Position numbers and translations under genes: made by a program. A stretch of 64,000 nt of DNA from Tribonema minus (lineage: Eukaryota > Sar > Xanthophyceae > Tribonematales > Tribonemataceae): assembly GCA_017506865.1 (NCBI GenBank), contig JAFCMP010000012.1:248001-312000 (forward strand). The letters are read 5' to 3'. Position 1 is the first letter of the stretch, and every line of letters starts with the position of its first letter. Below the pieces are notes generated by a model. It was not told where the DNA came from. It did no database searches and saw nothing but the letters and a program-made list of their open reading frames with translations. This document shows positions 1 through 64,000 of the stretch, piece by piece.

Positions 1-307
1 ACTGCAGGTAACTACCTTCATTCATCCACTCACCGTCATTCATGCATCTATTCACCAACACATCAACTTTCCAGTCAATCATCATTAGCACGATCAGCAT
101 ATATGATTGAAGTTATCGCGAGACGGCGCCGATGGCTCATCGACGGTTATACTGCAAGTAACTGCCTTCATTCACCATCATCCATGCATTTCTTGACCAA
201 GCAAACAATTTCACAGTCGAAAATCATCATGATCGTCAAGCTTCGAAGTATGTGATTGAAGTTGGAGCGAGACGGCGCAGGGGTTCATCGACGGTTATAC
301 TGCAGGT
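1..307 (+). repeat. 149-bp tandem repeat ending in an exon-tail-like junction
   Basis: Positions 1-149 and 150-298 are diverged copies of one unit, and a third copy begins at 299. Each unit ends in a shared block (gcgagacggcgc...ttcatcgacggttat) followed by actgcag/gtaa-type sequence, which could be a splice donor. This is the same layout as the exon-tail duplications in the genes further right, so it may be the last part of an exon of a plus-strand gene lying mostly left of the window. I cannot identify that gene. Confidence 0.55.
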
Positions 308-1223
308 ATCTGCCGGCAATTGCCGCAAGTCATCATTCATTTCAATGAGTAAAAATGGATCGACCACTTCATCAAATTTTTGATTCTGGCATAAAGAACG
401 TGGCACGTCATGGACGTTCGCCGGCAGATGAACAGAACGCCTTGAGGTCAGGCTAGTCCGCAAAAAAAGTTGTTTTGTTTCTCTTTGTGCGTCGCCGTAG
501 CCTCATATGGCCTTCGCGACTGCATTCGTTGAGCATCATAGCACAATGCGCATAGGCAGTCGGCGCACTAGTTGGGGAAGCTCAAGTTCTGTACCGCCGT
601 CCTTTGTGCTGTCAGTCGCGCTCAGCAGTTTCAGACATGCTAGAGACCAGGCACAGTTCGCAGCGGCCATCTCTGATGCCACTTAGGCGTGCTGCAGTGC
701 ACTAGGCGTACCACAGCTCATACCTCTAGAAAACTGGACATTGCATCTATTTGGAATTTGCCGCACTTATGACAAAGAAACTCTTGCACTGGTGACAACA
801 AGCAGCAATTTTTGCATCGATTGTCACAATACTTCCGAAGTATTGAAAAGTACATTTAATCAACATGCGGCGGAAGGATCCTCGCTATCTCACACAGTGG
901 CAGGGCCGAGGCTGATCAGAGAGTGCATCCGGCAATTGCTTCAAAATTTCTCGTTGTGTGGCTCAATCGCAGCATTGTGAACAGGGCCACAGACCGCGAG
1001 ATGCAAACACGTGCTGCTGTAGAGTGGTTGGCTGGAACTCATTGAGTAATGGAAGTGATGCACATCAGATCAGTATTGTCAGCCCCCTAGCCACCCCCTC
1101 GTAAAAATAAGCACTCTGCACAGAGTCTGCTGCTGTATCTTGTTGGGCAGTGACTACCACTGCCCTTGTGAATCCGGCGCACATTACCTGTGAGCACGCG
1201 CTTTTGGGGCTGCACTAGGGTCA
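308..1223. other. no gene recognised
   Basis: Only short unconvincing open frames are present. I see no protein motif, tRNA or mobile element end in this stretch. Confidence 0.5.
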
Positions 1224-1252
1224 GCGTTAGGTTAGGGTTAGGGTTAGGGTTA
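1224..1252 (+). repeat. interstitial telomere-like TTAGGG run
   Basis: Short run of TTAGGG-type units (gttaggttagggttagggttagggtt). Similar short runs recur at 9041-9055, 11248-11267, 12836-12871 (CCCTAA strand), 17087-17131, 24703-24717, 27417-27442, 27686-27712 and 36115-36146, mostly inside introns. Confidence 0.8.
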
Positions 1253-1475
1253 TGCATCGCGCCAATGCACGCGGTTGCAGCCGGGTTGACGAAAATCGAC
1301 GACTAACCAACAAACCCCCTGCGCTCCCAGATGTCGTCGATGCAACGCATCTTGAGATGTGTTGCATCGACAACACCTGAGATGCGTTGTATTGACAACA
1401 CCTGGGCGCACACCCCATACCTTCACTGCTCATTCGTTCCAAAACATCAGTGCTTCATGTCAACAAATTCACATC

Positions 1476-1694
1476 ATGACGAACACTACCGTTGGTCGCC
1501 TCAACCTACCACAGGTCTTACAGCTGGGGTCAGAGGAGCCGTCGGTGCTTGGCAACCTGGTCTTTGCAGAATTGCCAGCGGGGGACCTGGAGTTTGAAGT
1601 TGGCCTCACGCTGAGAACAGAGGGTGTGCTCAAGGCTGAAGCCCTTGAGAAAAAGTCGCGCGCAGTGCAGTCTGTAGTGATAGGGAAGGCCTGA
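1476..1694 (+). CDS. short ORF resembling part of an Hsp70 substrate-binding domain
   Basis: A 72-residue frame from the ATG at 1476 to TGA. The segment after residue 20 reads like the beta-sandwich part of the Hsp70/DnaK substrate-binding domain: a leucine-glycine, then a 'lP.g..e.EV.l.l...Gvlk.eA.ek' pattern and a final 'qsvvI'. No ATPase domain or splice partner is seen nearby, so this is either a decayed Hsp70 fragment or the last exon of a gene whose other exons I cannot find. The frame also stays open upstream to 1359. The assignment rests on a remembered family pattern only. Confidence 0.4.
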   Translation: MTNTTVGRLNLPQVLQLGSEEPSVLGNLVFAELPAGDLEFEVGLTLRTEGVLKAEALEKKSRAVQSVVIGKA

Positions 1695-2082
1695 GGCGTC
1701 TGGCGGGCAGGCAGCGGCACGCCAGCACAGTCGGAATCACAAGATCACAGCAATTTTGGTGAATGACCGTTTTGCTCGTAGACTTCTCTTGTTGTGTGCC
1801 TTTGTCGTGCCACCTCAATATGTCCATGCTTTGACCGGTGGCCAACAGCCTGCAACTGCATCACTTGAGGCATTGGTCGCTCGCATTAACCTTGACGCAT
1901 AAACTGTGTATAGACGACAAAGGTGCCCTCTCAGCCATTCAGTGTTTATGTATGGTGATGATGAGGCACCACTTCTGTTGCCACCACTCACAAGTCTAGC
2001 ATTCAATTTTGACGTGGCCCTGCAAAAAGCACAATAGTCTTGTGCCTGAGCCCATGCCTGACTGTGGCTGCAAATGGTGCTT

Positions 2083-2128
2083 GTACTTTTCATTAATTCT
2101 CGCTCAGGGCGCGAAAAAGCCGGTGCTT
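2083..2128 (-). mobile_element. solo 3' tail of the retrotransposon family
   Basis: Read on the minus strand this is ggctttttcgcgccctgagc...aaaagtac, the last ~45 bases of the element family, directly downstream of the full-length element's own tail. It shows that the full-length copy is joined to an older copy at GTAC. Confidence 0.75.
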
Positions 2129-5100
2129 GTACTTTTTATTTATTCTCGCTCAGGGCGCGAAAAAGCCCAGATGATTGGCATCTAGCTGTAAGGAATCTAC
2201 ATGTCGTATGACAGTCTAAAAGTGTCGCAACGACAACCACTCAAACGCCGCCGCCGCCAAATGGCATCTCGGGGTCCTCCCCTACGTCCTCCTCCATGTG
2301 CCCCCCCCCCCTGGATTCTGCAATGTGTGTCATGACACGGCCAGAGTACGCCATGTGGAGCGCTGCCGACAGTGCCGAGCGTAAGCGCGCCAGGGCGATG
2401 CCCTTGAGAGCTTTAGGGCGCGCTCCTCCGGGCACTGACATCCTGCTGGCATACTCCGTCGCCACAGCCTCCAGCAGCTTCCGCCCCTGCTCCCCGATGC
2501 TGCCAAATGACCCTATTGCCAAAGTGGCAAGTTTGTAGCAATTCTGATCATAATGACCAGAATAGTGGGTAGTCTTGGCGGCCTCTTGGTCGCGGCAGCA
2601 TCGCTCGGGGTCTGCTGCAGTCTTCGCCGCCCGCGACGCCACCTGTGCCTCGAAGCAGGTAACGTCCACCATGAGCGGTAGGTGGCGTGTCGGGTCGTCG
2701 TAGCCGGTCACCGGGAAGGCGTCGGCAGGCAGCACGATCGTGTCCATCCTGCGACTCCCCGGCGGCCCGGCGGACCCCAGAAACGGCGTGTAGTCCTCGT
2801 CCACCAGTCCCGTTTTGAGGTATTGCCGCAGGAGGCGCTGCGTGGCCCTCTTGACGCTATTGTGGACAATGGTGTCGTGCGCCTTGACGCGTGGCGCTTG
2901 ACACAGCCGTGCATGCAGGGTGCCGCCCGGCGACTTCCCGCACAGCTTGCAGCCTGCCGTCTGCTCCTCTACTCCGATGGCGCGTTTGACGGCCAGCTGC
3001 CAGGATAGGCCATCGAACGAAGCCGTTGTGGAGTACATGGGCTCGTTGAGGAATGCCATGCCGATCGAGTGCATGTGGCGCTGCGACCGGAATCGAGCAA
3101 GTGCTTGCGTGCGTTGCGTGCCCTGCGGCAGCTGTTGCAGGTCCGCCTCCACCTTATCTGCAAGCTCGGTAGCGACGGCATCTGCAAGCGCACTCTGATT
3201 GGGGCGCTTCAGGCTACACTGCAACTGCAGAGCACTGGCGTCAAGTACGCAAGCAGCATCCGCACCAGTGCCACCACCTGCTGTCGGCCGCAGCGGCGGC
3301 TGCTGCGTAGGTGGTTGCTGCTGCAGTGGCGTTAGCGCTGGTGGCAGTATATGTTCCAGCTTGTCACCTGTTGCTGCACGTAGAGATGTGGCAGCTGTGG
3401 CGATCGTCCGCATGAGGGGCAGGCGCGCCACCTCTGCTGCTGCTGCGCCTTGTAGCATTGCTGGTGTGGAACGCGCAGCGCCTGCATTGACGGCTGCCGC
3501 TGCTGCGTGCGCTGGTGCTGCAGCTGCGCCGCCTGCCGTTGCTGCTGCTGCCAGTGGTGTTGCTGCTGCCGCAGGTGTTGGTGCAGCACCTGCCGCATTG
3601 GCCGCTGCCACCGCCATTGCCGCTGTCGCAGCCGGCACGGTTGCGGCGCCGCCTGCCGACGCTGCTCCTGTTGCAGGTGCTGCAGCAGCCCTTAGGCTAG
3701 TAGGGCCTGTAGCAGCTGTGTTGCCTATGCCCGCAGCCGCTGCTGTTGATGCTGCAGTTAGTGATGCCGCCGAGGCCACTTGAGGTGCAACATGTGCTGC
3801 CGCTGCTGCAGCAGCCTCTGATGCTGGAGCAGCTGCTGCTGCCGCCGCTGCTGCTGCCGCCGGAGTAGTTGCGCCGTGCGCCGCCGCTGCTGCTGCTGCC
3901 GCTGGTGCCGCCTGTGCTGCCGCCGCGGCCCCTGATCCAGCGGCAGCTGCGTCGTGTGTTGCCGGAATGGCTGCGCCATAAGCGCGGCCAGCCGCTGATG
4001 CAGTTGCCGCTGCCGGAGCGGTCGCGCCTCCACTGGCAACCGCCGCTGCCGCTGTAACAGTTGCCGCTGCTGATGCTGCTGGTGCTGGTGCTGCTGCCGC
4101 TGCTGCCGGTGCCGCTTGTGTTGCCGCATCCTCAGCAGCGTTGTCTGCAGCCGCTTGAGGAGCCGCCTGCTGCAGCACCCCCGCCCATCCAGAGAGTGCT
4201 GGTTGCAGCGCTTGCAACGTGCCCGCCACATACGCAGCATCAGCGATGTCGCAGGCGCTGGTAATGCCAAGGCCGCCATGCCGTGTTGGGAGTCGCGCTT
4301 GCTGTAAGGCTGGGCCGTGCGCTGCCAGATGGAAGTGGGCCCCACTTTGCTCAAACTGGCGCCAGGTCTGGCCTGGTGGCTGCAGGCCCATTGAGTGCTC
4401 AAGCACCCACTGCGTGACCCGATCCCACTCCTTGGCGGCTGGCGCTGTCTGCGTAGTGGGAATGGTGCGCAGGCAGTACGTCATGCGAGGCACCACGCAG
4501 TAGCGCAGTAACCTGAACATAGCCCTCGGAGATGTCAGGCGCGCGCATCGCTCTGCAAATCGAGCCCCTGCCCCGCCTGCACCCGCTTCCCTGCGCAGCC
4601 ATGCGTCCACAAAGCTGCTGTGGCCCACCGGCACCCCCAGCAACACAGCTCCACGGTTCTGATTTTCATCCGTATCCCCCACTAGCTGAACGCCCAGCTG
4701 CTGCAGCAGTTGCCGCTCGTGGTCTGTCACCACATGCCCCCTGCCAGGCAGCGCGCGTGACTTGGTGAGGTTTAGCTCCAGCCCCACCTCCGCAAAGTGT
4801 TGTTTGAGCTGCGCCACCGCCTGTATGTCATCCTGAGTCAGCGTGCAAGCGCCTGTTCGGACGTTGGCATCGTCCATGTAGGCGCCCATCCGCCTCCGCA
4901 CGCGCTGCGCGGCCGCCGCCTCATTGAACCGTTGCAAGCACTGAGCAATGGCGCCGCAGAAGAGCATCGGTGCCGCGGGGTCCCCCTGCTTAAACCCGCG
5001 CTGAGACATGATGATGCGCGTGGAGCCGTCGACGTGCTGGAACAGCAGGCGTGGCCGAGTGCGAACGTATGTGCCGATGAAGTAGTCGAGGAAGTCCGGC

Positions 5101-7680
5101 AGCTGTGCTGCTACCCATTCCGCTGCCGCCAGGACGAACACCATGTTGAAGGCATTCTTGAGGTCCAGCATGAACTGCCAGTGACCGAGCTCATACGCGA
5201 GTTTGCCGGCCATGGCGGCTTTCTCCGCTCCTGCTGAGACGGCTACCCCATACTGCCCGTCTGGCTCAAGGAGCTCCGCCAGGAAGTCTTTGCGGTCTGC
5301 CACGTACACCGAAGTGCATAGTCGCTGCAGCACCTCGCCGCAAACGATGGGCCGCTGCTTAGCTGTACCATCTTCCTGTTGTTCTGCAAGTGGCGTCAGG
5401 CGCCCCGCGCCATGCAACTGCCAAAAGGCATCCGGCAGCCGCGCAGCCTCCCGCATAACGGTCTGAAGCCACCGTGTGAGGACAGCAGCAAACTCATGCC
5501 GTCCCCAGCTTGTGCGTAGCGCATCCTGCAGGTGGCTGTAGCGCAGCCCCGATGGGCCTGCTCCACTGTAAGGGCTTGCTCGCTGGATGAGCTTGGCAAC
5601 CGTCTCTGGCTCAATTCCCTCCCCCTGTAACAGGCTGAGTTCTGCTGGCATGTCGGCTGCTTTCGCCACAAGCTGATCAATCATGCCGGATAGCTCATGG
5701 AGTTGTTCCCCTGGCGCAGCGGGGGGGTGTTTGGACTGCATGGCGGCAAAGCAGTCATCATCAGGTATCGCCACCGTTTTGGGCTGAAGGAAACGCGCTG
5801 CCTGCTGTAGCCCCCCCTCTGTGCCCATGCACTGTAGGACGTAGGCGTTGATCGCTGCCTCCGTTTGCTGGCGCGCGTGCCAGCGCCGGTGCGCACGCGC
5901 GTGTGCGAGGAGCGCTGGCACCAACCGGTCAAGCTCACCGCGTGCCAACATTCTGATTCTGTCGGAGCGAGTGATGCCAGGTGCGCCATCGGTGGAGGTG
6001 ATGAGTGATGGCATGAGGTGGTGTAGAATCGTGGATCTTTGCAGTCGCTGCACCCGCCCTGCGGAATCTGGCTCCCGCGCCGCATTGACGAACATCGTCA
6101 TTGTGTGTGCCAACAGATGTGTTGCTGCGTTCTCCAGTGCAGCTCCCACATAGCGACGATTGCGTGGTCTAGCAAGGCTTCTAGTTGTCGCGAACTGCAG
6201 CTGGCACAGCTCATCGAGGCTGATGCTGTCAAGCACTGCTGCGACTGCGGGGGTTGAGATGGTCCACGTGAAAAGCCCACCTGCCCCACCTGCTGCGCCT
6301 GCAGGGCCTGGCGCTGCCGCTGCTGTCGCCGCACCTGCCGCTCTGGGGCCCCCTCCGCCGCCGCCGCGGCCGCCACGACCACAGCCTCGTCCGCCGCTGT
6401 CGCTGCTGCGACCGCTGCCACGGCCACCGCGGCCGTTTTGAGTTCGCGCGCCACTGCCGCTGTTGCTAGCACCGCCGCTGCGGCTGCTGGCATCATTGCT
6501 GCGGCCGTTGCCAGCGCCGCTGTCCTTAGTACCGGCTGCACTGCCGCCGCCGGCACCGCTGCTGCTGCCGCCTCCGGTTCTGCTGCCGCTAGTCGCTCTG
6601 CTACTGCTGATGTCTGCATCATTGCTGCCGCTGCGAACGCGTCCTCCATTGCCACGTCCGCGCCCTCCACTGCGACCCCGACCCCCTCGTGTAGCACTGC
6701 TGCCCCCGCGTTCCGGCCTCTTTGAGCTGCCGGAGGAGCTGCTGCCACCAGCCTGAGCAGCAGGTGCCTGCTGCGCGTGCGCTGGTCCCTTTGCGTAGGG
6801 GTTGCCGATGGGTGTGCACGCCGGTTGCTGCTGTGGCAGCGACGTGGTAGCTGTTGCCGTCGATGCATCAGGTGCTAGCGGTGCTGCTGATGCTGTTGTT
6901 GACAATGTTGCCGCCACTGCAGCGGGTGAAGTGATAGGCCTGCAGTTGCGGCAGTGCTTGCCCGCGCTGGCATCGCTGCTGTCCACTCTGAATGTCTTGT
7001 TGGCATGAAACAGGTTTTTGCACAAGGCACACTCGGTGTAGATGGTTTGCAAGTGCGAGGTGCTGAGGTCGGAGCGCTCCAGGAACGTTGTTGCTGTCCC
7101 ACTGTGGTGTTTGCGCTGGTGCTTCGCCGCGATGTGGGCGTTTAACCTCTGCTGTAACGAGAGCAGCGACATGCCCTTCTTCACCACGAGGTCGCATAAG
7201 TTGCACTTGTACTCCGGGTCCGCACTGCCTCCACCTCCAGCTTCGTCGTCTAGCATCAGACGTTGCTGTTCCAGACTGTTATGACCTGTTCTAGAGCGCT
7301 TGACTGCACTTTGCCCGCCCGTGTGCTCCCCTTCGCCTGTTTGATCGGAAATTGACCAACCGTCATTCTGTACCCTCTTGCGTTTGTGCGCTGCGCGTCC
7401 GTCTCCAGTTGCTCTGCTGCTGCCACTCGTGCCATCGTCCTGTTGACAAGCGCCATTGCCATCTGCAGCACTGGTGCTAATATCCTGCGCTTGTGCGCAC
7501 GCTAGATCGGATTCCTTGCATTTCTGCGCTGATTCAGAGTTGGCAATACGGGCCTCCCGCCGCCGCCATGATATTCTTTTCATGATCTCTGCTACGCCAT
7601 GGTGCTACATGCTACAGCTACATACCTATCCGCATCTCGTGCAGGCTGTTACTGCAGGCTGTCACTGTAAACATGTGCTT
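2129..7680 (-). mobile_element. full-length non-LTR retrotransposon (RT plus restriction-like endonuclease)
   Basis: A 5.55 kb element on the minus strand. It has a ~100-bp 5' leader (7584-7680), one uninterrupted ORF (2241-7583) and a ~110-bp 3' UTR ending in a small hairpin (gggctttttcgcgccc) followed by tgagcgagaataaataaaaagtac. There is no poly(A) tail; the end is GTAC. Its 5' side abuts the GTAC of another truncated copy and its 3' side abuts a further tail, so the copies form a head-to-tail chain. The intact ORF suggests recent activity. Domain order points to an early-branching, endonuclease-at-the-C-terminus clade (R2/NeSL/Utopia-like); I cannot settle which. Confidence 0.85.
2241..7583 (-). 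CDS. retrotransposon polyprotein: zinc fingers, reverse transcriptase, restriction-like endonuclease
   Basis: A 1,780-residue frame without introns. Two Cys/His clusters at about residues 124-156 (CNLC...H...H) and 185-213 (CALC...CRNC) are likely nucleic-acid-binding fingers. A Gly/Arg/Ser-rich RGG-like stretch covers about 288-431. Reverse transcriptase palm motifs are visible: LDLKNAFN near 806, GFKQGDPAAPMLF in the middle, and the catalytic YMDD at about 902-905. A low-complexity Ala-rich linker runs from about 1140 to 1415. The C-terminus carries a CX2CX8HX4C knuckle (about 1544-1560), then an R..D ... DVTCFE arrangement near 1615-1640 typical of restriction-like endonucleases of site-specific non-LTR elements. 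The protein would nick target DNA and copy its RNA in place. Reverse-frame open stretches over it are shadows of its GC-rich repeats. Confidence 0.88.
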   Translation of the reverse strand: MKRISWRRREARIANSESAQKCKESDLACAQAQDISTSAADGNGACQQDDGTSGSSRATGDGRAAHKRKRVQNDGWSISDQTGEGEHTGGQSAVKRSRTGHNSLEQQRLMLDDEAGGGGSADPEYKCNLCDLVVKKGMSLLSLQQRLNAHIAAKHQRKHHSGTATTFLERSDLSTSHLQTIYTECALCKNLFHANKTFRVDSSDASAGKHCRNCRPITSPAAVAATLSTTASAAPLAPDASTATATTSLPQQQPACTPIGNPYAKGPAHAQQAPAAQAGGSSSSGSSKRPERGGSSATRGGRGRSGGRGRGNGGRVRSGSNDADISSSRATSGSRTGGGSSSGAGGGSAAGTKDSGAGNGRSNDASSRSGGASNSGSGARTQNGRGGRGSGRSSDSGGRGCGRGGRGGGGGGPRAAGAATAAAAPGPAGAAGGAGGLFTWTISTPAVAAVLDSISLDELCQLQFATTRSLARPRNRRYVGAALENAATHLLAHTMTMFVNAAREPDSAGRVQRLQRSTILHHLMPSLITSTDGAPGITRSDRIRMLARGELDRLVPALLAHARAHRRWHARQQTEAAINAYVLQCMGTEGGLQQAARFLQPKTVAIPDDDCFAAMQSKHPPAAPGEQLHELSGMIDQLVAKAADMPAELSLLQGEGIEPETVAKLIQRASPYSGAGPSGLRYSHLQDALRTSWGRHEFAAVLTRWLQTVMREAARLPDAFWQLHGAGRLTPLAEQQEDGTAKQRPIVCGEVLQRLCTSVYVADRKDFLAELLEPDGQYGVAVSAGAEKAAMAGKLAYELGHWQFMLDLKNAFNMVFVLAAAEWVAAQLPDFLDYFIGTYVRTRPRLLFQHVDGSTRIIMSQRGFKQGDPAAPMLFCGAIAQCLQRFNEAAAAQRVRRRMGAYMDDANVRTGACTLTQDDIQAVAQLKQHFAEVGLELNLTKSRALPGRGHVVTDHERQLLQQLGVQLVGDTDENQNRGAVLLGVPVGHSSFVDAWLRREAGAGGAGARFAERCARLTSPRAMFRLLRYCVVPRMTYCLRTIPTTQTAPAAKEWDRVTQWVLEHSMGLQPPGQTWRQFEQSGAHFHLAAHGPALQQARLPTRHGGLGITSACDIADAAYVAGTLQALQPALSGWAGVLQQAAPQAAADNAAEDAATQAAPAAAAAAPAPAASAAATVTAAAAVASGGATAPAAATASAAGRAYGAAIPATHDAAAAGSGAAAAAQAAPAAAAAAAAHGATTPAAAAAAAAAAAPASEAAAAAAAHVAPQVASAASLTAASTAAAAGIGNTAATGPTSLRAAAAPATGAASAGGAATVPAATAAMAVAAANAAGAAPTPAAAATPLAAAATAGGAAAAPAHAAAAAVNAGAARSTPAMLQGAAAAEVARLPLMRTIATAATSLRAATGDKLEHILPPALTPLQQQPPTQQPPLRPTAGGGTGADAACVLDASALQLQCSLKRPNQSALADAVATELADKVEADLQQLPQGTQRTQALARFRSQRHMHSIGMAFLNEPMYSTTASFDGLSWQLAVKRAIGVEEQTAGCKLCGKSPGGTLHARLCQAPRVKAHDTIVHNSVKRATQRLLRQYLKTGLVDEDYTPFLGSAGPPGSRRMDTIVLPADAFPVTGYDDPTRHLPLMVDVTCFEAQVASRAAKTAADPERCCRDQEAAKTTHYSGHYDQNCYKLATLAIGSFGSIGEQGRKLLEAVATEYASRMSVPGGARPKALKGIALARLRSALSAALHMAYSGRVMTHIAESRGGGHMEEDVGEDPEMPFGGGGV

Positions 7681-7880
7681 GTACTTTTTATAAATTAATT
7701 CTCGCTCAGGGCGCGAAAAACCCCAGATGAATGGCATCTAACTTGAAGCTTGCTGTACGGAATCTACATGTCGTGTGACAGTCTGAAAGTGTCTCAACGA
7801 CAATCACTCAAACGCCGCCGCCGCCAAATGGCATCTCGGGATCCTCCCCTACGTCCTCCTCCATGTGCCCCCCCCCCCCC
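7681..7880 (-). mobile_element. 5'-truncated copy of the retrotransposon
   Basis: Same 3' UTR and last ~20 codons as the full element (compare 2129-2305), broken at a C-run near 7870-7880. It ends with GTAC at 7681-7684, immediately followed on the minus strand by the 5' leader of the full-length copy. Confidence 0.85.
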
Positions 7881-8000
7881 GGTGGTTGTACTTTTATTAT
7901 ATTCCACTCGTGGCTGTGGAAATGCCATGTTGTAGGTGTGTCGCCTTGTTCTCACTCTTGGATGTAGCATGCAAAGCTTGCACGCCACACCCCGCCCCCC

Positions 8001-8566
8001 ACATCACCCCCAACAAAGCACCCGCAAGCGACTGTCCCCCACATACTAGCAGGGATACCAAACAAAGCTACAAGACTCTCCACCCACAGACAGACCCGTC
8101 TTAGGGCCACCCAGCTCCACGCAGACTCCATCTCAAAGTTTTCATGCAGGCCAAGGTCACCATAATGGGCCCTGAACTGGAGATTGTGGCTATCTACGTG
8201 AACCCCGATATCATAAAGATAAGCAGAGGGAGTCACTGGGCGCCAGGCGCTGACGCTAGAAAGAAAGGCTATATAACTAAGCAAAGCATCGCCTCCTTGA
8301 TGAGCGGGACGGTGGTTCACCGGGCCTCCCATATCACCCCCAACAAAGCATCCGCAAGCGACTGTCCCCCATCCACTAGCAGGGATACCAAACAAAGCTG
8401 CAAGACTCTCCCCCCACAGACAGACCCTTCTAAGGGCCACCCAGCTCCACGCAGACTCCATCTCAAAGTTTTCATGCAGGCCAAGGTCACCATGATGGGC
8501 CCTGAACTGGAGATTGTGGCTATCTACGTGAACCCCGATATCATAGAGATAAGCAGAGGGAGTCAC
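8001..8566. repeat. 236-bp direct duplication (8001-8236 and 8331-8566)
   Basis: Two equal-length copies, about 96% identical by eye, 94 bp apart. Both strands are open: the plus strand gives a 152-residue frame, the minus strand a 204-residue frame repeating the same ~80 residues. The plus frame contains a 'lEIVAIYVNPDI' phrase that loosely recalls the exonuclease-endonuclease-phosphatase domain of LINE elements; this is weak. A different tail-like end (gtactttattcac...) follows at 8581. Confidence 0.75.
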
Positions 8567-8807
8567 AGTGGTGGTTATTGTACTTTATTCACTTCCGCTT
8601 GAAGGGCGGAACCCTATGAAATGTGTAAGATATGCAACTCTTGCGCTCACGTCATCAAGCGTGTGCTCATACGCATTTGTGACCGCAATGGAACGCAAGC
8701 GCTATAGTCTGTAGTATCTACACATTGACCGCGTGCTTGTACCATGCAAACCTCCCAGGTCCGCAATGACGACAACACTTCAGAGTATTTCATGAGGCAT
8801 GAGGTAC

Positions 8808-9192
8808 TGTCATACGACATGTAGATTCCTTACAGCTAGATGCCAATCATCTGGGCTTTTTCGCGCCCTGAGCGAGAATAAATAAAAAGTACATGCCAAT
8901 CATCTGGGCTTTTTCGCGCCCTGAGCGAGAATTAATAAAAAGTACAGACTGTCATACGACATGTAGATTCCTTACAGCTAGATGCCAATCATCTGGGCTT
9001 TTTCGCGCCCTGAGCGAGAATTAATAAAAAGTACATGTGGTTAGGGTTAGGGTTAGTACATACTCTGCGGCGGCGTTTGAGTGGTTGTCGTTGCGACACT
9101 TTCAGACTGTCATACGACATGTAGATTCCTTACAGCTAGATGCCAATCATCTGGGCTTTTTCGCGCCCTGAGCGAGAATTAATAAAAAGTAC
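8808..9192 (+). mobile_element. concatemer of four retrotransposon 3' tails, plus strand
   Basis: Four 5'-truncated copies lie in direct orientation: 8808-8892, 8893-8945, 8946-9034 and about 9065-9192. All end in the hairpin plus a(a/t)taaaaagtac. Each begins at a different truncation point directly, or within a few bases, after a GTAC. A telomere-like ttagggttaggg run and another GTAC (9056-9059) separate copies three and four. The orientation is opposite to the full-length element. Confidence 0.85.
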
Positions 9193-9497
9193 ATACTCTG
9201 GTTTTGCCCCCCCCGGGCCAGCTCGCCAACATCGAAAGGTGTGGCAGCGCCATGAAGTGGAGGGTGGGGGCTGCTTGTCTGGCGCGCCTAGCATGTTTCA
9301 CCAGCCATGGTGCATCTGGCGCGCCGCAGCAGCACCTGCCACATTTCAGCCGCACATTTGGAGCCCCTTATCACACAGCACCAGCAGGCCAGAGGAGCAT
9401 TACGTTCGAGCTCGCGGCATCGGCAAGGACATGGAAAGCTCTGCAGTTCGCCTCTCAAGCAGCACGAGCAGCTACTTCCCTCCCCTCACGCCACCTA

Positions 9498-10260
9498 AGG
9501 ATACTATCTTCGGGCCTTTTGGCACCGTTGATTGTCATACCAATTGCTCTTCGAGCTGATCCGTGGCTGAAGCAAAAGGAGTGGGGCTCATGCAGCTGTG
9601 CGCAGCTGCTGCAGACTACGCCTGCTCGGCCGTCGCCAGGGCTCGTGCCTTTTCCGCCATGTGCCGACCAACCTGCGCTTGAAGTTCGCCATCAAGGACA
9701 CTATCCCGGGGCTTCACGGCACCCTGGATTGTTGACCCTACTCCTATGGAGTGTTGTTCGTGTGGCGGCAAACCGCAGCTTCTGCTGGCACCTCTGGCCC
9801 CGACTGCTGCATCGGCGACTGTGGACATCGGACCTGCGCTGCCTCCACCAGCACTTGCCGCCGTACACCGCATTTGCTGCCCCAGCACCTCACATCTGGA
9901 CACTATCTTGGGACCTAGCGGTACCCTTGATTGTTGTTACACACACTTTTTCAGAGTCTTGTCTGTGGGGAGGGTCAGCGATGCGGCGACGGCGCAGGCA
10001 GGTGGCGGCTTCGCCTGCTTGGTGGCCTACGCCGACGCAGCGACCGAGTGTCAAGCCTGCTGCCTGCTGCGCCAAGATCATCAACGCGAACACCAACACC
10101 TGCAACCACACCGTCGAAGACCGGAGCCTATCCGCCGCCGTCCCTGCCGCCGGCGATGGCGCACGCCTTCAACCCACAACCGACACAAGGACACTCACTA
10201 TCTTGGGGCCTCGCGGCACCCTTGATTGTTAGTCATACAACTCTGCGGAGTGTTGTCCAA
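9498..10260 (+). repeat. four diverged copies of a ~60-bp module, 200-300 bp apart
   Basis: Modules near 9498, 9697, 9899 and 10197 share the consensus gacactatcttggggcct..cggcacccttgattgtt. The spacing is 199, 202 and 298 bp. A 342-residue plus frame spans the region, but it has no family resemblance and I do not call it a gene. The layout resembles the exon-edge duplications in the real genes, so it may be a decayed gene region. Confidence 0.6.
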
Positions 10261-10449
10261 GGCATGTGGTTAGAGAGCGGCGCCTGTGCGCGGCGACAGG
10301 GCAGGCGGCGGCAGCTGCTTGGCGGGAGCGGCGCGGAGTAGCAGGAGCAGGAGCAGCAGGAGGAAGGAGTTCGCAGCAGGGGTTCCAGTGTGCGGCTGGG
10401 GACACCGGGGGGGGTAACACTAGCGAATAGAAGGGCGGGTTTTAGTAGA

Positions 10450-10900
10450 TATGCTTGCTGGAGTGACAGCATCAGCCTTTGCAGCACCAGTGCCTGGCAC
10501 TTAGTGATCCATGACCATTGTCCTCAGTTCTGGGCGCTGCTACCAGTAGCCCAGGCCTGCACAAAGCTGTTCACGGTTAGGACCATTTTGGCAGAGACAC
10601 GGGAAGCCTCAAAGTGGGTCTGGTCGTGTAGAGGCAGTAGCTTAGGCACTTTGGTGCAGCATGATAGTAGGGACCGATCGGGGTTTGGGTGGGGTTTGTT
10701 GGGGTTGGGTTGGACTCTTCGTAGCAACAGCATTGATACCCTTAGCACCAGTGCCTGGTGCCCAGTGATCATTTTGCCTAGAGGCGTGATTCAGACGTGT
10801 CAGCATGGTCCACAGTTCTGGGCGCTGTCAAAGGCGACCCAGGCCTGCATAAATCTTTTTCAAGACGGGACAAGTGTGCCTCACGGCTGGGCAACCCTAA
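10450..10900. repeat. two diverged copies of a ~150-bp unit
   Basis: The blocks around 10475-10640 and 10735-10890 share agcaccagtgcctgg, cagttctgggcgctg, acccaggcctgca and other phrases in the same order. No coding assignment. Confidence 0.55.
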
Positions 10901-11007
10901 GTAGGGTTTGGTTGTGGGGTGTTGGCGGTAGTGTGAAGAGGGGGAAGCCTGTTTGCGGTTGAGTCTCTCTTCGGAGAAGGAATGTTGCTTTGAGTGCACA
11001 TCCAAAG

Positions 11008-11054
11008 AGAGGGCTTTTCACGCCCCTTGCGAAGCGAAATTAATAAAAGTACAT
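11008..11054 (+). mobile_element. diverged retrotransposon-type 3' tail
   Basis: gggcttttcacgcccc...gaagcgaaattaataaaagtac keeps the hairpin plus AATAAAAGTAC design of the main family with different bases, so it is a related element. Confidence 0.6.
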
Positions 11055-11239
11055 GTGGACGCTGCGAGTCAAAAGCACGATGCGGTCACATGATCCTGTG
11101 ATGCCGCACAACACACATGCCATCATGAGTGACTGATGCTGCAGAAGTACGCAATGTCATTGTTGAATGAGGCTGCTGGTGAGCGAGGTTTCAACGCTTG
11201 TTTTTGTGCACAGCGTCAATTCGACTGGACAACGAGCCC

Positions 11240-11307
11240 ACTTATGATTAGGGTTAGGGTTAGGGTTGCGCCCGCTTCGCGCCCTAAGCAAGAACCAATA
11301 AGAATTC
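11240..11307 (+). repeat. TTAGGG run followed by a diverged tail
   Basis: ttagggttagggttagggtt is followed directly by a tail-like cgcttcgcgccctaagcaagaaccaataag. Contact between telomere-like repeat and element tail also occurs at 9034-9059. Confidence 0.6.
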
Positions 11308-13217
11308 GCTGTATGAAGTTCTAACCACCGATGCTGACGCGTGTGCTCTGCGATGCCAACGTTCACCACAAGCTTCATGCACAGCATTGCACACATGACA
11401 TATTTGATTGTGGCAAAACAGATGGGGGGGGATGTTGCAACCGCAAAGGTGGCCTTTTCCTTGCCAAACGGGGGGAATTCGCACAGAGACACACACAGTC
11501 ATGCCATCGGAGCACAATGCGCTGCAGGTCTCAACTGCTGCACTGCTGCCGCAGCAGACAGTTCCCGAGAGAGGTCCCGAGACTTGTCCACGAGGTTCAC
11601 GGTCCGGAGTCCTGAGAGCAAACGGCTCTCAATTTACAACTTATCAGCGGCTCTGCAGCGGAGCGTCGAGAATGACTGCAGCCGAGCAACTTCAAGGGTC
11701 TACCGCACACTTGGAAAGGGGGGGGGGGGGGGCTAGCAAGCCGCCACCCGGGGGCCCGGTCACCATGCGCTGGCCGAGCACTGGGATAGCAACCCCCGCA
11801 TTATTCTGGTGCTGCACGTGCCTGTTTCTATTCTCGACCGAGAGCATCGCAGCCACGGCCAGACTGTGTCCGGCGAGAGGAGGGTCTCGGCAAACTTGCG
11901 CTTGGAGCGCCTGGCAGCGAGAACGGCTGAGGCGTGCCGTCTGTCACACCAGACGAGTGCTGCTATGGCTGTTCCATGCGTGCTGATGCTCAGAGAAGGG
12001 GCAGGGGGCGTTTGGGGGGGGAGGGGGGGCGGGGGGGGCACATTGTGCGGTGGCAGTGCATCGGCATGTGCTGCCGCCAGCTAGCTGCTATGTGATGGCT
12101 GTTGCCGCCGCCGTTTGATGCCTAGCTGCTGCCGCTGCTGCTGCTGCTGCTGTTGTCCGCCGTGCTGCTCTCGGCCTCGGTGGCGGCGCGCGATGCCGCC
12201 ACCCGCCTGTGCCGACAGCGCAGCGCAGGGTGCAATGGACGACATGGTCAGGGCATGAAGGGTAAGTGGGGACAAGATACTGGCGCGCCAAAACAGGCCA
12301 TCTTTTAAAGAGCCATAACAGTTGGCTGTGGCGGACCAATGATCGACCATTGAACTACCTTGATCAACCAGGAAACAACCAGACTTGAAGGTCAGCCCAG
12401 CACAAAACACAGATGTGGCTGTGAGTGCGTCACGCACACTTGTCCCCAGTGTAGTCGTAAAATCCTGCAACTGCAACTTTACTTCAACGCACGTGTGCAA
12501 CCCCCCTATTTGTGACAGACCATGATGTATTTCAAGCGCGTTTAAGTTGGCGCATGGAACTGGCCTGAGCAGGTGACAAGCGCGGAGAATGATGACCGCG
12601 CAGGGGCTCCTTACACTACAGCCAGCGCCGCAACACACGTAGGGCCGAGTGGCGCTTTTCATGCGCAGCGCGCGCAATGATCTCCACATTGACATGCAGG
12701 AGAGATGAACGCGTAGCACGTGCTATGGATGGTGGCACTCAAGTTGCGTGACTGACCAACGCTGATGTTGAGCAGAAAAAATAGTATGCATGTACATATG
12801 GGATGTTCGACGGCCTTGACCTGCATAACTCAAGTGCTAACCCCTAACCCCAACTCTAACCCTAACCTAACTTTTGGGTCATGCAAGCAAGGATTTGATG
12901 ATTCGATGGTGATATGCAATGCAATGCAAGTGAGCCCAACTCAGACGTTACTCTAAGTAGTTGCGCTTGCACACGCACCAACACCTGCTCCACTCAGTAA
13001 ATCAGCAGGACTGCGGGAAGCTTTGAGGTGCATAGATAAACCTGACCCTTACCCTAACCTGAAGCTAGGGTTAGCGCTGACCGCCCGCCTCACGCTGAGT
13101 TGCACTACTGCTGACACCAATTGCCACAAGGTGGCAGTTGGCAGTTGATGAGGGTTGATGAGGGTCTTCATGGGCAAACAAGTGGGTGACGCCGTAGCAT
13201 TCAAACCTCAAGCTGTT
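11308..13217. other. no gene recognised; homopurine runs and telomere-like repeats
   Basis: Contains G-runs near 11717-11732 and 12002-12040 and CCCTAA-type repeats at 12836-12871 and about 13047-13072. A 212-residue minus frame at 12081-12719 ends in poly-Gln/Arg low complexity and shows no family features. Confidence 0.5.
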
Positions 13218-13734
13218 GCGCATACATACGAGAAACTGCTGACACGGGCAGTGCTCGGCCATCAAGATGCCCCACCATACAAACGGTATGCAGCGCAGCA
13301 TACTATATGCTGAGCACAGCATACCTACCTTAGGAACTGCTGATACGGGCGGCCATGTCGCAGTGCTTGGCCATCGAGGTGGCCCACCATACATACAGTA
13401 TGCACCATACGGTACGCAGCATAGCATAGCATACATACCTTAGGGACTGCTGATACGGGCGGCCATCGCAGTGCTCGGCCATCGAGATGGCCCATCATAC
13501 ATACGATATGCAGCACAGCGTAGCATACTTTAGGAGCCGCTGATACGGCCGGCTGTATCGCAGTGCTCGGCCGTCGAGACGGCCCACCATACATACGATA
13601 TGCAACACAGCATAGCATAGCACACCTTTCTTAGGAACTGCTGATACGGTTGGCCATGTCGCAGTGCTCGGCCATCGAGGTGGCCCACATACATACAGTA
13701 TGCACCATACGGTATGCAGCATAGCATAGCATAC
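13218..13734 (-). repeat. array of terminal-exon copies downstream of the glycosyltransferase-like gene
   Basis: At least five degenerate copies (about 90-120 bp period) of the last ~60 bases of exon 5 of the neighbouring minus-strand gene plus ~50 bp of what follows. Each would encode a version of VGHLDGRALRHG.PYQQFLR. Together with the genuine exon end (13735-13797) they make a six-fold array. Some copies keep an AAG/GT-like edge and could act as alternative splice donors or simply lie in the 3' UTR. Confidence 0.85.
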
Positions 13735-16700
13735 CTACCTTAGGAACTGCTGATACGGTCGGCCATGTCGCAGTGCTCGGCCGTCGAGGTGGCCCACCAT
13801 GGGGTCCTGGAGTCCGTCGTTGAGTATGTACGCCTTGTACTTAGCGTGCGCCACCGCCCCCCCGGCCTTGCAGTCGGACAGCATGGCCTGACCAAACGTG
13901 TCCTCTATGAACTGAGGGGGGGGGGGGGGGCAGTCGCGTAGCAATGTGGTGTGAGTGTACCGTATGGTGCGCGGTGACATTATCATGTACTTCAAAGTAC
14001 TTGGGGGTACTATACTTCAAAGAAGCCACTTGTTGCAACATGCAGAGCTGGTGCTCACAGGCCTGTTGCTCCGCACCGACAGAGGTCGACATCACTGATG
14101 AACTGGAGAAGAGGGGGGGGGGCAGTTGCGCAGTGATGTGTTTTGTCAGTCAACGCTACAGAACCCGTGGTCCTCCTAAACACTTTTTGTTATCAAGAGA
14201 AGTGGTGTGCATCATCCTGCATGTACGCATTTCTGTTCTTGAAACCATGCGAACCGCAGCGCCCACCCGCCCTACGGACCAACGTGATAGCATCGGGTAG
14301 AATGAGAGCACACACACACACAAAAAGAGCGGCTGAGTACAAGACAGACAGCCGCTGCGCCAGCTGAAGCAGTAGTCACTGCATGCTCATCACTGCTACC
14401 ATGACATGATACACACTCTGCCGGAGCGGGAACAATGACGAATTTGTGGGCACGCGTGTGGCGGGTTGGGACATGTGTCCTGACTTCATCCTTACCCTAA
14501 CCGTAATCCTGATCTTAACCTGTACTGAGCATCGTCCTTGTGGTGCTTACATCATCGCATGCGGCGCTGAGCGCGGCACTCTGGCAAAGCGCAGCACTCC
14601 ATTTGAAGTTGCCTCAAAGGTTAGCACGTGCACTTTGGCACGTGCCGGCAAATGTCAGCCAAGCACCAGCCACAATACGCTCTGTGCTTACGATGCCCCT
14701 CAGCAACTTCAACTTCAACCTCAACTCTTATTCATGGTGGAAGGCACTTGCGGCTAACCATTCCTTGTCACCTAGAGCTCCACGATCTTTCGATTTGTGT
14801 TTCATTCATCTGTCCATATGGATGACATCCTGCTTCAGATCGCCTTGCAGGAACGGCTTACTTCAAGACATAGGTACAGGCGCTAAACCAGATGGAAGCC
14901 TAGTCACAACTGCAACCTCAACTTTATCGGCCATAATGGCCTGCTTCATATCACCTCGTGCTTTGCTCACACACGTGTAAAGTCAGCTGTCGTGAACATC
15001 GGACTGCATTCATACATCATGTCATGTGCCATTTTGTATGCATGTTTCAGAACAAGTCCCTGCTGTACCACCCACATCATGGGTTGCGTACCACTACGAC
15101 GAGCAAGAGTGATTAGGGCTAGAGAGTTTAAAAGTAGGTTTAGGCCCAGTCACCTGTCCCCTGGCAACGGAGCCGTTGAAAACCGTCTCAAGGTAAAAGT
15201 CAACCTCAGTTATATGCGGCTGCGCGGCGGGGCAGACAGTGACAGGGAAAGGTGCAACAAAAACAGAAACAAGAAGTGCATGAGATTTTGGCTGCAGGTC
15301 CTGACTTTCGACAAACACTGGTGGTGCATCTTGAAGCATACGCCTTGTCTTGAGCGTATTCGAGGTAGAAATATGGAGTGACTTGCTGACCAGTAAGGTA
15401 TACCTTGCTACTCCAGCTAGCAGGAAAAGTTACAAAAACAAAAATGCTCGGATATGTGCATTTTTGGAAGCCCCCCCCCCCAAGTCACGGTCAAATTTGG
15501 GTGAACTCTGTGTATCCACTCGTATGAGAATGTCCCGCTGATGCCGTCCGTTCTGGCATGTGACGCGCACCCAGCCCTGACCGTGTTCCTAGACGCAACC
15601 CCAACCCTACTGCCATGGCAGGCATCGTGAATGCGCAGCTCAAAGCAGCAGCGCTCGCGTTTGCGCAACCAATGAAAGCAGGGGCACGGTGGAGGTGAAC
15701 TTGCCTTGTCGTACCAGAAGTAGAGCGGTTCGAACTTGAAGGGATGTATGTGCCGGTCGGGGGGCGTCAGCACTGCCTTGCTGCTGAAGGACTTGACCTG
15801 CAGGGGGGGAGGGGGGGAGGGGCAGGGGCATATCAGTGCTCAGCACATGTGAGTACCAGTGCAGGGCATGGGAGCACCAGTGCTTCATACAGACTGTACG
15901 CAGGTCAAGCAAGTACGTCAGAAGTGTTGCAATTGCGCTGCGGGGCGTTGTACGAAGATGGCGATTGGCCTCGTAGGAGCGTTCTGTGCTGCGTCATTGC
16001 ATGATGATCTTCTCAGCGGCAACATGACAACACGACCCCACATGCCGGTGCCAGAGCTCATACACACTGCATAGTATTACAGAGTTGATGTGCTGCATGT
16101 GTATATTCACCTGTAGTGTAAGGTTGAGAGCCACCGACCCTTCAACAGTGACAGAGTCATCTGGGCATTCAGAGTGCTCTTCACTGATTCTTGCTTAGGG
16201 CGCGAAACAGCGTACAACCCCATATGCCGGCGCCAGGGCTTAAACAAATTGTAGAGCTGTGTACAGAGATGATGTGCTGCATATATAGATTGATCTGTAG
16301 TGTAACGTTAAGAACAATTGACTCTTCAACAATGACATAATCATATGGGCATTCAGTGCTCTGTGTAAGCTGCGAGCGATAGGGAGTGCTCTTCATTCTT
16401 GCTTAGGGCGCGAGAAAGCCCATATGATCCCTCTGAAGCGGATAAAAGTAACACAGCAGCCGCGCGTACTTTACGCTGTCCCCCTCCGGCCCCGCCATAC
16501 CGCGCACCATGTACCCCAGTTTGAGACCTGACGACACTGCACAGTCCCCGATAACGTGTATGTTCTTCAAACTGAAGCCAGAGCATGACCACATAAAGCA
16601 CAATACCCACTGCTCACCTGTACCCCTGACAAGACCATTTAAAGGTGACCATAAATAGCACAATATTCACCGCTCACCTTCTTCTTGGGGCGTATCGTGC

Positions 16701-18534
16701 TAGTGCTCAGCAGCCCCGCGTACTTTATCCCCTCCCCCTCCGGCCCCGCCATGATGCGCAGCGCCGCCGCGCAGTCAAAGCTGCGCATGATAGGATAGTC
16801 GTGCTGCAGCACCAGCGCGAACCGCGTCGCGCACGACTCCAGCGCCGCCTTCACCGCAAACCCAAACCCCTGGCGCTGCTCAAAGATCATGAGGCGCACG
16901 TTGCGCATGGGGGCGTCACCCACTTCAACTTCTCTGCTGAGACGTGCCACGAACTCGTCGTAGTCGCGCGCCATCTCCGGCGTGATGCGCCCCGTCTTGT
17001 AGCGCACGCGCCCGTGCGCGGTCTGGTAGCCGTCGCACGTGACGATCGTCGTGCAGTCCGCCAGCCCCGGCACCTGCAGAGTTAGAGAGGTTAGGGTTAA
17101 GGGCTCTGAGGTTAGAGCTAGGGTTAGAGCTAGTATTGGCGCTAGGGTTGGGGCGAAGCGTGCGCCGTCTGGTAGCCGTCGCACATGACGACTGTCGTGC
17201 AGTCCGCCTGGCACCTGGAGTGGAATTGAGATTGGTGTTAGGGTTAGTGCTAGCATGAGTGCTGAGTTGGGGCTAAGAGTGCGCGGTCTGGTAGCCGTTG
17301 CACGTGATGACAGCCGTGCAATCCGCCAGCCCTGGCACCTGGAGTAGGGTCAGTAGCATTGGGGTGAGGGCTAGTGTTAGCCCTAGGACTAGGACTAGGG
17401 TGTTGCCTAACGTTGGGGCTCATCGTGCGCTGTATGGAAGCTGTTGCAGGTGACAACGATCGTGCAGCCCACCAGCCCCGGCACCTGCAGTAGGCTTCAG
17501 GAATTGGGCTAAGGTCACTTAGGGTTAGGATGGGGCTAAAATTGGGCGTTGAATTAGGGTTTGGTGTAGGGTCAGGGCTGGGACGGACTGCAGGCTAGGA
17601 TCAGGATCAGGGGTGAGGCGTTTGCCAACCTTTGCGCGAAGACTCTTGCTTCAAGCGACTTCCCGTTAGATAGCACTCCGTAGAATCAAGTACTTCAAGT
17701 GCAAAGGCCGAAAGAAGTGGTAGTGCATTGGCTGCCGTAAGTGACAAGAACTGCGGAATCCGCAAGCCTCGGCGTGTTCCGCGCAGGTGTGCGCCATGCA
17801 CAGGGCTAGCTACTCCAGATTGTTGTGGGCAGCAGAGGCGCAATGATGAAGTGCCCTGATGGCGAAGCTCTGTTGTTGTCGATCGATGGGTATCACAGGA
17901 CAGGTCAGGTTTGTGTGGTCTGAAACAGGCAGTTGTGGCAACCGATGACAGTGTATAGTGCTATACAGGCACATGTTGTCCTGCACTATCAGCTGCTGCG
18001 ATGCAAGCATCCAAACAGCAATGTGCGAGGCAATTGAACCAGTCTTGGTCCAAAAGCGGTCTCGCACAAGCTGGTGCTCGTGTCCATGGACGTGCCATTG
18101 GCCCACATAGACCAGAAACGCAAGACCTGGACAAGACTTTGTCCTTACACAAACAACAGACATCACTTAATGCTGGTCACCGATGGCTGCAGAGATATGC
18201 CGAACAACTGCCATAGGGCATCGCAGAGGATGCTCACCTTGTTGAGCGTCTCCAGGGAGTGCCTTAGCATGGAAAGGTCCGGATTCGTCTGTATCGGGCT
18301 CGTTGTAACAATCACGGTCAGCAGATCCGACAACGGAGGATCCCCACCAGTTTCTGCTCGTGCACCAGCTTCTCCGTTCATTGAGCTCTGGCCGGGGTTC
18401 GCCGAGCTGCGCGCAGTGCGTCTGCGCCGCTTGTAGAAGCGTACAGTGGCAATAATCACAGCCGCCGACACCGCCACCGACAGTGAGAGCGCCAGCGAGT
18501 TGCCGACCAGTGCCGGGGTCCAAAGCAATTTCAT
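13735..18534 (-). CDS. type II membrane glycosyltransferase-like protein, 5 exons
   Basis: Exons in coding order: 18534-18238, 17073-16678, 15797-15705, 15219-15154, 13911-13735; all joins are phase 0 and give 342 aa. Residues ~8-32 form one membrane segment followed by RRRR, so it is probably a signal-anchored Golgi or ER protein. The lumenal part starts with a 'LTVIVTTSPI...N' strand, then VPGLADCTTIVTCDGYQ, a RFALVLQHDYPI segment, FEPLYFWYDK, and FIEDTFGQ ... VGHLDGR near the end. This pattern recalls GT-A-fold (GT2-like) glycosyltransferase-like proteins of algae; the substrate is unknown. Intron 3 begins AAG/GCAAGT, a GC-AG intron. Reading on past the last exon gives AGG then TAG, so I end the gene there; a further exon after a GTAGGT donor is also possible. 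Exons 2 and 5 have degenerate tandem copies beside them. Confidence 0.8.
16021..16420. repeat. ~195-bp tandem duplication in intron 2 of the glycosyltransferase-like gene
   Basis: The units 16021-16213 and about 16214-16415 share order and wording (ccacatgccgg/ccatatgccgg, gatgtgctgcat, ctgtagtgtaa, gggcattca, gctcttca). Both end in cttgcttagggcgcga, the minus-strand form of the retroelement tail hairpin. Confidence 0.7.
16450..16520 (-). repeat. partial copy of the 3' end of exon 2
   Basis: Reverse complement reads MAGPEGDSVKYARLL, matching the MAGPEGEGIKYAGLL segment at the end of exon 2, but it lacks the rest of the exon. It lies within intron 2. Confidence 0.75.
17145..17493 (-). repeat. 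three copies of the start of exon 2, each with an acceptor-like edge
   Basis: Copies near 17155-17216, 17278-17342 and 17428-17493 repeat the first ~60 bp of exon 2 (ccggcacctgcag edge on the plus strand, then cagtccgcca..., ggtagccg). They are separated by TTAGGG-like runs and stand upstream of the genuine exon 2 in intron 1. The frames are damaged. Confidence 0.8.
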
Positions 18535-18799
18535 AGCTCCCCTTGTATGGGAGAAGTGTGGCTATGTGTTATCTGACGGGATGCAACAGAAGAGAGTCTG
18601 CTGGCATTGCCGACTTCGAAGGTGTCTTCTCTCTACAGCTGACAATCATAAAATGTAACTTCAACTTTCTTCACCAACTTGAACTGTTTCATCTGCGCAG
18701 ATTTTCATCTGAAAAACCGCAGGTAATGGTGCGCTAGGAGCAGCAGCTGCGGTGGGAGCAGCAGCAGCAGATTCAAGTTTTTTGCAAACAGCAGTTATC
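18535..18799. promoter_or_regulatory. shared 265-bp divergent promoter region
   Basis: Lies between the start codons of the minus-strand glycosyltransferase-like gene and plus-strand VPS53. It contains acttcaactt (18658-18667) and aacttgaact (18675-18684). A matching ACTTCAACT motif sits in the other divergent promoter at 40019-40044. No clear TATA box. Confidence 0.5.
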
Positions 18800-21700
18800 A
18801 TGGCCGAGGCACCCCACCCGCCGTCGCCGATGGGCGCTTCACAGATGATATCGGAGGGGGTCATGGAAGCCATGGGCAGCGAGGATCCTCTCGACAAGGC
18901 AGACTTCGATCCCATAGCGTATCTCAACCACCTTTTTCCGACAGAGAGGAGCCTTGACAGGTTTGTGTATGTGTGTGTGCGCGCATCCTTGTGCATCTTG
19001 CTTCACCATCGCACCCGCGAAGAGCACCGACTTGCTGCGCTGACAGTGACTTTTTGTATTGCTATTTTGCTTTGCTGCGGCCACATCCTGCATGTCAGGC
19101 TGGACCCTTTCGTGGTGAAGATAACGGCTCAGATCAGCATGCTTGATGCCGAAATCAGCCAGGCTGTTCAGGTAAGGCGCTTACAGCCGACCGTCTCATT
19201 GTGCTTCAAATTGGTGACAACAGCAATCAAATAGTGTCTGACGCTGCTCCCACAACCAGGTAATCTTGTCGTCTGCTTGCCATGATAAAGAACACGGAGG
19301 ACAATGCTGCAGCAGCTGCATTGTGCCTGGCAGCCTCACATAATGACGCCTCAATCAGCCAACGTGGTGCGCGCTTTGACATGTATTGCTGAGGCCTTGC
19401 TGCAGTTGCACCCTGTGCCACTGCACGCGCGCTGCTGCCGCCTACACTGGCGCTATTGCCATTACGACGCTGAGTCACCTCCGTGACGCCTGCAGTCTAC
19501 ACCTTCAAGCCATGTGCCGCTTCCAGTGCTGCTGGTATGCTGTGACTGGCGTCAAACGCTGTTGAGCGTCGTCGAGTGCCACGGGCCGTTGAGCAGCTGC
19601 AACGTATGCTGTCACTCAGGAAATTGCGAGGCAACAGCTGAGCACTTGGCACTCTGGTCTCCGCTGCAGCTGCATGGCACACTGCGGCCATCAGTTGCTG
19701 CACAAGCAGCACAAGCATTGACTCGTGCCGGCATGCTCAGTGCTATTACACGTGTGCGATCTGCGTCGCGCTGCGCAGGCGCAAAGCGAGGCGGGGCAGC
19801 AGGCGGTGCGGGACGTGGCGGAGGCGCGCGCGGCCATTGCGGAGCTCTTTGCCAAAGTCAAAGACATCAAGGGGAAGGTGCGCTATTTGAGAAGCCAATT
19901 ATACTTCAACAGCGCAGAGTGGACACCACAGTGCAGCAAGGCACTCTCGGTGCAGCATCGGTCAGTGCGATTCGCAACGGAGGGGAAGGTGCATGCGCAT
20001 TGACGGCTGAGCTCTGTGGAGCTCTTTGCTAAAGTCAGAGACATCAAGGGGAAGGTGCGCAACAGAAAGAAAGCGCGGCAATCATGGTGTTGTGTTCAGA
20101 GGCATACACTTGCGGAGCGCACATGCTGGGCTGGGCTGCAGCACCCATGTCCAAGCAGTGCAGACCAGGTTGTGGCCGAGGAGGTGTCGGTCTACAAAGG
20201 ACGCCGAACCTCGCTTGGGGCACTCACAAAAAAAGAAAAAATTCAGAAACAACAAGTCCAGTAATACAGGGCAAAAGCTCACAGCGGCAGGGCGCTCTCG
20301 CTGCAGCATCGTCCAGCGCAACCTGCACAGCGTGGGCAAATGTGCATTAGGGTTAAGGTTAGGGATAGCGTCGGCAGCGCAGCAGCTCTGTGTGTCAGAG
20401 CCAGGGGCAACACAAGGAAAGCGCGCTGCTGAGCAGTGCCATTATGACAGCACCGCAAACTGGGCCGCTTGCACAGCAGACGCTACGCAGTGTTTGCGAG
20501 GTATGTATTTATGCCATGCTGCGCTCATCTCGCTGTCTCACTTCGACAGGGGGCTGCTCGTCATGCCCTTGTGGTTATTTGCTGGCACTTGTGAGCGCTA
20601 GGGGGGGGTGATGGCCCATGCGTTTCCTGGACAGCGATGGTTTGCCAGATTACAGGATGTTGAGCGATGCCGCGTCGTCTTCCGATGACTCACCACACGG
20701 CTCAACATATTGTGCATGCAGCATACAACATGCGGCCCTGTGCTGACGTTTAAGCACGTAAAAAAAAAGCATGCTACACTGTGGGCGGCTGATGTCGTGT
20801 GCGAATGCGGAGCACTGCTGCTAGTGGCAAGCTGCACAGCAGTGCTCAGGTGCGCGCAAGACACATCCTACATGTATTATAACAAAACACATCATTGGTA
20901 AATACGCACATGTACCACAAATCCACCAACACCACACAGACAGGGGCAAGTGATGGGTGGCGTGCGTCAGCGATCAGGCACATCTTATGTGCACATCTGT
21001 GAATGCCGCATGGCAGCATGGCACTGGATGCGGGCTGTGCAGTACTACCTGCTGCGAAAGCGCGCCAGTGCTTGAGAACGGCTGCTGGCGGCACATTTGC
21101 GAGACCTGGTACATGTGCACCAGCAGCACTAGTTGAAGCTGATAGGTCCATGATGGGCCGTGTGTGCCCTAACTTCAACCCTTCTAGCGCACCTGCTCCC
21201 CCCTACGGCTCTGCACACGCAACACTGAATTTTCTGGCTGGGGGGCGGGGTGGGAGGGCTATGTAGTATTCTCATGGCGTTGTGCGGCAGTCGTGATGGT
21301 GCGTGTGTCTCACACGTCTCTGCGTGCACTTGTTGGGCGGCCACAGGCGGAGCAGAGCGAGGTCATGGTGCAGGAGATCTGCCGCGACATACGCCAGCTG
21401 GACCACGCCAAGCGGCATCTACAGGTATGTATGTATGTGTGTAAAAATGCACTGGGTAGCACAGAGCTGACGTGTACTTCAAAGTATACATGTAGGTAGG
21501 GTGATAGGCAGGTATAGACTGTTGTTATATGTGTATACTCGTGAACATTGTACAGTCTTTGTAGGTGTAGTGCTTCTGTGTGCCATGACCTGCGGTCAGC
21601 ATGGCCTCGGCGGCAGTGTTCACACAGGCAGTACATTAAGCGCACACCAGGTGTACTCCAGCGCATCAGTGCATTGTGGTGGCCGGTGCACTCCAATTTC

Positions 21701-24700
21701 CATCCCGTGCAGTCGCGTGCGCTCCTGTGCCTTCTGCGCATTGCTCTCGCGCTTGCTCAACTCTCACATTTGGTCTGAGGCTCGCACTTGCAGCTACTTG
21801 ATACTTCCTTCGCAGTTGCACTCACACTTGCAGTTGCACGTGCACTTGCACTTGCAGACCACCTTTGCAGTTGCACTCATGCTTCCACTTGCACTTGAAT
21901 TCACACTTGCACTTGCACTTGCACTTGCAGACCACCATCACAGCGCTCAAGCGGCTGCACATGCTGGTGACGGCGGTGGATCAGCTGCAGGCCGTCGCGC
22001 AGGCGCGCCAGTACAGGGAGGCCGCCAACCTGCTGGACGCTGTGAGGCAGCTACTCACGCACTTCCAGCCCTATGCTGCGGTGCCCAGGTCTGTAGCGGC
22101 TTCAACTTGAGTTACTTGAAGTGCTCAAAGCATCTTGGAAGTAATAGGTGCTAAGAGAAGTTGTGGTTGACTCGTGCACTTCCAGCCATACGCTGCCGTG
22201 CCCAGGTCTGTCGCGTCTTCAACTTGTCATACTTGAAGTAGTCTGCTTTGAGAGACGCTGTGAGGCAGCTACTCACGCACTTTCAACCCTACACTGCCAT
22301 TCCCAGTCTGTAGCATTTTCAACTAAATGTCTTTCAAGTGATAGGCTTCGAGAGATGTTGTTGTGGGACAGGCTTGTCGAACATGATCATACTATGAAGT
22401 GCTTTGAAGGGTTTGTGAAAGCTTGGGAGGCACCTCCTCTCACACACTTCCAGCTCTATGGTCTGTAGCGCTTGCAAGTAGGTGGGCTTCCAGAGGTGCT
22501 GTGAAATATGAATCTGTAACTTGCTTTCACGCATATACTGCAATTATGATAGTCGACTGAACTTCATAGCCCATGGTAAGCTCTGTCTGCAATGCAAGTA
22601 TTCGTGCACGTGATGCAGCTCCCTGCACTTGTTCCATCGCCCGTCACCAGACGGCAGCGGCGGAGCGTGGCTCACTTCAACTTCAAATGCCGCGTTCGAT
22701 GCAGTTCACACTCAGCAAGACGCAATGGCAAATTGAGTGGCACAGCTTTGCGTAGGGGCGCTTTGTGTGGCGCCGCAACTAGCTTCAGGGCACGTTCACC
22801 CTCTGCGCCTTATATCGGAGCTGCTGCCGCTGCCGTTGCCAGAGACTGGCAGAGCTGAAAAAAAATGCGTAGGGGCGTGGCTAAGGTCAGCATTGACCGC
22901 CGCTATCATCCACTATGATCACAGTGCCGAGGAATGCGGTATAGTAGCGGCGCAACTGAAATTTCCAGTTCAGTCAGCACAGCATGGTAGCAGGTCGAAG
23001 TTTCAGGTTGAAGTTCACAGACGCCTCAAGCCGCCGCAGCCGCCGCCCCCATCATCACCAGCACGGCAGTGCCGAAGCTTGCAGCGGTGGCAGACAAATC
23101 TAGTCAAGGGTCAGCACCAGCACAGAGCGCCTCACACCGCCTCAATCGCCGCCACCGCCATCGAATCTAACGCTGAGGAAACCGTGCTGGCGCCATCAGG
23201 GTTAGGTTTAGCCGTTGCAGCCACGGCCGGATCTGCAAACTTTAGGAAGACAGCAGTGGCACGGTATTTTAGCGCAGCACAGAGCGCCTCACGCCGCCTC
23301 CATTGCCGCCGACGCCACAGAATCGCGGAGCTACGGAACACGGTCGCGGCGGTGAAGCGCGACCTCACATCGCAGATCACCGCCGCATTCGACGCCGTCG
23401 GGCAACTAGCTCCGGGCTCCGCGGATCTCGAAGCTCTGGAACGTGTGCCTGCGGACATTCCCGGACAGTTTCGGCCGCTGCACGAGGCGTGCCTGGTGGT
23501 GGACGCGCTGGTGAGCGCTGAGCGCTGCTGCACATATGGGGGGGCATGTATGTATGTGTGTGTGAGGGCATGTGTGTTTTGGACACTTCCGGCCGCTGCA
23601 CGAGGCGTGCCTGGTAATGGGTGTGCTGGTGAGTGCTGAGCGCTGCTGAGCACGGGGGGTGTATGTATGTACGCATGCATGTACTGCGGAAGTGTGCATG
23701 TGTGTTGCGCTGTGGTACTGATGAAGCTACTCATGGCAACGTATGTATGCTATTTTTATGCAGGGCGCCAAGGCGCGACGTCAGCAGTTGAAGCAGTACG
23801 ACACGCTGTTCCCTCTATGTTGAGACCAATGATTCAGTAAATTACTAATGCGTCATGGGTACGTATGTATGCTGTTTTTTGTTCTCGTACAGGGCGCCAA
23901 GGCGCGAAGCCAGCAAGTGGCTGCCTTCTGCCGGCAGCAGCTCAAGCAGTATGACGCGCCGTTCCCTATGTAATGAGACCAAAATGTCATCGAGTTAGTG
24001 ATGCACCTACTTATTACGTGTACACATGGTTCTGTTTTTGTACAACGGTTACAGATGAAGTCACTCATGGGTATGTATGTATGCTGCTTCTGCACAGGGC
24101 GCAAGGCACAAACTCAGCAGGTGGCCGCCTAGCAGCTGAAGCAGTACGACACGCTGTTCCCTCTGTGTTGAGACACATATCTCATCAAAGTACTGATGAA
24201 GTACTCATGGGTACGCATGTATGCTGCTTTTTGTGTTTCATTCAGGGCGCCAAGGCGCGCAGCCAGCAGGTGGCCGCCTTCTGCCGACAGCAGCTCAAGC
24301 AGTACGACACGCTGTTCCCGCCATCGTCTGTGGCGGGACCAGGCGCTGCGGGGCCAGAGAGCATGGACAGGTGAGGAGTAGCTCACGGGTTGAGGTTGGG
24401 GCTGGGTCAGGTTGGACTGCTGCATGAATTCCCATCCATGAAATTTGCAAAATGGTGTGGTTTGGATGCTTCTCTGTGCGGCACTGCCAATTGTTGGGCG
24501 AAGCACTCGAGTCTGCTCTGCTTCTGCACTTGGGTCCGTCCCTGAGACAGTTTCATCATTCTTGTGTCTTGCCACAAAGTAGTGTGACAATGGGCTGTGA
24601 CGCTTGCACGTGCTATGGGTCTGCGGCGATGCCACTAGACCCAGGCTTGGCCCCCATGGCGATGAGCTCTTCAAACCAGGTCAAACTGGAATTTACCCTA

Positions 24701-27700
24701 TTTAGGGTTAGGGTTACCGGGCAGCATACGCAGCTATTTGAGTAGTGAATGACGCGATTGTCATGATGTGTCGCCTGCACGCATATGGTCCTCTCATGGC
24801 GCTTCCCGTGCATGCGCCGATCTATGCTGTGCTCTGGCATGCGACGCCTAGGGTTAGGGCTAGGGTTTGGGGTTAAGGTTCGGGGCACAAAGGTAGCATC
24901 AGCGCCAACGTCAGCGTTGGCGGATAATACTGCACGGTCACACAATGTTTTAACTCTTGAAGAAGCAGCGCTTTGCGCTGATCATGGTCATGCGTTTCCC
25001 CCACACATGCCCTCCATTCTCGTATGCGCTTTGCGTGGTTTCAGCGCCTGCTGTGCAGTACATATGTGCGACGCGAGGGCTAGGGCTAGGGGTACGATGA
25101 GGCTCAGCGTATCCTGCCGAATGATTACACACATCTCTTGACCCCCTGAAGATGCGAGCTTTGCGCTCATCGCTTGACGCAAGCTTTGAGCTCGTTGCGC
25201 TCATGTCCTCTCCACGCGTGCCCTTCCCTCTCTTGCAGCGCTTTGTGTGGTTCCGACGACTGCTGCGCAGCGTGGACGTGCGCTGCGAGGGCTAGGGCTA
25301 GAGCTCAGATTATTCTGCCGAATAAGATCAGACATCTACTGACACCCTGGAAACGCGAGCTTAGCACTGATCGGGCTTATGTTGTCTCCACGCATTCCGT
25401 GCTCTCTTCCAGGCGCTTTGCGTGGTTCAGGCGCCTGCTGCGCAGCGTGGACGTGCGCTGCGAGGGCGTGTTTCCGCCGCACTGGCACCTGCCGCAGCGG
25501 CTGTGCCTGGCGTTCATGGAGAGGACTCGGGCGTCCCTTCTGGAGGTACTGCTGTACTGCTGGTGTACTTGTGGTGTACTGCTGGTGTACTGAATTTTGA
25601 AGTCTGCTCACTGCTATGACCATGTGGCGTTTGTACCCAGCATGCATGGGAAGGATTGGGCATGCCCAGCTCGCTCTGGGTCTGGTATACTGCAGGTATA
25701 CTGCAGAGGAACCCTACTGTGCTCATTCGAGATCATGTTGTGCCCATCAGTGTGCTGAAGCAGGCCGCCTCTTTGGGTGGAATGTGTGACAAATACCCCT
25801 CTACAAGGAAAGGGGGGGGGGGGGAGGGGCGGGGGGGCATTAAGAGGATCGGTTTCAATACTAGCAGATCAGAGTAGAATACACCCCAGGAGCACCCATA
25901 TCACCTGAATAATGCTCAGTAGAGTACAGCATGCTCATGACTGCTGTACGCCTTGGGCTTGGCGTCAGGCACTGATACCACCTTTTGCGCTGCGTGCGCA
26001 GGTATTGGGAGGGGGTTCAGGGGAGGCCGCGGGCGATGTGCAGGCCCTGCTCAAGACCCTGCAGAAGTGCCTCAACTTTGAGAAGGAGGCGTGCGCGCGC
26101 TTTGAGACCGCCGCGGGGGGGGACGCGCAGGGGGAGGGGGGGGAGGGGGGCGCGCCACTGTCGCCGGGAGCGTCACAGGTACTGAACTTTGAAGCACATT
26201 TAAGCGCCTGTCGTGCATTGTTTGAAGTCGTTGCAGAGTCGAAGAGATGAGGTCCTCAGCACGGACTTTTGTCCATTGTCGGTATTGGCAGCACTGTGCG
26301 GTGCGGGAGGGGGGGGGGGGGGGGGGCGGGGAGGGGCAGTGAGAGGAGGGGAAGGGGGGCACACGGAAGTCGCCGGGAGTGCCTTGTGCTGCTGCCGTGC
26401 GCTGTTTGTAGAATTGATGCAACAACAGCAGGCGAGCTGCCGCACTATTGCTGTTCATGACTTTGGCTTTGCTGGACTGTGTTGACAGTTCCGGGATCTA
26501 TAGGCCTTTGTGATGCATGCTTACCGTTGAGTCTACTACTTCAAAATAACATTGAAGAATGTCATCTACTGTAGCATGGGCAACACGATGTATACTTTGC
26601 CCCTGATGGGCTGTTGTGTACGCCAAGATGTCAAGTTCAAATAAAGTTGCAGTTGGTGCTCCTTATGATATGGGACTGGTGCTCATAGACGCTTTTGTCT
26701 TCTATCCATGATGGTGGCATGCATGCGTGCGTGCACATGCGCCTGCTCCGCACGTGACGGCAGCCCCAACAGTACTACATGTACTTCGAGTCGTTGAAGT
26801 GTGCTCAGCAATCGCACTGCTAGTCCAGGCACCTGTTACCAGTATGTGGTTCGCATGCATCCACATGTCCTGCTCCCACGCTACAGCAACACTGTCCGGT
26901 TTTCTTTTACAGTTAAAGTGGTGAATCATGCCACATCTGCATCCAAAAGGCACTGGCAGGTTCCTGTATAGTTTTCATACTTGCAGTGTACTTTATCGCT
27001 CAAATATATGCGACCAGTAAGCACCACTCGTATCATAGTTCAAGTACTTGAAGTATGCTTAATCAGGCTCGCTGTTTGCAGCTGACTCATTGATTTGTGC
27101 AAACACGTGCTTCACAAGTCAATGTGCATACATGCACGTGTGCTTTGTGTTCCGCCCCCATGCAGGAGCATCGGCAGAGGCGGTCAGAGGGCGAACGCCA
27201 GATGCCAGACACGGTGGTCGTGCCAGCCTCCAAGCTCATATCGCTGTCCAAGGACGGCCAAGGCGTGGCTGAAGAGGGCGAGGTGATTGGTCGGTCTAGG
27301 GTTGGGGTCAGAACTAGGGTTAAGCATAAGACAGAACTAGGGTTGTCCAAGGACGGCCAAGGCGTAGCCGAAGAGGGCGAGGTGATTGCCGCCGAAGAGG
27401 GCGAGGTGATTGGCCGCCTTAGGGTTAGGGTTAGGGTTAGGCACACGATGGGGGTCAGGTTTAAGGCAGAGAGTGGGGTTAGGGCTACTGTTGGGTTGTC
27501 ACTGTGGGTGCGATGCCGTACATAGGCGATGGAAATGTGTTGTGAGGCTATGTTCTTGCTGAGTCAGGGTGAGGGGTTTTGGCTAGGTTAGGGTGAGGGT
27601 TGGGCGTCGCAGCGATGGTGTACGTGCTTTCAGGCAGCGAGCTGGACTGTAATGCTCAACGGGTGACAGAAAGTACTTTGATCATTATTAGGGTTAAGGT

Positions 27701-30700
27701 TAGGGTTAGACCAAGGAGAGGGCAGCATGCATGCCACTGCCTACTATTTGTATGCACCACAAAAATTGTCTTTCTAGGAATGATCACTAGTTTTCAACCC
27801 AAACCCTCGCTACAGGAGCCGCTGCTGCCCATTGCGGGCATGTTGAGCGGTGTGTTTGACCTCTACATAAAAGTCTCAGATCTGCCAAACCCTGCAAAGT
27901 GAACAGGCATGATCCCCTAAAGTTTGCATGCACCACCCACAGGTGCATGCTATGATGACAACACGCAGGACTGAACACGAACACTCACCTCCAACCCGCC
28001 ACAGGAGCCTCTGCTGCCCATTGAGCGGTGTTTTGGACCCCTACATGGAGCCCTACACGTGCCAAACCCCATTTCTTGTACAAGGCAGAATGGTGCAAGT
28101 AGAGCATCCCAACAGACACACAAAGCACACTCAAGAACCAAAGTCATTTGTGGTCAAGATGGATTGGCATTGTTTGTGTGGAGAAGGAAAAGGGGGAATG
28201 GTGTTTCCCCCGCCGCCCCTGGGAGCAGACTACAGGGCTTAGCCCGTTGCATAATCCCACGAAGACCCCCCCCCCTCTCTCTCTCCACCCCACTTCCCTC
28301 ACCTACTCTTGACCAAAATAGGCGTGGGCGGGTGGGTAATTTTGATTGTACTGGTGTTGAAGCTGTATGCCTTACGTTACCGTGCTTGGCCAGAGCAAGT
28401 ATGAGGATGCACCAAGAACCTCATTTCCTGCGGTAGACCCTCTTAAAACCGGTGGCCCCATTCTTGGGTCCAAAAAACTGCATTTATCTCTCGCTGCGCT
28501 ACCGAAAAACGCATCCCTTTGGTGGACAGACACTGACCCTCAAAGTTGCATGCGGCCTCCATGCAACAATGTCATGACACTGTCACAGCAGCAATGTCGG
28601 GACGGAACATGAATGCGAACCCTCCAACTGATATTCCCACCACAGGAGCCTCTGCTGCCCATTGCGGGCATGCTGAGCGGTGTCTTTGACCCCTACATGG
28701 GCCCCTACATTGCGCTGGAGAAGAAGAAACTGGGAGAGGTCATGGCAGCGGCGGCGCGCGGCCGCGATCTTGAGGATATCGACAGGGACGGGAAGTTGCC
28801 AGTGCTCAGCACCAGCGTTAACGCCTTTGTCTACATCAAGAATTCCATCAACCGCTGCACCAAGGTTTGCATTGTTGAGGTTGAACTTGGTGATGTGCAG
28901 AGATGCCCCGTACTGCCATCATTGCACCAGTCGCGCGTAGCGCGAGAACATTTTTTACCGGTACTGGTACCGGTACTCAATAACTGGTACCAGCAGCTAC
29001 CCGTACCAGTTTAACTGGTGCGCTGTGACAACCTGTACCAGTATACTGGTGAAACCGGTGATTACTGGTCTAACCAGTTTTCACCTGTGGCACCAGTTTT
29101 TTACCAATGCTGCCAGTGTTTTCTCTTATGTATAGCATGAGTTATATACTCGCGCGATCAGTTCATACAACAATGAAGGCTTCAAGAGATATGCTAAGGC
29201 TTGTTGGCTCAAGTTCCTACTTTGTTATGCAGCCGAATGTACCCAAATGCATGGTGGGCACAGCTCAAAGGCCTTACCCGCAGCATACCAGCGCAGTATT
29301 CGCTCCTGTAACACTCAAAAGGCAGCCAGCAACATGTGTGCAGCATGCAGCCAGCAAAAAGCATGCTCACGGATCGTTCTGCCTGCTGCCACCTGTTCCG
29401 ACTTTCGCTTTGCAATTGGCGTGCATGCTTGCCACTTGTGGACCAGCAAACAAGTCTTTCACATGTCATCCAGGTTGTCATGATCGCATCGCACTGCCCA
29501 ATCTTGCCTTTCGTTGGCTGCGACTTACTTAGCGTTAACATCAGAAACCATCCGATTCCCGGAGTCGCATTCTTCAAGAATCGAATGCATCACGTCTCAC
29601 GCCGGTTGTTGGATGCTTGTGCTGTAGGATCAATCTGCTACCTCAGCCTGCAGAAGCTGCCTGTGCATTCAGCGATATCACAGGGTTGCGCATTTATAAA
29701 TCGGAGACCTGCCACAGTGCCACGACTGTTCGAAGTCTGCGCGGATGGACCGCTTGCATGCCATCGCTATCCGAAAGCATATGTCGATCCGGAGTTGCGT
29801 TGTTCAAAATAAATGCATCGCGTCCCACGGCGGTTGATGGATGCTTATGCTTAACATCCAACCTGCTATCTCAGCCTGTAGAAGCTGCTTGTGCATTCAG
29901 CGACATCAAACAGTCGCGCATCCATCGATCGGAGACTGCCACCTGTGTTCGATTTTTGCGCCACATGGACCGCTTGCATGCCGTCACTAGCCGAACCCAT
30001 ATGTCAACAGCAGCATCAGTAGGTCGACTCACGGCCATAATATATCTGTGCCAATGTACACCGCCTGCGTGTGCATCTCTCCCGCGTTCATGAACTTCAA
30101 GGCACGAAAAGAATAAACTCGCTGAACGGTCTATTTGCATTTTAACTGAAGGCGCCGGTCATCAGCTACGGCACCGGTAGGTGTTTGACGGGTTGCCTCG
30201 CACCACCAGTGACGCGTACCGGTCAACGAGCGGCAACCAGTCACCGGTTAAAACTGGTACAGAAACTGGTACGGGTACTGGTTTAACCAGTGAACGGGGC
30301 ATCTCTGGTGATATGCCAGGTATGTTGGAAGTTGCCGATGTTGGAGGTTGCCTGTGCTCAGCAACAGCGTCAACGCCTTTGTCTGCATCAAGAACTCCAT
30401 TAACCGCTGTTTATACAGGTGTTTGTCACTTATGTGTTGATGCTCAATGTGATGCACCCCGCGCTACAGCTCACCACGGGGCAGACGTTCTTCAAGCTGT
30501 ACAAGGAGTTCAAGGGCAGCATGAGCGGTTACGCAGCAACGCTCAAGGCGAAACTGCCGCCGCCCGTCAGCGGCGGCTCCGTGGGCCTCAGCCAGCAGTT
30601 CAGAATTCCTGATGATGGCGAGGTGGCTGTGTGCTACGTCATCAACACGGGTGAGCACTGCCACCAGCCATGTTAATCAAGCTGAAGTAAATGCCTACTA

Positions 30701-33700
30701 CTACTGCGCCATATACAGGGGTAATATTGTCATGTAGTTCAAGCTGAAGTAGGTGGCTCACGCCATTCATGCTTGTTGTGCTTAAGCCAATTGCTACGCT
30801 TATGCCAAATGCTGACACGACTCATGCGCTGTGCGTGCCGGCGCAGCGGAGTATTGTGCTGAGACGCTGCCACAGTTGGAGGAGATCATCAAGTCCAAGA
30901 TCGATCTCAGGTTCGCAAACATACGTGCTTGTTTTCTGTCGACATTCTTGGGAAATGCAATCCAGTGTTGATGTCATCTGGCAATGTCGCGCTGCTCGGT
31001 GATGGTGTGTGAGACGCCACCTCTGAACAGTCTAGGTGTGCGGAGCACTGCTGTTCGTTTATTACACCAGTACGACATCTTGCATCGGCAGCAGGCCCTT
31101 TCCTCTTTCATAAATGTGTGTAAACAATTGATGACATCAGGAAACAATTTTTGATGGCGTAGGTATACTGCAGGCCCAACACTTGAGCTTGTCGCTGAAG
31201 ACACGTACGTCTGCATTGTTATAGGTCAGCTGGCTGCATGTGAATGCCATTCCAAGAAATGTGCCTTGAATTGTACATGGGCAAGCAATTACGGCTGAAA
31301 CATCACCGAGAAATGTGCATCGCAGGTCTCAGTATACTTGTGACCGGCTCTAAGTGCAGTTGAGAGCAAGCACGTTGCCGATTCATATGCGGTGCACATG
31401 TGCTCACGTGACTTGCTTGCAACACTTCACGCACGGAACAGCGCACAGGTTTAACCAAAAGTATGATCAGCTCTTGCCGTTGCAACCATTGTGATTGATA
31501 TAATATCGCGTCAACTGGCCTGCAAACAACGGCTCTCTGACACTGCATGCCTGCCTGTTTTGATTGGTGCGCTCTCGTCCAATCAGCTACAAGGACAGCA
31601 TCGACTTGACACCGGAGCAGGACCAGTTCCATGACGTCATCATGCAGGTACAGTACGAGTACACCTCTGAGTACACTGAAGTGCACATGTGTACTCCTCT
31701 TAGTGCACTCGAGTACACACACAAAGGTCACTGAAACGCGTAGCAATTGACACTACCGGCCGCTTTTTATCGTGTGAGGACGAGTGATTTTTGGCCCTGA
31801 GCACGAAATGAACCTGATGTATTCCATATGCAAGGGCTACATTTGAAGTTCAGGATGCGTACGGGTGATTCTCCGCCATAAGCACGAAAAATGAACTCCA
31901 CGCATCTACATATGCAAGGGCTAGTTCGAAATTAGGGATATGCATGCATGAGGCACTGTACTTCGTACTCCAGTTCCAGTGAGCTAGGGCACCGTTGTCA
32001 TGGCAGGCTCGATGATGGCGCGCTTTCTGCAGCATGCCACCATGCTCAACCGTGTGTCACGCGCTGCAGCCCCATGGTCGCGCTTTCCGAGTTCCAGCTT
32101 TTCCAACGTCTTTGCGTGTGCGCGCAGCGATTGGTGTTCAAGTCAATCTAATGCGGCGTCATGGTTGAGCCTCAGCATTCGTTATTTAGCGGTATATCGT
32201 GCGCTTGTGCGCTGCTGCAAGGCGCGAGCGAGAGTGAACATTGCGTTCTTCGTCGAACGTTTACTTGAAGTGTAGTTGGTGGTTCTTCTGAGGTACTACT
32301 GTGATGCTGCGGCACTTGCGGGCCTTCTGCACGCCATTCGTGGCGCCAATCTCAGGGTTGAAGCTAGGGTCGAAGCTAGCAAATGCGGTGTGCATGCATG
32401 CAGCTAATTCAGGCACCTCAAGACTAGCTGCGTCCCCTCCTGTTACGAGGCATCTGTTTGTGCAAGCCCTGCAACCCTGAATTGAAGTACAATGCCAACC
32501 GCAAAACCTGATGTGCTGATCGCTGCTTGCCGCATGCTGATTGGGCTGCAGGCCATTCGTGTGCTGCACATTGGCCTGGAGACGCGCGCCGAGCCCGCAT
32601 TCAGGGCCATGTCAGCGATCAACTGGTGAGTCTTTCTAAGATGCTCGAAGTTTGACTTGAAGTGTGTCTACGGGATGTAGTGCATTCAGGGCCATGTCAG
32701 CTATCAACTGGTGAGTCTTTCTAAGATGCTCGAAGTTTGACTTGAAGTGTGTCTACGGGATGTAGTGCTTAAAACAATTTCAGATAATTGCATTCAGGGC
32801 CATGTCAGCGATCAACTGGGGAGTCTTCTTGACACGGTTAAAGTATGACATGAAGGGTGATGTCACAAAATAAAAAGTGGCCTGCCTTCAGCGCCATGTC
32901 AGCGATTAACTATTGAGTCTTCGCTTAATTTTTAAAGTGCGTCTATAGGTGTCTCCGGTGATGTAGAAATGTTTCGAATCGGCCCGCGTTCAGGGCCATG
33001 TAAGTGATCAACTGGTGAGGCGTTTCAGAACATTTGAAGTGTGTCTTGAGGTGTGTTCACAAACACATTTGAAGGTAACCCGCATTCAGGGCCAGGTCAG
33101 CAACCACATTTGGCTCCGCGTGAATGCGTTGATTGTGGATGCAGGGGTATGCTTGAAATTACTCCGTCTTGAGGGCTGGTAGTGCTGACCAGCATCTTTT
33201 TCAATGATGATACTGCTGCACGGTACTGTGATTCACTGCAGATCGTATATTGTGCCTGCACGATTTTCTTCTCTGTTGCGGCCGCAAGGGCTTCTTTGCG
33301 AGTCAGTAGGCGAAAAGCGCGGACACATCTCTCGTGTAACATGTGACTGCTTGTAGTACCGATCTGTCTGCTAATGTACTTGACGTATAGGGCCAGCACA
33401 TCTGTAGCTGCAATCATATACTGCTTGTACCACATTGAGGACAAGTCTGTTCATGTAGTTCAAAATGTGTACTGTTGTACAACACTTTTGAGGTACCATT
33501 TAAAGAAACACCCTTGTGATGCTGTTCACTGTTTGCGCCTGCAGGGGCGCGTGCGAGTCAGTGGGCGAGGAGAGCGGTTACATCAGGGCCATTGAAGATG
33601 CCATTACGCCCTTCATACCCACCGTCAGAAACGTGCGTGACAATGTCGCGGTGCCTGCCATTGTGTAACATGGGTCCTGCCTTGAGATTCTATGAACAAT

Positions 33701-36700
33701 CAGTTATTCGACCTCATTGATTGTTGGTGAGACGTGTCTAGGATGACCACCGTTGAATTTTGACTGGCGAACCTTCTGACCCTTGACGCTAGTGCCCCAC
33801 TGACATGGTCAACATGGGTCCTACGTTGAGATGGCTCGCGAATCCTCCAGTCCTTGCTGTCAGTGCCCCATGTATCGACATACTTGGCAAGTGCACAATG
33901 CTCATACAGTGCAGTTCACATGACGTTGCGACTGTGCGTGTTCCACTCGCATGCGCGCGGCACTACACACACATGACGTGAATTGCATTCGCACACTACG
34001 CAATTAGGGTGTCGCACACACGCACATTCTGGTGAAGTTGGCATGATGCGTTCCTACAGTCTGCCATTTAGCAAGCCCTAACCCTCACTGACAGCAGAGG
34101 CTTTCAGCCGCTCATCAGCAGTGCAATGGTTGTGTTCCGGACCTGTTCTTGCCCTACTTGCAACCCTTATCCTAACATTTGTCATCAATATCAAATTCAA
34201 TGAGGATGCCATGGGCCTGGTCTGGGTTAGCCTAGTCGTGAACCCTAACTTCAAGGTAAACCTACCGCAAGTTAGCCTCCATAATGCTTGACCAATGGGC
34301 TATTGTCACGCGCGGCATGGGTTCCACTGCGCACTTTTTTTTTCTCATTTGTGCAGCGACATTTCAGCGCCAAGTAGGGCCAGGGCTCATCCTTGCCCTT
34401 CGTCTAGGGTAAGCGTGCTCTCGTCCCGCAAAATCCAAGTTGTGCTTTCACACTTAACTTTTTAAAAGCAGCACCTGACATTGTGGTGGTGATGCGCTGC
34501 CCGCGTGCGTTGCTGCTGCCGCAGCTGCTGAGCACGCTCTACTTCAGAACGTTCTGCGACAAGTTCGCCGGAAGCTTCCTCCCTGCGTACCTGGCGCTGC
34601 TGCTCAGGCAGAGACGCATCAATGAGATGGGCACGCAACAGGTATGTATGTGTGACCAACGCTGTGCCGCAAACAATCTGCTCAACTGCAAATTGATATC
34701 AGATATGCACACAACAGGTGCGTTGGCATGCGCAGCGCAGTGCCGCAAATAATTCTGCTCAACTGCAGATCGATAGCAGCCCAATTCGACTGGTGCCACC
34801 CCAATATCGACAAACGCCTGCGTACGTGCATGCACACAACAGGGGTGATTGCATGTGCAGTGCTGTGCTGCGAACGATTTGCGCTTGCTGCGCCTCGTGC
34901 CGTTCACCGCGCTGGTAGTGCTGCATGCTTTGACAGAGTGTCTGCAGTTGCCTCGTATGCCGTTTTACTGATTAATGAATTCATTCATTCATTCATTCAA
35001 GCTGCAAGATGGTCATACGCTGGCGCACGTCGTGACTGTCACATCCGCAAATATGTCCGTGCAGGGTCTACCGTAAAGGTAACAAGTATGTGATCATTCC
35101 GAGATCCGTGCCTGCCAGGTTCTGGAGTGTGACGCAGTCATTATTAAGTGCGTTATGATGCGAGAAATATCAGAAATGACATGACTAACACCATGTGAAC
35201 CTTACACTTCGCGTAACCCCACTTCTGTCTGCGCAGCTGCTTCTCGATGCCTACAACCTCAAGACCCTCATGCTGCGCCTTCCGATACTGGGCCTGGAAG
35301 CGGGCGCTGAGACCTCCCCCATACCGCTCACGTACAGCAAATACGTCATCAAACAGATGGGCAAAATCGAGATGGTACTCAAGCTCATTGGCGCGCCCAG
35401 TGACCGCCTGGTGGAGCAGTTCCGGTAAGAGCTAGGGGTTGAAATAGTGTTGAAGTGATGCACAGGCTTGAAGCTACTCCGCTAAATTCTTAGCCTGTTG
35501 TATCCAAGTGACTGCCTGGTGGAGCAGTTCCGGTAAGAGCTAGGGGTTGAAATAGTGTGGTAGTGATACACAGGCTTGAAGCTACTCCGCTCAATTCTTA
35601 GCCTGTTATATCCGAGTGACTGCCTGGTGGAGCAATTCCGGCAAGAGCTAGGGTTTGAACTAGGGTTGAAGTTATGCACATGCTTGAAGTTGCTCCGCTC
35701 AATTGCTAGCCTGTTGCATCCGAGCGACCGCCTGGTGGAGCAGTTCCTGTGAGAGGAAGGGTTGAAGTTATGCACATGCTTGACGTTCTGCTCGAGTCCA
35801 AGCCGTATGTATGTATGCAGCGTCGGTGGCGCGGCGAGTGGTGGTCTCGTGGAGCACTTCGGCAAGCCCTGTGGCAGTGTCAGGGTCAGGGCTACTCATT
35901 TACGCCGAACACCCCTGTAGTGTGTTCAGGTTGCTCGCCCTAGTCCTAGTCCTCCTCAGCAATTGCGGTGAGATTTGACGGAAGGTCTGGCGCAGCACCA
36001 ACCATGGTGGCACTACCGCAGTTCGCTGAATATGTGAAAGTGCATGCTTCGGTGCTGAGCAGTGTCACGGTGAACAAGGCCATGCACAAAGACGGCCGTG
36101 GCCAGGGCTGGGTCAGGGTTAGGGTTAGGATTAGGGTTAGGGTTATGTCAAACCCATCAGACCAAAAGTGCTCAGTGAAGAAGTTACTCTCACAGTGAAC
36201 TGTGGCTTGGCACAAGGTGGCAATGTCCATTGAGCTTACATCAAGTGACCGACCAGTCAAGCAGTCTGCCAATTGGAACATGTCCAGCAGTCAGGCGCTG
36301 CATCAGGTTACCATAGTTTTGTAATGGTTTTTGTGATGTCGAGCATGGCTCATTTCTCAGATGAGGTGCTGGAGCGCGTTGGCAACCTCAATATTGAAGT
36401 ACAAAGGGTGCAAGGCTCTGGTGTGTGCTCGTGGTCCGTTGACACTTCAAGTGACTGCTAGCTGGAGCTGCGCCTTCAGAGCCTAAAGCCAGGCACATTC
36501 CCCTACTCCCAAGACTGAGGGAAGTAAGAACAACATGCAGTGAGGTGCTGCCCCAGCCCAGTTACAAGTAGGCACCCTGCCGCTGCATGGCCAGTGAAGA
36601 GAGGTCTTGCAACACCAGCATTTCATGAACCCCCTCCCCCCCCCCCCATACCCTCCCCCCCTGCAGCATCATGTGGCCAGATGGCACTGGCGCAGACCTA

Positions 36701-37391
36701 CAAGCTATCATGAACCTCAAGGGCATGAAACGGGCCGAACAGATGACCGTGCTCGAAACCCTAGGCCTCGACGTAACAGCAGCGGGCGCAGGGTCCCCCG
36801 AAACGGGCACCGGTTCCGTGGGGTTCGGCGTGGGGGGAGGTCCCGGGGGTGTGAGCATGCCCAATATGCCTAATGTCAATGTCAAGATGTTCCAGCCGGC
36901 CGTGGCCAAGATGACTGTGGAGAACACGCGGGAAATTGCCAGCAAGGTGGGTAGGCATGTATGGAGTAGTATGGAGTAGCGCGTTTCGACTCAGGCTGAG
37001 TAATGTGATGTGCTGCAGGCAACGCGCCTGTGTGAGTGAGTTGCCGTTGGTTCCGTGCGACGCGGGGGCAAGTGGCACGCGCGCACAAACCGGCTGCGCA
37101 TTGATGCAACCACTGTACTGATTCTTGACTGTTTGCTGCTGCCAAGAGGCAGTCGTTACAGCATGCCAGTGCGCAGCACCGCCAGCAGCAGACACAGATG
37201 ATAGATGACCCACTACTCCTGTTTGCTCAGTGTTATCTGTTACACAAGGTTGCGTTAGCACAGCTTGTCTGAAACATGTGGCCGTCGACTCACTTGAAGT
37301 TGCTGCCCGCACTCTGCCGCTGGTGACGCTGCAGGTGGAGAGCGGCATGCGCAGCATGACGAGCGGGCTGCAAAAGCTGACATTCAGATAG
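18800..37391 (+). CDS. VPS53: vacuolar protein sorting protein 53 (GARP/EARP subunit), 20 exons
   Basis: Exons: 18800-18960, 19099-19171, 19779-19877, 21347-21424, 21931-22088, 23321-23510, 24246-24370, 25413-25545, 26002-26178, 27166-27282, 28646-28864, 30470-30650, 30847-30910, 31587-31647, 32552-32625, 33545-33632, 34525-34641, 35237-35424, 36667-36946, 37335-37391. Every junction keeps phase; the product is 879 aa, close to the usual ~800-900. Family landmarks: N-terminal DPIAYLNHLFPTERSLD, coiled-coil with RDIRQLDHAKRHLQ, LKRLHMLVTAVDQL and ARQYREAANLL, LTTGQTFFKLYKEFK, NTAEYCAETLPQLEE, and near the end LLLDAYNLKTLMLRLP and MNLKGMKRAEQ. Vps53 tethers endosome-derived vesicles at the trans-Golgi (GARP) or recycling endosome (EARP). 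The ATG at 18800 follows acagcagttatc; an upstream GTG is not needed. Introns are swollen by exon-edge duplications and one transposon-like insertion. Confidence 0.95.
20018..20060 (+). repeat. copy of the end of VPS53 exon 3
   Basis: ggagctctttgctaaagtc...aaggggaag/gtgcgc repeats the last ~40 bases of exon 3 (to 19877) including the splice donor, 180 bp downstream in intron 3. Confidence 0.85.
21785..21930 (+). repeat. short-period (acttgc)n tract before VPS53 exon 5
   Basis: Repeats of cacttgca / cagttgca run up to the exon 5 acceptor, giving several closely spaced cttgcag acceptor candidates. Confidence 0.7.
22155..22470 (+). repeat. three copies of the end of VPS53 exon 5
   Basis: Copies near 22165-22213, 22255-22315 and 22430-22470 repeat the exon 5 tail (ctactcacgcacttccagccctat...cccag) and early intron text (gtctgtag..ttcaactt...acttgaagt). 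Confidence 0.85.
23583..23640 (+). repeat. copy of the end of VPS53 exon 6
   Basis: cttccggccgctgcacgagg...gtgctg/gtgagtgctgag repeats the exon 6 tail and donor about 120 bp downstream of the genuine donor at 23511. Confidence 0.85.
23757..24175 (+). repeat. three degenerate copies of VPS53 exon 7 upstream of the genuine exon
   Basis: Copies near 23757-23830, 23889-23985 and 24095-24175 each start with an acceptor-like cagggcgc(c)aaggc and run through caagcagtacgacacgctgttccct, then break into ...gttgagacc or taatgagacc. They carry deletions and stops. The genuine exon is 24246-24370. Confidence 0.87.
25026..25300 (+). repeat. two degenerate copies of VPS53 exon 8 upstream of the genuine exon
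   Basis: Copies near 25026-25095 and 25230-25297 repeat gcgctttgcgtggttc...gctgcgcagcgtggacgtgcg, then turn into gagggctagggctag where exon 8 continues gagggcgtgtttcc. Confidence 0.85.
26290..26425 (+). repeat. diverged copy of the end of VPS53 exon 9 with long G-run
   Basis: The G-rich stretch and gtcgccgggag...tgc.gtgc.ttgtttg text recall the exon 9 end and following intron start (26110-26235). The G-run here is much longer. Confidence 0.55.
27332..27415 (+). repeat. copy of the end of VPS53 exon 10
   Basis: ttgtccaaggacggccaaggcgtagccgaagagggcgag/gtgatt repeats the exon 10 tail and donor, and the last 24 bases are repeated once more. Telomere-like tracts lie on both sides. Confidence 0.87.
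27813..28075 (+). repeat. two copies of the start of VPS53 exon 11 upstream of the genuine exon
   Basis: Copies at about 27813-27875 and 28001-28075 start with caggagcc(g/t)ctgctgcccattg and follow exon 11 through its first ~60 bases with small deletions. The genuine exon starts at 28646. Confidence 0.87.
28899..30306. mobile_element. non-autonomous DNA transposon-like element in VPS53 intron 11
   Basis: Perfect 13-bp terminal inverted repeats AGAGATGCCCCGT (28899-28911) and ACGGGGCATCTCT (30294-30306) are flanked by the direct repeat GGTGATGTGC (28889-28898) and GGTGATATGC (30307-30316), one mismatch. Subterminal zones at 28955-29110 and 30150-30293 are packed with ACTGGTACC/ACCGGT motifs in both orientations. 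The interior holds a ~235-bp tandem duplication (about 29562-29800 and 29800-30003) and no transposase-like frame. The 9-11-bp target duplication range suggests a Mutator-like relative; this is tentative. Confidence 0.75.
30336..30412 (+). repeat. copy of the end of VPS53 exon 11
   Basis: ggttgcctgtgctcagcaac...ccattaaccgctg repeats the end of exon 11 (28795-28860). It is now 1.5 kb downstream because the transposon-like element lies between. Confidence 0.87.
32680..33110 (+). repeat. five copies of the end of VPS53 exon 15
   Basis: Copies at about 32683, 32790, 32888, 32988 and 33085 repeat gcattcagggccatgtcagc.atcaactg/gtgagtc plus intron text, with a period of 90-107 bp and growing divergence. 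The first is almost identical to the genuine exon end at 32594-32625. Confidence 0.9.
33285..33345 (+). repeat. diverged copy of VPS53 exon 16 start
   Basis: gcgagtcagtaggcgaaaagcgcgg...acatc mirrors gcgagtcagtgggcgaggagagcgg...acatc of exon 16, about 250 bp upstream. Confidence 0.65.
35500..35760 (+). repeat. three copies of the end of VPS53 exon 18
   Basis: Copies near 35508, 35618 and 35724 repeat gtgac.gcctggtggagca.ttccg/gtaagagctaggg plus ~70 bp of intron, with a period of about 110 bp. The genuine donor is at 35425. Confidence 0.9.
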
Positions 37392-38182
37392 GACGCGTCG
37401 CCGTCAATGCTGAGCACTGCTGCCTCGCTCAACATGCGTATATATGTGGAGTGTCACCTTGTGATCTGGTGAAATGGGTGCTGTTTTCGGGTACTCAGAA
37501 GCGTTTGTTGTGGAGCTCCTGTGTGATGCTGCTGCATCTTCCAAATACACATTGCGTTTCATGTGGCTTGCAGCCTTTGCTTTCTGCTCTTGCTTGTTTA
37601 TTGGTACTAAATCTGGAGACAGCCACACACATAGTGCAGCACCACGCAGCCGTCACAACAACACACCGACTTCACTTGAGGCGCACACACAAGAACCAAT
37701 TTCCAGAGTTGTGCATTGATGACGATGCAGTAGGCTCTGACACGTGGTCTATATTGCGCGCACACACACATTGTGTGCATGCATCAGTGTGTAGGCATGT
37801 GCTGCCATTGATGCCATAGCAACCATGCAAGCATAGTGCAACTCATCATGCAAGGAGCAGCAGCAGCTGGATCATCAAGCAACAACCCCTACTGGTGGCG
37901 CACCCAACAGCGTTATGGACCATATGACGACTTGACAAGGCGCTGAAGCAACTGCGGTTGCGATACCTACGACTCAATGCACCATGCAGCAGGGCAGCAC
38001 AAAACAAACATGGCCACACACAGCAGCTAGATACTCTCAAACAAGCGCCACCACCCAAAGGTCAGGCATTCGAAGCAATGCGACCATGTATTCCTATATT
38101 TACATTGAATGACTTTGTGTCACTGCCTGCCGTGAGGCCAGAACAAGAGCTTGCTCTGCGGCTCTCCTGCCTAAACCTGCTG
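37392..38182. other. intergenic region between convergent genes
   Basis: Separates the VPS53 stop from the stop of the minus-strand ATPase gene. No RNA gene or element end is recognised; both 3' UTRs probably lie here. Confidence 0.5.
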
Positions 38183-39808
38183 CTACTCACTCTCCCATGC
38201 CGCCACCTGCTTCAGCATCGCCCGCTGCGCATGCACAGAGGCTGCGCGCACCTGCCTGGTGCCAAAGACAATGGTAAACGGCAGCGCAGCACCCGGCGCA
38301 GAGTCAAGATTGAGCTCAATGAAGCGGCTCTCAGTAATGCCAAATGCTGAGGCAGCACGGTCAAGCGCTAGCGTTCCCGACTTGCTATCGCTTGCAAACT
38401 GCCGCAGCACTTCAAGCTGCTGTGCGCGCGCAGCTGTCGCCGGCACCAATGCCAAAAACTTATCAAGTCCCCATACCGCCCACCGCTCAAATCGCTCCGC
38501 ATCCGCCTCAATGGCGGCGTTGAGTTCGGGCAGCGTCTCACACCTGCCCCAACTGCCGTGGCACGTCACCTTGAGGTAAAGCACGCGCGTGCCGCACTTG
38601 CTGAGCACCTTATCGATGATATTTGACTCCTCCGACTGTGTGATAACCGCCCCGTGCGCCGCGCACCACTTGCGCAATGCCCCTTTCACGTACTCTTGTG
38701 CCTCCTCCGTTTCGAGATCGCCAATTTCTACGAGTTTGGCGCAGAGGCTACTCAGGGGCGCGCGCAAGCCGGCGACGGTGTGCGCAGCGGTGGCCACCAC
38801 GACAAAATGCGCTAGCGAGGCGTCGGCGCCCAGCTCCTTGCACATGCGCAGCAGCTCGCACATCTGCGCTGAAGCGAAGGCAGCGTCGACGTCGATGATG
38901 AACACCGGCCGCTGCTTGCCGTTGCGCTGGATTTCCTGCAGTGCCGCCTTCAGCACACGCAGCGCAGCCTCCCCCTGCAAAGCCAAACTGTGCATGCCCA
39001 GAGCTTGCAGGACCTGCGCCGCCCAGCATGCATCGATGGGTTCGGTGTCGGTGGGGTTGCAGTTGAAGTTCGTGTATACTACCCCTTGCTGTCCTTTGAA
39101 GGCGCTCTTGGCAGCCATCGACTTGCCAGCGCCGCAGTCGCCGGTGACTAGCACTGTGTTTGGGCACTCTGTGCGCCTGTCTGCAGCAATGCCCTTTGTG
39201 ACCTCATTTCTGGGGAGAAAGAGGCCTTCCGACAGGCGGACCGGGGGGGCATCGATGGCCACCAGTTTTGCTGCCGCGCGCGCCACCCTGCTCCTGTGAC
39301 TTTTAGCCCACCACACGTGGGCACCAATCCCCGCACCCATGGCTATAGCGCCAACAGCAAGCCAGTTTAGCTCCGAAGGCCATGTAAATTGAGTGCCGCT
39401 GCCGCCGGCACCGCCGCCTGCGCCGCCCGTGCCGCTGCCGCAGCTGCCGCCTCTATCACTGCCGCCGCTGCCGCTGCTGTTGGCGCCAGTGCTGCTGCCG
39501 CCGCTCGCCGCGCCGTGGCCGCCGCCGCTCGCGCCGCCATTCCCACAGAACATTAGTCCATCGCGGCTCTCAGCAGGCCTAGACGGACCAGTGGCGACGG
39601 TGAAAGATAATTGCGTCTCATGCTGCTGCTGCGCGGCCGCGTTGGCTACGACAGTGCTGATTGGTGGGAGCGGTGTCACGCCATGTCGCGTTGCGCCACC
39701 AGCGGCATAAGTCTCGCCCGCAGCGATGGCGCAGCGGGGGCGGAGTAGTTGATGCCTCGACAAGGCAGCAGCCCTCGCCAGCGGCACCAAGCTCCTGCTG
39801 CGGATCAT
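38183..39808 (-). CDS. P-loop ATPase with probable mitochondrial leader, single exon
   Basis: A 541-residue uninterrupted frame. The N-terminus is rich in Arg, Ala, Ser and lacks acids (first ~35 residues), as in a mitochondrial presequence. Residues ~88-135 are a Gly/Ser-rich linker, ~147-166 a membrane segment (LNWLAVGAIAMGAGIGAHVWW). A Walker A motif, GDCGAGKS, sits at about 222-229, and a Walker B-like RPVFIIDVDAAF near 300. A helical C-terminal region follows. The layout is that of an AAA+/STAND-like ATPase anchored in a membrane; the precise family and substrate are not recognised. It is intronless between intron-rich neighbours, which may reflect retroposition or transfer. It is divergent from the fucosyltransferase-like gene. 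Confidence 0.75.
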   Translation of the reverse strand: MIRSRSLVPLARAAALSRHQLLRPRCAIAAGETYAAGGATRHGVTPLPPISTVVANAAAQQQHETQLSFTVATGPSRPAESRDGLMFCGNGGASGGGHGAASGGSSTGANSSGSGGSDRGGSCGSGTGGAGGGAGGSGTQFTWPSELNWLAVGAIAMGAGIGAHVWWAKSHRSRVARAAAKLVAIDAPPVRLSEGLFLPRNEVTKGIAADRRTECPNTVLVTGDCGAGKSMAAKSAFKGQQGVVYTNFNCNPTDTEPIDACWAAQVLQALGMHSLALQGEAALRVLKAALQEIQRNGKQRPVFIIDVDAAFASAQMCELLRMCKELGADASLAHFVVVATAAHTVAGLRAPLSSLCAKLVEIGDLETEEAQEYVKGALRKWCAAHGAVITQSEESNIIDKVLSKCGTRVLYLKVTCHGSWGRCETLPELNAAIEADAERFERWAVWGLDKFLALVPATAARAQQLEVLRQFASDSKSGTLALDRAASAFGITESRFIELNLDSAPGAALPFTIVFGTRQVRAASVHAQRAMLKQVAAWESE

Positions 39809-40086
39809 CAGAGTGTGGGTGCTGCTGCTTACTACGGTCCAAATTTCGCTCTGCGTACGATCCTGGTGCTCGGGAGTCCGACACCCCTTCCGGCTGCACC
39901 GCGCAGGTCACGGGTTCTCGACGGTTCCCGGTACCCGTCCAGCTGCAACGCGCGCGCGCCACCGCGTCACCAGTTAGTGAGTCGTAGTAGTTCCGCGATC
40001 GTTCGGAATAAAAAGGGAACTTCAACTTCCAAAACAGTTGAAGTAGTTGCTGGGAAAACCTAAAGCGAAGTGCTAGCTGAGCCAGC
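39809..40086. promoter_or_regulatory. shared 278-bp divergent promoter with a 9-bp inverted repeat
   Basis: Between the ATPase and fucosyltransferase-like start codons. ACTTCAACT (40019-40027) and AGTTGAAGT (40036-40044) form a perfect inverted repeat around an 8-bp spacer, 42 bp before the plus-strand ATG. The same ACTTCAA/TTGAAGT words recur near genes throughout the window. Confidence 0.55.
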
Positions 40087-43000
40087 ATGCGACAAGCGTT
40101 GCCCTTCGTATGCTTACTGCTGATTGCGCCATTGCACGGGGCGCCTCCCTGCCAAGGCAGACAGGGGGAGGAGCTGTACGCATGCTGCACCAAGGCGCTC
40201 TACGAGATACAGGCACAGACGGACCGCCAGATGCAAAACCTCCTTAGTAAGCGCTCCAAGCCCTTTGTTGCTGGCGACCGGAGTTACATGGGGCTGGTGC
40301 ACGAGTGCGTGGAAAAGAAGGCCGTGCTCTTCATGTGGCAATGCGCCAGCATTGCTGATAAGCTAGAGGAGGGAAGCTACTGCACCATTGCGCCATTCAC
40401 GCAGGAGAGAGAGCTGCGGCGGAGAGGGCTGCTTCCGGAGCCCCCGACAGCGCCTGCTGAAAAAGCCAAGGTCAGTGATTATGATAACGTTAGCTCTGCT
40501 GGGTCTTGAGCTGCATTGCTGGCATCGCTCTTGATGTCATGCGGTGTGTGTAACAGCGTTTTCCTGATGTGGTTACAGGAATGCCGCGAGCAACGGTTCC
40601 TGCTGTGGACGCGCAATCGCACAGACTACCTTGCGGGGCATGGGCACAAGTGGTGAGCTCAATTTGCCTTTGACCAGGCATACATACATAACATGCCTGC
40701 TCCTGTGCTCCGTACAAGTGCGTCGCTCTGGAGTTCCCTCAAGAGAGAGACAAGACTTGTCAGATCATCACCAGCTTGGCTTGTATCGCATCTTGAACGA
40801 CTGTTTGTAGCGCAAGCCACGTTTGCCACTGCGAGCTGTAACGCCCCTCTTCATGAAATCATGCCAAGCATTCAGCATGCTGCTTGCAAATAATTGGCGC
40901 TTGTGTCAAGCATTGCACCAGCGCTGACTGCCCCGGCAGCTTGACTTTTACCCTCAAGTACAAACGCCATGTTTGGTGCTCGTCAAAAGTGGTCTGGCTG
41001 CTGCTAGTCATGCACAGCATTCATGAGTGCTTGGTCCAGCCCACACATGCGGAGCGTTGTTGATGCTGACAGCTGTCTGTTACACTGCTGCGGTGCCATC
41101 ACGCCCTGCAGATTCGCGCATGCCGTGCTTGCAATCCAGGCACATGTGACCGTTTTAATGGCTTTGGTGTAATGTCAGGGCATTCACATTCAGCCTACAT
41201 GTTCGTCTAGTTAAACGGAGCAGTATTTTAGTTGGAGAAAACTTCAAATTGCATCGTTCACAGAGCAGCAGGTGGCGACACCACGTCGTGCTGTGCTTCG
41301 TCGCTCGTCATTATGATGTCATTGAGGTCTGCCTGTATGTGCGCTTTGCAGGGCTTCCATCACCTGCGCCCTGTGGGAGGCCTACAGGCTCAATCGCACA
41401 TTGGTGTTGGACAGTTTTGTCGGGATGGACAAGTGAGTGGCAACATTATTGAGATGTGATCGCCTGCATGAGCAAATGTATGAACAAAAGGTGGATGGTC
41501 GCTGCGTCACCCTGCCTGTGACGTGAAGATGCTCACGTCCTGAGGCTGAATCTGGACAAGTGAGCGGATGCTCAACCTCACCTGATACTGCAACTTTGCA
41601 CTGACCTCATACGACTTTACTTGCGAAACACAGTCGTTTATGGCTTCTGTGGATGTGCTCATAGCGGCATGAAATGCCACAAGCGTCATATACTACAGGT
41701 GCCTGTGCGCAAATTTCAATTTGAACCACAGCAGTGCTCCACCGACACAACGCCGCCGCCTGCCTAGTGAAACCACATTTCGAGGCGCGATGCGGACTTG
41801 TGGTGATGCCGCTTGCGCTCTATCATCGCGACATAAGTACGCTGGAACACCTCAGCAGTGCTCAGCAGCGTACTGCAACAAGCAATGGTGATGCGTGGGG
41901 AGGTGCGTCTTCATCATCAAGTTGCCGCCGACACCGCATCTCGAAGTTCAATGATTCGTTGCAATGCTGCTTAGCGAGCGCGTCAGCTGGTACAGCAGCG
42001 TTCAACAGCTAACAATGTGACGCGAAGGTAGGTAGGTATTGTTGCGCCTCCATCACGTGTAAAGGCAGAGCCCGTCAAAAGTGTACTAGCTGCGGCATGC
42101 ACCACTTAAACTCTAAGTGAACCATTTATGCTTACCTCACTGATGAGTCAGTGATGACTGCAGAACAACCGGTCGCACCACCGACGAGCCAGAACTGCCC
42201 TTGATTGACTGATGCATAGCATTTGAAGGACGTCTTATCCTGTTCAGTAAGTCTGAGCAATAGTACACGCTGACAATACACGGTGACCTCTTTCTTGACT
42301 GCAGAACGCATGGCTGCACCGCCAACGACGCGGAAGCGCCCTTCAGCGTGTGGTACAGCACGCGCGCATTCGGGGGCCTGCCGAAGGGGGGCATGCTCTT
42401 CAATGAGTTTGCAGAGGGCTGCGGGGCCCCAGGGGTGTACAATGAGGTGAGCAGAACTTTCCTGAAATTTCCAACAGCAATTGCGGTATGTCTCGGGGAA
42501 CAGAGCTCTAGGCGAGTGTATTGGGTCGCATTCGCTGGCGCCACCGAGCGTGCGCAGCGCTCAGCTAAGGTGGATGTGATCGGGTGTCCTGAAGTTTCTA
42601 CTTCTATTTAGATTTAGAGTTAAGGTGTGGGTTGGGGGTAGGGCTGCATCTGCTATGGCTCGATCCATGAACGGCCTGGTCGCACTGGTGCTTCATCAGC
42701 GGATCAGGTTCTTCCTCATCGTACACGTGGTGTGCACCGCTTTTGGCATTGTTAGGCATGGCAGTTTACCACTTGCGTCGTTCTAAACACATGACCAATG
42801 CACATAACGTGGCGCAACGCAATGAAAGCAGATCAGCTGCCATTGCAGTAATTGCTCCTGTACGCAACGGGCGAAATCATCAGAACACAGCTGCAGCGGG
42901 CGACATAGCTGTACTCCCCTTTGGCGCATATTAAGCTGACATTCATGTATGGTGTCACATGCGTGCGGACCTACACATATGTGTATGTACTGGTGGAAGG

Positions 43001-46000
43001 CATTCAATTTGACAGCTGACTGCCACCTTGTCACCTTGAGCTAGAGCTCTACGATCGTTTGACTCGTTTCCATGTGCATATGGTGTCGCACAGGCAGCGG
43101 GCGACATCGCCGTACTCCCTTCCGGTGCATCCCTCGCCGACATTCATGTATGGTCTCTCATGCGTGCCGACCTATACGTGTATGTATGTATGGCGTCACA
43201 GGCAGCGGGCGACATAGCCGTACTCCCCTCCGTATGTATGTACGCATCACATTTGAGCCGACCTACATGCGTGTCATGTATGTACGGTTCTAGTATCACC
43301 TGCGTGCTGACCTACACATGTGTGTATGTATGTATAACATCACAGGCAGCAGGCGACATCGCCGTACTGCCTTCCGGTGCATCCCACGCCGACATGCTCT
43401 CGCACCAAAACACGCCGCTCCTGGTGCGTCAGTGGGACTCCGAAGCCGCTCGCGAGCCCGCCTTTGCCAACGGTTTCAACGTGTGTAACCGACACGGCGG
43501 CACCGGCGGCGGCAGCGGCGTACATCACAGCAGCGAGTCGCGAGAGCCGGAGCCGGGCGTGGATTACAGAATACCCAAGGAGTTGAGGTGCGTGTTGAAG
43601 TGACGTGCCAGGTGTCGGCGTGATGGTGAGCCTGTGCACATTGCAGGTGCTGGAAGTGGGTCACTGGGTTATTGCATGAAGTAAGAGTTGAAGTGCGGCA
43701 GGGGTGACGTGCCGCATGTGAGAGCGCAGCTTGTTGCCGCGGCGGAGGTGAAGCAGACAGGCAGGCTGAAGACCCAAAGCGGAGCAAGAAATTCTAGCCG
43801 AGGGCGTGTGATGCAAATGCTATTGCAGTGATGGCATGAGCCTGAGGCACAGGCGCAGGGTAAGTAAGTTTGTCACTAGTATGGTACTGCTGCTCTGTCA
43901 GTAGGGCATGGCTCTGGGATGATCGTGCGGTGAAGTGACGGTGCGGTTGGAGACGCAACAGACGCTGGCAGAGGCAGCAGCTACTCCATGGGAGATCGAT
44001 CGCATGCATGTATTTTTGTATGGCGTGCCGCTGGTGCGTGGTAAGTTCGCTGACACTGGTGCGCTGCGTGTGACAGCACTTGTTCTGGGTGAAGCCAGTC
44101 ACAGCGTGAGAACTTGTGTGTTCCAAGTCCCACAAAGTTGAAGTTAAACATGAAGTTGAGCACTTCGCTCCGAAAAGTCGCAACTCAACCTGTGCGCCTT
44201 AATCTTCATCTTGGAACACGCTTCGGGTGGCCGCTGTATGAGCTTCAAATTCATGAGCATTGCAAAGCTACATACCTCCAGGCACTTGCTGCGTGGTGTA
44301 TGATTTCATTCAATTCAAGGCCTTGCGAAGCTACCTCGAAGCACTCGCTACGTGCTTGCTGCGCTACTTGCGAGAGGCTCGCTTCGGCTCGCATAACGTG
44401 CGCTCTGGGGTCTTGGCACGGTACACCAGCGTGCAAATCACATTCACAGCAGCGCGTCGCATGTGCTCAAGTCCTCCAGCACTACTTACGACTTCAGTAG
44501 AAATCGGCCACTTGAAGTAGCTGGAAGGACTGACCTCTACCTCTTTACACCAGGTGCTGGCGACATTCATCGGATCGCACACCACTGCCTGCGTACTTCA
44601 GTAAAGTGTCACACTGCAACTACTTGCAGTACATGGAAGCACTGACGCCTACCCTATGCGACCATACCTACCTTCGGCGGCAGAGTCGACCGCTACGCCT
44701 ACTGGGTGTACAGCACCGTGTACACACGTACTTCAATGAAGTGTCACACTGCACCTATTTGAAGCTCATGAAAGCACTGATACCTACCCTATGCGACCAT
44801 GCCTACCCGCGGCTGCAGAGTCGACCGCTACGCCAACTGGGTCTACAGCACTGCGTCGCAGGTATTGGAGACTTTGAAGAGGGCTGAGGAGCAGGACGGG
44901 ACCACCGTGGTGTGCGTGCACGTGCGCCGAGGCGACAAAATCGAGGAGGAGAACTTTCGGGCAAAGTGAGTTTTGTACTTCAACATCGTTAAGAAGCTTC
45001 AAAGAGAGTTCATGGTGCATAATGGACGTGCAGTCATCCACTTGAAGTGAGATGCTGCGCCGCGGCAAGATCTAAGACATGCCGAATTATCTTATCATGT
45101 AGCTCATATGTGCTCTCAATGCCAGCGCAGTCCGCCAGCCTTGCAAGTTCACTCATCTAAAGCCCGTTGCATCCAGAAAGAGTGACTCAGAGTCTCAGCC
45201 ATTGTCCGAGTTTCGGTTAACTGGCATTGGCCAACAAGCGCACGCTGCTCCTGCCTTTGCAGAATTGCATCTGAATGTTCGCGCGCAACTCTCACACCTG
45301 CATCACCGAGCCCCCGTGTCCCCAACATAATGTTCACTGTCACCACGACCTCCATCCTTCAAGTCCGCTGCCCCCCAGCCCTGAGACCCTCCGCACACTT
45401 CTGTTACGCCCCCCCCCCCCCCCCCTGCAGGTACCCGAAGCTCAGCTACGACACCTCCGCAGTGGGCATCATGCGCAGCGTAGAGCCCTTTGTGCAGCAC
45501 GGCTCAACGCTCTACCTCGCCACCACGGAGCCGGATCCCGCGACCCTGTTCCGTCCGCTCGAGTCGTACTTTCGCGTGTGGTCGCTGGCGCAGCTGGGGA
45601 ACTCTACGGGCATCGTGGACTCCTCCAAGTTCATCACGTCCACGCTGGCGCTGGTGGACTACGTGGTGAGCGTTGGTGACGCACCGACCTCTAATTCAAC
45701 CCGTCTCAGTTGGTTATTGGAACCGGATCGAAAGCTCGTAGAGTTCTAGTTATACCAACTCAAACCCATCGTCGACTCCAGCAAGTTCGTCGCGTCCACG
45801 CTGGCGCTCGTGGACTATGTGGTGAGCGCTGGTGACACTGAAGTCTACCTCAACCCTACCTAAATGGGTGATGCTAACTTCAACCTTAACCCTCTGCGAC
45901 TCGCTGCACCCTCCGAGCACAGTTAGTTCTCTGACTCTGGGCGTGTCAACCGGCCTTGCGTTGATTTGTGACTCTGAGTCTGATTCTGCACCCACCCTTC

Positions 46001-47282
46001 TGTGAGTTGTTGGCGCGTGTGATGTGATGGTGTGGCACCTCAGAAGGTGCGAGACCATGAGTCAATCAGTGCTCAGCAGGGGGGGGGGGGGGGGGGGGGG
46101 GGCTGCAGAAATGCTGCGCGCAAATTGTCACCTGCACCTGGTCGACAAAGAGTACCTTTTGCATACATGTCTAACTGATGCGCCCACTGATGAGCGGCAT
46201 CAGTAGTCGTAAGCCCAACCCTGGTGCTAGCCCATAGTGTTGCATAGCTTCTGCCAAGGACGGATCCGCCAGCATGCTCACAAGTGCTCAGCGGGGGGGG
46301 AGGGGGGGGAAGCTACAGAAATGATGCTCGCAAAATAACGCCTGCGCTTGGCTCAACAAAGAGTATCATGTGCATACAAGTTTTACTGATGCGCCCACTG
46401 ATAAGCGGCATCAGTAGCCACAACCCTAACCCTAGTGCTAGCCTTCAATGTCGCATAGCCTTCGCCGAGGACGGATCCGCCAGCATGCGCGGCACGTCAA
46501 TGCTGGCACTGGCGTTTATGAATGCGTGTTCTGGGTGCATTGGTGGGCATGGCATGCAAGTGTGTACTCCAAGTTTATACTTCAAAAGTGCACATACTTC
46601 AAGCTCATGAAGGACATGCCAGCCCTGTGCGTGCAACGTCTCGCTGCAACGATGCAGCATGATGGTTCATGGTGATTGCGGTGGTGCTGTCAATGAGCAC
46701 CGCTGTGCAGAACTCCACAGGGGGTCAGTGACTCCGAAGGGGACTCTCTTTGTCTTTCTTGTAGGTGTTGGTATCACACGACGCGCTTTCATGTGTTGTA
46801 TGCCCTTGTGCGAGGTCATGGTGTGCGCACACAAGCAGTGTACGTCGCCCGCGCTTTGATAGTCTGCAGCTGTACCCATTCTTGGCAGCCGTATCCATCT
46901 CCGCTGTATCCGGCAGAATCAAGATCCTCAGCACGGTTAGGCCAACGTAACTTTGACGTGGCAGTTCATTGTCAAGTCCGCGGAACGCTGCATATTTTGC
47001 GGCAAGCGCTGGTGCCAACATCGTGCTTATTCCATGACATCAAGTGGTTTCAGACATCCCAATCCGCGCCTGAACGCTGCCCCCTGTCATTTTCATCATT
47101 TCCATCTGGGGCACGAAAGAGCCCACATTGCTCAAAGTGCATTATGCTGTTCTTTGTCACGTCCTCTGCATGCGTCCCCTGTGCAGATTCTGAGGAAGTG
47201 TCCGCGGCTGGTTCCGACGTTCCACTCCGAAGAGTCGCGCGGCTTTCTGATACACCTCAGCCTATCCAGTTACGTCAAGTGA
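40087..47282 (+). CDS. O-fucosyltransferase-like secretory protein, 9 exons
   Basis: Exons: 40087-40470, 40579-40652, 41352-41432, 42305-42446, 43346-43587, 44819-44965, 45431-45665, 46870-46935, 47187-47282; all phases agree and give 488 aa. The last two exons are less certain than the first seven. It starts with a signal peptide (MRQALPFVCLLLIAPLHGAP), then a Cys-containing N-domain, WASITCALWEAYRLNRTLVLD (a typical early O-FucT/FUT8-type helix-strand), and VCVHVRRGDK at about residue 353, the sugar-nucleotide-binding motif of the GDP-fucose transferase fold (as VHVRR.DK in FUT8, HLR in POFUTs). Then comes a LYLATTEPDP strand. It is likely lumenal in ER or Golgi; acceptor unknown. Exons 5, 6 and 7 have degenerate tandem copies in flanking introns. 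Confidence 0.8.
42890..43240 (+). repeat. three copies of the start of exon 5 of the fucosyltransferase-like gene
   Basis: Copies near 42890-42955, 43090-43165 and 43197-43270 repeat caggcagcgggcgacat.gc.gtactccc plus downstream gccgacattcatgtatg text. The genuine exon starts at 43346. Each copy keeps a (c)ag acceptor-like edge. Confidence 0.88.
44636..44740 (+). repeat. copy of the intron 5/exon 6 boundary
   Basis: gaagcactgacgcctaccctatgcgaccat...gagtcgaccgctacgcctactgggtgtacagcac repeats the 44765-44855 boundary region about 130 bp upstream. Confidence 0.87.
45760..45838 (+). repeat. copy of the end of exon 7
   Basis: catcgtcgactccagcaagttcgtcgcg...gactatgtg/gtgagcgctggtgac repeats the exon 7 tail and donor about 170 bp downstream. 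Confidence 0.88.
46080..46325 (+). repeat. G-runs and a ~210-bp diverged duplication in intron 7
   Basis: A G-run of about 22 (46080-46102) and a second at 46291-46309 head two similar blocks (gctgcagaaatgctgcgcgcaaa / gctacagaaatgatgctcgcaaa). Both continue with acaaagagta, actgatgcgcccactgat and cggcatcagtag. Confidence 0.8.
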
Positions 47283-48266
47283 TTGTTGCGTCAAGTGGTT
47301 GCGGGGCGCAGCACTAGAGCAGCCACTGCCCTTGCTGCTGCGCCCGTGGCTGCTGCTGCAACTCTCTGGCGTTTCCTCCTAGAGACTTCAACTACTTGAA
47401 GTAGAACTTCAATAACGATCTCATTACGCGGGGGTCTGCGCACCATGCGGACTTTCAGCCTACAGTGCGCTGGCCGTGTGTTTACTGTACAGCACAAATC
47501 GCTCGGCAGGTAGCATGCTTATCAGTCGTTCGTCAAGATGCAAGCACACGCTTGAAGGCAGCAGCACGCGAAGTGGAAGAGCAGAAGTGTGCCACAGCTT
47601 TGGATGGCATCTGGTTCATGGCTCGATCGCCTTACCCCGCACGCATGATGCTCAGCAATCTGGCACAACCGCCCAAACAGGCTTCATGAATCACTGATGT
47701 TATCGCCCTGAGCAATGTCACAAGTGTAGCAGTGCTCAAGGAGCGCTTGCATTTCATCGCAAGAATGGATGATGATTGCCGGCTTTGCGTCGGGCTCGTT
47801 GTTGCTGCCTTGATGTGCATGCCTTGCTTGACGACATGGACATGCATGCTGCTCTGTTGGCAAACAAGGCATCGACATCAGTTCCGCTACTACTCGTAGA
47901 AGGGTGCTTGCTGCCTTTCATGTTGATGATGGAATGCTTGTAAAGGTGCTGTCGTCCAATATGCACATTTCGACAGTCAGTCCTGTTCAAAGCGCCAGTG
48001 TGCCGCAACTCGTGACTGAATGCGATGCAGCCTGCTCTTCGAGTGCTTCAGCTCTTTCAAGTGCCTTCTGCAAAGTATGTTGTTGACGCCCGCGCAGCAC
48101 CCTGCTGCACGTTCCGTTATCATGCCGACCGATCACTCGATATACCGAACCGGGCCACAAGCCGCTTACCGGTTCCGAAACAGTTTTTGGAGCCACACAC
48201 TAACAACTAGGCCTGTTGCAGCGATCTTGCATCTGATACCGGTGACTGAGGGCAGCGTTGGACACA
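47283..48266. other. intergenic region
   Basis: Between the fucosyltransferase-like stop and the transporter start. acttcaactacttgaagt (47385-47402) is a near-palindrome just after the upstream gene. No further gene is recognised. Confidence 0.5.
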
Positions 48267-51200
48267 ATGAGGGCCTCAGCAGCATCTGCAGCGCTGCTGC
48301 TGGTGGCGGCGGCACCATGTGCCGCCATGCGCAGGTGAAGGTTGAGACTATCGCCGCTGTTGCTGGGTGCGCTGCAGCTGCTGGCTAGCTCAAGTCTGAG
48401 TGTAGCGTCGTCATTGCGAAGTTCGTGCCGAGGCGCGACACAATCACCTGACTGCTCTAGTCTGCCGCAAGCTTGTATTTCTCGCTTGCAACAATCTGGA
48501 ATCCGCCTTTCGCGCGCCTAGTGTCTGTGGCAATGCAATGTCATTAGCGCTCTATTACCTCCAGTCGAGTCCATTCAACTTGCAGATGCTGACCTTCGCT
48601 GCAGACGGTTAATCGGTGCAGGATGTGTGCGGCAATGAATGAGAGATAGGGCTGTTGTTGAAGGAATCTAACGGCATGAGACATTAGCATGCAAGGAAGC
48701 GACTGCAATCATTACCGCTATGACAGGGCAAAGTGATCCTCAACGTGATGTTGTTTCTTATCGCATGATTGCTTGCTCTGAATTGCTGCGCACAGACATC
48801 GCTGCCCTGGATTCATTTCGGCTCCACTGGCCTTCGCGCAGCCTGAGAAGAACACCGGCAGACTGCAGCGTGCCTCAGCATCATCAGGCGCTTCATGGTA
48901 TGCTTCATAGCTTGGCCTCAAGCGGCAGCCATGCACTGGCGTTCACGTGCGCTGCTGCAGTGTTCAGAGTGTGTAGATGCATGAAGGCTTTTTGTAAAGC
49001 TGCCGACAGACCACAATCTGGCAGTTGGTCCGCATATGATGAAGGTTGACTGTAGTGCGGACAGTAAGATGCCTGCGTCTGAATGTTGGTCATTCCATTA
49101 CTCGCCACTTAGCCTTGTACGTTGTATTGCTCAAATGTGTCGGCAAGCATCAGCTTTGATGTTGCTGCCACAGTACTGTTGCCTGCATGAACAAGTCAGC
49201 AGCGTGCAATTGCACTCTCAGTTCGTGCGGCAACCCTATCAGTACCATTGTAGCAGTAACAGTTTCATTACTATTTGATAGCTGCCACATGCTGCAAAGT
49301 TGTGCTAATGCACAGGGAAAAAAAATGAAACCATATTCGATGGTCTGCATAGCCAAATTGCGCTCAGGATACATGCGTGCATCTGCACCTGCACTTCGAA
49401 ACTTTCCAGTAACATGCACTGTATACCATTCATATATCAGTATAGAAGTACAACATGCGTGTTATGGAGATGTCTGCTATGCGCACTGTGTTGCGCATAC
49501 ACTGCGGTTTTTCTGTGATCAAAGTCTATAACTCCTGCAACTTCTGATTGCAGGGGGTGCGCTGGGAAGGGAGCCGCTGCGGCTGCTACAGGCGCAGGAA
49601 GGGCGTTGTATATGGTGGCGGGAGGGGCAGCGGCATCATCGGGACCGGCGAAAGGTGCAGCAGCTAGTGAGCCCGTGGTGCACAAGGTGATTGATCACTC
49701 GTGAATCGCTCATGAAACATGAATCACTGATGAAGCACTTCATCGGGACCTGTGAAAGGCGCAGCAGCTAGCGAAACCGTGGTGCACAAGGTGATGAATT
49801 ACTCATGAGTCACTCATTAATCACTGATGAATCAGCGCAATGCGCAAATTCAAGTACCATTTCAAATACGTGACGCGATGATGTTGTTGGGTGAAACGTG
49901 GAGTGAGGCATTCGCGCGAGGGGCAAGCATCATGGTGCTGCCAGAGTCGCACCACTGGATCGCTGTGTGGACGCTGTTGAAGTTTGCCATGCACACGAGC
50001 CGTCAAAGTGCAGTGTGCACAGCAGACCTACTCTACACCTACTAAAAGTGATGCTGGTAGGATTCTACACCTGGTGATGTTACCAGAATTTACCGTGTTG
50101 CAGGTGCGCTGGCATTTATAAAAAGTGAGAAACACACAGGCACAGTAGTGTTGTACCGCACTGTGTCCATCACATCTACTGAATACCTACGGCATGCCTA
50201 TGCACCATCTGGTGAATATGAAGCGACAGTTGCGATGGTTTGTGAGTACCACATAATTGAAGCATGCATATACTGTACATAAGTCTGTTGACATTGGTAT
50301 TTGTATTCGCGTCATGGTGAGCTGACTGCCAAGTTTACATCAGGCATTGGCTTGTAGTCCAAACCAGCAGCCACCATACATCCGTTCTACTTCAATTGTA
50401 CAAGTATGAAAGCTCGTGCGTACCACATAATGACAGCGTGCCCATGCTGTACATCAGTAGGTTTACATTAGTGTTCGCATGCGCGTCATGGTAAGCTGAC
50501 TGCCAAGTATACATGAGGCATTGACTTGTAGTCCAAACACAAGGGAGTATGATTATTAAAATATAGTGCATATCACAGATTCCGTCTCCAAAAGCGCCAC
50601 TGTTACTGATCCACTAGTTTGTCATACCATGCAAGTACGCTTACATAATGCTTAGAGGGTTGATAAGACAAAACGGTGCATCATACGGGTGCTCAAGCGA
50701 TGCATAAGCCTATGAGAGGGGGTTGGTAGGCACTCACTAGGGTGTTGAATCCACAATACGCACTGGATCAGGGCAAACAGCACTGTGGCTCACTGGTGCA
50801 ATATGCACATGTCTTTGCGATCTATAGCTTTCAGAAACCGTAAGCTACTGGAATTGAGACTGATCTGGCAGCTGTTAGGAGCAGCCAAATAACGCATGTA
50901 TATAAGGGAGGTAGAGGCAACTAGCCACGTAACTGAGAATTCTGGTTGCACAGTTTTTTAAATTCAGCACTGGGAATGTGTTATTGCAAATGAGGCCACA
51001 AATGCACTTTTGCCATTTGCCAATGCAAGTGGACTTTCCAGATGAGGCCACCAGTAGCGGACTTACCATGAGGCCACCAATGGCACTTTGCCACCTGTCG
51101 CCCTCTTAAATTGCGTGGCTGCTACATTGTCAGTTGCGCGGCGGCGGCGGCAATATTGTAGCATAACAATAAGAAAGACAAGGGGGACTTGTTCAGTCAA

Positions 51201-54200
51201 CCTTCAAAGTTGGGTTGTGCATCAGCTTCAACTTGAGTCACCAAGGGCCAACATTAGATCCAAGGGTCTGTGGCATAGGTGTGCAGTTGAAGTTGACTGC
51301 AGACTGAAGTATGCATCCTGGGTGCGTAAAAAAATCTGTCAGCTCAACAACATGGCCACCAGACCTCACAGGATGCGTCGCTCTCAGTGAACGATGTCAA
51401 GTCCCACAGTAAAGATGTGCTTCGCAACACGCTTGATGCCAGAAAACCAGTACACAACGGCAGGTTTTTCAATGGGCTTGGGGTCTGATCTGTTTCACTT
51501 TAGACCACTCGTGTGGTTTCTTTACTCATCTTTAGTGGCTGCCACTCGAGAGTGTAAAATTGTTGTCCTTCAAGGAAGTGTTTCTGGACAAACCATGGTC
51601 AGCAGTAGAATGCGCATACCTTGAGGTGCAATGTAAACTTCACAACAGTAAAACTGATGCATCACACACAGTGCATGAGCCATTGCCATGTATATGCTGA
51701 AGTACAAGGTTCAAGTTTTCCCATTACGTGCCATTTTTGAAGTATATTTGTTCATGTCCGACAAGCCAATGTATTGCAGCACTTTATTCGCTCTTTCAGA
51801 GAGTCTCACTGCTGCGCAACCAAGGCGCGCCAGAGAGCTGTTGTGCTCTGGTCACCAACTTCAAGTGTGACACCCCTGCTCACATCATCGGAACGGCACT
51901 TGTGTGGTCATTTTGGTGTGACAATCCATCGCCCAGCTGATCAGTAGGCACGACAAGCGCTGGATCATGAACCCAAGATGTCCGTCCTCCCCCGACGCAG
52001 AGGGTGCTTTCACAACACTTGACAAGTTGCGGTTGCACGATCACAGTGACCGCTTTATGCCAGTGCCGGTAGGCCGACAAAATTGCTGGAACACCTCAGG
52101 CTGAACATGAAACCTGCACATATCCCAACATACTGCTCGTTGTTGCATCTGCATTTGACCAATTTCAACCATCAGGAGGGGAAGGCTGAGGTGGGAGGAT
52201 CGATCTTCAACCTCGTGAAGAACATTGTTGGCAGCGGCATACTGGCGCTGCCTGGGGGCGTTGCGGCCTTCTCACACGCAAGGGTGAGTCATCTTGAGCA
52301 CTTCTGCACGTCATCGATGTCATTGCTCAGCAGGCATCGTCACACGCAAGGGCAAGCATGAGCCGTGCGTAGCACTGCTGCATGTCACAGACGTCGTTGC
52401 CCACCTCCACATGTACATGCACACGCCTCGCATGACGGCGTTCGTGTACACAAACGGCATATGAGTATCATCTTCGACTTGGCAACATTGTGCATTGGCA
52501 GCATCGCGGCGATTGGCGCTGTGATCTAATGTAGCAGACCAAATTGAGCGGTGCTGAGCATCGCTGCGTGACACACGCATTGCGGCTCAATACCAACTCT
52601 ATGTGCTGTGAATCTGGCTTGTACGGTGGATGGCTTACGAGTATAATGACCAACTCAGCAGCATGTTATGCACTGGCCAATGGCGTGTGCTGTGCTGAGC
52701 ACTGCTGCATTCAAAACGGCAAGATGTGGCGCTGGCACAGGGCACTGGCAGAGGGACAGAGAGGGCTGGTTGCTTCCATGATTCTATCAGCCTATGTCTA
52801 AATTTCAAGTGTGCAGCTCACATATGTAGTGTCATGTGGCACTGCCTTTTCCATGGTTCTATCGGCCGATGTCTGAACTTCAAGTGCGCGTATCACACAG
52901 TGCCATGCGGCACTGCCTCTTCATCAAGAACATGAAGTGCATGGTGTGTCTGTATGCTATGCCTTGAAAGTGCGACAGTTGTGCACTGATCATGTGAGAG
53001 CGTACAACTATTCATGTTGAATTCATGTGCCCGTTTTTTACTGTGTGCAGGGTGCCGTGGTGCCCGCAAGCGTGCTCATCCTGCTGCTGGGCCTGCTAAG
53101 CGGCTACTGCTTTAGGTGAGCAGTGCTGCATGGTACACCCTAGCACAAACTAGGGCTTCAGGAACTCCCAGCCCTAAGTTGGCAAGGGCCAGCAGACCCT
53201 TCATTCTGCACGCAACTGGACCAACCGTGGTGCAAGAGATGCATGTCTTGTCAGTACTGTAACTGCCGATGGCAGTTTTGTAACAGTTGGCGTACGTCAC
53301 TGCATGTTCAACACTGAACGCTGGCACTGACTGATGCGGCACCACCGCCTGATGGGGCTGTGCATGCGCTTCGGCACCTACGGCTTCGTGCTGTGATGGC
53401 ACGCTGACGCGGGGCTGTGTGTTGTGTGTGTGCCAATCATTGCCTCCTGCTGATCATCACCATCATCTGCTGATCATCACCATCGCAACCTGCTGAGCAT
53501 CACCATCACCAGCTGCTGAGCATCACCGTCCCACCTGCCGATCATCACCATCACCTGCTGATCATCACCATCGCCGCATGTGAGCATCACCATCACCTGC
53601 CGATGGCGCCGCTGCGTGGCTGTGTGTGTTGATCATCACCGCCACCTGCCGACGACGCTGATGCATGCCCGCTGTCATTATTTATCATCATCACCATCGC
53701 CACTGCTGCTCATCGCCATCATCCTGCTGATAACGCTGCCGCGTGACTGTGAGTGCTGATCATCACCATCATCTTGTGCTGATGCTGACAGCCTCATTGG
53801 GCGGGCGTGCGCTGCCACCAACGCCAGGAGCTATGGGGATGCCTGGGCGGCGGTAAGCATCATGTTGCTTGCGCTAGCGGAGTGCATGTCTGCGTGCAAA
53901 TCTATGATAAATATATACTTCGAAGTATGAGCCAAAGAACATAACTGGAGAGGAGTTACGCAGTGTCAGGAGCCATGGAGATGCCTGGGCAGCGGTGAGC
54001 ATCATGTTGCTTGCGTTAGCGTCGCGCGTGCGTGCCTGTGTGTGTGTATTCATGATAATTACATGAGTGCAAAATAACATACTCTGAGAGAAGCTATGCG
54101 CTGCAGTGAACTCGGTTGGTAACATATTCTGAGAGAAACTATGCAATGCAGTGAACTCGGTTGGTGAGTGATAGAAGGGGTACGCTGTTGAGGTCATTGT

Positions 54201-57200
54201 GATGCTGCCGGTGTGTTTTTGGAATCAGAGTGGTAGAGCCGAAGCAGGTCTTTGGACAGGAGCTACGCAGTGAAGCGCACTCAACAACATATCCTGAGCA
54301 GTAGTGGTATTGTGAGTCCAGATGGGTGATTACCAGACTTCAAGTTGAGGCCATTGTGATGCTTTTCAAAGCGTTTGGATTTACCATGTAGCAGCAGACA
54401 ACAGCACTGTCACGCTCTGCATACATGCTGCTGTGGCGCCTTCATGAGTGTGTGTTGATGCTCGATTACTCACACAAACTACAAAGTAAGCGCACGGCTA
54501 TACTTCAACTGCGGCATCTGACACATGTAGCAACTGTTTTACCCTTTTCCCATGTGCTTCACGTTTTGGTGGCGCAGTCAGGGCTGGTGCTGGTCAACGC
54601 TGAAACTTCAACTCCTGAGTTCAACTGCTGAGCATCACATTTAACGAAGCCTCATTTGTTGTTCTGCCCTCACTGTGTGCAGACAGTTGAGCCGAAGACG
54701 GTGTGGATGCCGCTGTCGTCCGTTGTGGCCAAGGTACGGTACGGAGCACTGTCACATGAATTACGTACATGCACCTGTGTATTGTACCAGACAATTTTCA
54801 TGAGGTGCTAGGTGAGGGTTACTGCTTGCCCGCATTGACTGCAGTGGTTAGTGTGTGAATTGGGGGCAGCTGTTGCTTGACACCATGGTCGCCAGCACTC
54901 ACAGTGTCTCGCTGAATTTGAGAGTCTTAAACACTTTGTCAGGCTCTTGTTTGCAAAGATTAAACATCACAAGTTTGATGGTCATGTCATTGCTGTCCCA
55001 GAGTGCATCTGCAGGAAGTCCACCATTGTGGCAGGCAAGCAGGATTGGAATGGGAGGGGGATGGGGGGGGGGGGGGGTCGACTTGCACTCATGTGTTCAT
55101 GCCTCTTGCGGTAGTAGTAGTAGCACAAGCTGACCCTGCAAGGCCCCTCACTGCACAGCACGCGTCAGTAGTTCACAGCAGTTCACAGCGGTCCACAGCA
55201 GTCCACTTGCCCATGCTCGCATCTCAAGCCACACATAAACACAGCGCCGCGCCCCATCACCCGTCTAAGGTGCATCCCTGCCTGAATCGCGCACTGCCTG
55301 TCTCCCCCAAAAACCCTCTTTACTTGTCTGGATTATGTGCTTCATCACCATTGGCGGCATGTCTGCAAGCTTGCTCCATGCCTCAGCTTGACGCATTCAG
55401 CTAAACTATATTGCCACACACTTGCCTTCATGCGCTCTTACGCTGAGCCACGTATACTTTCTTATCTCCCGCGCAGACCTTCTTCACGTGCCTGAGCTAC
55501 TCCATCATCATCGGCGACACGTTTGCGGCACTGGCACAGACGTTTGCCGCGCCGGCATGGCTTGCGTACCGCCCCACCATTCTCTCCGCCATTTCGGGGT
55601 GAGCACCTGCTGACAACGCGCTGAAATCATAAATTTTCAAATCAAGTATTGCATGCCCAAAGTTTGAGTGCGGCATCAGGCTCACAAGCCTTAAGAGATG
55701 GCTATTTTACGCACCCAGGGCAGCTATAGTAGCTGCTTGGCACTGTAGGTACACGTGTTCACGCAGTGTCAGGCGGCAGGTTGCGTGCTCAGTATGTGAT
55801 TGATGAGATGCGCCTGCCGCGTGCGTTGAGACATCTTTGCAATCAGCTGCACAAAAAAGCATCTGTGCAAGCAATAGTCAGGCCGTCCCCGTTGCAAGTG
55901 CTCTTGGATGGCATCAGGATCGCTCATTCTTGTAGGCGCAGTCAGCCTCAGGAATAAAAGATCTGTGGTTACCCCCAACTTTAACTTGAATTTTCCTCAT
56001 AGTCAGCCATGGTGGGATTTTTAACCTTACATTTGAAGTTCTCCCGCCATCTTCACAGCACACTGTGTCCTGATATGTTGTCTCTACTGTGGCTGTATTC
56101 CTGCTGCCTGCCATTCGTGCAGCGTATTCCTGCTGCCGCTGTGCCTCATGACGGACCTGAGCCCGCTGCGGTACACATCCATCGTGGGTATTGCGGGTAC
56201 ACTGTACACGGCGGGTGTGATGGCTCTCAGGTATGTACATGTATGATTTGAAGCACAGTAGTACTGTATGTATGTATGCTGCGCTACACGTCTATTGTGG
56301 GCATTGCGGGTACCCTTGATACGGCGAGTGCAATGTCTTTCTGGTAGTGTGACCGTACTGCTTTCTAAGCACAATTTCAGTTCAGAAGTAGTATGTATGT
56401 ATGCCATGTCTGCTGTGCTGCACATCCATCGTGGGCATTGTGGGGGCGCTTTATACGGCGACTGCCAGTGGCTTTCAGGTATTGTGTATACATGTACCTC
56501 AAGGTAGGTGTGTATTTGTTGTCCGGTGCTCAGCCATGAGCGCCTTATACGTGTATGGAAGTACCAGACAGGCATTGACAGGTACTTTGATTGAAGTCAC
56601 GCACTGCGCACGCATTTGCACTCCTACTATGCGTGTTCAACACGTGTTCACACACGTGTGTGCATTGTGCTCTCGCACACCTCACAGGTACTTTGATGGC
56701 AGCTACGCACTGGGTGGCCGCTTCTTCAACGCCGCCGCTTCCGCCGCCAAGGGGCCCCTGTTCACGGGCTCCGCTGCCCTCAACCCGCTGTCGCTGATAC
56801 TGGTGTCCATGCTCAGCACAAGGTCAGTACTATTCATACCTACTGTACCTCTACCTTCGGAAGTACTGCTCATACTGGTGTCAATGCTCGCCACAAGGTC
56901 AGTATTAGTTATACGGTATACTGAACCATACCTACCCTCTGGATTTGAGAGTTGTGTTGATGTTCAGCAAAACTTCTACCTTAGGGGGCACCGCTCATAC
57001 TGGTGTCGATGCTCAGCACAAGGTCAGTGGTCATACCTACCCTCTTCATTCGGACGTCCGGTCATACTGGTGTTGATGCTCAGCGCAAGGTCAGCAATCA
57101 TGCCTGATTACCCGCTGGCGCTCTCATCTGGTGTCAATGCTCATCTACTTTCTTCATTTGCACCTCGGCTTGCGCCAGTTGTTTGCAGTTTAATGCTTAG

Positions 57201-60200
57201 CACATGGTGCTTAACGTAATGTTGAAACAGATGATTTCTTCTTAGCGCATGTCGTTACTCTACACACCTTTTTAAATAAACTTTTATAGGTTTCTGTGTG
57301 TTGCGATTTAAGTCTTTTTTTTATCAATAAAATCCCACCCCAAACTTTTCAAACAATCTTGACCAAGTTTTTGACTAAGGACCAAACAATAATAACCACT
57401 AAAAAGTGTATTAAATGATTGTGGAAATGAGTAATACCAATTATAATGGGCGTACAAAAAAGTCTGTACATTTTTGGATGTTTTAGTTCAAACAATTATA
57501 ATGGGCGTACAAAAAAGTCTGTAAATTTTTGGATGTTTTAGTTCAAAATAAATATATTTTAAGCTATTCATTAAAAACTACATGGTCCCAAATAGCAATT
57601 GCAGATTGTCGACACCATTTGTAAATAAATAAATCGTTGCTGAGACATGCTTACAATGAGACTCTAAAAGTAAATCATAAGCATACCATTTTTTTTTGAT
57701 TATACAATTATTAGCTTTTAAATTATAAACAACGTTCAGTTTAGTAAAGTTTAAATTGCAAGAATAAATCATTCCAATACGTGGTCCTTGGCACAGAATT
57801 GGGGGTGGCGACTGTTTAATAAAAACACAGGTCTCTGCAAAATTTAGGGAAAAAATACAATATAAATGAAAATATTATATGTACTGTTTTAAACCTGGAT
57901 CTTAATTGTCTTGTCAAAAAACCACCACTTAAAGTTTGAATTGCCAAACAAGTTTTAATTCGATTACTAAATGCAACAAGACCTGAAATATGGTCAACAC
58001 TGCTTTTGGCTTTGGCCTTTTTATCATTACCTGTCTTAAATAATTTGTCGTTTATCATTAATAATTTATAAATCGTAATCTTTTAAAATTATTAATTTTC
58101 AATAAGACAAAAGCCTTAAGTTTTTAAACGAAAGCGATGATTGTACATACTTAAAAAATCATATACAACCTCAAAACGATTTTCACGCTTCTTTTTACTT
58201 CTAGCCGGACTTGAACCAGCACGCAATTGCAAAAGATTTTAAATCTTTCGTGTCTACCAACGTTTTTGTAGTTTTCTCGCTCCACGGAAGTTTGCTTTTT
58301 AAGTACCCAAAGTAAAAAAAATAATAATTTGCGATATGGATTCACAGTAAAACCTAATAAAGCTAAAAAACTAAGCTGAAAATGTAAATTATGAAAAACT
58401 TAATTTTAATATCTTTTTTAAATGCACCAATACCATGGCAGCACACCAAACAACTACTTGATTTTTGTCTGTTTTTAAAAATTCCTAGCATTGTTGAAAT
58501 ATTGTTGGCTAAACCTGCGCCAATATTGGACCCGGTCATCATCATAGACTATTTCAAGTCAGTGCCTAATTAGGCGCCACCGGTTTGCGGAACTGACACG
58601 TTCATGGCATCGTGCTGCTGCCATTTTTTCGTTTCGTTTTTTGCAGTTTCATCGCCCACTACAACGCTCCCAAGTTCTACCATGAACTGAAGGTATGCAC
58701 ACACGGTGCGAATGTATGTATAGACGTGCGTCATGCAGGGACACCGTGCATTTCTACAAGAGTTGCCGTAGCTGCAAGTGGCGCCCAAGCTGAGAGTACG
58801 TTACATAATCAACTGCAACGGGACAAGCTCTACAATGAGGTCAAGGCACATCACTTGGGTGCATGAATCAGCACGGCATGAAATTCGCATGCGCGTACGC
58901 TCATCTGGGATTTCATACAGTGCGGGGATGAACAGAGAAAGAACCGCCAGCTGTACTGGAGCACACTGACACAGCGTGTAGTCGCGTAGACTTCTGAATT
59001 TGTGGCCTTGGTTGATTGAAAGCGGGCGTGCGCCTTCAGCCTCCTGTACTCAGGCAGATTATTCAAGTCACAGGGTGTGGAAGTCACAGGGCGAGAATAC
59101 CTGTGCTGCGGAGGATCATGCCGATGAGCCACGTGACCGCATACCAGTGTACGTGTATACGGTATGTACGTGTGGCGTGTATGCGCATTCAGATGGCAAT
59201 TGTGCCCGGTGCACGCAACAAAATGACCCACATGGCGCATTGCCATCAGCGCCTCCCTGATTGGAGACAACACCGGAGAGTATGCGACCTGCACTCGTGA
59301 ATCGAGCGGTCACCAATAAGAATGCAACTTACCACCGGTGCCTGTCTGTGCGTTCCACCATGCTGCCCCTGCCCCTCAGGACAAGACTGTGCCCAAGTAC
59401 AACACGGTGGTGGGGACCAGCTTTGGGGCCTCCATTCTGCTCTTTGTGGTCATGACGGTCTTCCCCTTCCTGACATTTGGCGGGCACTCCAGCGGGTAAG
59501 CGTGCACTCTGCTTGACACATGTTTCAAAGACAGCTGGGCCAATGCTTGCATGAAAAAGTTCGTGGGTGTGTGGGTGCGTGATAAAATTTGAAGTTGACG
59601 TGCCAGTGTAGTGGGCGCCAAAAATGTGCACACTCAGGGCACAGCTGCCAGGTAAACCTTATTCATGAACACCACCAGTGCAACTTGTCGAGTGGCCTAC
59701 GCTGGCAGAGTTGATTTGAAGACTCTGTGTGTGGACAGGTCACAAAACCACAAAGGAATACAGCAGTGACGTTCTCCATGTTACAGTGGTGAAGGTCACT
59801 GCCATTTTGCGCTTCAATTGCTCACCGCACACTTTGCTGGCAGTTGGGTCTGGCATTGAGTCTTTGCTGCGCACGCATCGTAACTCTTGCCCCAATGCTG
59901 CATCAACTACACCAGCCAAGGAAACACCTCAGTCGTGCAAGATAACATTTTTCACGTGCTGTTGTTATTGTTCATTTCCTGTGTCCGCCTGCGTGTGCCT
60001 GATCTTGGACTGATGACACATCAGTGATGTCGTGGTACTTGTTCGCATGCTCTCAGGTAGTGCCACTGCCAATAATGACACCGTAGCTCGTGACTCTTGC
60101 ACCGGCGCTCCCAATCTTGCGTGATGTTCAGACACCTTGCATCTACACAAGACTCGCTTTGTTGAAGTTGTGTGTGGCAGTGCTCCTCTCCACTCCTGCT

Positions 60201-62947
60201 CCTTCCGGCGCAGGCTCATATGGAAAAACTGTGCCAATTGCGACCACGTTGCCCGTGTGCTGCAATGGAAGTTGAAGTTGAAGCCAAGTGCGGCAGCGCT
60301 CATATCCCACCCTGTATGCTTGTATTCTCTCTCACAGGCTCATATTGAACAACTACGCGAATGGTGACAATCTGGCTACCATGTGCCGTTTGGCCATCGG
60401 TGCCAGCATTGTGTTTGGGTACCCTCTGACGTTCATCACTACTAGGGAGGGGGTCTTCTCAGCACTGGGGGTGACCAAGCCCACCAAGACGCAGGTGACG
60501 AGACCCACTGCTTTGCGCCACACCTGCTGCAACATTTACGTACTGCAATTGGGGGTTCTGTAGCTGCTGCACCAAATTCTCAAGCATACTGTGGCTGGCA
60601 CACGTGCTTAGCAGAAGTTGGACATGGATCGATAAACCTAGTATACACTGCTGTGGATATGTGTGTCAACAAAAGCACGTGCTATGCGCATCATCAACTC
60701 TAGGTATCCTGCATCGCAACCGATGACGCCTGCGTGATTGAATGATGCGGCAGGTTTCATTGTGCACACAATGCTGTTCATCACTTCCGCACAGTAAAGG
60801 CTGCAAAATGATGCTTCACGGTACATCGATATACAAACTGGCACATGACTGTACGCCCAGGTCACCTTGAATGATGCGGTGACAGGCAAACGCATGCATG
60901 ATGAAGGCGACGACAATGACCCGGCTAACACTTTAAGCGCCACTTGAACTTGTCAAGCGCAACTGCTATCATAATTAGCTAATGTAAGTGTGATGGTTGA
61001 AAACGTTACCTGAGCACTGCTGCTGATGCTCCGCAGATCCGCGTCGCGACGGTGGCAATTCTCAGCGCCCTCACCGGCTGCGCCATGGTGCTGCGCAACC
61101 TTGGCTTCGTGGTGGTGAGTCGAGCGCTGCTTTGCGTGTGACTTGAGCGCTACTTCGAGTGCAAGTTGAGCGCCACTTCATGAGTGAGTTGAGCACTACT
61201 TCAAAAGCGAGTTGAGCGCTACTTCAAGTGTTGGCTCCGCAGCTGTTGGCCAAGTATTGCTGAGCACCTGTGTGCCTGCGTGCGCGTTTTGGGTGCAGAT
61301 TATGATTTCTGGTTCTGAGTACCGTCTGTTGCTGCGTTGATGTATCAGCGTTAGCTTTAGGTGTGGATGATGGCCACAAGTGTTATGATCAGGGTTAGGA
61401 TCAGGGTTTGGGGGAGGGTTAGCAGGTGCAGACATGAATGCGTGAACCACTTGAGCATGAATGCTGTCAGCTGATGCTCAGCTAACGATCGTGAAGCTGC
61501 TCAACACGTTTCTCTTAGGAAGCATGATGCAGTTCAAGGGCATCAGTTTCATCCAGCACCTGCTGAATAAGTCAACTGCCCAGTTGTGCTCTCTAGGTGC
61601 ACTAAGTCTTCGTGTCAGAAGCTGTATCAATATCAGAGTCATGCTGATGTGATTTTGGCATCTTCACATTGCTGCAAAGAGGGTGGGACCAACAGCGCAT
61701 CAGTGAGTCCAGGTTTGTGTGTAGGTTCGTTCGCCAGTCAGTGTTCTTCAATACTCGTTATTTGTTAATGCGATACTCGGCTGAAGGCATCGTAGCATGT
61801 ATTGCATACTGCGAAACACATGCCAGCTTGAAGCATATGCTCCACGAGTAGCGCATGCACAGAATCGAACATTGTCAGTTCACTGTGTGTGCAGAACAGG
61901 GCACTTCAGCAAACCCCTTGTCTCATGACCACAACTCACCAAGCGTGCTGCGCGGCTGCGTTGGCTACTCAGGCTTTCGGCGGTGCGCTACTGGGCAGTG
62001 CCATCATATACGTATTCCCTGCAGTTATGTGGGTGGGAAAGTGCAAGGGGGACATGAAGAGGGGGGACAAGCTGACTGGCTGGCGCAAGGTGAACTTGCC
62101 GCATGGTTGAACGATGCTGCCGTGCCTTGTATTGCGAGCGAGCGTGGTCAGCCATGCATGGAACAGTCAACGAGTGACTTGGTTCGGCAATGTTTTGGCC
62201 GTTTCACTCTGAAGCATTGCCGCGTCACGCACGTGATACACCCCGGTTGCGGCGGGCTGTTGCACCTGATGCACTATCAGTGTACAGTTGTTGAGCCCCT
62301 GCCTTCTCGGTTTCGTAATGCATGCGCCTGCTCGAACAAAAGAGCTGCGAGTGTGAAGCGGAGCACTCAGCTGTGCACAGCCGCTGTGCGCTGCGCAATC
62401 AGACAGAGCCGTACATTGTCACTTTCTCGTGTGCTGAGCACCTGTCGCAGTGTCACTTGCTGCACCAGTCTACCATCTCGTGAATGCGCCTCATGTATTG
62501 ATGCGCTGGCTGCGTCCGGTGGAGTTCTGTTGACCACTGTCGCCATGTGCCAGTCAAACTCCTCATTGGACCCCCCCCCCCCCCTTCATCAGTGCGTCAG
62601 ACGGGGTGCTTTTGGGCACTGCCGTGCAAAGTGACCAACTCATTTATAAACGCCCCTCATTGCGCAAAGCATCGGCTGCGTCAAGCAGGGTGCATTGAGC
62701 AGCGCCGGTGCGTGTGCCAGGAGCACTGGCACCAATCGATCAAGCTCACCGCGTGCCAGCATTTTGTTTCTGTCACCACGGCTCCTGCCTCGCAAGCCGG
62801 CCAACTTATCAACGCCCTTCCTTCGCTCATCGCATGCGACACCCGCGTCAGGCGGAGTACCTGGCCAACTACGGCATCATCGGGCTGGGCTCGCTACTGG
62901 GTGCCCTGGGCGCCGTCATCTGCGTCCTCAAGACGTTCGTATGGTGA
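48267..62947 (+). CDS. AAAP-family amino acid transporter with cleavable-type leader, 15 exons
   Basis: Exons: 48267-48334, 49554-49686, 52176-52283, 53051-53115, 53792-53852, 54683-54733, 55477-55598, 56123-56230, 56688-56822, 58647-58692, 59380-59495, 60338-60494, 61037-61114, 61973-62089, 62852-62947; phases agree at all joins, 486 aa. From exon 3 the protein shows the amino acid/auxin permease signature GSIFNLVKNIVGSGILALPGG, then about ten more hydrophobic segments, including LLPLCLMTDLSPLRYTSIVG, SFIAHYNAPKFYHEL and AFGGALLGSAIIYVFPAVMW. It should move amino acids across a membrane with H+. Exon 1 encodes a signal-peptide-like leader (MRASAASAALLLVAAAPCAA) and exon 2 an Ala/Gly-rich spacer. 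The start is inferred from phase fit and from the exon 2 tail copy at 49740; exons 1-2 are less certain than 3-15. Confidence 0.87.
49738..49797 (+). repeat. copy of the end of transporter exon 2
   Basis: catcgggacctgtgaaaggcgcagcagctagcgaa..ccgtggtgcacaag/gtgatgaattac repeats the exon 2 tail and donor 109 bp downstream, which supports exon 2 as a real exon. Confidence 0.87.
50230..50545 (+). repeat. ~170-bp tandem duplication in transporter intron 2
   Basis: Units near 50237-50375 and 50405-50545 share gtaccacataat, tgctgtacat, gcgtcatggt.agctgactgccaagt and gcattg.cttgtagtccaaac. Non-coding. Confidence 0.75.
50990..51095 (+). repeat. short tandem repeat around atgaggccacca
   Basis: Three diverged units of atgaggccac(c)a..tgcactttgccac in transporter intron 2. 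Confidence 0.6.
53455..53775 (+). repeat. minisatellite of tgctgatcatcaccatcacc units in intron 4
   Basis: About a dozen diverged ~20-40-bp units. It ends next to the exon 5 acceptor at 53791. Confidence 0.85.
53965..54005 (+). repeat. copy of the end of transporter exon 5
   Basis: tcaggagccatggagatgcctgggcagcg/gtgagcatcatgttgcttgcg repeats the exon 5 tail, donor and early intron about 150 bp downstream of 53852. Confidence 0.87.
56278..56490 (+). repeat. two copies of the end of transporter exon 8
   Basis: Copies near 56278-56345 and 56410-56482 repeat tacac(g/a)tc.attgtgggcattgcgggtac...tacggcg and the following gtatgtatg intron text. The genuine exon ends at 56230. Confidence 0.87.
56865..57205 (+). 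repeat. three to four copies of the end of transporter exon 9
   Basis: Copies at about 56868-56905, 56990-57025, 57060-57092 and a more decayed one after 57125 repeat ctcatactggtgtc.atgctcagcacaag/gtcagt and ctaccctct-type intron text. Confidence 0.87.
57438..57547 (+). repeat. two tandem copies of a 55-bp AT-rich unit
   Basis: caattataatgggcgtacaaaa... occurs at 57438 and 57493, nearly identical over 55 bp. Confidence 0.9.
58196..58291 (-). tRNA. tRNA-Leu(UAA)-like sequence, probably degenerate
   Basis: On the minus strand, a T-arm GCTGG-TTCAAGT-CCGGC, an anticodon arm AAAGA-TTTAAAA-TCTTT with anticodon TAA, a long variable region and the class II leucine phrase GGTAGACAC are clear. The acceptor pairs ACTTCCG with TAGAAGT with one mismatch. 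The D-loop is about 15-20 nt too long, so it may be a pseudogene. The sequence is A+T-rich like organellar tRNAs. Confidence 0.6.
60055..60280 (+). repeat. degenerate copies of the start of transporter exon 12
   Basis: 60213-60265 (gcaggctcatatggaaaaactgtgccaatt.cgacca) matches caggctcatattgaacaactacgcgaatggtgaca of the genuine exon 12 edge at 60338. A weaker one lies near 60055-60105 (aggtagtgccactgccaataatgacacc). Confidence 0.7.
62699..62778 (-). mobile_element. short fragment of the retrotransposon ORF in transporter intron 14
   Basis: agcgccggtgcg...ctggcaccaatcgatcaagctcaccgcgtgcca...ttctgtc matches plus-strand positions about 5880-5965 within the retrotransposon ORF, with few substitutions and one 6-base gap. 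The orientation matches a minus-strand element. No tail is seen at either end. Confidence 0.8.
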
Positions 62948-64000
62948 AACAAACGTGCCTAGGCAAAGGCGGCACGAGAGCGCCCCCTGTGCAGGGTGTG
63001 CAGGATGGAACTTCAACACCTGCGGTACTCGGACAATCGAGCACACCTACCTGGCTTCAGAGCACTGCCACACTGCAGCGCGCGCAGGGCTGCGCCAGAA
63101 GCACTCGCGTTGTGTGCACTAGATACCTTTTTATCCAGACTGCTGCTGCCGCCCTCCGCCGCACCACCGTTCTGAATTTGAAACTGTTGTGTTTAAGGCA
63201 TCGTGTGGCAGCGCTCGCCGGAAGCTGGGGGTTCTGTATGTGCGCCGTGCACCTGGCCCTTTTCCGATCTCCACCGCTGTTTGGATCGGCCCAGAGCAAA
63301 GTGCGCCAATGACACCAAACTATTGCTTCCATCGATCCATGGTGACTGGTCACGACGCCCTTCAACTTTGTGCTGCTGTGATGACTTGTAAGCACCTTGA
63401 TGCGCACCGCATGCCATGTACTTTTCTTTGGTTTCATGTACTTGAATTCGCTTGGAACCTCAGGCATGGGGCGGGCACAGTGAACATCATGTGCCATGTG
63501 CACGTTGCAGCAGTCCAGCATTGCACTTAAAAGTAGACGAAAACGCTGAGCCGCTGTGACAGCGAAATGCTGTCAGGTAACCGCGAGACTGCTGCAACAC
63601 ATCATCTGACATGCGCGTGTGCATATATTCAATTACCTTGAACTGGCACTGCAATGCCGCGCTGCTGCCTACTCCAGATGCTCTCACTTTGCCTGTGCAT
63701 GGCTACAATTTTTCATGCTTGACATCGGCAAATACTGTCGGCTTTACTGGCATAGTCAAATGCACATGTCAGGAAAACCATGACGCTGATGCTTGCAAGC
63801 AGCAACCTTGTGAAATGACACTTGCAAACTCGGCTGCTGCAAGAGGAAGGGCGGTTTGATAATGACCCCTCCCTCACTCTTGAGCTCACAAATTTGTCAT
63901 CTGCGCTGCGCAACTGATCAGAATGTCATCAGGCGAGAAACGGCAACAACGGTGGAGCAGCAACAAAGATGCAAAGGAGCGCATGTGCAGCAGCCCTCTG
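62948..64000. other. no gene recognised at the right end
   Basis: Downstream of the transporter stop. Short open frames on both strands have no recognisable motif or splice-supported continuation. Confidence 0.5.

Follow-up and report, generated by a model that had tools for sequence, protein, structure and literature searches.

Genes and gene models

The window, by which is meant the whole 64,000-nucleotide stretch of Tribonema minus DNA analysed here, carries a VPS53 gene and an amino-acid transporter gene that could both be modelled with homology support, together with two less certain genes, one glycosyltransferase-like and one fucosyltransferase-like, and copies of exon edges are found in all four.

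18863..37388, + strand: VPS53 gene, 20 exons and most of the ladders of copies, from spliced alignment to P0001
52170..62947, + strand: gene for an amino-acid transporter, modelled as 13 exons with a provisional start; PF01490, E 5e-32

The VPS53 model is 77% identical to P0001 over its full length, a genome search with PF04100 finds its locus and no other, and 19 of its 19 introns are GT-AG in the spliced alignment, for which the aligner restricted donors to GT or GC and acceptors to AG. Self-trained gene models gave 27 VPS53 exons rather than 20 and were dropped for a VPS53-trained model, with which the exons of a 250-kb sample were predicted ab initio. Up to exon 12 the transporter model aligns without gaps to a deposited Tribonema minus protein and is identical to it at 390 of 392 positions. 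For the fucosyltransferase-like gene the O-FucT match is below cut-off, and the glycosyltransferase-like exons are themselves ab initio predictions.

Copies of exon edges

Within VPS53 the edges listed below have local copies.

19838..20060, + strand: exon 3 donor edge (exon ends 19877) and a copy at 20015-20060, 93% over 46 bp, GT kept
22036..22324, + strand: exon 5 donor edge (22088), copied at 22170 and again at 22254, 85-86%, GT kept in 2 of 2
23118..23324, + strand: copied intron segment that reaches the exon 6 acceptor (23321), 86% over 50 bp, 4 bp exonic
23463..23671, + strand: exon 6 donor edge (23510), copied once, 84% over 92 bp
23716..24319, + strand: exon 7 acceptor edge (24246) and three degenerate upstream copies with deletions, 71-80% in longer alignments, AG kept in 3 of 3
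24970..25467, + strand: exon 8 acceptor edge (25413) and two upstream copies, 68-70%, AG kept in 1 of 2
27245..27443, + strand: exon 10 donor edge (27282), copied twice with the copies nested, 96% and 78%
27776..28709, + strand: exon 11 acceptor edge (28646), copied twice upstream, 93% and 78%
28791..30409, + strand: 3' part of exon 11 and a copy 1.5 kb downstream with an insert between, 90% over 67 bp; the copy is exonic and ends 7 bp before the donor
32593..33101, + strand: exon 15 donor edge (32625), copied four to five times, first unit 85 bp, TRF match 98%, others 68-82% in longer alignments, GT kept in 2 of 4
34622..34874, + strand: exon 17 donor edge (34641), copied twice, 77-80%
35396..35787, + strand: exon 18 donor edge (35424) and three copies, unit 108 bp, 75-85% by BLAST and 87% by TRF, GT kept in 2 of 3

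Similar copies lie in the other three genes.

13220..13800, - strand: glycosyltransferase-like donor edge at 13738 and four copies, exon ab initio
17013..17528, - strand: glycosyltransferase-like acceptor edge at 17073 and three copies, exon ab initio
44592..44851, + strand: fucosyltransferase-like exon 6 acceptor edge (44819), copied once, 87%
45611..45856, + strand: fucosyltransferase-like exon 7 donor edge (45665), copied once, 84%
53825..54042, + strand: transporter exon 3 donor edge (53852), copied once, 83% by BLAST
56165..56486, + strand: transporter exon 6 donor edge (56230), copied twice, 71-77% by BLAST
56792..57105, + strand: transporter exon 7 donor edge (56822), copied three times, 80-85% by BLAST

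In addition, the transporter exon 10 acceptor has a copy at about 60215, seen by eye, and its exon 11 donor a 23-bp array found by TRF. The fucosyltransferase-like exon 7 donor was left out of the counts of families, placement and splice sites below because the gene model ends at that exon.

An earlier reading of the sequence alone had reported degenerate neighbours of exon edges in all four intron-containing genes, and self-comparison and alignment of the copies bear this out. Its list of VPS53 exons holds for 3, 5, 6, 7, 8, 10, 11, 15 and 18, whilst exon 9, which it gave as less clear, has a G-run match only and exon 16 has no edge copy in the self-alignments; its exon 16 is probably exon 17 of the present model. 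In the glycosyltransferase-like gene, for which it named exons 2 and 5, edge copies were found at one donor and one acceptor, and in the transporter such copies are present under exon numbers that differ from those it gave (2, 5, 8, 9 and 12). Among the fucosyltransferase-like exons it named, 6 and 7 stand, and the array before exon 5 misses the edge, ending 37 bp short of the predicted exon start.

Extent of local duplication

At spacings below 3 kb, self-comparison of the window gave 70 matches in direct and 5 in inverted orientation, and 20 arbitrary 10-kb pieces of the genome gave 141 close direct repeats against 12 inverted, the direct repeats occurring in 18 of the 20 pieces and on many contigs. 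The nearest copy of a window exon edge is usually 76-215 bp away. An introner or transposed element would be expected to recur at many unlinked places; the one segment queried for this, 401 bp long and centred on the copy of exon 3, matched itself and exon 3 only. In the 250-kb sample about one fifth of predicted exon edges lie within local direct copies, which hold 12.6% of all bases by local BLAST and cover introns (0.156) more than intergenic DNA (0.087); the TRF fraction is 6.1%. The sequence-only reading had named a shuffle control beforehand as a possible refutation, and the 221 local matches of the sample fell to 0 when it was shuffled within 30-bp blocks, which excludes chance. The duplication process is genome-wide in Tribonema minus, and that reading's picture of local duplication, decaying copies and intron growth holds, without the restriction to exon boundaries that it proposed.

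Placement of the copies and their splice sites

All 39 exon-copy alignments in the window place the copy in the intron that adjoins the edge it derives from, and so do 72 of 77 in the sample, where three of the exceptions cover both edges and two lie on the opposite side; this count leaves out copies that overlap a further exon of the model, as well as sample exons with a low coding score. Such placement is expected of contiguous duplication followed by purging and not of scattered insertion, and dispersed templated insertion or retrotransposition of exon pieces is thus disfavoured. Head-to-tail junctions are clear at VPS53 exons 15 and 18, the former with the 98% identical unit that marks a young duplication. 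Among pairs of at least 85% identity in window and sample, the aligned length reaches at least 0.8 of the spacing in only 11 of 75, so that many are no longer perfect head-to-tail tandems.

The decoy splice sites foreseen by the sequence-only reading are mostly intact: 30 of 35 copies in the window retain GT or AG, and of the 24 donor copies there, 11 score at least as high as the site in use. Mismatch at the copied dinucleotide is below that of the intron flanks for window donors (0.104 against 0.163), window acceptors (0.045 against 0.212) and sample acceptors (0.087 against 0.197), a lowering which is expected when the copy alone is free to change. No sign of purging of decoy splice sites was seen in the window copies. 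Sample donor copies have a GT mismatch of 0.157 against 0.169 in the flanks, GT being kept in 25 of 35, and this loss above the predicted halving could reflect some selection against decoy donors.

The close copies are thus direct rather than inverted and lie on the intron side, as local tandem duplication would leave them, and it is probable that frequent small duplications, tolerated on the intron side and then subject to mostly neutral drift, have built the ladders. We infer that units of about 75-230 bp are often duplicated in Tribonema minus and become visible above all in introns, since a duplication wholly inside an exon would usually be purged. One that straddles an edge would be tolerated because the exon-contiguous copy provides the splice site that is used, leaving all extra copies intronic; these would then drift by substitutions, indels and further rounds of duplication into a ladder. 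The prominence of exon ends may be due in part to the slow change of the source exon, which would keep old copies recognisable.

Are exon boundaries preferred?

Exon ends seem to be duplicated about twice as often as expected. Amongst genic duplication families 16 of 25 touch an exon edge in the window, against 9.2 in a shift null (P printed as 0.0, 200 shifts), and 42 of 79 in the sample against 31.9 (P 0.02), and for families of at least 85% identity the figures are 8 of 11 against 2.6 (P printed as 0.0) and 15 of 29 against 7.2 (P 0.005); 6 families in the window and 24 in the sample are intron-only. A neutral simulation, run first with random introns and then repeated on real sequence, with fewer events in the last run, placed 25-30% of detected families at edges. 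The observed edge families are about 2-fold above it, so that there may be a moderate real preference for exon boundaries.

A less probable explanation, though the strongest competitor, is that exon-intron boundaries are mutational hotspots at which tandem duplication preferentially starts, for example through transcription-linked breaks or a step in chromatin or composition, and from which introns accrete. It would account for the excess of edge families, for the coverage of 41 of 185 donors and 43 of 185 acceptors in the sample against 0.128 in the interior (the simulated edge-to-interior ratios being 0.5-0.9), for the rotation test on sample exons with a coding score of at least 8 (33 of 145 donors and 32 of 147 acceptors against 19.4 each) and for the higher coverage of introns than of intergenic DNA. 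However, once exons are masked the duplication is flat along introns (0.09-0.17 across bins in the sample, interior 0.12), with no peak beside splice sites, and the sample exons are ab initio predictions in which the partner of a spanned edge was also called an edge for 17 of 42 donors and 9 of 43 acceptors. In VPS53 alone the rotation test gives 11 of 38 edges against 7.4 when every copy is counted, which is not significant (P 0.11), and with copies of at least 85% identity it gives 6 edges against 1.8 (P 0.0065). Purely neutral duplication at an even rate does not by itself yield the roughly twofold excess at edges, though the exon-masked profile is flat.

Coding divergence and selection

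It could also be supposed that selection maintains the copies because they serve as alternative exon ends or regulate splicing, which we regard as improbable. The copied coding sequence of VPS53 and the transporter differs mostly at synonymous sites once site numbers are allowed for, with nonsynonymous to synonymous ratios of 0.33 (0.24-0.46) between exon and copy and 0.36 (0.28-0.52) between copies, where neutrality gives about 0.5, and the retained GT and AG and the well-scoring donor copies point the same way. Against this, the ratio is 0.60 in the glycosyltransferase-like and fucosyltransferase-like genes and 0.53 (0.43-0.64) in the sample, which fit neutrality, a neutral copy of a constrained exon giving 0.47-0.51 in simulation; the VPS53 and transporter value is lower. 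Several copies also have indels within their exon-derived part, and the deposited transporter protein has no copy-derived stretch in its 392 aligned residues. These ratios are context-adjusted, with VPS53 exon 9 (G-run) omitted in one control of each of two runs, and supersede a raw value of 0.26, partly corrected values of 0.31, 0.37, 0.48 and 0.30, and less corrected copy-copy values of 0.35 and 0.56.

Intron creation and assembly error as alternatives

Tandem duplication of AGGT-bearing segments is documented as a source of introns in other eukaryotes (PMC3443670), and the sequence-only reading had invoked it here. That the ladders are remnants of such intron creation is very improbable, as the donor side of a window intron resembles its acceptor side no more closely than the members of random pairs resemble each other (0.254 against 0.257 over 41 introns), and in 0 of these 41 does a match join the two ends, which leaves that suggestion unsupported there. 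The window genes have gained no intron and their extra copies are intronic, in contrast to the known case of a new intron with an inserted exon piece. In the sample 13 matches do join both ends of a predicted intron (12 of 185 introns, all in L017 and the 50-kb block), and these may be multiplied exon-intron units, coding repeats or gained introns. Assembly error or collapse is unlikely, to a similarly high degree, because the copies are 68% to 98% identical and carry private indels, and close direct repeats recur in most of the sampled pieces.

Comparison with known systems

Gao and Lynch (2009) reportedly described internal gene duplication, in which small tandem duplications arise inside genes and sometimes include splice sites. 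The ladders share these features; unlike that process, the Tribonema copies accumulate in existing introns with the protein unchanged, are often several to an edge and are mostly decayed. Ordinary intronic minisatellites and tandem repeats likewise form head-to-tail arrays of 50-200 bp units, but the Tribonema units carry coding sequence and a splice site and the copies are few and diverged, and that TRF finds roughly half of what local BLAST finds in the sample marks a further difference. For Ectocarpus PMC12477816 gives 3.35% tandem repeats, a figure in which transposons took precedence and whose methods differ from those behind our TRF fraction. Our literature search found nothing on Xanthophyceae introns and tandem duplication, and, among the papers listed, none on exon-edge copy ladders as judged by title and the start of the abstract; Tribonema is not mentioned in the available portion of PMC9860276.

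Implications

A practical warning for annotation is that the simple gene finder of this analysis appears to put copy-derived stretches into predicted proteins. By eye, the predictions for a kinase-like and a kinesin-like gene in L017 apparently include such stretches.

Were exon boundaries true hotspots in this lineage, for which we see perhaps one chance among several, introns would grow from their own splice sites and the spliceosome would routinely have to pick the exon-proximal one out of a series of almost identical sites. Frequent small duplication followed by drift, if general, would provide a direct and datable route for the lengthening of introns, and the many edges with two to five copies of one site would amount to a natural experiment on splice-site choice.

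Gene models and other features of the window

The window is part of a contig of 535,174 bases, in a genome of 158 Mb and 554 contigs, and carries four intron-containing genes:

18863-37388, plus strand, VPS53
40288-45665, plus strand, fucosyltransferase-like gene
Plus strand, amino-acid transporter
Minus strand, glycosyltransferase-like gene

When P0001, the VPS53 protein of a relative, is aligned to the window with splicing, the resulting model has 20 exons, introns that are all GT-AG, and a single uninterrupted protein. The locus is the sole PF04100 match in a search of the genome. A small gene finder trained on the VPS53 exons themselves recovered 18 of these same 20 training exons exactly and found the other window genes too. 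The transporter, after refinement by hand, has 13 exons in one open frame and a PF01490 match; it is a 99% match to a deposited protein of the yellow-green alga Tribonema minus (390 of 392 aligned residues agree), with the two models having different ends after exon 12. Among named relatives, the closest to the VPS53 and transporter proteins belong to brown algae and related groups. The exons of the other two genes are less certain, as the O-FucT match of the fucosyltransferase-like gene lies below the Pfam cut-off and a Pfam search with the glycosyltransferase-like gene gave no match. A second fucosyltransferase-like protein, similar by eye to the window gene, is predicted in L004, a piece of the same contig.

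Further features were seen in the window, in which a tRNA search called none:

2076-9197, retroelement, 1780-residue frame with a reverse transcriptase domain (PF00078)
2123-2311/7675-7878, direct repeats bounding the retroelement
2128-2254/9193-9067, inverted repeats bounding the retroelement
57300-58500, transporter intron 7, AT-rich with a 55-bp doublet (98%), foreign-looking against the surrounding sequence
1218-1254, 27418-27440 and 36110-36147, short interstitial GGGTTA (telomere-like) runs in introns or flanks

The split-repeat layout of the retroelement resembles that of DIRS elements, and a predicted protein in the sampled piece L011 is similar by eye to its product.

Exon-edge ladders and their extent

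The duplication of exon edges in intron-containing genes that the sequence-only reading proposed is borne out by self-comparison of the window, where direct matches at close range number 70 and inverted ones 5, and by residue-level alignments of VPS53, in which the exon end or start, the splice site and flanking intron are duplicated as one. The nearest copy lies mostly 76-215 bp from the exon edge, and copies are 68%-98% identical, therefore reflecting duplication events of differing ages. The exons listed in that reading are correct overall, VPS53 exon 9 being doubtful and the numbering off (its VPS53 exon 16 is probably exon 17 here, and the transporter numbers differ).

The ladders are real and widespread. 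In 20 arbitrary 10-kb pieces of the genome there are 141 direct and 12 inverted matches within 1 kb, and local direct copies occupy 12.6% of bases in a 250-kb sample and 15.1% of the window. Shuffling the sample within 30-bp blocks reduces local matches from 221 to 0. Predicted introns of the sample have a local-copy coverage of 0.156, compared with 0.104 for exons and 0.087 for intergenic sequence. The scale, which had been called unusual, is high without being extreme: TRF coverage of the sample is 6.1% against the 3.35% of tandem repeats given for Ectocarpus in PMC12477816, the methods being related but not the same.

In the sampled piece L017 (C13:100001-110000) kinase-like and kinesin-like genes, named by eye, seem to bear exon-end ladders, and their predicted proteins include repeated stretches read in by the gene finder.

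Over-representation of exon edges

Three edge tests, with exons masked, with exons visible and by counts of duplication families, disagree in direction. With exons masked, duplication in the sample is even along introns with no rise toward splice sites (0.13 at 0-20 bp on both intron sides, 0.122 in the interior). Masked edge/interior ratios are about 0.84 for the sample (38/370) and about 0.23 for VPS53 and the transporter (2/62), both per edge, with the simulated 0.33-0.49 being per base. With exons visible, coverage of predicted edges in the sample is 1.7-1.8 times that of the intron interior (41/185 and 43/185), and in VPS53 and the transporter coverage reaches 9 of 31 donors but 3 of 31 acceptors, against 0.151 in the interior; simulated ratios are 0.5-0.9. 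For VPS53 alone, rotation gives 7.4 expected against 11 of 38 observed with all copies (P 0.11), and 1.8 against 6 with copies of at least 85% identity (P 0.0065).

Genic families touching an edge number 16 of 25 for the window (shift null 9.2) and 42 of 79 for the sample (31.9); at 85% identity or above the numbers are 8 of 11 (2.6) and 15 of 29 (7.2). At 90% or above there are 3 edge and 1 intron-only families in the window, and 8 edge, 3 intron-only and 3 exonic in the sample. The simulation, which includes slow exon evolution, gives an edge-family fraction of 25-30%. It is concluded that exon edges are over-represented about 2-fold, part of which could come from the ab initio exon calls, since the partners of 17 of 42 donors and 9 of 43 acceptors spanned in the sample are themselves called edges.

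Fate of the copies

Copies differ from their exons by 12% in exon parts and by 19-20% in intron parts. The neutral expectation for the nonsynonymous/synonymous ratio is about 0.5 by simulation, and the context-adjusted ratio is 0.53 (0.43-0.64) for sample copies and 0.60 (0.40-0.74) for the fucosyltransferase-like and glycosyltransferase-like genes. VPS53 and the transporter fall below neutral, at 0.33 (0.24-0.46), and their copies compared with each other give 0.36 (0.28-0.52). In the window, 20 of 24 donor copies and 10 of 11 acceptor copies still have the splice dinucleotide; the sample figures are 25 of 35 and 34 of 40. Three of the four classes show a mismatch at this dinucleotide clearly lower than in the intron flanks, which is expected if only the copy drifts neutrally. 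In sample donor copies GT is lost more often (mismatch 0.157, flanks 0.169), which could be mild selection against decoys or errors in exon calling.

Mechanism

If introns were created by duplication of AGGT-bearing segments, the start and end of each should be copies of one another; in the window this holds for 0 of 41 introns. Of 185 predicted introns in the sample, 12 have their two ends connected by direct repeats (13 matches). These 12 come from L017 and the 50-kb block L024-L028, and half are 120 bp or shorter; they are candidate cases of exon-intron unit multiplication or of recent intron gain.

The side on which copies lie is the clearest mechanistic evidence. Copies of right-hand edges sit to the right and those of left-hand edges to the left in 39 of 39 window alignments and 72 of 77 in the sample (3 of the others cover both edges, 2 are opposite), the counts being of alignments, not independent events, with copies overlapping another modelled exon excluded. 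Such one-sidedness is not expected if pieces of exon had been inserted at random positions nearby. Contiguous duplication across an exon edge, followed by purging of whatever breaks the exon, would place copies on the edge-matching side.

Many pairs are now not perfectly head to tail, the aligned length being at least 0.8 of the spacing in 11 of 75 pairs of at least 85% identity (window and sample together). This may reflect later indels, deletions, multi-copy arrays or insertions, such as that between two copies of exon 11:

28955-30320, VPS53 intron 11, between the end of exon 11 and the copy of that end

By eye both ends of this segment carry ACCGGT/TACTGGT-rich runs, and it holds an internal duplication (78%, 29559/29789).

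The ladders are best accounted for by tandem duplication that occurs locally and often and is tolerated on the intron side, a variation on the known theme of internal gene duplication (PMC3443670, PMC4974935).
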